From Acidobacteriaceae bacterium (GTDB taxonomy: Bacteria > Acidobacteriota > Terriglobia > Terriglobales > Acidobacteriaceae), in the NCBI GenBank assembly GCA_003139095.1, contig PLHW01000015.1, positions 1 to 37,960 of the forward strand: 37,960 nt of DNA. Reading direction: 5' to 3'. Made by a program: the position numbers and the translations under genes. This document shows, piece by piece, positions 1-37,960 of the stretch. The notes beneath the pieces were generated by a model. It saw only the letters and a program-made list of their open reading frames with translations, was not told where the DNA came from and searched no databases. How positions within the stretch are numbered: the first letter of the stretch is position 1; each line of letters starts with the position of its first letter.

Positions 1-2
1 AT

Positions 3-260
3 CACCGGGACAGCCCACTAGTTGTCCTCATGTGTTTCGATGTGTGGGAATCACAAGAAGAGGCCGATGCTGTTATTGCGCGCGGCAAGAGGATGCTGCC
101 GCTTTTGAAGAAGTATCAAGACAAGAATCCCAAGATCCCCGGCCGTACATATCCCGATTTTATGTTAAAGGGTGCTTCCGCCAAAGACGATGCTTTCGAT
201 GGCGCGGTGAAAGCCATCAAGCACGGTTGGCATAGCACGGCAGACGGTCCTGGGGAATAA
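3..260 (+). CDS. C-terminal part of an unidentified protein (5' end outside window)
   Basis: The frame is open from the left edge and ends in TAA. The first internal ATG (position 30) has no ribosome binding site, so the visible part is probably the last 85 or so residues of a longer protein. It begins with a short hydrophobic strand (SPLVVLM), then a segment FDVWESQEEADAVIARG and a lysine-rich stretch. A strand followed by 'VWES-EEAD' resembles the end of small dimeric alpha/beta-barrel (antibiotic-monooxygenase-like) proteins, but the resemblance is too weak to name a function. The tail overlaps the beginning of an RHS scrap in another frame, so the gene itself may have been cut by a rearrangement and may be a pseudogene. 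Confidence 0.4.
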   Translation, partial: HRDSPLVVLMCFDVWESQEEADAVIARGKRMLPLLKKYQDKNPKIPGRTYPDFMLKGASAKDDAFDGAVKAIKHGWHSTADGPGE

Positions 261-267
261 GCTGCGC

Positions 268-439
268 ATGGGATCATCGACGCTGATAGCGACGACTTAC
301 TTCGCCTACGACGCAAACGGCAATACCCTCTCCGACTCCCAAGGCCGCAGCTTCACCTGGGACTTCGAAAATCGACTGACTCAGGCTGTAGTGCCCGGCG
401 CCAACGGCGGCACCACGACCTTCAAGTACGATCCCTTCC
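268..439 (+). pseudogene. RHS/YD-repeat gene fragment
   Basis: About 57 codons read as YD repeats: YDANGNTLSDSQGRSFTWDF, then ENRLTQAV and a final YDPF. The frame then runs directly into foreign sequence at about 439. The same block, with small differences (SDAQGRSYSWDF, YDPFGRRI), lies on the opposite strand inside the large RHS gene near 1720-1890, so this is a displaced, inverted relative of that segment. It has no start signal and no continuation. The break point coincides with the start of codons that match an IS3-type transposase read from the other strand, so an IS event cut this copy. Confidence 0.75.
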
Positions 440-563
440 AATACAATTTGCCACTTCTCTTCCTGGGTTCTCTGCACTTTCGGCTTTCTTGGCATTCTCG
501 CCTCCTGGCGGAAGCCCCAACCCTAACTAACTTCCGTGTCCAGTTCTAGCGGGGTGCACTACA
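440..563 (-). mobile_element. IS3-family end remnant with the first ~19 codons of orfA
   Basis: On the minus strand an ATG at 495 opens the sequence MPRKPKVQRTQEEKWQIVLE. This is the typical start of an IS3-group OrfA (helix-turn-helix subunit) that normally continues for about 90 residues. Here it breaks after about 19 residues at the junction with the RHS scrap. Upstream of the ATG on the same strand a purine-rich leader runs back to a TGTAGTGCACCCCGC-type end at about 563, which looks like an IS3-group terminal inverted repeat. Only this end survives; there is no orfB and no second end nearby. The family assignment is by recognition of the N-terminus and terminus and has not been compared with a database. 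Confidence 0.6.
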
Positions 564-592
564 GTCATATGGAGTCAACCATCAGGGCAGTT

Positions 593-856
593 TCATGGTG
601 CGTTATGTCTCGGTTCGTCACGCCTCGACACAAGCTCCAGGTCTTCTGTCCGTCGGCTTTCGGTAAGGAAGACAAGTCCGAAGTTCTTCGCGTCTATTGC
701 GAAGCCGCCTTCAGGAAACTCGTCGAGATACCAATCCATGTCCCGGTTACCGGTTCGCCCAGTAATTACGAACTTAATGACGCCAGGCTCGCCATGATAA
801 CGGACCTTATCGCCGTCTCTCACTTCTTCTCCCGTTGAGTAAACGAACCGTTTCAC
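593..856 (-). CDS. small immunity-like protein behind the RHS gene
   Basis: This encodes 87 residues from a GTG start. The start is set by a clear AAGGAG seven bases upstream; an in-frame ATG 29 codons earlier lies inside the RHS gene end and gives a low-complexity basic leader. The protein starts VKRFVYSTGEEV, then a beta-rich core (GDKVRYHGEPGVIKFVI, DMDWYLDEFP, FGLVFLT, LELVSRR). It is acidic in the middle, has no signal peptide and looks like a small cytosolic all-beta/alpha-beta protein. It begins 25 bases after the RHS stop codon on the same strand, the position of cognate immunity genes in RHS polymorphic-toxin loci. That placement is the main reason for the call; the enzymatic target is unknown. 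Confidence 0.7.
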   Translation of the reverse strand: MKRFVYSTGEEVRDGDKVRYHGEPGVIKFVITGRTGNRDMDWYLDEFPEGGFAIDAKNFGLVFLTESRRTEDLELVSRRDEPRHNAP

Positions 857-863
857 GCTGATT

Positions 864-869
864 CTCCTT
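864..869 (-). promoter_or_regulatory. Shine-Dalgarno site that fixes the GTG start of the immunity-like gene
   Basis: On the minus strand AAGGAG is followed by seven bases and GTG. It lies in the short gap between the RHS stop codon and the small gene. The small gene is therefore translated independently rather than as an RHS C-terminal extension. Confidence 0.7.
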
Positions 870-881
870 GACCCGCTAGCA

Positions 882-2477
882 TCACATGAACCCGCCTCCT
901 GCGGGTGGCATGATCGGCGACGTACCCGGCGGCGGAGAGCCATCCCCCGAAATGTCTAGATCGTGCCAAAAACACTGACAATTGTTTGGGTTCTGGTGCA
1001 TCTCATATAGATGCCAATGAGTGCCCGTAAATGGAAAGTGTGGCTTGCTCGGAGGCACGATGTTTAATCGATACGCCCTTGTCCCGACGGGTGGGATACA
1101 CGGTAAGCAATTTCGTTTAGGGCAGGTTTGATGACTTGAGTGGTAAGCCATTCCGGCTATCGCGGCTGGAATCAGTAGTTGTCCAACATCGATTATCCCA
1201 CCCCCAATGCACCCAAACGGACCAGCCGTGCAACCGATCAACGTCGCTTCTTGTAATCCTGTCGGATCAACAGCATTGAGCGGATTACCTGACACGTAGT
1301 TGTAGAAGTTCACTCCGGTCCCAAAACCAATCGGATCCTCACTGAGGAACCTGCCAATAGCCTGTTCGTAATACCGGGCACGGTAGTAATAGAGATCAGT
1401 ACCCCCATCGAGCTCACGTCCCGTGTATTGGAATGGATTTACGATTGTGCCAGTAGAAGCAGTCAACTTACCGAACGAGTCATATGCGTAGGTGTTCGTG
1501 AGAGTTCCCAAGGGACTGCTGAGAGATGTAACAGATCCAACGCCGTCCGCCTCGTAGTAGCTCGGAGCAGAGCCAAGTAGTTCGGCATATGGCTCGTCAA
1601 CTGTTGCATCACCTTGGGTATATCTGGCGATGAGACTTCCGGAACCATCAACTGTTTCCACGACATTGGCATGGGCATCAAACCCAGCATAGAGGTAATT
1701 CGTGGTGCCGTTCGGACCGGATTTCTGAATCCTTCTTCCGAACGGATCGTAGCGGAAGTTGGTGGTTCCCACACCCGGATTCACAGCTTGCGTGAGGCGG
1801 TTCTCGAAGTCCCAAGAGTAGCTGCGGCCCTGTGCGTCGGAGAGGGTATTGCCGTTCGCGTCATACGAATAGCTCCCATTCGACGCTGCCGTCAGCTCAT
1901 TCGACGCGTTGTAGCTATATGTCGGCACGCCGGATGACGACAGTCTATTCCCCACGTTGTCATAGCTGTAGCTCTCCGTGGTACTCCCTCCTTGCGTTAC
2001 TTGCGTCAGCTCATAGATCAGGTCGTAGCCGTAATTGGATGTGATCCCATTGAGATAGTTGGTCTTGCTCGTGCGGTTACCGGCGTAATCGTAGGTGTAG
2101 CCGGCTCCATCCACGGTCGTGCTGCCGGACTGGTGTAGCACGCTTAGCAGGTGCGAGACCGAGTCATAGCCGTAATTCGTGTTGATCCCGTTCGGGCGCG
2201 TAAGCTGGGTTCGCCGGCTCAAAGCGTCGTAGCCGAAGCCGAACTGTCCGGTTAGCGAGTTCGTAAGCGTCGAGAGCCGGTTCAGCGTGTCGTAGTTGTA
2301 GCTGGTCGTGCTGCCATCGGGCGCGGTCAGCGACTTGCGATTCGAGGCCGCGTCGTAGGTGTAGGAATTTTGGAAGTTGTAGCCGGGCAAATACGAATAC
2401 TGCGTGGTGGTGGCGATCAACCGGCCCATGTTGTCGTAGGCAAAGCTGTAGACGCCTGTGCCTAACGAAAATTCCAA
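882..2477 (-). pseudogene. RHS-repeat protein, 5'-truncated, with variable C-terminal tip
   Basis: The readable part is 531 residues. It holds a series of YD repeats (for example YDALSRRTQL, YDSVSHLLSV, YDPFGRRIQKSG), then the RHS core-associated module (FQYTGRELD, LYYYRARYYE, GRFLSEDPIGF, NPLNAVDPTGL). After the conserved DPTGL boundary comes a variable tip of about 125 residues with a glycine-rich hydrophobic segment, a CPKRNCLPC cysteine cluster and an H/W-rich stretch (THWHLYEMHQNPNNCQCFWHD). Complete RHS proteins exceed 1,300 residues; this frame opens at a TTG only seven codons after an in-frame TAG, with no usable ribosome binding site. The N-terminal half is therefore missing, and a transposase gene lies just upstream. 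The tip resembles a toxin cartridge by position, but I do not recognise its activity. Confidence 0.75.
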
Positions 2478-2653
2478 ACGACCCTCGGATGCACGCTACG
2501 CCGTCAGCTATCAATTCGAACAGGCGTACTCCCGCACTCCGGAGGGGAGTTGTTGAATCGCTGAACGAGTGCGCAGCGCCGAAAAAGCCGTGGCCGACAA
2601 TTCGGCGTGCGGTGTCGCGCTCGTCGGGGTAGGTAGAGGAAGTCTGGATGGTC

Positions 2654-3685
2654 TCAGGCCGCCCGTCGTTCGTAGCGGTGATGAAGTCCACCGACCTGAC
2701 GCACCGATACAATCCGGCCGACATCTCGTGCGTAAACTGGTCGGGGAATGGGCGAGTCCTTCTTTAACGACAAGTGTGTTCTCGATCGGTGGTAGTAATC
2801 AACGTACGAAGCAAGGATTCGCCGCAGCGAGCTTTCGTCGAACACGATTACATGATCGATGCATTCCCGGCGTATGGAGCCGATGACCCGTTCCACGTAA
2901 GCCCGTTGCCAGGGTGAGCGGGGTGCCGAAAGGACCTCTTTGATGCCCATGGCTCGCACTTCATCGCGGAACTCCTCGCCGAAGATTGCATCACGGTCCC
3001 GCAATAGATAGCGAGGAATTTGATCGAACGGGAAAGCGTTGCGCAGTTGCTGTCCGGTCCATTCGGCGGTCGGGTGTGCTGTCACATTGAAGTGAACTAT
3101 GCGACGACGATCGTGGGCCAGCACCAGGAATACGTAAAGGACTTGGAAGCGGATTGTGGGCACGGTAAAGAAATCGACAGAAGCAAGCTGCGAGACGTGG
3201 TTCTCGAGGAACGCGCGCCAGGTCTGAGAGGGCGGCCTGCGGACACGCACCATGTATTTGGTTACGCTGGTCTCGCCAATGTCGATACCGAGCTTCAGTA
3301 ACTCGGCATGAATGCGCGGTGCGCCCCAGAGGGGGTTATCACGGCACATCTGACGGATCAGATCTCGAACCTCACGAGGAACAAGGGGGCGACCCGGCTG
3401 GCCGTGCCGGACCTTCCAAGTCCAGAACAGGCGAAAGGCCTTACGATGCCATGTCACGACAGTCTCGGGTTTGACGATGATCAAGGTGGAGCGCCAATCG
3501 CGCCAGATGCGGGACAGGCACACCCAGAGAAGGCGATCCCGTGTCGTTAGTTGTGGTCGTTTCTTTGTTGAACGGCGAAGAACACTGATTTGGTGACGCA
3601 AGGCCAAATTCTCAAGTTGAAGGTCGGCCCGCGAATGGATGATCGAGCATAAGGCAGCGAGGAGTTCGGCGAGAGAGACGGGCAT
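2654..3685 (-). CDS. integrase-core (DDE) transposase, single-ORF type
   Basis: This encodes 343 residues and appears intact. The N-terminal part (LENLALRHQISVLRR, ETVVTWHRKAFRLFW, VRDLIRQMCRDNPLWGAPRI) is the helix-turn-helix region typical of the IS3/IS481-like integrases that lack a separate OrfA. The rve catalytic core shows all three acids: Asp in ASVDFFTV, Asp in LLRDRDAIFGEEF and Glu in YVERVIGSIRRE. The start ATG (MPVSLAELLAAL) gives the usual N-terminus of the group. It stands immediately upstream of the truncated RHS frame on the same strand and probably accounts for that truncation. I could not define both terminal repeats; a 41-bp sequence 31 bases upstream of the ATG is a candidate end. 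The remaining 176 bases between its stop and the RHS frame carry nothing I recognise. Confidence 0.85.
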   Translation of the reverse strand: MPVSLAELLAALCSIIHSRADLQLENLALRHQISVLRRSTKKRPQLTTRDRLLWVCLSRIWRDWRSTLIIVKPETVVTWHRKAFRLFWTWKVRHGQPGRPLVPREVRDLIRQMCRDNPLWGAPRIHAELLKLGIDIGETSVTKYMVRVRRPPSQTWRAFLENHVSQLASVDFFTVPTIRFQVLYVFLVLAHDRRRIVHFNVTAHPTAEWTGQQLRNAFPFDQIPRYLLRDRDAIFGEEFRDEVRAMGIKEVLSAPRSPWQRAYVERVIGSIRRECIDHVIVFDESSLRRILASYVDYYHRSRTHLSLKKDSPIPRPVYARDVGRIVSVRQVGGLHHRYERRAA

Positions 3686-3715
3686 CGAAGGATGATTTCA
3701 GCGAAGAAAGTATAA

Positions 3716-3756
3716 TTGCCGTCGGCTCAGACGTTTCGGGATTTTCGAGAGGCACA
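3716..3756. repeat. 41-bp dispersed repeat, left copy
   Basis: Its core TTTCGGGATTTTCGAGA is followed by GGCACA. A second copy in the same orientation lies at 35084-35124, with 35 of 41 bases identical. This copy sits just upstream of the transposase start and 258 bases before the first gene of the Hdr/Qmo set. It could be an IS end or a boundary repeat of the large cluster. Confidence 0.6.
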
Positions 3757-4014
3757 ATACGAAAGATCAGCGTCTGCACCTCTTCGCTCACACGTTTTCT
3801 GCCACCGAGCTGCCAGGCAATGCTCTGTTCGTGTCTGAACCAAATTTTTCGAGTCGCAATGCAATAAGCTGCACACGCAAAAGTCTGGTAATCGGGAGCT
3901 TTCTCTCTAAGCGCTTGAATGTTAAGACTCCGGAATTGCCGGCAGCCGGGACTGCCACGGCACAAGAAATGCTTGCTATTCTCTATAAGTTCGATAGACT
4001 TAATGGGAGCAATC

Positions 4015-5325
4015 ATGGTCGTGAGCGGCAAAATCCGGAAGCGCGTCAGTCCCCAACGCCGTTGGGCCATCCCGTCTGGGTCGAAAGGAAGGAATTCCCC
4101 GGCACCTTGCCAAGCCATTGATTTCGGATGGCGTCTGCGCGGGAAGACGATTCGTCTGCTGCGGGACTCCTCTTTGACGTTGCTTCCCATTCGGCAGCGT
4201 GCCACGGCAGCCTTGCTGACCCAGTATTGCGCGGACGGGAATTCGCTTCTGTCCTGCCTGCAGTGCGGCGCCTGTACCGTGAACTGTCATCTCGCCGAAA
4301 CCGATGGCGCACTGTTCCCGCGGCGCCAGATGACGCTTCTGCAACTCGGCGAAGTGGACAAACTGCTGGCCGATCCCAACGTCTGGCTCTGTTTCAATTG
4401 CCAGGACTGTACCTCGCGCTGTCCGGCCAACGCCGGCCCCGGCCGGATCATGGCGGGCATTCGTCGCCTCGCCGTCGAGCACTATTCTGTGCCCCGCGGC
4501 TGGAGTCGTTTGCTAAATCGGCCGCGCGGTTTTCTGTTCCTCGTGCTGACGGCCACCACTCTGCTGCTGGCGGCCATCGCCGTCGGCGGTTCGTTCTCGC
4601 CCCAGATCGCGCCCGTGCGGTATGCCAGCATGCTTCCCCATTTCACGTTGAATCTGCTCTTTGGGACGATTGCTGGCATGGTACTGATCGGTGCCCCCAT
4701 CGGGCCGGCCCGCGCCTGGAAGGACTTCACCGGAGAATCGCTCTCGGAAGCCAACTGTGGCCGCCTCGTTCACTCCGCTCTCTCGGTCACTCGCCAGATC
4801 GCCACACACCGGCAATTCTCCGAATGTCAGCAGTTTCCCCTGAGCCGATGGGCGCACGCCGCTGTCCTTTATGGTTTCGTCACGCTGATGGCGCTGGCTG
4901 GCGCGGCGGCCACGCGGATCGCTCTCGGTGCTCCCTATCCTCTGCCTTTTTTCCACCCCTTCAAACTTGCCGGTAATCTCGCCGCCGCCTTGCTGGTCGG
5001 GGGCAGTCTCTACTTCTGCGTTCAACGGCAGCGCGCGTCGCGGATCCGGGGTGAAAGCTCATGGTTTGACTGGGCGCCATTGGTGCAGCTCTTACTCGTA
5101 AGCGTAACGGGCCTGTTGGCGGAAGTCTTTCGCTACGCCAATGTGGGCGCGCTGGCCTACCCGACCTACTTTTTACACTTGGCTTTTGTGTTCGTTCTGC
5201 TGGCGAGTGCCGCGAACTCCAAACTAGCGCACGTGTTCTATCGTACCGTTGCGCTTACAGCAGAGCAGTACAAAATAACGTCAGAAGCGCCCTTAGCCGA
5301 AGAACCTGAAAGCGTGGCGGCATGA
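4015..5325 (+). CDS. QmoC/HdrE-like membrane subunit (4Fe-4S + cytochrome b fold)
   Basis: This encodes 436 residues from the ATG preceded by GGGAG at five bases; an ATG twelve bases earlier and longer in-frame extensions lack such a site. The N-terminal third carries two ferredoxin-type motifs, CLQCGACTVNC (Cys81-91) and CFNCQDCTSRCP (Cys126-136), as in HdrC. The rest is about six hydrophobic helices (for example FLFLVLTATTLLLAAIAVGG, LNLLFGTIAGMVLIGA, AVLYGFVTLMALAGAAA, YFLHLAFVFVLLASAA), like the cytochrome-b half of QmoC. In sulfate reducers QmoC links the Hdr-like QmoAB to the menaquinone pool. By analogy this protein anchors the next three gene products to the membrane. The stop codon overlaps the next start (ATGA), implying translational coupling. 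The first 50 residues are basic and not obviously conserved. Confidence 0.85.
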   Translation: MVVSGKIRKRVSPQRRWAIPSGSKGRNSPAPCQAIDFGWRLRGKTIRLLRDSSLTLLPIRQRATAALLTQYCADGNSLLSCLQCGACTVNCHLAETDGALFPRRQMTLLQLGEVDKLLADPNVWLCFNCQDCTSRCPANAGPGRIMAGIRRLAVEHYSVPRGWSRLLNRPRGFLFLVLTATTLLLAAIAVGGSFSPQIAPVRYASMLPHFTLNLLFGTIAGMVLIGAPIGPARAWKDFTGESLSEANCGRLVHSALSVTRQIATHRQFSECQQFPLSRWAHAAVLYGFVTLMALAGAAATRIALGAPYPLPFFHPFKLAGNLAAALLVGGSLYFCVQRQRASRIRGESSWFDWAPLVQLLLVSVTGLLAEVFRYANVGALAYPTYFLHLAFVFVLLASAANSKLAHVFYRTVALTAEQYKITSEAPLAEEPESVAA

Positions 5326-6266
5326 AGCGCAACACTTCGCCAACGCGGCAGATATTTCCGGTCGAACTGCTCGCCAAAGGGCACGACGAACTCAAAGACA
5401 TTCCGGACGACGAACTGGTGTCGGCCTACGAATCCATGCGCGATCAGGAAGCCGCTGCCGGCCACGCATATCCGAATATCAAACGTCTGTACGGGACATC
5501 GCTCGAACGGGAGAAAGACCGCCGCGAAACTCGCGCCCAGGTGGAGAATGGCGATTCCGAAATGCAGGAGTGGTACGAGAAGGCTCGCAACCAACCCTGC
5601 ACCTGGTGGCTGAAGAACCATCTGGTTGCGAAACACGCCCTGAAAAGCTGCATTGCCTGCGGCGTTTGCACCGCCCAATGCCCGGCCGCCCAATATTATC
5701 CCGAGTACAATCCCCGAACTATCGTTGACGCTGCGCTATCGGAAAACGAAGACCGCCTGGTGGAACTCCTGAAGTCCGACGTTCTCTGGTACTGCGGACA
5801 ATGCGGCTCCTGCAAGCCGAAGTGCTCCCGAGAAAACAATTTGATGGGGCTGATTTCGTCGCTGCGCTTTCTTGCCCAACTGAAGGGATATCACCTTTGC
5901 AGTGTGCGCGGACGGCAGCAATATGCAGCGCGTCATCTCTGGGGCGGAAACCTGTGGAATCGCGGCTGCAGTCTGTACTTTCGCAATGTGGACGCGGAAG
6001 GTCACCCGGATTTTGGTCCCCGCTACGCCAGGTACCACTCAGAAATCGATCAGCAGATGAGTCGTTTGGGCGCGAGTCCCGACGCCGACGGGCAATTCGG
6101 CGGGCGCAAAGTATCCCCCGAGACTCTCGCTGAACTTCGTTCCTGCGTGACGGAAGGCGGGACCCTGGTGCTCTGGAACGAACTCGAGAAACACGCCTCC
6201 GAGAACGCAGAGAAAAATGGCGTCTCGATTGACGAGTACTACGACCGAGTGCGTTGCGAAGGGTAG
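5322..6266 (+). CDS. hdrC: HdrC-like iron-sulfur subunit
   Basis: This encodes 314 residues, starting within the stop codon of the upstream gene (ATGA). After an N-terminal region of about 100 residues rich in acidic and charged helices, two 4Fe-4S motifs follow: CIACGVCTAQCP (Cys110-120) and CGQCGSCKPKCS (Cys158-168). This is the HdrC pattern, in which the two clusters relay electrons between HdrA flavin and HdrB clusters. It is longer than methanogen HdrC (about 190 residues), having both N- and C-terminal extensions. No membrane segment is present. It belongs to a four-gene run whose other members are HdrB- and HdrA-like, so assignment as the small electron-relay subunit is secure; its physiological electron partners are not. 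Confidence 0.85.
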   Translation: MKRNTSPTRQIFPVELLAKGHDELKDIPDDELVSAYESMRDQEAAAGHAYPNIKRLYGTSLEREKDRRETRAQVENGDSEMQEWYEKARNQPCTWWLKNHLVAKHALKSCIACGVCTAQCPAAQYYPEYNPRTIVDAALSENEDRLVELLKSDVLWYCGQCGSCKPKCSRENNLMGLISSLRFLAQLKGYHLCSVRGRQQYAARHLWGGNLWNRGCSLYFRNVDAEGHPDFGPRYARYHSEIDQQMSRLGASPDADGQFGGRKVSPETLAELRSCVTEGGTLVLWNELEKHASENAEKNGVSIDEYYDRVRCEG

Positions 6267-6277
6267 GTTAAAAAACT

Positions 6278-7309
6278 GTGGCCATCGCTGTGACTATTCC
6301 GCCGATCACCATCAAAGAAATCCCGGAGAACGACTATTTCCTTACGCCGAGCTGCATCCTGGGAGCGATCAACCCCGGGACCGAAATGCTCATCAGCCGC
6401 ATCTACGACCGGCTCGGCGTGCGGTGGAAAGCCGCGGGAGACCGGCCCGATTCGCAGTGCACGTGCTGCACCGGCATTCTCTCTCACGGCGACGTCATGT
6501 CCATGGAAAGCACGCTGCTAGTCGTGGCGCGGCTCTGGTCGGTCGCCGCCGAACTGGGTTTTGAGAACATCACCACCGCCTGCGTAACCTCCTTCGCGAT
6601 CCACACCGAGTGCCTGGAGATGTACCACCATGAGCCAGGTTTGTACGAACGCGTGGACCGGTGGCTGCAACAAGCCTGCGGCCGCCGGCTGCAGATCCCC
6701 AAGCATGTAGTCCACGCCAGCGACATCGTGTATCGCTATCGCGACGTACTCGCGCAGCAATTGCGCTACCGCTTGGTGGACAGCCGGACCGGCCGGCCTT
6801 TGCGCATTGTGGATCATGTCGGGTGCCACTACGCGAAAGTCTTTCCCGATAAAGCCATCGGCGGCGCGGAGTCCTGTGAGGTTCTTACCGGGCCAATTCG
6901 CGCTTGGGGCGGCGAAACGGTGGACTACCCCGAGCGGCGCCACTGCTGCGGCATGGGGTTCCGGCAGTGCATGATTCGTCCTAACCGCGGCTACACCATG
7001 GCTTGTGTGCTGAAAAAGCTGGACAGTATGGAGCCCTGGGAGCCGGACGCGATCCTCACCAACTGTCCCGGCTGCAACGTCCTGCTCGATAAAGAACAGT
7101 GGGCGATTGAGCAGATGTGCGGCAGAACCTTCAATATTCCGACGCTTTCTTATACTGAACTCGCAGGCCTCCTGCTGGGGTGGGATCCCTACGATGTCGT
7201 CGGCATTCAAGCGCACACTGTGCCCGTCGAGCCGCTTCTCGACAAGCTTGGCATTCCTTACGACAAGTCCAAAGAATGGTTGACGAAGGAAGACGCGGAG
7301 GTCAGGTAG
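6278..7309 (+). CDS. hdrB: HdrB-like subunit with two CCG domains, the first degenerate
   Basis: This encodes 343 residues from GTG, 11 bases after hdrC. The second CCG module is complete: Cys183, Cys223-Cys224, Cys263 and Cys266 (GCHYAKV, HCCGMG, NCPGCN), the ligand set of a noncubane 4Fe-4S cluster. The first module has Cys26, Cys63-Cys64 (QCTCCTG) and Cys102, but the final CxxC reads CVTS, so one cysteine is replaced by Ser105. In methanogen HdrB both modules bind noncubane clusters and reduce the disulfide CoM-S-S-CoB. In bacteria HdrB-like proteins serve other, mostly undefined, electron acceptors. The natural substrate here is unknown. Confidence 0.85.
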   Translation: MAIAVTIPPITIKEIPENDYFLTPSCILGAINPGTEMLISRIYDRLGVRWKAAGDRPDSQCTCCTGILSHGDVMSMESTLLVVARLWSVAAELGFENITTACVTSFAIHTECLEMYHHEPGLYERVDRWLQQACGRRLQIPKHVVHASDIVYRYRDVLAQQLRYRLVDSRTGRPLRIVDHVGCHYAKVFPDKAIGGAESCEVLTGPIRAWGGETVDYPERRHCCGMGFRQCMIRPNRGYTMACVLKKLDSMEPWEPDAILTNCPGCNVLLDKEQWAIEQMCGRTFNIPTLSYTELAGLLLGWDPYDVVGIQAHTVPVEPLLDKLGIPYDKSKEWLTKEDAEVR

Positions 7310-7318
7310 CGAACTGCT

Positions 7319-8380
7319 ATGAAGAAACCGGTATGCATTATCGGAGGCGGGGTAGCGGGCATGCAGGTGGCGCTGGTGCTGAGTTCGCTCGGAATGCCAT
7401 CCCTGTTGGTCGAGAAGTCTCCGGTCCTTGGCGGGAGGGTTCCCAAACTCTCGCGGACTTTTCCTTTCTTCAACGACGATGGATTCAATGACGGGAAAGA
7501 ATTTAGCGACGCGATGGAACGCGACCTGAGGGCAAACCCTCTCATTGACGTTCGCTGCGGCGCCGTGGTCAGCGCCTTGCGCGGAGATTTTCCCAACTTC
7601 ACCATCGAGCTTGCCGACGGCAACTCACTCGCCGTTGGAGCGGTGGTGGTCGCTACCGGTTTCACACCTTTCGATCCCACCAGCCTCGCGGAATACGGCT
7701 ACGGAGTTTACCCGAACGTGATTACCGCGACCGAGATGGAGTGGATGCTGAACCCGCGCGGCCCAACCGGCGGAAAGCTCGTCCGTCCGAGCGACAGCAA
7801 GCAAGCCGAGCGTCTGGCGATCGTGTTCTGCGTGGGCTCGCGAAACCGTCGCATCGGAGCGCCCTTTTGTTCCCGCATTTGCTGCTCCTATAGCACCAAG
7901 CAGGCCAGCACGGTCATGGAGCGCAATCCCAGGGCGCTTGTGGCTTGCTTCTACATGGATGTTCGCACCTACGATCGCGGCTTCGAAGAGATGTATTCGC
8001 TGGCACAAGAACGGGGCGTCCGCTATATCCGGGGGCGCGTCTCCATGTGCCGGCAACTCCCGGACGGCTCCATTTCGGTCCGCGCGGAAAACACGCTCCT
8101 AAACCGCCCCTTCTCCGGTGAATTCGATCTGGTCTCTCTTTCGACGGGAATGAGGCCATGCGCGGACGTTAACGAATTGGCCCGTACTTTGGAAATCACC
8201 TGCGGCCCCGATGGATTCTTTCTCTGTAGGGAATGGTTCCGGCATCCGCATGACGCTACCCGCGACGGCATTTTTCTCGCGGGCTGCGCAACCGGAATGA
8301 AGCCGATTCGCAATTGCATGATTGACGGCGCGGCTGTAGCCGCGCGCGTGACCGCTTTACTCCAGGAGGCGCAGGTATAA
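7319..8380 (+). CDS. HdrA/QmoA-like FAD oxidoreductase
   Basis: This encodes 353 residues. An N-terminal Rossmann motif (CIIGGGVAGMQ, Gly9-Gly14) binds FAD. The segment FCVGSRNRRIGAPFCSRICC followed by SYSTKQA matches the cysteine-containing region of HdrA/QmoA, and the C-terminal GIFLAGCATGMKPIRNCMID closes the FAD fold. It is much shorter than methanogen HdrA (about 650 residues). It lacks the ferredoxin inserts and the C-terminal 4Fe-4S repeat, as in QmoA. It lies nine bases behind hdrB and is the last gene of the set. The presence of A, B, C and membrane subunits suggests a complete quinone-linked complex; whether it bifurcates electrons cannot be read from the sequence. Downstream the operon stops abruptly at IS debris, so further genes may have been lost. 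Confidence 0.85.
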   Translation: MKKPVCIIGGGVAGMQVALVLSSLGMPSLLVEKSPVLGGRVPKLSRTFPFFNDDGFNDGKEFSDAMERDLRANPLIDVRCGAVVSALRGDFPNFTIELADGNSLAVGAVVVATGFTPFDPTSLAEYGYGVYPNVITATEMEWMLNPRGPTGGKLVRPSDSKQAERLAIVFCVGSRNRRIGAPFCSRICCSYSTKQASTVMERNPRALVACFYMDVRTYDRGFEEMYSLAQERGVRYIRGRVSMCRQLPDGSISVRAENTLLNRPFSGEFDLVSLSTGMRPCADVNELARTLEITCGPDGFFLCREWFRHPHDATRDGIFLAGCATGMKPIRNCMIDGAAVAARVTALLQEAQV

Positions 8381-8447
8381 GATACGGAGTCGTCATTAAC
8401 AACCGCAAGGTATCGGCAGCCATTCCTGCATGGTGGCCTGCAAAACG

Positions 8448-8796
8448 TTCGCCGTGGATGCGAGGTGCACCCCAAGTTGGATTCTCCGCGACCATCTGGA
8501 AGATCAAGTCCCGCATTTGTTTGGAGATTCTCCGGCTGCCGCCGATTCGTTTTCGCACTTTGCAGACCATCGCCCAATACAGTTTGAACCCAGCCTGATG
8601 CCACCGAACCACCGTCTCGGGGAGGACGAGAAGAAGCGACTTTTCCCAGTCGGCCCAGAAACTGCGCGCCACGACCCAAAAGAGTTTGTTGGCGGAGGGT
8701 GAGGTTCTCCAGCATCAGACTGCGGTGGGTGCGAAAAATGCGAAGAACGGCTCCGAACCAGAGCCCAAAGAGGTCGAACAAGGTGGAGAAAGTTAT
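8448..8796 (-). pseudogene. integrase-type transposase remnant (frameshift, internal and 3' deletion)
   Basis: On the minus strand one frame reads FSTLFDLFGLWFGAVLRIF then LMLENLTLRQQ. The matching continuation NKLFWVVARSFWADWEKSLL then ETVVRWHQAGFKLYW and MVAENPTWGAPRIHGE is in another frame. About 20 codons are missing at the switch near 8690. The homology stops at HGE; the catalytic DDE core is gone. It is a cousin of, not a duplicate of, the intact transposase at the left of the window. It lies 67 bases after the HdrA-like gene and marks where the electron-transfer operon meets mobile DNA. Confidence 0.75.
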
Positions 8797-8942
8797 AGCA
8801 GATCGGATTTTGATCTTGTTGATTTCAAAGGCGGACGGAATTATGACGAGGCACACTTTGAAAGCACCAGGGGTCATCAGAGATCAACAGTTCTCAACGA
8901 GCAGCCTGCAACAGGTTCAACATCAATCACTTGGGAGCCTCA

Positions 8943-9042
8943 GAAATCTACAGATTTCAATAGGGGCTTGAATCTGGTTCGGGACCAGGTTCCCTACCGC
9001 TTCACTCTGTTCGGGAAAAAACTTCACCGCAAACTTCACCGC
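8943..9042. repeat. two short hairpins and a 12-bp tandem repeat upstream of the tRNA fragment
   Basis: The stretch from 8797 to 9124 has no gene I can support. It contains a perfect 6-bp stem (GAAATC-TACA-GATTTC), a 9-bp stem with one non-Watson-Crick position around TCGGG (8970-8992), and AAACTTCACCGC repeated twice head to tail (9019-9042). Such small repeats beside a tRNA-derived site could be arm-type sites for an integrase, but this is a guess and they may be chance. Confidence 0.3.
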
Positions 9043-9124
9043 AACAAGCGACGAAACGGCTCCAAAACGTACTTTTCGCTCCAGCTATGTCTCTGAAAAG
9101 ACAGCCTCGCATGCCCGAACAGGG

Positions 9125-9172
<48 letters not shown>

Positions 9173-9190
9173 TTCTTTTCATTCTTTTCA

Positions 9191-9258
9191 TGTCCGTTCC
9201 GGAGACATGGGTAACAGAACGTTCCGGAGACATAGGTTACACTTTTGGCCCGAAGGGG
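9191..9258. repeat. IS481 terminal inverted repeat (left in window)
   Basis: This matches the reverse complement of the right terminal repeat except for one extra G near the tip and one missing C near the inner end. The stop codon of the transposase frame lies inside it. Internal 22-bp units occupy 9195-9216 and 9220-9241, differing at two positions. Confidence 0.85.
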
Positions 9259-10408
9259 TTCTCCAGGGGCTGCAAGGTTTTTTCCTCCAGATCAATATAG
9301 CCGAGATCGTACTCCATAAAACTCACCAGCCAGATGCCGTGGTCGACTTCTTTGACGCCGACGGCCTGTCCCGCAAGGGAAACGCTGAGATTGATCTTCT
9401 TGTTGTACAAGCAAAGACGTCCGCAGCTGGTGACCACGACGGTGCGGTCGTGGAACGGGTAGTGCGGTTCGGGGATGCCTCGATAGGGGCGGCAAGAAGC
9501 CGAGTAGACCTCGGCGGGGCATTTCATGCCGAGAGCTTCATGGGGTCTTTCGTGATTGAACTCCTCCAGGAAAGCATCGAACTTGGCTTGCTGCTGCAGG
9601 ATGTTGGCGCCCGCCGGACGAGTGGCTTCTTTCTTCAGAGTCAGATGCATGCGTTCATGACGACCGTTCTGCTGCGGATGGCCAGGACGAATCCGCTCAA
9701 TCGAGATGCCTAACCGCAGCCACCACACCGAAAGCTTGGAGAGCTGAAACAGGCCATGCGGAGAGGCGAAGGGGACACCGTTATCAGAGCGGATGGCCCG
9801 CGGCAAGCCGCGTTCGTGGAACAGGCGCTCAAAGGCGGGAAAGGCGAGTTCTTCGGATTGGATTCCAGCGCTTCACACAGCAGCAGGTAGCGCGAGCAGT
9901 AGTCAGTGACGGTCAGCGGATAGCAATAGCGTTTGTCGCTCAACTGAAACTCGCCCTTGTAATCGGTGCACCAGAGATCGTTGGGATGCAAACCGTCGGA
10001 TAAGGGCGTTCCCTCAGCCCGATGGCGGCGCCGATTCATGGGCGTGACCAACCCATGGCGATCGAGCACGGCGTGAATAGTAGAAGCGGCGGGAGTCTTG
10101 ATGGCATGCGGGAGGCACCGCAGGAGGCGCTCCCGGATCTTGCGTGCGCCCCAGTGCGGTTTCTCCCGCTTGGCGTTCACGATGGCCGCTTCCACCGGCG
10201 CGGGTAACTGGTTGGCATAGCGGAAGGGCCGGCGAACTCGGTCACTCAACCCTTCCAGCCCACATTGCTGGTAACGCTCAAAGATTTTGTAGCCGGTCTT
10301 GCGCGAGATCCCGAACTCCCGGCACAGCGAAGCCATCGCCTCCCCGTCCTTGAGCCGGATCACAAACCTCATTCGTTCGTCCATCACAGAACGCTCCTTC
10401 CATGGCAT
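9237..10408 (-). pseudogene. IS481-family transposase, frameshifted
   Basis: The first part starts at MPWKERSVMDERMRFVIR, preceded directly by AGAGGAG. It carries the helix-turn-helix (MASLCREFGISRKTGYKIFERY) and the first catalytic Asp (LWCTDYKGEF). After CEALESNP the frame is lost. The missing sequence resumes in another frame with RAIRSDNGVPF (second Asp) and QQNGRHERMHLTLKKEA (Glu), and ends VNP-type as ENPFGPKV inside the terminal repeat. One deleted base near 9855 explains the break. Restoring it would give a protein of about 390 residues with a full DDE triad, so inactivation is recent. Confidence 0.85.
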
Positions 10409-10419
10409 CTCCTCTCCGC

Positions 10420-10487
10420 CCCCTTCGGGCCGAAAAGTGTAACCTATGTCTCCGGAACGTTCTGTTACCCATGTCTCGGAACGGACA
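10420..10487. repeat. IS481 terminal inverted repeat (right in window)
   Basis: This is the partner of the left terminal repeat and carries the same doubled 22-bp unit in inverse orientation. The outer unit has lost one G of the GG pair after CGTTCC. Confidence 0.85.
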
Positions 10488-10642
10488 TCTACAACTTCCA
10501 AAACCTCAAAATAAAACTTCGCCGCATTTGAAAATAATTTGTGAAGTTGCCTGGCCGCAAAGCCGGCGTCCCTTCTAAGCTTTCCTCACGAAAACGCCAT
10601 GTTTCCCTGACTAGCGGCCCGAACGGCGAAGAAGATAGCTGG

Positions 10643-10684
10643 TTGACAACGCAGGGGTGGGGCACTAGCATGCCAACCGGTTGG
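10643..10684 (+). promoter_or_regulatory. sigma70-like promoter with a palindromic operator
   Basis: TTGACA (10643-10648) and TAGCAT (10666-10671) are separated by 17 bases. The perfect 12-bp palindrome CCAACCGGTTGG begins one base later, covering the expected transcription start. Palindromes of this kind are typical operators for TetR-family repressors. No regulator gene is present. The promoter points at the broken SnoaL-like gene, the LivG tail and livF, so it would have driven the operon whose remains follow. Confidence 0.5.
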
Positions 10685-10753
10685 TAGAATCCTATTTCCC
10701 CCAACGACCGATGGTCTTGCCTCACAAGGACCGATACTTTTTGACTCACTCCC

Positions 10754-10904
10754 ATGACTGACACTTTCGAAACTCAACGCGAGGAACTGGCGCTGCTGCT
10801 GGATGAGGCGGCGTGCCGGCGAGTACTTTCGCAATATGGGCCCAGCCTGGACTGACGAAATCCAGAGGCTCTGGCGAGCACGGTGTGGCCCGACGCGGTG
10901 TCGC
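10754..10904 (+). pseudogene. SnoaL-like (NTF2-fold) protein N-terminus with an in-frame stop
   Basis: An ATG opens MTDTFETQREELALLLDEAA, then CRRVLSQYGPSLD and a TGA at 10853. Reading through it, the frame continues RNPEALASTVWPDAVSQDP. The 'DEAACRRVL-YGPALDW--LE-VFWPDA' pattern is the start of SnoaL-like polyketide-cyclase/NTF2-fold proteins, in which the stop position is normally Trp. The fragment ends where LivG-like codons begin in another frame. It is therefore doubly broken: a nonsense mutation and a deletion that removed its C-terminal two thirds together with the front of livG. Confidence 0.6.
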
Positions 10905-11126
10905 AAGATCCGCGATAGCGGCATCGCGGTGCTCATGATCGAACACCTGATGCAGGCGATCATGAGTCTTTCGGATCGCATCGTGGTGCTGAACCTGGGA
11001 TGCAAACTGGCGGAAGGCCGACCGGATGAGGTGGTGCACAATCCGGCTGTCGTGGAATGCTACCTGGGCTTTCCCGATGCGGTTCATAAATTGACCCTGG
11101 CTAGCAAGTTGACGTGGAGGAAATGA
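10905..11126 (+). pseudogene. livG: livG fragment: C-terminal ~73 codons of a branched-chain amino-acid ABC ATPase
   Basis: The frame reads IRDSGIAVLMIEHLMQAIM, then LSDRIVVLNLG, KLAEGRPDEV and VVECYLG. This is the H-loop region and tail of LivG (switch histidine in IEH). Walker A, the signature motif and Walker B are missing. The codons upstream belong to the SnoaL-like scrap in a different frame. The stop codon TGA overlaps the ATGATG start of livF, as in intact liv operons, so the livG-livF junction is original and only the front has been deleted. Confidence 0.75.
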
Positions 11127-11839
11127 TGGACCCGGTTCTTCAACTGGAGAGCGTCGAGTCTGGATACGGTGAAGTCCAGGTCCTGTGGGGCATTTCGTTC
11201 GAGGTTGAGCGGGGGAGTTTTACCACCATCCTTGGTACGAATGGCGCCGGCAAAACCACCACCCTGCGCACCATCATGGGCAGTCTGCGGGCATGGAAAG
11301 GGCGCGTACTGCTACACGGAGAAGACATCACGCGGCTTTCACCGCATGCCAAAGCCGATCGCGGTCTGGTGCTGGTGCCCGAGGGCCGGCAGCTTTTCCC
11401 GGACATGTCAGTGCGAGAGAACCTGGAGATGGGCGGGTACTCGAAGCGCGCCCGCAAGCGACAGAAACAGAACATGGAACGCGTCTATGACATGTTCCCG
11501 CGCCTGCAAGAACGCCACCAGCAAAAGTCTTCCACGCTCTCCGGCGGAGAGCAGCAGATGCTGGCCATGGGCCGCGGCTTGATGCAGGAAGCGGAGGTGC
11601 TGATGATCGACGAGCTCTCGCTCGGCCTGGCCCCGGTGGCGGCGCAACAACTCTTTCTGACCTTGAGCAGCCTGCGGAAAGAGGGTCTCACGGTCGTCCT
11701 GGTAGAACAGAATGTGCACCTGGCGCTGGCGATCAGCGACTACACCTACGTGTTTGCCGAAGGTCGAATCAGCATCCGCGGCGATTCGGACGACGTGGCA
11801 AGAATGGATGAAGTGCGACGCGCGTACCTTGGACTCTAA
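11126..11839 (+). CDS. livF: branched-chain amino-acid ABC transporter ATP-binding protein LivF
   Basis: This encodes 237 residues, the usual LivF length. GGAGG five bases upstream favours the second of two adjacent ATGs. Walker A GTNGAGKT (37-44), signature LSGG (138-141), Walker B VLMIDE (158-163) and the H-loop region VEQNVH are all present, so it should be a competent ATPase. LivF works with LivG, two permeases (LivH, LivM) and a periplasmic binding protein to import Leu/Ile/Val or related substrates. Here only a LivG tail remains beside it and no permease is in the window, so it is an orphan unless it serves a transporter encoded elsewhere. Confidence 0.85.
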   Translation: MDPVLQLESVESGYGEVQVLWGISFEVERGSFTTILGTNGAGKTTTLRTIMGSLRAWKGRVLLHGEDITRLSPHAKADRGLVLVPEGRQLFPDMSVRENLEMGGYSKRARKRQKQNMERVYDMFPRLQERHQQKSSTLSGGEQQMLAMGRGLMQEAEVLMIDELSLGLAPVAAQQLFLTLSSLRKEGLTVVLVEQNVHLALAISDYTYVFAEGRISIRGDSDDVARMDEVRRAYLGL

Positions 11840-12195
11840 GAGCGAGCGATTTCCCAGCCGAGGCGGTGCCCTTAGTGACACGACGACGCACGCAATCAAC
11901 CTGGACGAAAGGACGAAAGCTGGTTTTACAAACGGCTGCATGCAGATATTGGCGAAATCAGACTTTGCGCCGCCTGCGAATTTGCTGGTGAACTGGCGAA
12001 GTCACGCTGGCTGCGGATTCAATCTGTCAACCGTGTGTTTGCTCTGACATTTACAAGAGTCCCGTCGGTTCGTGATCTCTTCTCGATGCCCAGATCGAGC
12101 ACCGTCTCGATCTCCATCGGCTTCCTGGGAAGGAATCGAAGAAGCGCTGCTGGCCAGCCCGTACAACGAAAACGCCATGTGGCAGCAGCGGCATT
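11840..12195. other. non-coding / decayed stretch after livF
   Basis: No gene can be supported here. One plus-strand frame ends, at 12224, with SWEGIEEALLASPYNENAMW then QQRHFIQGKLGR and TGA. It reads like the tail of a real protein but has no start and no recognisable family. The remainder shows no conserved motif, RNA gene or clear terminator. Confidence 0.4.
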
Positions 12196-12483
12196 TCATT
12201 CAGGGAAAACTCGGCCGTTGATCGCATGTCTCTCTGGCAGTCCTTGCAAGACAGCCCGCTTGCGGGCCCTTCTCTCGATATGGTCTTGGTACCAGTCCAA
12301 GAGCGTGCACGCTTCGCGTATGAGGCAGTCGTACACATGCTCCGGCGTCAGTTGGCTCGGCGGCAGAGATAGGACGGTACTTATCGGAACGTGATTTGAA
12401 ATTCTCGTGACTGCCAAGAACGCAATGAGTTCGGCGTCAGACTTCGGTTCCTTCTTCGCTAGACTGTGGAATGGATGCTCCAT
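12196..12483 (-). CDS. small hypothetical protein
   Basis: This encodes 95 residues beginning MEHPFHSLAKKEPKSDAELI. The composition is balanced, with an acidic-hydrophobic helix (DCLIREACTLLDWYQDHIER) followed by a basic stretch (RARKRAVLQG). There is no signal peptide or membrane segment, and I recognise no family. There is no clear ribosome binding site before the ATG. The decayed plus-strand tail described next door overlaps its 3' end. It could be a real orphan gene or a chance frame in mobile debris. Confidence 0.35.
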   Translation of the reverse strand: MEHPFHSLAKKEPKSDAELIAFLAVTRISNHVPISTVLSLPPSQLTPEHVYDCLIREACTLLDWYQDHIERRARKRAVLQGLPERHAINGRVFPE

Positions 12484-12976
12484 CGCAACACCGCTTTAAG
12501 AAAAAATGGTGCAGCCTCAACTGCTGCGCCGTGATTGGGAGCAAAGGAACCCGGGCGACCGCTTGGGGTCCCTAGCTCGTTTTGCGGGTTAATTTACAAC
12601 GGCGCCAATCCAGAAATCTGTTCAAAATTGCACAGTCTCGAAATCAAGGGCATTCCGGGGCTCCTTCTCCATCCATAGGTGTCATCTGCATTTTGAGGGT
12701 TTCAGAGTTGCGTGCGCCCTCGTCAGTCCGGCCCTTCCATCTTGCCCGACGCGGTAGTGACCAGCACGCCGATTACGTTCTCGTTCAGCACATCCAGCAT
12801 TTTCTTCGCCTGCTCGAACGTGATTCCGTTCGACAGTTCGAAGCCAACCTAAACGCCCCTAAGCGCGGAAATCGTGTCATGATAAGGCCGAACTTCGACT
12901 ATGATCGACCCGGCCTGCCGGCCAATCCCAAAACCAATACTTGCTCTTTCGATCTTAGTTGCCGCCATATTCGGAC
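12484..12976. other. decayed stretch with one minus-strand gene tail
   Basis: The only protein-like piece is on the minus strand at 12723-12848, 41 residues ending in TGA: GFELSNGITFEQAKKMLDVL, NENVIGVLVTTASGKMEGPD. It is preceded directly by an in-frame TAG and has no start codon, so it is the broken C-terminus of an unidentified protein. The rest of the stretch shows no convincing coding frame, RNA gene or repeat. Confidence 0.4.
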
Positions 12977-13224
12977 CCGTTGCGCCAACGACTGAAAAAA
13001 CGCGGCATCGAGTTGATCGCGCCTTACCGGGAGAATCGCCAGGAAAGGCGGTTTGAGGATGGTCGAAAACGCGGCGCTACAAGCGGCGTTGGATCGTCGA
13101 GCGAACCAACTCCTGGCTGGGTCAGTTCCGCCGCTTGCTCGTGCGTCATGAGCATTTGCTCTCCAGCTATCGCGCCTTTTTCTACCTTGCCTGCTTCTGG
13201 ATTACCCTGAGACACTGTTTATGA
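12977..13224 (+). pseudogene. IS5-family transposase C-terminus, frameshifted
   Basis: One frame reads LRQRLKKRGIELIAPYRENR then FEDGRKR. After a frame change near 13070 it continues RYKRRWIVERTNSWLGQFRR, HEHLLSSYRAFFYLACFWIT and LRHCL, ending in TGA. The YKRRWxVERTxxWL segment carries the catalytic Glu region of IS5/IS4-type DDE transposases. The front two thirds are missing and no terminal repeats are evident. Confidence 0.8.
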
Positions 13225-13395
13225 AATACGGTCTAGTATCAACCCGAGTTACTTGGCCCGCGTGTCACGTCGTTCGCGGACAATCATCACATCGACCGGT
13301 GACCGCTGTTGCTGATTTGACCCGACTCTGATGCTTTACTTAGGCGGTCGCACGAAAAAGGCGGGCACTGATCGTCAGGCCATACGGGTATCCGA

Positions 13396-13782
13396 ATGGA
13401 ATTACTAGATTGGTCCAAGTCTAACTTCGAGTACGGCCGCAAGGTTCTGAGTTCCGGGCTCGATGGTGCGCGTTCCGGTCGCGAAGCTTTTCTGAATGGC
13501 GGGGCACTGATTCCGCTTCTGAGCGATTCACTTTGCCGTTCTTGGAAGCCAGCCGTGATTGGAGCATGCCTGGGCATGATGGGTGGTTATCGGGCCAATG
13601 GGAATAAATCAGCGGGCAGAGCGCTAGTGTATGGCGTCCTCGGCGGAGCAATTGGTTTTACGGCCGGGGTAGGATGGAAAAACCGCCGCCTGGCCGCGAG
13701 CGTTGCTCATGAAGCGCACAAGGAAATCGACCGGGTGCGCGACGAGCATTGGCTGGAAAAAAATCCTATCGATTACGCGTAG
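13396..13782 (+). CDS. small hypothetical membrane protein
   Basis: This encodes 128 residues. An N-terminal soluble part (MELLDWSKSNFEYGRKVLSS) is followed by two glycine-rich hydrophobic segments, AVIGACLGMMGGY near residue 53 and VYGVLGGAIGFTAGVGW near residue 78. A charged tail (EAHKEIDRVRDEHWLEKNPI) ends the protein. Two glycine-zipper-like helices suggest insertion in a membrane. No family is recognised. The start has no strong ribosome binding site. It stands alone on the plus strand between IS debris and the etf operon, followed by a terminator-like hairpin. Confidence 0.6.
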   Translation: MELLDWSKSNFEYGRKVLSSGLDGARSGREAFLNGGALIPLLSDSLCRSWKPAVIGACLGMMGGYRANGNKSAGRALVYGVLGGAIGFTAGVGWKNRRLAASVAHEAHKEIDRVRDEHWLEKNPIDYA

Positions 13783-13796
13783 CCACAACGATCAAG

Positions 13797-13825
13797 GCAA
13801 TGCTTCGGCTGTGCGTTTTTTCTTT
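13797..13825 (+). terminator. probable intrinsic terminator
   Basis: GCAATGC and GCTGTGC face each other around a TTCG tetraloop (two mismatches inside the stem). The hairpin is followed by GTTTTTTCTTTT. It lies 14 bases after the stop codon of the small membrane-protein gene. Confidence 0.5.
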
Positions 13826-13826
13826 T

Positions 13827-14151
13827 CGCGGGAATCTGAGAACGAGCGCGCTTCTCCCTGGTAGTGTCTCTCGTAGACAGGTGGCTGTAGTGACGACACA
13901 CGAAGAAGGACGGGCGTACGCGATGCTTCCAGTCCCGTTTGCCGCTGCCCGTCTGCCCTTTCAGGCCTCACGTGATCCTGGCCGCCTTGTCGAGGCCGTC
14001 ATTGTGAAGCGAACGCTTTTGAGAATGCCAAGGCCGCCATCGCGTTTTTTTCGTCTGGCTGATTGAAAGAACCGAGCCACGGGTCCCATAGCAGTGCAAA
14101 TCGCCGTATTGAACCAAACGTCTTCTAGCTCCACAGCGACGCTGGGACTTT
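13827..14151. other. intergenic region ahead of the etfD operon
   Basis: No gene can be supported. The promoter of the large plus-strand operon is expected here, but I see only weak hexamers and cannot place it. The last bases carry GGGA five bases before the etfD ATG as a modest ribosome binding site. Confidence 0.4.
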
Positions 14152-16314
14152 ATGGTAGAAAGCATCCAATCCGTCCCGCACGTCTCTTCCTTGTTAGTGC
14201 AAGCCAGGATTCTGTTGCTGCTCATTCATGTCCTAGGTACGGCGTGCTTCGTATACATCATCGCCAGGCGATTAGTGCCGCTTTTTAAAGCGCAACGTGA
14301 TTTTCGCTTTGACCGCCCCTGGCAACGCCTTGGAAGAGTCGGGAAATTCTGGATGGGCCAGTGGAAGCACCCCCGCTATCCGGGCGCGGGAGTCATGCAC
14401 ATCCTGATTTTTGCGGGCTTCATTCTGCTCGCGACGCGCGCCTTCGCTCTCGTTCTTGGTCTGGCTGACACGGTCGCTGTCCCGGCGAACATCGGGCACA
14501 TCTACGACATTGTCAAAGACTACGCTACCACCATCGTCTTCGTGTGCATGTTGGTCGCGATGATCCGTCGGCTTGTGATCAAGCCCGCGCGCTACGCCGT
14601 GCCGGAAAGATACGGCAAAGGACATCCAGCCGATGCTATCTTCCTTCTAGCGCTCATTGCGTTGCTGATGGTGGGCGACAGCTTGTTTGCCGCCAGCAAG
14701 GCTGCGTTTCAGACTCGGCTCGGGCAGCCGGAAGAATTTCTCGCGGTATTGTCGCTGCCCTGGATGTTCAAGGGTGTTCTCGTCCCGGCATCTTTATCGT
14801 CGTTACAGCACATTCATTTTGCCGGCTACCTTCTGCATGATGTGACCTTCTTCTTTCTGCTTTGTTACCGGCCCTTCGGCATTCAGTTCCACGTGGAGAC
14901 GTCCTTATTTACTGTCTTCTTCTCGAAGCTCGACCGTGGAACTCTCAAGCCGGTGCGATGGGGCGTCCCCGACGAGCAACTCGAGCAGGTGAAGTCTTTC
15001 GGCGTAAAGACCTTCGAAGACTTCACGTGGAAGCACATGCTTGATTTCTACTCCTGCGCCGACTGCGGCCGCTGTTCGGACAACTGTCCGGCGAACGCAG
15101 CCGGCCGGCCGCTCTCGCCGAGGTTCCTCACGATCAAGGCCCGCGACTACGCATTCCAGCACTATCCCATGTTTGGAAAAGCGAGGTTCGGCAACTCGGG
15201 GAATGGCAAGCCGCTGATCGGGAATTTGTATTCGGAGGATGAAGTCTGGTCCTGCACCACGTGCGGCGCCTGTGAAGAAGAATGCCCGCTGCTGGTGGAG
15301 TACATAGACAAGATTGTCGATTTACGGCGCGGCATGGTCGACGACGGTAATGTACCCCAATCCCTGCAAAAGCCATTGAAGGCGCTCGAGAGCCGCGGCA
15401 ACCCCTACGGCAAGAGCGAGAAGAAGCGAGTGGATTGGAGCAAAGCGAAAGATTTCCAGACGATGTGCGAGGTCAAAGTCCTCGACGGAAGACATGCAGA
15501 CGGAGTGGCCACCGCGGACACTCTTTACTTTGTCGACAGCATCACCGCGTTTGACGACCGCATGCAGTCGATTGGGCGCGCCACGGCGAAAATTCTGGAC
15601 CATGTCGGCACGAATTTCGGGATCCTCGGCGCGGCGGAGAGAGACAGCGGCCACGAGGTTCGGCGCTTCGGAGAAGAGACGCTGTTCATGGCTCTGCGCG
15701 ACCACAACGTCGAGGCCATCAAAAACTCGGGTGTCCAGCGCATAGTTACCGCCGACCCTCACGCTTACAACGCGCTCAAACACGACTATAAAGATGTGCC
15801 GCCAGTCGAGCACATCAGCCAGTTCATCGCCCGTGAAGTGAAGGCCGGAAAAATCAGTTTCAAGCCCGTTAAAGACGAGAAAAACGTCTACACCTATCAC
15901 GATCCTTGTTATCTCGGGCGGCATAACCAGGTCTATGACGAGCCGCGTGACGTGCTTGACGCGATCCCCGGCCTGAATCGAGTGGAAATGAAGCGCTGCC
16001 GAGACCGCTCGTTCTGCTGCGGTGGTGGCGGGTTGATGCTGTTCTACGAGCCGAAAGAAGAGGAACGAATCGGCGTGAAAAGAGTCCGGATGGCCGCCGA
16101 AGCCGGAGCCAACGTGATCGTGACGGCATGTCCGTTCTGCATGGTCAATATGGAAGACGCCATCAAGGTCGCGGGATTCGAAGGAAAGATGACAGCGATT
16201 GACCTGACAGAGTTGGTCGATCAGCAGATCGCAGGCGACGTGCAGGCTGATACGGATGAGCGCAATGAGGTTGAGGTCCAGCCGGATGAGCCGGTTCTGA
16301 TGCCGTGGTATTGA
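14152..16314 (+). CDS. etfD: membrane FeS oxidoreductase EtfD (ETF:quinone link)
   Basis: This encodes 720 residues. The N-terminal third is membrane-embedded with about five or six helices (for example ARILLLLIHVLGTACFVYII, VMHILIFAGFILLATRAFAL, AIFLLALIALLMVG), like the NarI-type cytochrome b domain. Two 4Fe-4S motifs follow: CADCGRCSDNCP (Cys302-312) and CTTCGACEEECP (Cys368-378). A complete CCG domain comes last: Cys586, Cys622-Cys623, Cys660 and Cys663. This architecture is that of EtfD, the membrane partner that passes electrons from ETF to menaquinone in bacteria lacking classical ETF-QO. It is the first gene of a 21-kb plus-strand run; etfB and etfA follow directly, which supports the assignment. 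Confidence 0.9.
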   Translation: MVESIQSVPHVSSLLVQARILLLLIHVLGTACFVYIIARRLVPLFKAQRDFRFDRPWQRLGRVGKFWMGQWKHPRYPGAGVMHILIFAGFILLATRAFALVLGLADTVAVPANIGHIYDIVKDYATTIVFVCMLVAMIRRLVIKPARYAVPERYGKGHPADAIFLLALIALLMVGDSLFAASKAAFQTRLGQPEEFLAVLSLPWMFKGVLVPASLSSLQHIHFAGYLLHDVTFFFLLCYRPFGIQFHVETSLFTVFFSKLDRGTLKPVRWGVPDEQLEQVKSFGVKTFEDFTWKHMLDFYSCADCGRCSDNCPANAAGRPLSPRFLTIKARDYAFQHYPMFGKARFGNSGNGKPLIGNLYSEDEVWSCTTCGACEEECPLLVEYIDKIVDLRRGMVDDGNVPQSLQKPLKALESRGNPYGKSEKKRVDWSKAKDFQTMCEVKVLDGRHADGVATADTLYFVDSITAFDDRMQSIGRATAKILDHVGTNFGILGAAERDSGHEVRRFGEETLFMALRDHNVEAIKNSGVQRIVTADPHAYNALKHDYKDVPPVEHISQFIAREVKAGKISFKPVKDEKNVYTYHDPCYLGRHNQVYDEPRDVLDAIPGLNRVEMKRCRDRSFCCGGGGLMLFYEPKEEERIGVKRVRMAAEAGANVIVTACPFCMVNMEDAIKVAGFEGKMTAIDLTELVDQQIAGDVQADTDERNEVEVQPDEPVLMPWY

Positions 16315-16330
16315 GATTTCCGGATTTTGC

Positions 16331-16346
16331 GGCGGCCAAGGCCGCC
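16331..16346 (+). promoter_or_regulatory. perfect palindrome in the etfD-etfB gap
   Basis: GGCGGCC-AA-GGCCGCC can form a GC-only hairpin ten bases ahead of the etfB ribosome binding site (GGAGG). It might stabilise or process the message between etfD and etfB. There is no T-run, so it is not a normal terminator. Confidence 0.3.
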
Positions 16347-16365
16347 AAGGTTTGTGGAGGTGAAC

Positions 16366-17157
16366 GTGGAAATTCTGGTTTGCGCGAGAAGAGTACCTGA
16401 CACATCGGAAAACGACATCCAGCTCAATAGCGCAGGCAACGACATTGAGCGCGACGATCTCGTCTATTCGATCAATGAGTCCGATAACTATGCGGTCGAG
16501 GAAGCGCTACAGATCGCGGCCAAGTTTGGCGGCAGCGTCACAGTCGCGACCGTTGGCGGCGAAGACGACGAGGAGATTCTCCGGCGCGAGATGGCCATGG
16601 GCGCGAATCACGGCGTGCTCATCAGCGACGATGCATTCGCCGGGTCCGATGGCCGCGGCATTGCAACGGTTCTCGCTGCTTTCGTTCGCAAAGGCCGCTA
16701 CGATCTTATCCTCACCGGAGTGCAGGCCGACGACGGCGCCGCTCAGGTTGGCGGAATGCTGGCCGCGATGCTCGACTACCCATTCGCTTCGCTCGTCAAT
16801 TCTATCGAGATTCTCGACGGCAACAAGTTGAAGGTCGGCCGCGAGATCGCCGGTGGCAACCGGGAGATCAGCGAGATCGATCTCCCATGCGTTCTTTCGA
16901 TCCAGACCGGCATCAACGAACCGCGCTATGTAGGCATGCGCGGTATCCGGCAAGTTGCCTCCATTCCGATTCCCACTCCCAGTGCAGCGGAGCTTGGCAT
17001 CGATCCTGCAACTGTCGGCGAAATGGCCGCCAGGGTGAAGCGAATCGACTACTTCGTGCCCGCGCTGGGCAAGGGCGCCGAGATGCTCAGCGGCAGTCGC
17101 GAAGAGAACATCGACAAAGTGGTCAATCTGATCGCCGCTAAAGGAGGGCTGAAATAA
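16366..17157 (+). CDS. etfB: electron-transfer flavoprotein beta subunit
   Basis: This encodes 263 residues from the GTG that has GGAGG five bases upstream; a CTG-type start further up would add a basic leader with no homology. EILVCARRVPDTSENDIQLN, YSINESDNYAVEEAL, GANHGVLISDDAF and LTGVQADDGAAQVGGMLAAM are the conserved EtfB elements around the nucleotide (AMP or second FAD) site. It forms a heterodimer with EtfA and accepts electrons from acyl-CoA dehydrogenases. The stop codon TAA overlaps the next ATG by one base, as usual for etfBA. Whether the nucleotide site holds AMP (simple ETF) or FAD (bifurcating type) cannot be decided by eye. Confidence 0.9.
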   Translation: MEILVCARRVPDTSENDIQLNSAGNDIERDDLVYSINESDNYAVEEALQIAAKFGGSVTVATVGGEDDEEILRREMAMGANHGVLISDDAFAGSDGRGIATVLAAFVRKGRYDLILTGVQADDGAAQVGGMLAAMLDYPFASLVNSIEILDGNKLKVGREIAGGNREISEIDLPCVLSIQTGINEPRYVGMRGIRQVASIPIPTPSAAELGIDPATVGEMAARVKRIDYFVPALGKGAEMLSGSREENIDKVVNLIAAKGGLK

Positions 17158-18143
17158 TGGCTCGCATATTCGCTTACATCTTGCACAAAGCCGGCGTGGC
17201 CGATGATTCCGCGGCGGAACTGATTTCAGCGGCAAGAGCAATCGACCCGTCCGCTCCCCTGACCGCCATCGTTACGGGTTTTGGCGCGGACCTCGATGTT
17301 GTCTGCTCAGGGCTCCGCGCTTCCTACGCAGAGATATGGAAAATCTCGAACGAGGTTCTTGCCTATCCCAACGCCGAGTTGATCCGCCAGGCGCTGGTCA
17401 AGATCCTCCCGGCTGGCTGCGTCGTCCTGGCTGCTCATGAGCACTTCGGAATCGATCTGGCGCCCGGCCTTTCCATCAAAACGAACGCATCGTTTGTTTC
17501 CGACGTAATTGCAATCGAAGGCATCGAAGATTCCCATCTCAAACTTGTCCGTCAGGAATTCGGTGGGCAGGTCAGCGCTCATGTGCGCTGCGACATCGCG
17601 TCAGGCGTCGTGATTACTATCCGTCCCGGCGCGTTCAAGCAGGTCGAGAACGCTGCCGTCAACGGTATCGTCGTCGACAAATCCTCCGAAATCGGCGCGC
17701 TGACAGCGCGGCGCCGCTATCTGGAAACAATCGTCGCCGAAGCGGGGGATGTAGACATCACCAAACACAACGTGTTGGTTTCGGTCGGCCGGGGCATTCA
17801 GGAAAAAGACAACATCGGCATTGCAAAGGAACTCGCCGAAGCGCTCGGCGCCGCGGTGAGTTGCTCCCGCCCCGTGGTTGACGCCAAGTGGCTGGAAAAA
17901 TCCCGGCAGGTTGGTTCGTCCGGGAAGACCGTCAAGCCCAAGGTTTATCTGGCCTGCGGCATCAGTGGCTCGTTCCAACACCTCGCCGGACTCAAAGGGA
18001 ATCCCTTCATCATCGCCATCAACAAAAATCCCAAGGCACCCATTTTTCAGGTTGCGGATGTCGGCATTGTCGACGACATCCTCGAATTTCTGCCTGAACT
18101 CACAACCAAAGTTCAAGAAGCTCGCGGCGTTTCCGTGAAATAG
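17157..18143 (+). CDS. etfA: electron-transfer flavoprotein alpha subunit
   Basis: This encodes 328 residues. The C-terminal FAD-binding domain is textbook: [20 protein letters not shown], then [39 protein letters not shown] and LEFLPEL. The N-terminal domain ([20 protein letters not shown]) has the ETF Rossmann-like fold. It is translationally coupled to etfB and only 11 bases from the acyl-CoA dehydrogenase gene, its probable electron donor or acceptor. EtfD at the head of the operon is the probable route to the quinone pool. Confidence 0.92.
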
Positions 18144-18154
18144 AGGACATCACG

Positions 18155-19834
18155 ATGATTACACCCAAGACCCTGAAACTTAGTTTGAACTCCCTTCGAG
18201 ACTTCGCCAAGAAAAAGCTTCCCGACGAAACGCTGATTGAACTCGACGAGCGCGACGAATGCCCCGTCGAAATCGTCCGGCACATGTGCGATCCGAACAA
18301 GCTCGGGATTCAACTCCTGTTCATTCCCGAAGAGTTTGGAGGGATGGGAGGCGGCGCCTTTGATGTCTATTGCATTTGTGAGGAGATGGCGCACATCGAT
18401 CTCGGTATCGCCACTGCGGTTCTTGCCACCTTCCTCGGCAGCGATCCCATCACGGTAGGCGCGACTCCCGAACAAAAGAAGCTTTGGCTGAGCCGCATCG
18501 CCGACGAAGGTTTGCTATTCGCCTACGGCGCAACAGAGCCGGAAGCCGGAAGCGATCTCGGCTCTCTGCGCACCACCGCCGATCGTGTCCTCAAAGACGA
18601 CCGCATTGTTGGCTACAAGATCAACGGCAACAAGCAGTGGATCAGCAACGGCGGGATCGCCGACGTCTACACGGTCTTAGCCAATACACCTGCCGGTCCG
18701 AGCTGGTTCGTGGTCGAAAAAGACGCCAAGGGTTTCAGTCACGACGCGCCAGAAGACAAGCACGGCATACGTCTCAGCAACACGGCGGCGCTGGCGTTCA
18801 GTGACGTCTACGTCGATGCCGACCGCTTACTCGGCGGAGTCGAAGGCCAGGGACTGCTCCAGGCGCAGGCGGTCTTCGGCTACACCCGGCTGATGGTGGC
18901 GGCCTTTGGGCTGGGCGCGGGATGGGCGGCGCTTGATCGCGCCATTCCTTATTCCACCAAGCGCATCCAGGCTGGAGGGCCACTCTCTGAAAAGCAGGGC
19001 TACACGCACAAGCTGATCGTGCCGCATGCCGTGCGCCTCGAGGCCGCCCGCTCCTATATAGAGGAGACGGCGGAGCGCATCGATGCCGGCAACGAAGGCA
19101 GCCTCAACACCGAAGGGGCGATTGCTAAATACATGGCAACCGAGGCCGGCAATGCCGCTGCCGAAGCCAGTATTCAAGCGCTCGGCGGCTACGGCTACAC
19201 GCACGAATACATGGTGGAGAAGATCAGCCGCGACGTTCGCATCACCATCATTTATGAGGGCACCTCCGAGATCATGGAGATGACGATCAGCCGTGATCGC
19301 TGGCAGCTCCACCTGAAAACGCGTGGGCAGTACTATCACGACGATGCGCGCAAATTTGAAGCGCTGCACGCGCAGCATCCAGAGGTGGGAGCGGACACTG
19401 CGGCGCTGGCGCTGCACGCGCTGGCCGCGGTGATGGAGAAAGCCCGCGTTGGGCGACTGACTCGCTACCAGCACATTCTTCTCCGCCTGGGCGAACTGAT
19501 TGCCTATGCAGAGTGCGCGGGCAGCTTGTCGTACCGTGCCGCGTCGATGGCCGACGGCAAACTCACGGAAAAAGCGAGCCGCCGTTTCGACCCTGTCGCG
19601 CTCGCCGCCATGAGCCGCGTCTTTGCGCGCGAAGCCGCCCTCAAAGTTGCGCAAGAAGGTGTGCGCCTGGTTGTGGGCGCCGGCGGAGTCACCGATGCCG
19701 GCCTCACCGCATTCGAAACGTCTCTCGGCTTGCCTGCTATTCATCGTGCGCAGGCAGGTTTGATTTCCGACATGGATTCCATCGCCGACGCGCTCTACAA
19801 CCGCGCGGCGAAGCAAATGCAGAAAGTCGCCTAG
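18155..19834 (+). CDS. acyl-CoA dehydrogenase family flavoprotein
   Basis: This encodes 559 residues, longer than the common 380-residue enzymes because of a C-terminal helical extension of about 150 residues. [20 protein letters not shown] is the flavin/substrate motif of the middle domain. [20 protein letters not shown] and [10 protein letters not shown] carry the C-terminal domain signature, with Glu368 in the position of the catalytic base. GAGG eight bases before the ATG overlaps the etfA stop codon. The family oxidises acyl-CoA to trans-2-enoyl-CoA with electrons to ETF, and some members run in reverse as enoyl reductases with bifurcating ETF. In this operon, just upstream of a lipid synthase that has no enoyl-reductase domain, either direction is conceivable. 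Confidence 0.9.
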
Positions 19835-19850
19835 GGCAAGATTTCTGACC

Positions 19851-19881
19851 GGCATCCGGCCGCTCCGCGACACCGGATGCC
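19851..19881 (+). promoter_or_regulatory. 9-bp perfect stem-loop before the megasynthase gene
   Basis: GGCATCCGG and CCGGATGCC are separated by 13 bases, in the 70-base gap between the dehydrogenase and the megasynthase. There is no T-run downstream. It could be a message-processing or stability element, or a weak attenuator that sets the ratio of the redox genes to the 8.7-kb gene. The start site proper, GGAG six bases before ATG, lies 14 bases beyond it. Confidence 0.4.
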
Positions 19882-19904
19882 CTTCATAAAAGCTGGAGTG
19901 TCAT

Positions 19905-22900
19905 ATGGAAAGCACCGCGCATCGAGCTATCGCGATCGTGGGGGCGGGAGCAGTGTTGCCCGACGCCCCGAACGTAACTGCCTTTTGGGAAAACGTGAAG
20001 AACGGCCGCTACAGCATCACGGACGTCTCACCGGATCGCTGGGATCCTGAGTTTTATTACGACGCCGATCCCAAAGCGCCCGATAAGACGTATTCCAAGA
20101 TCGGCGGCTGGGTGCGCGATTTTGTCTGGGATCCGCTGAAATGGCGCCTGCCCATTCCGCCCCGCGTTGCGGACGCGATGGACGGCGCGCAAAAGTGGGC
20201 GATCGCCGCCACGCGCGAAGCGTTGGAAGATTACGGATATCCCAAGCGTCCGCTCGACCTTGACCGCACAGCAGTCATTCTCGGCAATGCCATGGCCGGT
20301 GAGAAACACTACCTCACCGCACTGCGTGTGTTCTTCCCCGAGTATGCGCACGAACTGGACGGGAGCCCGAGTTTCGCGGCGCTGCCCGAGGCCCTAAGGC
20401 ATGACATCTCGCGCGAACTCCACGAGCGCATGGACAAGCATCTGCCGGATATAACCGAAGACAGCATGCCTGGCGAACTCGCGAACTGTATCGCGGGCCG
20501 CATCGCCAACCTCTTCAACTTTCATGGACCCAACTACATTTGCGACGCTGCCTGCGCCTCAGCCATGGCGGCCATCAGTTCCGCCATCGAGGGTCTTGTC
20601 CAGCATGATTTTGATGCGGTGGTCACGGGCGGAATCGACCGCAATATGGGCGCGCAGACTTTCGTCAAATTCTGCAAAATCGGCGCGCTCTCCGCCACCG
20701 GCACTCGTCCCTACGCTGAAGGAGCCGACGGCTTCGTGATGGGCGAAGGCGCTGCCATCTTCCTGCTCAAGCGCTTGGCTGACGCGGAGCGCGATGGCGA
20801 CAAGATATACGCCGTGCTGCGCGGTATGGGCGGATCGAGTGACGGCAAAGGGAAAGGCATCACCGCTCCCAACCCTGCAGGCCAGAAGTTCGCGATCGAG
20901 CGCGCCTGGCAAAACGCCGGCCTCTCGGCGGCGACCGCCACGTTGTTCGAAGGCCACGGCACGTCGACTCGCGTCGGTGACGTTGTCGAAGTGCAAAGCC
21001 TCGTCGACTCGCTCAGCGGCTTCCATCTCCCCACCGCGTCCGTGGCGCTCGGATCGGTCAAGTCGAACATCGGGCATCTGAAGGGCGCGGCCGGCGCTGC
21101 GGGATTGCTAAAACTAGCGCTCGCTTTGCGCGACAAAGTTCTTCCGCCCAGCGTGCACTGCGACCGTCCAAATCCCGACATCGACTTTGCCCACTCACCG
21201 TTATATGTCAACACCACTCTCAAGCCGTGGACTATCCCGGCGGAGGGCGTGCGGCGCGCTGGATTGAGCGCCTTCGGATTTGGCGGCACCAACTTCCATG
21301 CAGTCCTTGAGGAATACATTCCCCATAGGCTGAACGGCAATGGCAAACGGCCAACCGCAGTCTCCGAGATCCCACCCAGTCCCACAAAAGAGGTAATTAT
21401 GAATGCCACACAAATCTCCCCCGCTTCTTTATCTTCTTATAATGCACCTCTTTATAAGGCGCCTCTTCGCGGCGCATTGGTCATCGGCGCCAGCTCAGAC
21501 ACCGCGCTGATCGACCGCCTGCGCGCTGTTCAAAAAGAGGCCGAGGCCGGACGCGTGCCCGCGCCTGCCGCTCCGGCAGAATCCGACCTTCGCGCGCCCG
21601 AGCGCATCGCCATCGACTACGCCGACGCGGCGGAGCTCGCGGCCAAGTCGGCTGCCGCGCTCAAAGCCATCACGGCGAATCAGCCTGCCATGTGGAAAGC
21701 CTTGCGCGCGCAAGGTATTTTCCGCGGCCACGGACCCGCACCCAAAGTTGCCTTCCTGTACACCGGCCAAGGCTCCCAGTACGTCAACATGCTCGAGACT
21801 CTTCGCGCCCTGGACCCGATTGTTACCGAAACTTTCGCGGAAGCCGATCGCGTGATGACGCCGCTGCTCGGCAAGCCGCTCAGTGCCTACATCTACGTAG
21901 ACAAATCGGACGAAAGCCTGGTTGCCAAGGCGGAAGACGACCTGCGCCAGACGGAGATCACTCAGCCGACGGTGCTGGCCACCGACCTCGCTCTCACGCG
22001 CATGTTAGCTGCCTATGGCATCGCGCCCGATTTCACGATGGGCCACAGCCTGGGCGAATACGGCGCCCTGGTTGCCTCGGGCGCTCTTCCGTTTGAAGAC
22101 GCGCTGGAAGCTGTCAGTGCCCGTGGACGTGGGATGACTCGTGTCTCGATCGGGGACAACGGCAAGATGGCCGCGGTCTTTGCGCCCCTCGAGGAAATCG
22201 AACGAATTCTCAGAACCGTGAACGGCTACGCCGTAATCGCCAACATCAACAGCGAGCGCCAGGCCGTGATTGGCGGCGCCAGTCAGGCAATCGAGCAGGC
22301 AATGGCGTTGTTCCAGAAAGCCGGCTACGAAGTCGCGCCCTTGCCCGTGAGCCACGCGTTCCACACCTCGATCGTGGCTCCGGCTAGTGAACCTTTGCGC
22401 CAGGCGCTATCGGGCCTCCGGCTGCAATCGCCGCGCATTCCGGTCGTCGCCAACGTGAATGGCGAGTTCTATCCGACCGGCCCCGATGTTGTGCCCAGGA
22501 TGCTGGATCTTCTGGCGCTGCAGGTTGCTTCACCCGTCCAATTCGTGAAGGGACTGCGGACCTTGTACGACGCGGGCGCGCGCGTCTTTGTGGAGGTTGG
22601 ACCGAAGAAAGCGCTACAGGGGTTTGCTGAAGACGTGCTGGGTAGCCGCGGCGACGTCTTGTCTCTGTTCACCAATCACCCGAAGTTCGGCGACATCTGG
22701 GCTTTCAACCAGGCGTTGTGTGGCCTCTACGCGGCCGGATTGGGCCGTGGCGTTGCGGCAACCATTCGCGAGCCCGCGACAACATTCGCGCCGGCCGCGC
22801 CTTCAAAACCAGAAATTTCGAAACCAGTCCCACCGCCGCCCGCCATCCCCGTCGCCGCCGTCGGTAACGTGCCATCCAACGGCAACACATATGTGGAACT

Positions 22901-25900
22901 CGGCCGCATGTTCGCCGATGTTCTCGAACGCGGCTGGGAGGTCTATCGCGGCCAAAAAGAAGCTCCAACCTCGCAGACGGTCGCCATCACTGGCGCAGCT
23001 CTCGGCCTGCCCGGAAACGGCCACATCTTCGACGATGGCAATGTCGGGCGCATTCTCCGCGGCGAGCAGTTCATCGATGTCATTCCAAGCCGTTTCCGCC
23101 GCGCCATGCTCGACAAGCACATCACCCGCCTGGTCAAGAACGACAACGGCGGCCCGACGTTCGAGACCATTAATAATGTTGCGGACGTTATCAAGCTGGC
23201 CGGACGCGGAGGTACGTTCGATCTCGAAAACGAATTCGGTGTTACCGCCGATCGCCTGGCCGCCCTCGATCGCGACACGCAGCTAGCAATTGCTGTCGGC
23301 ATCGATGCCCTGCGCGACGCCGGCATTCCTCTCGTCATGCGCTACAAGACCACCAGCAAGGGCACGAAACTGCCCGACCGCTGGGGCTTGCCCGATGCCT
23401 TGCGCGACGACACCGGCGTAATTTTTGCTTCCGCCTTCCCGGGCTATGACTCCTTCGCCGACGAGATGTCGCGTTACTACACCGATCACAGCCGTCGCGA
23501 GCAGTTGTCATTACTCGAGACCCTGCGCGCTCGCGTGCCCGATAACAACGGTCATTCTTCCTTGGAACCGGAGATCGACCGCCGCGTCGAGGAACTGCGC
23601 GACGCGATCGAGAAGACTCCATACGTCTTCGACCGCCGTTTCCTGTTCCGCACGCTTTCGATGGGACACTCTCAGTTCGCCGAGTTCATCGGCGCACGCG
23701 GCCCGAATACCGCCATCAACGCGGCTTGTGCCAGCACCACCCAGGCCGTCTCCCTAGCCGAGGATTGGATCCGCGCAGGCCGTTGCCGGCGCGTAATTGT
23801 AATTTCGGCCGACGATGTCACTTCCGATCACATGCTCGAGTGGATCGGCGCCGGCTTCCTAGCCAGCGGCGCGGCCGCCACCGACGAGGACGTGGAAGAA
23901 GCCGCGATTCCTTTCGACCGCCGCCGTCACGGCCTGGTCATTGGCATGGGCGCCGCTGCGCTGGTCGTTGAGAGCGCGGACGCAATGCGCGAACGCGGAA
24001 TTCAGCCAATCTGCGAAGTACTGTCCTCGATTACTGCGAACAGCGCTTTCCACGGCACGCGCCTCGACGTTCAGCACATCGGCCAGATGATGGAAGACGT
24101 TGTCTCCAAGGCTGAAGCGCGCCACGGCATTCGCCGTCAGGACATCGCTGCCCACACCGTGTTTGTCTCTCATGAAACCTATACTCCGGCCCGGGGCGGC
24201 AGCGCCGCGGCTGAGATTCACGCCCTGCGCCAAGTCTTCGGCGACGTTGCCGATCACATCGTGATCGCCAACACCAAAGGATTCACCGGTCATGCGATGG
24301 CCACCGGCATTGAAGATGTGGTCGCAGTCAAAGCGCTCGAAACCGGATGCGTTCCGCCCGTCTCGAACTTCAAGGAAGTCGATCCACAGCTCGGCACGTT
24401 GAATCTGTCCAAAGGTGGGGCGTATCCAGTCGAATACGCGCTGCGCCTGGCGGCTGGTTTTGGTTCGCAGATCAGCTTGACGCTGTTGCGTTGGGTCGCA
24501 ACTAAAGATGGTGTTCGCCGCGCACCGAATTCTCTGGGCTATGCCTACCGCGTCGCAGATCCAGCAGCTTGGGACGCGTGGCTCAACCGCATCACAGGAT
24601 ATCCCACCGCCGATTTGGAAATAGTCCACCGCACGCTGCGGGTGCGCGACCAGGGCGCAGCCGCAAAGCACGCGGAAGTCGCGATTGAATCCCGGGCCGA
24701 GCCAGCGCCAGTTCCCGCCATCCAACCGCAGCTTCGCCAGATAGTGGTGACACAGCCGGAATCGCCGGTGATTTTGAAACCAGCGGTGCCGGCCGCGATT
24801 GGGGCGCCGATCCAGAGCGCGGTCAAGCCGGTCGCTGAAGCAACCGCAGAGGTTGGCGTCGCGCTACCCGTGGTCGCACCTCCGCCTGTCGCACCTGCGA
24901 TCGCCCCCGATGACGTGAAGGAGCGCATCCTTGCTCTGGTTGCCGAGAAGACGGGCTATCCGGTCGACATGCTCGATCTCGACCTCGATCTCGAAGCTGA
25001 CTTGGGGGTCGATACCGTTAAGCAAGCTGAAGTATTTGCGGCCGTGCGCGAAGCCTACGGCATTGTGCGCGACGAGACTATCAAACTTCGCGACTTCCCG
25101 ACTCTCGCCCACGTGATCGGCTTCGTCCGCGATCGACGCTCCGATCTGAAAACCCAGGCGCCGCCGCCGCCGACCACGTCCAAGCCGGTCCCGACGCTAG
25201 TGGCGTCGAAAGCTGAGACTAAGGTCTCCACGCCGGAACCCGCGAAGGTACCCGCTGCCGTCGCAACACCTCCGAGTCCCGCTGTGCTTATTAATCGAGA
25301 AGGCGCGGGCGATCCAGTAAAAGAGCGCGTCCTCGCCCTCGTCGTCGAAAAAACCGGCTACCCGAGCGACATGCTTGACCTCGATCTCGATCTCGAAGCT
25401 GATCTCGGCGTCGATACCGTCAAGCAAGCAGAAATGTTCGCGGCCATCCGCGAGACTTACAACATCCCACGCGAGGAGAACCGCAAGCTCCGTGATTACC
25501 CGACGCTCGCCCACGTGATCCGGTTTGTCTACGAGAAACGGCCGGATCTGGCCGCACCCACAGTGCAGCGCGCTGCAGCCGTACCAAGCGAAACGCCCGC
25601 GCCGGCACCTGTCACTCCTCAGACTGCTGCCCGCGTCTCTTCTCCCCAGCCCGCTTCCGTCGCCTCGTCCACCCCCACCGACACCGTGACTGATGACACT
25701 ATTAAAGAGAAGGTCCTCGCCATCGTCGCCGAGAAAACCGGTTATCCCGTCGACATGCTCGATCTCGATCTCGACCTCGAAGCCGACCTCGGTATTGACA
25801 CCGTCAAACAAGCAGAGATGTTCGCGTCCGTACGCGCGGCATTCAACATCCAGCGTGATGCCGAGCTCAAGCTGCGCGACTTCCCAACGCTCGCTCACGT

Positions 25901-28577
25901 CATCAAGTTCGCGCATGACCGCCGGCCCGGCGCGCCCACAATTGCGGGCAAGTCAACCGCGGAAACTCTCGCGACCGCTCAGACGCCGACCGCGCCGTCA
26001 CCCTCGGAGCCAGCCGTTGTACCGCGTCCCGCGCTTGCCAACTTCGAGGCCGCGGATCGCGTGCCACGTCGCGTGCCGGTGCCGACCCTACGTCCATCCC
26101 TCTCCATGTGCAAGCCAACAGGCGTGAACCTCGAACGTGGCCAACGAGTTGTCATCATGCCAGACAAAGGCGGAGTGGCTTCGGCCCTCAGCCAACGCCT
26201 CGGCACGCTCGGTGTTGAAGTCCTCCAGGTCGAAGGCGCACCCACCGCAGACGAGCTGACCAATCGCATCAAGACCTGGCTCGCCGCCGGTCCGATCCAT
26301 GGAGTCTACTGGCTCCCCGCCCTCGACTATGAAGGCCATCTCACGGAAATCGACGCTGCCACATGGCACGAAGCAGTGCGCTTGCGGCTCAAGTTGCTCT
26401 ACACCACCATGCGCAATTTGTACGTGCCCATTGGAAAGCCCGGCACTTTCTTCGTCTCGGCGCTCAGGCTCGGCGGTCAGCATGGCTATGACGAGGCTGG
26501 CGCCGTCGCACCGCTCGGCGGCGCGATCTCCGGCTTCACCAAGACCTACAAGCGCGAGCGCCTCGACACCCTCGTCAAGGCAGTTGATTTCGAACCTGAG
26601 CGCAATGTCGCAGAGATCGCCCAAACTCTCATCGACGAGACTTTGCGCGACAACGGTGCGGTCGAGATCGGCTACAAAAGTGGATTGCGCTGGACTGTCG
26701 GCTTACGAGAGCAGCCGGCAGCCGACGGCCAGCCCGGCCTGACGCTGAACAACAAAACAGTCTTCCTGATCACCGGAGCGGCGGGCAGCATCGTGTCCGC
26801 GATCACGAGCGATCTGGCAGCCGCATCGGGTGGCATCTTTTACCTGCTCGACCTGGTGCCCGAGCCCGATCCGAATAACCCCGACGTCAAGCGTTTTGTT
26901 GGCGACAAAGAAGGTCTGAAGCGCGATTTGTTTGCACGTATGCAGGCGCGCGGCGAGCGGGCCACTCCCGCGCTGGTCGAGAAAGAACTAGCCGCCCTGG
27001 AACGCGCGCACGCCGCCCAAAGCGCGATCGCTGCCGTGCAGGCCGCCGGCGGAACCGCCCACTACATTAGCGTGAACCTCACCGATGGCGATGGCGTCGC
27101 GAAGGTGATCGACCGCATCCGCGAGGCCTACGGCCGCATTGATGTCCTGCTCCACGCCGCCGGCATCGAACGCAGTCACGCCCTGCCCGATAAAGACCAG
27201 CGCGAGTTCGATCTTGTTTTCGACGTGAAGGGCGATGGCTTCTTCCATCTCCTGCACGCCATCGGCGATATGCCGTTGGCCGCGACGGTGGCCTTTAGTT
27301 CGATCGCGGGCCGATTCGGCAATCCGGGACAAACGGACTACAGTTCCGCCAACGATCTGCTCTGCAAGATCACTTCGAGTCTCCGCACCTCGCATCGGTC
27401 CACTCGCGGCATTGTCATCGATTGGACCGCTTGGGGGGAGATCGGCATGGCGTCCCGCGGTTCCATTCCCAAGATCATGGAGACCGCCGGTATCGACATG
27501 CTTGCACCCGAAGCGGGCGTTCCGGTGATTCGCCGCGAGCTGACCGCTGGCGGAACGACCGGAGAAATTGTGATCGGCCAGCATCTCGGAGTTCTGCTCA
27601 ACGAGTGGGACGCGACTGGCGGACTCGATATTTCCGCCGTGGAATCTCCATCGCAGAAGGTCATCGGTCCCATCACCGGCAGGATCACCAGCGCCGGGCT
27701 CTACCGCGGCATCACCATCGAAACCGAGATCGATCCGAAAGCCCAGCCATTTCTCGAAGACCACCAGATTGACGGAACGCCAGTGTTGCCGGGTGTCATG
27801 GGCATGGAGGCATTCGCGGAAGCCGCCACACGGCTGCTTCCGGGGTGGCACGTCGAAGCCGTGGAGGATGTCAACTTTCTCGCACCGTTTAAGTTCTATC
27901 GGAACGAGTCGCGCACGCTCACCATCGAAACGGCCATCCACCCGCGGGGCGAGACCATGATCGCCGAGTGCCGGTTGATGGGCCGCCGAAATTTGCCTAA
28001 CCAGGCCGAACCGCAGGTCACCACCCACTTCACTGGGCGCGTCGTGCTCTCCAAGCACGCGCCCAAACCGCTGAACGTTCCGGCACCCTCCACTCCATCC
28101 GGCCCTGCAGTCGAGGCATCCGACATCTATCGCATCTATTTCCACGGCCCCGCGTACCAGGTCGTGGAACGAGCGTGGTGGGATGGGAACCGGGTCGTGG
28201 GATTAATGGCCAAGGGACTGCGCGACAATCACCAGCCGGCCGGTTTGCCGACGTTGCTCGCTCCCCGGCTCATCGAGCTTTGTTTCCAGGCTGCGGGACT
28301 CTGGGAGTTGGGTGTGCAAGGCCGCATGGGTCTGCCGCAATTTGTACGTCGTGTCTCCTTGTTACGAGCGCCCGAACTGTCAGAGACCCGCCTGTATGCG
28401 CTCGTTATTCCGCATCCCGGCGAAGGCAGCTTCAACGCCGAAGTCATCGACGAAAAGGGAAATTGTTATTTGCAACTATCCGGATACCGCACGGTGGGTT
28501 TACCCGCCTTAGTCGATGCCGGGAAATTGGAAGTCCTGCAATCGGTGATGAGCAGTGAAGCTGTTCAAGCCGCGTAA
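19905..28577 (+). CDS. PUFA-synthase-like megasynthase KS-AT-KS-ACP3-KR-DH
   Basis: This encodes 2,890 residues; GGAG stands six bases before ATG. KS1 (about 8-470) has Cys217, His351 and His391. AT (about 612-925) has GHSLGEYGAL (Ser715) and HAFH (His820), the motif associated with malonyl-CoA. KS2 (about 1025-1545) keeps Cys1275, His1423 and His1463, but its first histidine motif is SHETYTPARGGS instead of the usual HGTGT. Three carrier domains follow (about 1670-1750, 1805-1880, 1930-2005) in Ala/Pro-rich linkers; each has LG(V/I)DTVKQAE, with Thr1704, Thr1838 and Thr1966 where serine normally carries phosphopantetheine. The KR (about 2060-2530) has a Rossmann loop near 2290 and Tyr2479 (YSSAN). 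The double-hotdog DH (about 2600-2870) has His2620 (DHQIDGTPVLPG). There is no enoyl reductase and no thioesterase. Tandem carriers and the DH type resemble bacterial PUFA (Pfa) synthases, with PfaA- and PfaC-like parts fused. The product is unknown. Confidence 0.88.
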   Translation: MESTAHRAIAIVGAGAVLPDAPNVTAFWENVKNGRYSITDVSPDRWDPEFYYDADPKAPDKTYSKIGGWVRDFVWDPLKWRLPIPPRVADAMDGAQKWAIAATREALEDYGYPKRPLDLDRTAVILGNAMAGEKHYLTALRVFFPEYAHELDGSPSFAALPEALRHDISRELHERMDKHLPDITEDSMPGELANCIAGRIANLFNFHGPNYICDAACASAMAAISSAIEGLVQHDFDAVVTGGIDRNMGAQTFVKFCKIGALSATGTRPYAEGADGFVMGEGAAIFLLKRLADAERDGDKIYAVLRGMGGSSDGKGKGITAPNPAGQKFAIERAWQNAGLSAATATLFEGHGTSTRVGDVVEVQSLVDSLSGFHLPTASVALGSVKSNIGHLKGAAGAAGLLKLALALRDKVLPPSVHCDRPNPDIDFAHSPLYVNTTLKPWTIPAEGVRRAGLSAFGFGGTNFHAVLEEYIPHRLNGNGKRPTAVSEIPPSPTKEVIMNATQISPASLSSYNAPLYKAPLRGALVIGASSDTALIDRLRAVQKEAEAGRVPAPAAPAESDLRAPERIAIDYADAAELAAKSAAALKAITANQPAMWKALRAQGIFRGHGPAPKVAFLYTGQGSQYVNMLETLRALDPIVTETFAEADRVMTPLLGKPLSAYIYVDKSDESLVAKAEDDLRQTEITQPTVLATDLALTRMLAAYGIAPDFTMGHSLGEYGALVASGALPFEDALEAVSARGRGMTRVSIGDNGKMAAVFAPLEEIERILRTVNGYAVIANINSERQAVIGGASQAIEQAMALFQKAGYEVAPLPVSHAFHTSIVAPASEPLRQALSGLRLQSPRIPVVANVNGEFYPTGPDVVPRMLDLLALQVASPVQFVKGLRTLYDAGARVFVEVGPKKALQGFAEDVLGSRGDVLSLFTNHPKFGDIWAFNQALCGLYAAGLGRGVAATIREPATTFAPAAPSKPEISKPVPPPPAIPVAAVGNVPSNGNTYVELGRMFADVLERGWEVYRGQKEAPTSQTVAITGAALGLPGNGHIFDDGNVGRILRGEQFIDVIPSRFRRAMLDKHITRLVKNDNGGPTFETINNVADVIKLAGRGGTFDLENEFGVTADRLAALDRDTQLAIAVGIDALRDAGIPLVMRYKTTSKGTKLPDRWGLPDALRDDTGVIFASAFPGYDSFADEMSRYYTDHSRREQLSLLETLRARVPDNNGHSSLEPEIDRRVEELRDAIEKTPYVFDRRFLFRTLSMGHSQFAEFIGARGPNTAINAACASTTQAVSLAEDWIRAGRCRRVIVISADDVTSDHMLEWIGAGFLASGAAATDEDVEEAAIPFDRRRHGLVIGMGAAALVVESADAMRERGIQPICEVLSSITANSAFHGTRLDVQHIGQMMEDVVSKAEARHGIRRQDIAAHTVFVSHETYTPARGGSAAAEIHALRQVFGDVADHIVIANTKGFTGHAMATGIEDVVAVKALETGCVPPVSNFKEVDPQLGTLNLSKGGAYPVEYALRLAAGFGSQISLTLLRWVATKDGVRRAPNSLGYAYRVADPAAWDAWLNRITGYPTADLEIVHRTLRVRDQGAAAKHAEVAIESRAEPAPVPAIQPQLRQIVVTQPESPVILKPAVPAAIGAPIQSAVKPVAEATAEVGVALPVVAPPPVAPAIAPDDVKERILALVAEKTGYPVDMLDLDLDLEADLGVDTVKQAEVFAAVREAYGIVRDETIKLRDFPTLAHVIGFVRDRRSDLKTQAPPPPTTSKPVPTLVASKAETKVSTPEPAKVPAAVATPPSPAVLINREGAGDPVKERVLALVVEKTGYPSDMLDLDLDLEADLGVDTVKQAEMFAAIRETYNIPREENRKLRDYPTLAHVIRFVYEKRPDLAAPTVQRAAAVPSETPAPAPVTPQTAARVSSPQPASVASSTPTDTVTDDTIKEKVLAIVAEKTGYPVDMLDLDLDLEADLGIDTVKQAEMFASVRAAFNIQRDAELKLRDFPTLAHVIKFAHDRRPGAPTIAGKSTAETLATAQTPTAPSPSEPAVVPRPALANFEAADRVPRRVPVPTLRPSLSMCKPTGVNLERGQRVVIMPDKGGVASALSQRLGTLGVEVLQVEGAPTADELTNRIKTWLAAGPIHGVYWLPALDYEGHLTEIDAATWHEAVRLRLKLLYTTMRNLYVPIGKPGTFFVSALRLGGQHGYDEAGAVAPLGGAISGFTKTYKRERLDTLVKAVDFEPERNVAEIAQTLIDETLRDNGAVEIGYKSGLRWTVGLREQPAADGQPGLTLNNKTVFLITGAAGSIVSAITSDLAAASGGIFYLLDLVPEPDPNNPDVKRFVGDKEGLKRDLFARMQARGERATPALVEKELAALERAHAAQSAIAAVQAAGGTAHYISVNLTDGDGVAKVIDRIREAYGRIDVLLHAAGIERSHALPDKDQREFDLVFDVKGDGFFHLLHAIGDMPLAATVAFSSIAGRFGNPGQTDYSSANDLLCKITSSLRTSHRSTRGIVIDWTAWGEIGMASRGSIPKIMETAGIDMLAPEAGVPVIRRELTAGGTTGEIVIGQHLGVLLNEWDATGGLDISAVESPSQKVIGPITGRITSAGLYRGITIETEIDPKAQPFLEDHQIDGTPVLPGVMGMEAFAEAATRLLPGWHVEAVEDVNFLAPFKFYRNESRTLTIETAIHPRGETMIAECRLMGRRNLPNQAEPQVTTHFTGRVVLSKHAPKPLNVPAPSTPSGPAVEASDIYRIYFHGPAYQVVERAWWDGNRVVGLMAKGLRDNHQPAGLPTLLAPRLIELCFQAAGLWELGVQGRMGLPQFVRRVSLLRAPELSETRLYALVIPHPGEGSFNAEVIDEKGNCYLQLSGYRTVGLPALVDAGKLEVLQSVMSSEAVQAA
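24913..25932 (+). repeat. three tandem acyl-carrier-protein coding repeats
   Basis: Units of roughly 230 bases begin near 24913, 25312 and 25696. They are clearly alike at the DNA level around the stretch encoding DLDLDLEADLG, with spacings of 402 and 384 bases between the modified-residue codons. All three use ACC (Thr) at that codon. They arose by internal duplication. In Pfa synthases carrier number affects output, so copy number here may vary among relatives. Confidence 0.85.
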
Positions 28578-28621
28578 CGAACGAAAATCAGATACGACAG
28601 CGCAGTCGAATCGGAGCCCTT

Positions 28622-31600
28622 ATGCAGCACGACTTTCAACGTATCGCAATCGTCAATCGCGGTGAAGCCGCCATGCGCTTCATTCACGCTGCGCGAGAGT
28701 TCAACCAGGAATACGGCACATCGCTGCGCACGATCGCGTTGTTCACGGATCCTGATCGCCACGCCATGTTTGTCCGCGAATCGGACGAGGCATTCTCTCT
28801 TGGTGCCGCCCAGAGTATTGATCCAAATACCAATTCCCCAAAGTGCAGTTATGTCGATTATGGGCGACTCGAACGCGCCTTGACCGCAGCTCGTGCGGAA
28901 GCGGTTTGGGTGGGGTGGGGCTTTGTCGCGGAACATGCCGATTTCGCAGACCTTTGCCATGACCTGGGCATCGTCTTTATCGGGCCCGACGGTGCCGTCA
29001 TGCGGCGTCTCGGCGACAAGATCGCTTCCAAACTCATGGCTGAGCGGGCTGGCATTCCTGTGGTTCCCTGGAGCGGCGGCTCGGTTGATACCCTAGCCGA
29101 TGCCACCTTGCACGCCCGGCGCCTCGGCTACCCTTTGCTCATCAAAGCGACTGCTGGAGGAGGCGGTCACGGCATTCGCATCGTGCGCCTCCCATCGGAA
29201 CTTCCCCGGGCCTTCGAAAGCGCTCGCGCCGAAGCCTTTAAAGCGTTCGGAAATCCCACTGTCTTCATGGAGCAACTGCTTCGCAACACACGACATGTCG
29301 AGGTCCAGATCATTGCCGACCACTATGGCACAACCTGGGCCGCCGGGGTGCGCGACTGCACCATCCAGCGCCGCCAGCAGAAGATCCTCGAAGAGGCGCC
29401 ATCTCCAGCTCTCTCGTTCGAACAGGATCAGGCGTTGAGGGAAGCCGCTATTCGTCTGAGTCAGGCCGCCGGCTATCACAATGCCGGGACGGTGGAGTTC
29501 CTTTATCAACCCGATGGCCGGCGTTTTTCTTTCATGGAGATGAACACGCGCCTGCAAGTCGAGCATCCCGTCACCGAACTCACGACGGGCCTCGATCTGG
29601 TCAAACTTCAGATTCACGTCGCGCGTTTCGGTCGCCTTGAAGGAGAGGTCCCGCCGGTCAACGGTCATGCCATCGAGGTTCGCCTGAACGCGGAGGATCC
29701 GGACAATGGTTTTGCGCCCGCTCCCGGCGCCATTGAGCGCTTTCGCATCCAAACCGGGCCGGGTGTGCGTATCGATACTGGCGTCACCGAAGGCGATTCC
29801 GTTCCCGCGGAATTCGATTCCATGATTGCCAAGCTGATCGCGCATGGCCGCAACCGCAAAGAAGCCCTCTCCCGGCTTCAGCGCGCGTTGCGCGAGAGTG
29901 TGGTGGTGGTCAAGGGCGGAGCCAGCAACAAAGCGTTTCTCCTCGAACTACTGAACCGTCCCGAAGTTCAGGACGCCCAAGTCGATGTCGGGTGGCTCGA
30001 CCGTTTGATGGCAGATCGAGAGCGTCTATCCAGACCCTACGCTGATGCTGCATTGGCGGCCGCTGCCATTGAAGCCTACGAGGCTGAACTTGCCGTGGAA
30101 CGAACCCAATTCTATGCCTCGGCGGTGCGCGGCCGTCCGCAGGTTCGGAGCGCGGTCGGCCGGGTCCTGGCGTTGCGCTACCGCGGCCAGTCTTATTCGC
30201 CTACGGTCTTTCGTCTTGGGACAAACCGGTATGGCGTGGAAATGGATGGGGCCCGCGTCCAGATCGAGAGGGATCGCCTCGGTCAGTTTGAATATTGGCT
30301 CAACGGATTTGACCGGCGATTCCACATCGTCTCTGTGCTTCAAGGCCTCAGCTACGCAATCGAGGTGGATGGCGTCGCTCATCGGATTGACCGCGACGAT
30401 GGCGGCGTCGTGCACGCGCCCGCTCCTGCCGTGGTTATTTCGATTCAGGTCAAGCCGGGTGATTCAGTTTCCGCTGGCGATCGTCTCGCCGTACTGGAAG
30501 CGATGAAAATGGAAATGGAAGTCGTTGCTCCATTCTCCGGAAAAGTCCGTTGCGTATTGACCATTCCTAACGTACAGGTCGACACCGGCGCGCCTTTGCT
30601 GCAAATCGATCCCCTGGCCGACGAGGCAAACGTGACCGAGCAGAAGCGGGTAGCTCTCGGAGTGTCGAACGCCACCCGCGAAAGCATCGACGACCCGCTT
30701 TTTGCCGTTCGCTCAAATCTGGAGGATCTTCGCCGGCTCATGCTGGGCTTCGATGTGGATCCGGCCCAGGTTTCGCGCTCCCTGTCCGAGTGGAGCCGCA
30801 ATTGTCCCGTCGGCAATCAAGAGATCGAACGTGCGGAGAATGAGATTCTCAATATCTTCGTCGATATCTGTTCTTTGTTTCACCGCCAGCCCCAGCTGGA
30901 CGATCCGAGCGGCGGTGAGCGCCCCAGTGCCGAAGCCTATCTCTTTACCTATCTGCGCTTGATCGACACACGAGGGGAAGGGTTACCCCCTGCTTTTGTC
31001 GAAGCTCTGCAGCGTGCCCTCACCCACTACGGCATAACGACACTGGATCGTTCGCCGGAATTGGAAGACAGCCTGCTTTGGATCTACAAATCGCATCAGC
31101 GGCTGGAGCAGCAAATCGCGCCGATTTTGCTCGTCCTTGAACGCCGCTTGCGGTGCGTCGAAAATCTTCCTCCAAGCTCCGACGAAGGGTTTCGCACTCT
31201 TCTCGGGCGCATCATCTTCATAACCCATGAGCTGTTCCCGGCCGTCAGCGACATGGCCCGGGAGGTGCGCTACCGCTATTTCGATCAGCCACTGTTTGAG
31301 GCGGCGCGCAGGCAGGTATATGCCCAGCTGGAAGGAGACCTCGCCTACCTCACTACCAATCCCGGGGCCGCCGACCGGTCCGAGCGAGTACAAGCGTTGG
31401 TGGAATGTCCTCAGCCCCTCGTCGGCCTGTTCGCCAGCAGGTTTGGCGAGGCCAGCCCCGCTTTGCGACAGTTGATGCTGGAAGTGTTTGTCCGGCGCTA
31501 CTATCGGATTCGCACGCTTATGGACTTTCACTCCTGGGTAGCCGATGGGCAGTGTTATGCATCGACAGAATACGATCATGAAGGCAAGCGCGTTCACGTC

Positions 31601-34231
31601 TTCAGCACGCACTCCGACTTCGCCCGGCTTTCAGAAACCGCCCGGACACTGAATCCTTTGATTGCCGAGATACCGGCCGATTGCGAAATTGTCGTCGATC
31701 TGTACGCCTGGCATTCCGAGCCCCTTGGCAATCCGGAAACTACTCAGCGGGAAATCTGCGCCCTGCTCCAACAAGCCGGCTTCATTCGGCCCATTCACCG
31801 CATCCTCGTCGCCGTCGGAGGTCCAAATGGGCAGGCCGGCACCATGCAGCAGTTCACCTATCGTCCGTCGAATGACGCCTACGCCGAAGACCGGTTCTAT
31901 CGCGGCATACATCCGATGATGGGAAAGCGTCTGCATCTGTGGCGGCTCAACAATTTCGACATTGAGCGCCTTCCCTCCGCGGAAGACGTTTATCTGATTC
32001 GTGGTGTCGCCCGCGACAATCCCAAAGATGAACGCCTATTCGCCTGCGCCGAAGTTCGCGATCTTACTCCCGTGCGCGATGAGACCGGCCGCATCGTGCA
32101 GTTACCGCATCTGGAGCGCATGTTTGCCGAAGCGCTGGCCGCCATCCGCGCCATTCAGACGCGACGCAAGGCTCATGAGCGCCTCTGCTGGAATCGGGTC
32201 CTGCTCTATGTTTGGCCCCCACTTATTCTCGAATCCGATGAGCTCAACAACATCGTGCACAAGTTGCAGCCTGCGACCGAAGGACTTGGCCTGGAGCAGG
32301 TTGTGGTCCGGGCTCGCATCCCCAGCCCGGAAACCGGCGAACTGCGCGAAATGGTCGTTCGAATCTCCACCCCGGTGGGCAGCGGTGTATTGATCACCTT
32401 CCGCCCCGCCAATAAACTTCAGCCCATGAAACCACTGGCGGAGTATGAACAGAAGGTCGTCCGCATGCGCCAACGTGGACTGGTTTATCCCTACGAGATC
32501 ATCAAAATGCTGACCCCGTCTCCGGAACACACGCAGGCGGAGTTTCCTCCGGGCACCTTTGTCGAGCACGATCTTGGCCCCGACAACCGGCTCGTTCCCG
32601 TCGACCGTCCCTATGGGCAAAACAAGTCGAACATTATCGCCGGCGTCATCCGCAACTTCACGGAGCGCTATCCGGAGGGGATGACCAGGGTCCTGTTGGC
32701 GGGCGACCCGGGCAGGGATTTGGGCGCGCTGGCCGAGTCCGAGTGCAAACGCATCATCGCCGCTCTCGATTTAGCCCAGGAACTCGGCGTGCCTCTCGAA
32801 TGGTTCCCCATCTCGGCCGGAGCCAAAATTGCCATGAACAGCGGCGTCGAGAACATGGACTGGATCGCTGCGGTCCTGCGCCGCATTATCCTCTTCACGC
32901 AGGCTGGCGGCGAAATCAACCTGCTCGTCAATGGCATCAACGTGGGTGCCCAACCGTATTGGAACGCCGAGGCCACCATGCTGATGCACACTCGCGGCAT
33001 CCTCGTTATGACACCGAAAGCGGCGATGGTTCTGACCGGCAAGCGGGCGCTCGACTACTCCGGTGGAGTCTCCGCCGAGGACAATTTCGGCATCGGCGGC
33101 TATGACCGCATCATGGGCCTGAACGGCCAGGCCCAGTATTTCGCGAGCGACCTTGAAGAGGCCTGCCACATCCTCTATCGCCACTACGATCACACGTACG
33201 TGGCGCCGGGCGAGCGCTTCCCCCGTCGCGCACTCACCAATGATCCCGTTGACCGCGATGTCCAGTCCTACCCGCACAAGAGAAACGGCGAAGAAGGCTT
33301 CACGCGGACCGGCGAGATCTTTTCCAACGACACCAATCCGGGGCGCAAGAAGTCCTTTGACATTCGCCGGGTCATGATGGCCACGGTCGACCAGGACCAT
33401 GCTCCCTTGGAGCGTTGGTCTGGCATGCGCGGCGCAGAAACGGCAGTGGTCTGGGATGCCCACCTCGGTGGCTACCCGGTGTGTCTCATTGGCATCGAGT
33501 CTCGTCCCGTGCCTCGCCTGGGATTTGTGCCCGCCGACGGACCCGACCAATGGACCGCCGGGACGCTTTTCCCAATGTCTTCAAAGAAAGTAGCTCGTGC
33601 TCTCAACGCCGCGAGCAACAATCGCCCAGTCGTCATCCTGGCCAATCTTTCCGGCTTTGATGGATCTCCCGAATCGTTACGCAGACTGCAACTGGAGTAT
33701 GGCGCGGAGATTGGACGCGCAGTCGTCAACTTCCGGGGCCCCATCGTCTTTTGCGTAATTTCTCGCTATCACGGCGGCGCCTACGTGGTGTTCTCACGGG
33801 CGCTTAACAAGCAGCTTGAAGTGGTGGCGCTGGAAGGGACTTATGCCTCCGTAATTGGAGGCGCGCCCGCGGCCGCCGTAGTTTTTGCCGGCGAGGTCGA
33901 AGCCCGAACTCGAAAAGATCCGCGTCTAGTAACGCTGAATGAGGCCCTCGCGCGAGCAACTGGCGTGGAGAAAAGTCGCCTGCAGACGCAAGCAGCCGAA
34001 CTTTACAAGGCCATCCAATCCGAGAAGCTCGGCGAGGTGGCCGACGAGTTTGATCGCGTGCACAGCGTCCAACGAGCACTGGAAGTGGGCGCGTTGCACC
34101 AGATTATTGCTCCCGCGACCCTTCGTCCATATCTCATCCATGCGGTACACAACGCAATAGAAAAGGAGCGGGAATCAAGAGCGGAAGCGCCCTCAACCGG
34201 CAAGGTCGAATCGATCGAAAGCGCTGCCTAG
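28622..34231 (+). CDS. single-chain acetyl-CoA-carboxylase-like enzyme, eukaryotic domain order
   Basis: This encodes 1,869 residues; GGAG stands five bases before ATG. The biotin carboxylase (1-460) has the ATP-grasp loop KATAGGGGHGIRIV and EMNTRLQVEHPVTE. A beta-rich segment (490-590) leads to the BCCP domain with EAMKMEM (biotinyl Lys629). A region of about 550 residues (690-1250), unlike standard bacterial carboxylases, sits where eukaryotic ACC has its central domain. The carboxyltransferase follows in two halves (about 1260-1800): VPLEWFPISAGAKIAMNSGV and VLTGKRALDYSGG in the first, then LGGYPVCLIGIESRPVP, ILANLSGFDG and YHGGAYVVFS in the second, parallel to yeast ACC1 (SGARIGM, LANWRGFSGG, RGGSWVV). 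It would convert acetyl-CoA to malonyl-CoA for the megasynthase just upstream; propionyl-CoA cannot be excluded. It lies 44 bases behind the megasynthase gene. Confidence 0.87.
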   Translation: MQHDFQRIAIVNRGEAAMRFIHAAREFNQEYGTSLRTIALFTDPDRHAMFVRESDEAFSLGAAQSIDPNTNSPKCSYVDYGRLERALTAARAEAVWVGWGFVAEHADFADLCHDLGIVFIGPDGAVMRRLGDKIASKLMAERAGIPVVPWSGGSVDTLADATLHARRLGYPLLIKATAGGGGHGIRIVRLPSELPRAFESARAEAFKAFGNPTVFMEQLLRNTRHVEVQIIADHYGTTWAAGVRDCTIQRRQQKILEEAPSPALSFEQDQALREAAIRLSQAAGYHNAGTVEFLYQPDGRRFSFMEMNTRLQVEHPVTELTTGLDLVKLQIHVARFGRLEGEVPPVNGHAIEVRLNAEDPDNGFAPAPGAIERFRIQTGPGVRIDTGVTEGDSVPAEFDSMIAKLIAHGRNRKEALSRLQRALRESVVVVKGGASNKAFLLELLNRPEVQDAQVDVGWLDRLMADRERLSRPYADAALAAAAIEAYEAELAVERTQFYASAVRGRPQVRSAVGRVLALRYRGQSYSPTVFRLGTNRYGVEMDGARVQIERDRLGQFEYWLNGFDRRFHIVSVLQGLSYAIEVDGVAHRIDRDDGGVVHAPAPAVVISIQVKPGDSVSAGDRLAVLEAMKMEMEVVAPFSGKVRCVLTIPNVQVDTGAPLLQIDPLADEANVTEQKRVALGVSNATRESIDDPLFAVRSNLEDLRRLMLGFDVDPAQVSRSLSEWSRNCPVGNQEIERAENEILNIFVDICSLFHRQPQLDDPSGGERPSAEAYLFTYLRLIDTRGEGLPPAFVEALQRALTHYGITTLDRSPELEDSLLWIYKSHQRLEQQIAPILLVLERRLRCVENLPPSSDEGFRTLLGRIIFITHELFPAVSDMAREVRYRYFDQPLFEAARRQVYAQLEGDLAYLTTNPGAADRSERVQALVECPQPLVGLFASRFGEASPALRQLMLEVFVRRYYRIRTLMDFHSWVADGQCYASTEYDHEGKRVHVFSTHSDFARLSETARTLNPLIAEIPADCEIVVDLYAWHSEPLGNPETTQREICALLQQAGFIRPIHRILVAVGGPNGQAGTMQQFTYRPSNDAYAEDRFYRGIHPMMGKRLHLWRLNNFDIERLPSAEDVYLIRGVARDNPKDERLFACAEVRDLTPVRDETGRIVQLPHLERMFAEALAAIRAIQTRRKAHERLCWNRVLLYVWPPLILESDELNNIVHKLQPATEGLGLEQVVVRARIPSPETGELREMVVRISTPVGSGVLITFRPANKLQPMKPLAEYEQKVVRMRQRGLVYPYEIIKMLTPSPEHTQAEFPPGTFVEHDLGPDNRLVPVDRPYGQNKSNIIAGVIRNFTERYPEGMTRVLLAGDPGRDLGALAESECKRIIAALDLAQELGVPLEWFPISAGAKIAMNSGVENMDWIAAVLRRIILFTQAGGEINLLVNGINVGAQPYWNAEATMLMHTRGILVMTPKAAMVLTGKRALDYSGGVSAEDNFGIGGYDRIMGLNGQAQYFASDLEEACHILYRHYDHTYVAPGERFPRRALTNDPVDRDVQSYPHKRNGEEGFTRTGEIFSNDTNPGRKKSFDIRRVMMATVDQDHAPLERWSGMRGAETAVVWDAHLGGYPVCLIGIESRPVPRLGFVPADGPDQWTAGTLFPMSSKKVARALNAASNNRPVVILANLSGFDGSPESLRRLQLEYGAEIGRAVVNFRGPIVFCVISRYHGGAYVVFSRALNKQLEVVALEGTYASVIGGAPAAAVVFAGEVEARTRKDPRLVTLNEALARATGVEKSRLQTQAAELYKAIQSEKLGEVADEFDRVHSVQRALEVGALHQIIAPATLRPYLIHAVHNAIEKERESRAEAPSTGKVESIESAA

Positions 34232-34250
34232 AGAACGCGCGTCCAATAGA

Positions 34251-35078
34251 GTGTCGCAGATGTCGAGTCCTTCACAAGATTCCGCGCTTCTGGAGTTACC
34301 AGATGGAATGAATGTTTATTGGCTGGAACAAACCGAGGCCGACTTACCACCGGACAATGCTTGGCTGAGCCTTGAAGAGGCGCGGCAAATGGATCGCTTG
34401 CGTTTTGCGAAGCGCCGCGCCGACTGGCGTCTGGGTCGCTGGACAGCAAAACGCGCGGTAGCACTTTGTCTGGGCATTCCAGAACAGCCGCGGGAACTCG
34501 CAGAAATAGAAATCCTTGCCGCCCCATCGGGCGCACCCGAGGTTGTTCTCGATGTTCAGCTGGCTACCAACTTCGCGATTCCGCTGGTCGCACCGAGGAT
34601 CTCGCTTAGTCACAGTTGCGACCGTGCCGTTTGCGCTGTAGCCCTCTCAGGAGCCGCGCTAGGCTGCGATCTCGAGGAGATCGCGCCTCGAAGTGACGCT
34701 TTTGTTGCCGATTTCTTCACGGCCCAAGAACAAGCGACCGTTGCACGCAGTTCCCCCGCCGACCGACCTCGCATTTCGACTTTGATTTGGAGCGCGAAGG
34801 AGAGCGCGCTCAAGGCACTCCATACCGGCTTGCGCCTTGATACCCGATCATTAATCGTCACCGCCGGGGAATCGTTCTGCGAGTGGCAAACGCTACGGGT
34901 CCACCATCGAGACGGTCAAATCTTCTTGGGTTGGTGGCAAGAAGCTGAAGGTTTCGTGCGAACAATAGTCTCCAATCACGTTAGGCCGAACCTGCCAATC
35001 TATCTAAGAGAGATCGCTGCGAGCACAATTCATCGGACCACGGACCGAAGTCTCGCGCTCAATGCGCCAAGACGATAA
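34251..35078 (+). CDS. Sfp-type 4'-phosphopantetheinyl transferase
   Basis: This encodes 275 residues from GTG; an ATG nine bases further in is an equally possible start, and neither has a good ribosome binding site. The family motifs are in order: RLGRWTAKRAVA, SLSHSCDRAVCAVA, LGCDLEEI (Asp140 and Glu142 as metal ligands), FFTAQEQA and WSAKESALKAL (Lys183, Glu184). It transfers phosphopantetheine from CoA to carrier proteins. It follows the carboxylase by 19 bases and ends the operon, so its natural target should be the three carrier domains of the megasynthase. Those carriers show threonine, not serine, at the attachment position, which makes this pair worth biochemical attention. Confidence 0.88.
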   Translation: MSQMSSPSQDSALLELPDGMNVYWLEQTEADLPPDNAWLSLEEARQMDRLRFAKRRADWRLGRWTAKRAVALCLGIPEQPRELAEIEILAAPSGAPEVVLDVQLATNFAIPLVAPRISLSHSCDRAVCAVALSGAALGCDLEEIAPRSDAFVADFFTAQEQATVARSSPADRPRISTLIWSAKESALKALHTGLRLDTRSLIVTAGESFCEWQTLRVHHRDGQIFLGWWQEAEGFVRTIVSNHVRPNLPIYLREIAASTIHRTTDRSLALNAPRR

Positions 35079-35083
35079 CGCCG

Positions 35084-35124
35084 TTCCCGTCGACTGAGAT
35101 ATTTCGGGATTTTCGAGACGCACA
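35084..35124. repeat. 41-bp dispersed repeat, right copy
   Basis: This has the same orientation as the left copy and differs at six positions; the 17-bp core TTTCGGGATTTTCGAGA is identical. It begins five bases after the transferase stop codon, with no transposase beside it. The gap to the convergent gene also holds a small GGCT-CGAC-AGCC hairpin followed by TTT. Confidence 0.6.
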
Positions 35125-35149
35125 CTGGCTCGACAGCCTTTCTGCGGAC

Positions 35150-36499
35150 TCAGGAACCAGTCTGAATACTCCCGATCCCGACGGTCCGGCAGGCGGCTGA
35201 GTACAGCCTGAGAACCTGCTGGATTCGGTCTTCAATGAAATTCTCAGGCCGCGCAGGGAGAACTCCTGCGCGTACAGATTCGTATTGCTGCGGCAGCCAT
35301 TGGCTGAGAAGTGTTAAGGGTATTTCGGCGCGGGAGAGGTTCGCCAGCAGCCGTTCCAGTTCCTTCTGCACGCGGGCCTCCAGCCAGTAATAGCGGCAAC
35401 GGTCGCTGTAGCTGTATTGTCGCGCGAACTGAAGCCCAGGTTCATCCCCTGAGTAATACGCTTTCCAGTGGACGGGATTGGCCAGCATAGCTTCATCGAG
35501 GGCGCGGCGGACACCTGAGGTTTGTGTGCCTTTTTGGTGGCCCAGCCACTCTTGCTCGACACGGCTCAGCGCAAAGACGGCTTCACGGAACGCGAAGGTG
35601 AGCCAGGGTCCGACCTTGAGGATGGCGAAGTGGTCTTCTACCATTTCGCGAAGTGCCGCCGGCGTTTGATAGTCGGTGGAGTGCGCTTCGTAGACCAGCG
35701 GGGGAGAGGCTGGCAGATTCTCACGCAGGAGCCGGGCATTGCGCCGGTCGTAGTCGAAGACATGGGTGTCACCGAATTCCACTCCGGGCTGCACCACCAG
35801 GCCGATAACACGCTCCCAAGCATTCTCCAGCCCGCGAGCGTGAAACGCCGCGCGCGAAACTTCCAGGGTTCTCTGCATGTTCTCGACACGGGTCACTTCA
35901 GGCGCATGGCCCGCGGCCTGCTCTCCTCCGGGCACGGGCACTTCCGTTCCAATTACATACACGGGTGCCGGAGCACCAGCCGGCAATTCGGCGCGGGCGT
36001 GTTCGGCGGTAGAGCAGAGCTGAGCGGCGCGCTGGGCGACTAACTCGTCAGGGAGCGGACAGACAGGATCGTCTGCGCAGCCCATGCTCGCATCCAGATG
36101 GATCTTCACGTAGCCGGCTAGAATGCAGGCGCGCACCAGTTCGCCGGCTTTCGCGAGAGCAATCTGGCGGGACTCGCGACGCCAGGGGTACGGACCCAAA
36201 TGGTCGCCACCCAGCAGAATCCTTTCTTTCGGGAAGCCCACGTGCTGCGCGATGGAGTGCAAGTACTCGGCAAATTGCGCAGGCGTAAGCCCAGTGTAGC
36301 CCCCGAACTGGTTGACTTGATTGGAGGTTGACTCCACGCAGAGCATGGACTCGCTGGCGAGTGCGTGCCGCATGGCTGCCTGCAGCACTTGGGGATGCGC
36401 AGAACAAACCGAAAACAAACCAACAGCTTCCTGCTGGCGGTTGCGATCCGCGATGTCCCGCAGCCAATGGACGGCCGCTCCCTTAGCACTAAGGTTCAT
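35150..36499 (-). CDS. tagatose-bisphosphate aldolase non-catalytic subunit GatZ/KbaZ-like
   Basis: This encodes 449 residues. ESTSNQVNQFGGYTGLTPAQ, LLGGDHLGPYPW, KIHLDASMGCADD, YVIGTEVPVPGGE and VVQPGVEFGDTHVFDYD are strongly conserved in GatZ/KbaZ. These proteins assist the class II aldolases GatY/KbaY, which cleave tagatose-1,6-bisphosphate; the role of stand-alone copies is not settled. No gatY/kbaY is in the window. The gene is convergent with the lipid-synthase operon and separated from it by 71 bases. GGTGGA lies seven bases before the ATG. It is slightly longer than the usual 420-430 residues. Confidence 0.85.
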   Translation of the reverse strand: MNLSAKGAAVHWLRDIADRNRQQEAVGLFSVCSAHPQVLQAAMRHALASESMLCVESTSNQVNQFGGYTGLTPAQFAEYLHSIAQHVGFPKERILLGGDHLGPYPWRRESRQIALAKAGELVRACILAGYVKIHLDASMGCADDPVCPLPDELVAQRAAQLCSTAEHARAELPAGAPAPVYVIGTEVPVPGGEQAAGHAPEVTRVENMQRTLEVSRAAFHARGLENAWERVIGLVVQPGVEFGDTHVFDYDRRNARLLRENLPASPPLVYEAHSTDYQTPAALREMVEDHFAILKVGPWLTFAFREAVFALSRVEQEWLGHQKGTQTSGVRRALDEAMLANPVHWKAYYSGDEPGLQFARQYSYSDRCRYYWLEARVQKELERLLANLSRAEIPLTLLSQWLPQQYESVRAGVLPARPENFIEDRIQQVLRLYSAACRTVGIGSIQTGS

Positions 36500-36603
36500 T
36501 CAAAGTCCACCCAAGGTGGCAGTCTAGCAGCCCTTGCTCTTGCATTGGCAGGTCACAAAGTCGTCCGCCGGCAATCTCCTAATAAAGATGATTCAACAAA
36601 GGG

Positions 36604-36632
36604 ATATAACAAGCAGGGGTTGTGGTCCGCAA
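36604..36632 (-). promoter_or_regulatory. weak promoter candidate for the GatZ-like gene
   Basis: On the minus strand TTGCGG and TTATAT are separated by 17 bases in the 201-base gap upstream of the GatZ-like gene. The match to sigma70 consensus is moderate. Nothing else in this gap looks like a gene. Confidence 0.25.
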
Positions 36633-36675
36633 AAATTTAATCCGTCAATAATCTCGCGGTCTTGTAACGCGCGGT

Positions 36676-36692
36676 CGCGATCGCCGATCGCG
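36676..36692 (-). terminator. 17-bp palindrome just after cysE (possible terminator)
   Basis: CGCGATCG-C-CGATCGCG is a near-perfect palindrome eight bases beyond the cysE stop codon, flanked by further GC-rich complementary bases. There is no T-run, so termination is only a possibility. The octamer GCGATCGC within it is also a frequent repeat word in some genomes. Confidence 0.3.
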
Positions 36693-36700
36693 CGGCGGAC

Positions 36701-37411
36701 CTAAATCTGATAGTCGATGTTTTCCATGATTCTCTGGAGGGAGGCGGAGAGCGGCTCGCGGAAAGCCTCTGGGCCTTCGAGTTTTTGCACTCGCTCGCGC
36801 AACTTGTTCACTTCGGTCGCCACCGCGGCGAGCGCCTCGGAGAGCGGATCGTTGATTTGCTTGGGATCGGTAATCACCACTCGTTCGCCATTCCGGAAGA
36901 TGATATGGCCCGGAACACCGACAACGGTGGAATGCTCAGGGACATTTCGCAGCACGACGGAACCGGCACCGATTCGGCAATTGCTTCCCACCGTGATATT
37001 GCCGAGAATCTTCGCGCCCCCTCCGACCACCACGTTGTTGAGCAGAGTGGGATGCCGCTTGCCGTGTTCCTTGCCGGTTCCACCGAGCGTCACACCCTGG
37101 TAGAGCGTGACGTCCTCGCCGACAATGGCAGTTTCGCCAATCACCACACCCATACCATGGTCGATGAATAAACGTCTGCCGATATGCGCTCCGGGATGGA
37201 TTTCGATGCCCGTGAGCCAGCGCGCGACCTGCGACAACCAGCGCGCGAGGAGAAGGAATCCGTGGTTCCACAACCAGTGGTTCATGCGATAGAACCACAC
37301 GGCATGCAGGCCAGAGTAGCAGAGATAAATCTCCAGGCGCGACTTTGCCGCCGGATCGCGCTCCAGCACGGTGGCGACGTCCTCGCGGATTAGCGAAAGC
37401 AAATGCGGCAT
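36701..37411 (-). CDS. cysE: serine O-acetyltransferase
   Basis: This encodes 236 residues, the short EpsC/CysE type. The N-terminal helical part ([40 protein letters not shown]) is followed by a left-handed beta-helix of hexapeptide repeats: [40 protein letters not shown] and the [14 protein letters not shown] loop. His and Asp of the IDHGMG region are the catalytic pair. It makes O-acetylserine from serine and acetyl-CoA for cysteine synthesis. It starts three bases after the cysK stop codon on the same strand, so the two form an operon and probably the cysteine synthase complex. The C-terminal tail ends in Ile (IDYQI), the residue needed to dock in the CysK active site. Confidence 0.93.
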
Positions 37412-37414
37412 GAA

Positions 37415-37960
37415 TCAGCCTGGAAGTTGAGACGTCGGAATCTGGAGCGCCTGGTTGCGCAGGCCTTCGAAAAGGATGCTACTCAAGTAGCGCTCGCCGA
37501 ACGAGGGCAGGATTACAACGATCAATTTCCCCGCATTCTCCGGACGGCGCGCCACCTGCAATGCGGCGACCACCGCCGCTCCCGAAGAGATGCCAACCAA
37601 CAGACCTTCTTCGAGCGGAAGACGGCGCGCCATCTCGATGGATTCATCGTTGCTTACGGTAATGATCTCGTCGACGAGATCCTTGCGCAGGATGCTCGGA
37701 ACAAAGCCAGCACCGATTCCCTGAATCTTGTGGGGCGCGGGCTTGCCGCCGGAAAGGACTGGGCTATCGGTGGGCTCCACGGCCACGGCCTTGAACGACG
37801 GTTTCTTCGCCTTGATGTATTCCGAGACGCCGGTGATAGTGCCACCGGTGCCGACGCCGGAGATGAGAAAATCCACGCGCCCATCGGTGTCTTCCCAGAT
37901 CTCGGGACCGGTGGTTTCGAAGTGCATCTTCGGATTTGCCGGGTTGTCAAATTGCTGGAG
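37415..37960 (-). CDS. cysK: cysteine synthase, C-terminal part (5' end outside window)
   Basis: The last 181 residues are visible. [20 protein letters not shown] contains the GTGGT loop that holds the PLP phosphate. [41 protein letters not shown] and [14 protein letters not shown] are the conserved CysK C-terminal elements. The PLP lysine and the substrate loop lie beyond the window edge. It condenses O-acetylserine with sulfide to cysteine. It is co-transcribed with cysE. Confidence 0.93.

Follow-up and report, generated by a model that had tools for sequence, protein, structure and literature searches.

Gene content of the locus

The stretch analysed, here called the window, comprises 37,960 nucleotides of contig PLHW01000015.1 from an Acidobacteriaceae bacterium (assembly GCA_003139095.1). 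Gene calling recovered on its plus strand all genes named in the first-pass annotation of this DNA, from the qmoC-like gene through the phosphopantetheinyl transferase (PPTase) gene (Table 1). The seven genes etfD-etfB-etfA-ACAD-megasynthase-fused carboxylase-PPTase constitute one operon, as had been proposed; the gaps between them are, in order, 12, -1, 11, 70, 44 and 19 bases. Scans of the window for Rfam families (gathering scores) and tRNAs gave zero matches.

Table 1. Positions and characteristics of genes and other features in the window.
Feature	Position	Strand	Remarks
Hdr island, truncated	3919..8380	+	qmoC-like 3919-5325, hdrC 5322-6266, hdrB 6278-7309, short hdrA 7319-8380; outside operon
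IS remnants and livG/livF-like remnant	8381..14151		between Hdr island and operon
Small glycine-rich protein	13396..13782	+	invariant C-terminal PIDYA; near operon at 10 loci; candidate operon member
etfD, membrane ETF:quinone oxidoreductase, D1-less type	14152..16314	+	cyt b-like N-terminus, two 4Fe-4S sites, CCG
etfB, ETF beta	16327..17157	+	
etfA, ETF alpha	17157..18143	+	
Acyl-CoA dehydrogenase (ACAD)	18155..19834	+	VLCAD-type fold, C-terminal helical domain, catalytic Glu368 (YEGT) kept
Megasynthase, iterative	19905..28577	+	KS-AT-KS2-ACP3-KR-DH; no ER domain detected
Three tandem carrier domains in megasynthase	24921..25907	+	each DLG[VI]DTVKQAE, Thr at phosphopantetheine site
Fused single-chain carboxylase	28622..34231	+	BC-BCCP-central-CT; acetyl-CoA carboxylase type
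PPTase, ACPS superfamily	34251..35078	+	GCDLE and WSAKESALK motifs

The Hdr/Qmo island

The annotation had joined the Hdr/Qmo genes to the operon in one combination, a claim that had to be abandoned. Between hdrA and etfD lie 5771 bases that contain transposase pieces, livG/livF-like pieces, one small gene and an IS-like element whose inverted ends (9202-9258/10421-10477) are 57 nt long. The window resembles the Hdr island of genome G402 between positions of about 3845 and 8447. Because the similarity stops just past hdrA and the next gene of the G402-type island (Fe-S/NrfD) is broken in the window, the Hdr and etf halves look like chance neighbours. In G402 and G021 the island continues with genes for Fe-S/NrfD and for a molybdopterin oxidoreductase; the G402 island and the operon are on separate contigs. 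An HdrB orthologue was found in 2 of 396 genomes of the phylum (1e-40); among the 31 operon genomes searched, only G000 and G402 had a close match, so that the Hdr set is not a regular neighbour in relatives. That the two halves act as a single functional system has their shared strand and window in its favour; in view of the rarity of HdrB, the separate contig in G402 and the IS debris at the island's end, it was rejected as highly improbable. The Hdr/Qmo genes form an island of their own, truncated and unrelated to the operon, and their link to it is refuted as a conserved association.

Conservation of the ACAD-synthase arrangement

In four bacterial groups, 33 distinct loci have an ACAD gene immediately 5' of the synthase gene and in the same orientation (40 readings minus 7 second readings; six of these loci were obtained with the synthase rather than the carboxylase as survey query). 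The synthase was read without ACAD in 25 cases, 22 of which end at most 273 bases from the first synthase residue seen, and the readable loci include no clear counter-example. In 17 genomes etfDBA precedes ACAD, with etfB-etfA lying within about 20 bases 5' of it; the neighbourhood of etf, ACAD and megasynthase genes described for the window thus recurs in relatives. An Acidimicrobiales genome (locus L157) carries an independent etfB-etfA-etfD arrangement ahead of ACAD-synthase. No etf genes adjoin ACAD at any of the gammaproteobacterial and 'delta'/myxococcal loci read, nor in genomes G265, G051, G063, G054, G282, G203 and G349. Pairwise identities of ACAD and KS1 correlated with r 0.90 (14 loci, 91 pairs), a value that lacks a control gene and was given no weight.

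The PPTase gene lies downstream at 14 of 14 loci (L048-L061). The fused carboxylase is 49-54% identical to proteins of actinobacterial records; in a phage collection it matched 34 records, none spanning 80%, and the five matches listed cover the biotin-carboxylase part only. As a defining partner of the system the carboxylase was discarded: of 22 genomes of the phylum that have a close orthologue of the synthase, 17 were not in the fused-carboxylase set (1e-120), and at 1e-80 the synthase found no match in five of ten fused-carboxylase genomes. At locus L065 (genome G411), the region 5' of the fused carboxylase holds only two pieces, one etfA-like (residues 206-319, 80%) and one DH-like (39-46%).

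A wax-ester synthase gene adjoins the operon in six relatives and AdhE in three. Next to 12 of the 18 operons of the group, several of them with short flanks, no wax-ester synthase was seen. In the window's own genome, an AdhE-WS/DGAT pair is located at a different site with similar neighbours, including a PHB-accumulation-regulator family protein. Genes near some operons include one for another VLCAD-like ACAD and others for an acyl-CoA ligase, a patatin and alpha/beta hydrolases. Twenty neighbours scanned at gammaproteobacterial, 'delta', actinobacterial and some acidobacterial loci suggested no lipid-modifying step. At L155 an NMO-family protein adjoins ACAD; it was considered as a PfaD-like ER and had no NCBIfam match at 1e-10.

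Features of the encoded proteins

EtfD scored 273 bits against M. smegmatis EtfD (9ojn) and shares with its class the membrane part, both 4Fe-4S sites and the CCG site of D2. In the alignment, the D2, D3 and D4 ligands are kept in all 15 operon copies, and all 15 have none of the four Cys of D1, the first CCG cluster with its linear 3Fe-4S ligands. These Cys are present in the EtfDs of L157, L163 and L164. The second heme-histidine column of the operon EtfDs reads 11 H, 3 D and 1 Y (n=15), perhaps an alignment effect. Two further ETFs are encoded in the same genome, one of them with a D1-bearing EtfD.

The catalytic Glu of ACAD is invariant (26/26). By structure comparison, alignments of the ACAD model with VLCAD, with ACAD9 and with bacterial relatives span 477-515 residues (3owa, 515; 2uxw, 487), and the model has the ACAD core and C-terminal helical domain of the VLCAD/ACAD9 type. 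Carrier-substrate ACADs are also among the matches, namely the prolyl-ACP dehydrogenase 4irn, ColB1 (7xp7) and the prolyl-PCP dehydrogenase and PigA families. No further fold of interest was among the structure matches, an absence that excludes nothing.

The megasynthase comprises KS (7-478), AT (617-912), a second KS-like region (about 1020-1640), three ACPs, KR and then DH. Its best NCBIfam match is TIGR02813 (912 bits, under the curated cutoff of 1010), and its single DH matches PKS_DH_N and PS-DH. Motifs of KS1, AT, KS2, KR and DH are kept in all 14 long synthase sequences, and no ER domain was recognised in the chain. Since its Cys and both His are retained in 14 of 14, the second KS may be active rather than a chain-length factor. 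The phosphopantetheine site is Thr, instead of the Ser of carrier proteins, in all 116 operon carrier motifs, and the other carriers of the same genome have Ser (6/6). PF00550 still scores above its cutoff on the Thr-type carriers.

Comparison with known systems

The synthase-carboxylase-PPTase core matches the Type R secondary lipid synthase cluster described by Shulse and Allen in 2011 (PMC3098273), by domain order and gene content. According to the accessible part of that paper, Type R clusters encode one pfaA-like protein, KS-MAT-CLF-ACP(3-6)-KR, with an uncharacterised product and a PPTase downstream, are often associated with other lipid genes and occur in hosts including Acidobacteria, Koribacter having a carboxylase gene in between. 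The operon likewise encodes a single KS-AT-KS-ACP3-KR protein, followed by an extra DH, and a downstream PPTase. The adjacent ACAD and etfDBA, the C-terminal DH, the intact second KS triad and the Thr-type ACPs go unmentioned there. The annotation had regarded the whole combination as new, which does not hold for this core; the placement of ACAD directly 5' of the synthase and of etf genes before ACAD is apparently new, as are the D1-less operon EtfDs, the Thr-type carriers and the wax-ester synthase next door. A literature search, with most subscription papers outside its reach, found no report of ACPs of the Thr type and none of ACAD/ETF together with Pfa-type synthases.

As far as PMC13083937 could be consulted, the operon EtfDs resemble mycobacterial EtfD, FadF and DgcB in the heme-b membrane part, two 4Fe-4S sites, CCG, D2 ligands and adjacent ETF genes. 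They differ from mycobacterial EtfD in the lost D1 Cys, a cluster that FadF and DgcB also lack, and in their place within a synthase operon. With PUFA (Pfa) synthases the megasynthase shares KS-AT-tandem ACP-KR; however, the operon lacks the PfaD enoyl reductase, separate PfaB/PfaC and the PfaC-type FabA-like DH pair, and instead has ACAD/ETF, a PKS-type DH within the megasynthase chain itself and Thr on the ACPs. The carboxylase has the one-chain BC-BCCP-central-CT order of actinobacterial/eukaryotic-type enzymes but is placed within a lipid-synthase operon. Euglena wax-ester fermentation (PMC6334954, in its accessible part) is alike in that ACAD, ETF and rhodoquinone are proposed for enoyl-thioester reduction; it is a CoA-bound reversal of beta-oxidation without malonyl-CoA, whereas here a carrier-bound megasynthase is combined with a carboxylase.

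Proposed function and alternatives

Our tentatively preferred reading, which is possible but falls short of probable, is that the operon encodes everything needed for iterative type I fatty-acyl synthesis of the Type R kind, with ACAD/ETF/quinone-linked enoyl reduction, and serves storage lipids. The fused carboxylase would supply malonyl-CoA, the PPTase would arm the Thr-type carrier domains, and the megasynthase would perform condensation, ketoreduction and dehydration. The alpha,beta double bond of the acyl-ACP would then be reduced in trans by the VLCAD-type ACAD, in place of an ER domain, with electrons from menaquinol via EtfD and EtfBA or, at loci lacking local etf genes, from the general ETF of the cell. 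Storage neutral lipids (wax ester/triacylglycerol) would receive the long acyl chains. The earlier suggestion that redox flow is linked to product formation was a reasonable one. Menaquinol could drive enoyl reduction, because the potential of menaquinone (about -74 mV) is below that of enoyl/acyl-CoA (about -10 mV). Gammaproteobacteria are ubiquinone hosts, in which quinol could not easily drive this step, and this counts against the model for their loci. Further points against it are the loci where no etf genes adjoin ACAD, the variable second heme-histidine column of EtfD, the operons next to which no wax-ester synthase was seen and the NMO-family protein at L155. Euglena ACD1 is the reported precedent for a reductive ACAD-ETF-quinone route; the available text of PMC6334954, which cites it, terms its role open and reports that silencing leaves about 60% of wax ester.

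The reductive direction is what we infer for ACAD, ETF and EtfD, and their usual oxidative direction, as in mycobacterial EtfD (PMC13083937, seen in part), counts against it. ACAD might instead desaturate the acyl-ACP, during or after chain growth, EtfBA-EtfD passing the electrons to the quinone pool, by analogy with carrier-substrate ACAD-type dehydrogenases of some natural-product pathways. This would match the normal direction and the presence of such enzymes among the ACAD matches; the operon would then lack an enoyl reductase, leading to polyenes or a borrowed reductase, and the storage-lipid genes nearby give no reason to expect it; we consider it rather unlikely. A third proposal, that ACAD-ETF-EtfD forms a recycling route, which begins the beta-oxidation of long-chain acyl groups taken from storage and is regulated together with their synthesis, draws on the VLCAD-type fold and on the ACAD, ligase, hydrolase and patatin genes near some operons. 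It appears improbable: a purely degradative gene would hardly be expected directly 5' of the synthase at so many loci in four groups, the genome has its two further ETFs, and a domain scan found no thiolase, hydratase or 3-hydroxyacyl dehydrogenase among the operon genes.

Going beyond the preferred reading, the operon might represent a cross-phylum megasynthase class in which a menaquinol-driven, ETF-linked ACAD performs enoyl reduction, a respiratory electron sink into storage lipids that would be the bacterial equivalent of wax-ester fermentation, and in which Thr-phosphopantetheinylated carriers with a dedicated PPTase are insulated from Ser-type ACPs; this wider proposal is doubtful at present. 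If the model is true, soil bacteria from several phyla would tie the enoyl step of fatty-chain synthesis to the quinone pool, not to NAD(P)H, and threonine would be an accepted phosphopantetheine anchor. Type R clusters would have to be read differently, and a synthase family whose product was uncharacterised as of 2011, according to the part of PMC3098273 available, would gain a product class, storage neutral lipids.

Organization of the operon in the window

ORF calls and family scans of the window, which is on contig C26 of an assembly (G000) of 5.53 Mb in 75 contigs, recovered all genes named in the first-pass annotation. The gaps from etfD to the phosphopantetheinyl transferase (PPTase) gene are only 12, -1, 11, 70, 44 and 19 bases, in this order, and this stretch was therefore regarded, as had been proposed, as one operon. 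The 5771 bases between hdrA and etfD include transposase pieces, livG/livF-like remnants, one small gene and an IS-like element whose inverted ends measure 57 nt. The PIDYA protein, which had no match in a Pfam scan, is probably a membrane protein; it is present near the operon at 10 loci, located either before etfD or after the PPTase gene.

Positions of features in the window (ACAD, acyl-CoA dehydrogenase)
Feature	Position	Strand	Remark
RHS-repeat fragment and transposase remnants	882-3685 and 8256-10585	-	flank the Hdr island
Hdr set (qmoC-like, hdrC, hdrB, hdrA)	3919-8380	+	
Small glycine-rich protein	13396-13782		invariant C-terminal PIDYA
etfD	14152-16314	+	
ACAD	18155-19834	+	
Synthase	19905-28577	+	
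Tandem ACPs of the synthase	24921-25907	+	
Fused carboxylase	28622-34231	+	
PPTase	34251-35078	+	
GatZ/KbaZ-like protein, hexapeptide-repeat protein, PALP-family piece	35150-37927	-	convergent with the operon

ACAD is the constant partner of the synthase

Forty readings contained both ACAD and the synthase N-terminus; seven were repeats of the same place, which left 33 distinct loci in 32 genomes. ACAD was located immediately 5' of the synthase on the same strand in all 33, confirming that this half of the window is conserved in relatives. Estimated gaps ranged from -11 to 624 bases, such estimates being a few bases too high (74 estimated versus 70 true in the window). Judged by their records, the hosts were Terriglobia and other Acidobacteriota, Xanthomonadales and Woeseiaceae MAGs, 'delta'/Myxococcales MAGs, Actinomycetes and Acidimicrobiia, a biased sample given that most loci were recovered via the fused carboxylase.

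A synthase but no ACAD was seen in 25 readings, 22 of which start at most 273 bases from the first synthase residue found, so that the upstream gene is out of view. One of these 22, L025, belongs to a locus already counted, of which it is the second half. The remaining three readings are L197 (G090), which extends 2.2 kb upstream, still within the open frame, L190 (G335), where no synthase N-terminal half was found within 13 kb, and L065 (G411). L065 has, as synthase, just a DH-like piece adjoining the carboxylase; in L065:7986-14817 a piece resembling etfA (80% to residues 206-319) and this DH-like piece stand immediately 5' of the fused carboxylase. The best ACAD of G411 (L160) is 45-49% alike and has no adjoining synthase. 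In G401 there was no ACAD match at 1e-100, and its contigs stop just past etfA and within the synthase.

For a second survey, the KR-DH part of the synthase served as query against 396 phylum genomes. Matches at 1e-60 were obtained in 25 genomes, 22 of them close (E <= 4e-247). ACAD was present at all six additional loci whose 5' flank was assembled (G265, G073, G121, G282, G203, G349), and only 5 of the 22 close genomes were also in the fused-carboxylase set; the constant partner of the synthase is therefore ACAD, not the carboxylase. Five Acidobacteriota (G082, G211, G316, G340 and G311; loci L006, L007, L010, L012 and L013) possess the same single-chain carboxylase and gave no synthase match at 1e-80.

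The ETF set of the operon

The genes etfB-etfA immediately precede ACAD in 17 genomes (G000, G210, G402, G396, G409, G399, G398, G400, G404, G397, G405, G406, G407, G408, G410, G073, G121), with an estimated gap of 7-20 bases in the 14 genomes computed. They are preceded by etfD, truncated in G408 and G410 where the contig ends; the contigs of G401 and G403 stop before ACAD comes into view. At the other loci read, and in G265 of the same family, etfB-etfA does not adjoin ACAD, except on G418:C225 of an Acidimicrobiales genome (L157). There, a different etfB-etfA-etfD (30-33% identity, different gene order) precedes ACAD-synthase; apparently the same partners were recruited here independently. 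Of the two ACAD-synthase loci in this genome, one (L157:1-6000) carries this etfB-etfA-etfD set, which is of the D1-bearing type.

EtfD residues were mapped on M. smegmatis EtfD (PDB 9ojn), with Fe-S ligand positions taken from PMC13083937. All 15 aligned operon EtfDs have lost the four D1 cysteines and kept the D2 cysteines and histidine as well as all eight D3/D4 cysteines. D1 is retained in the other EtfD of the window's genome (L163) and in the EtfDs of G051 (L164) and L157. According to the same paper, D1 is also missing from FadF and DgcB, the presumed acceptors of electrons from ETF. The window's genome encodes two further ETFs, so the one in the operon is a paralogue distinct from these.

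Synthase domains and Thr-type carriers

The synthase consists of KS (residues 7-478), AT (617-912), a second KS (about 1020-1640), three ACPs, KR and DH; a family scan gave no match to an ER domain. All 14 long synthases, including that of the window, keep KS1 Cys/His/His, AT GHSLGEY, KS2 Cys/His/His, KR Ser/Tyr and DH HxxxGxxxxP. Judged by these conserved residues, the second KS may be active and is not evidently an inactivated chain-length factor. In KR the glycine motif reads TGAAGSI, and the second DH acidic residue, usually Asp, is Glu.

The tandem ACPs carry Thr at the phosphopantetheine position, which phmmer aligns to the serine of DSL. With a search pattern that left the acceptor residue free, the motif LEADLG[VI]DTVKQAE was found in 116 of 116 cases, at 37 loci from hosts of several phyla. 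A PF00550 scan of the window's genome detected nine carriers: the three of the operon (Thr) and six others (Ser) with the acceptor triplets DSL (AcpP), TSL, DSL, DSM, DSV and DSF, the last scoring just below the cutoff. The operon PPTase retains GCDLE and WSAKESALK, typical PPTase motifs. In one test reported in PMC9456370, E. coli AcpP S36T could not substitute for the wild type.

The Hdr island is incidental to the operon

The Hdr/Qmo genes had been joined to the operon system, a view that was abandoned given the rarity of HdrB, the separate contig in G402 and the IS debris in between. At 1e-40, HdrB matched in 2 of 396 phylum genomes (G000, G021). A search at 1e-20 of 31 genomes (operon genomes plus one control locus, L085) found matches in four, two at 32% identity; the sole close one beyond G000 was in G402 (94%), whose Hdr set and operon lie on different contigs (C356 and C5, respectively). 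The Hdr half of the window is thus incidental. The window matches G402 at 83.7% only up to about position 8447, where the next gene of the G402 island, for an Fe-S/NrfD protein, is broken; the QmoC match (266 bits) is below the curated cutoff of 300. Two further genes follow the Hdr set in G402 and G021, one for the Fe-S/NrfD protein of 508-516 aa, the other for a molybdopterin oxidoreductase of 952-953 aa. This rare island of qmoC-hdrC-hdrB-short hdrA and the two latter genes (L133:11040-15493, L134:654-10000) is possibly an Hdr-linked respiratory complex in Acidobacteriota.

Proposed function and genomic surroundings

The combination had been considered new. This does not apply to the synthase-carboxylase-PPTase core, which corresponds to the Type R secondary-lipid cluster of Shulse and Allen (2011), including the Koribacter arrangement with the carboxylase between synthase and PPTase; the product is given as uncharacterised in that paper (PMC3098273). 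The ACAD/ETF partnership with the synthase is apparently new; no account of it, or of Thr-type ACPs, was found among open-licence papers.

Apart from an ER, the operon covers the steps that an iterative fatty-acyl synthase needs, together with one constant extra gene, ACAD, and because of this combination ACAD is read as the putative enoyl reductase. Electrons might flow from menaquinol via EtfD and EtfBA to ACAD. Redox potentials energetically allow enoyl reduction with menaquinone. A precedent for such reduction by an ACAD, still debated, is reported from Euglena in PMC6334954. Alternatively, ACAD may act oxidatively in desaturation, or ACAD, ETF and EtfD may form a recycling branch. Hosts without local etf genes, some of which use ubiquinone, speak against quinol-driven enoyl reduction as a universal scheme.

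A wax-ester synthase (WS/DGAT; family match 343 bits, cutoff 310) is found by the operon in 6 of 18 loci (the 17 etfBA genomes plus G265), several of which have short flanks. It lies just 5' of etfD in L045, L137, L140 and L142; L136 has it one gene further off, and in L184 it is divergent and precedes ACAD. AdhE (family match 1138 bits, cutoff 951) precedes WS/DGAT at three loci, and a cholesterol-oxidase-like GMC protein is encoded near six (L018, L049, L061, L136, L140, L184). In G051 and G420, PFOR and a dihydroorotate-dehydrogenase-like gene adjoin ACAD, divergently in G420. The single WS/DGAT of the window's genome adjoins AdhE on contig C9, in a storage-lipid-like locus (L217:4545-15245). 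This locus also holds relatives of genes flanking the operon in other genomes, among them those for an ABC1 kinase, for an alpha/beta hydrolase and for a protein of the PHB-accumulation-regulator family. In the simplest reading, several relatives have the operon within a storage-lipid locus; in the window's genome it stands apart from this locus, beside IS debris.
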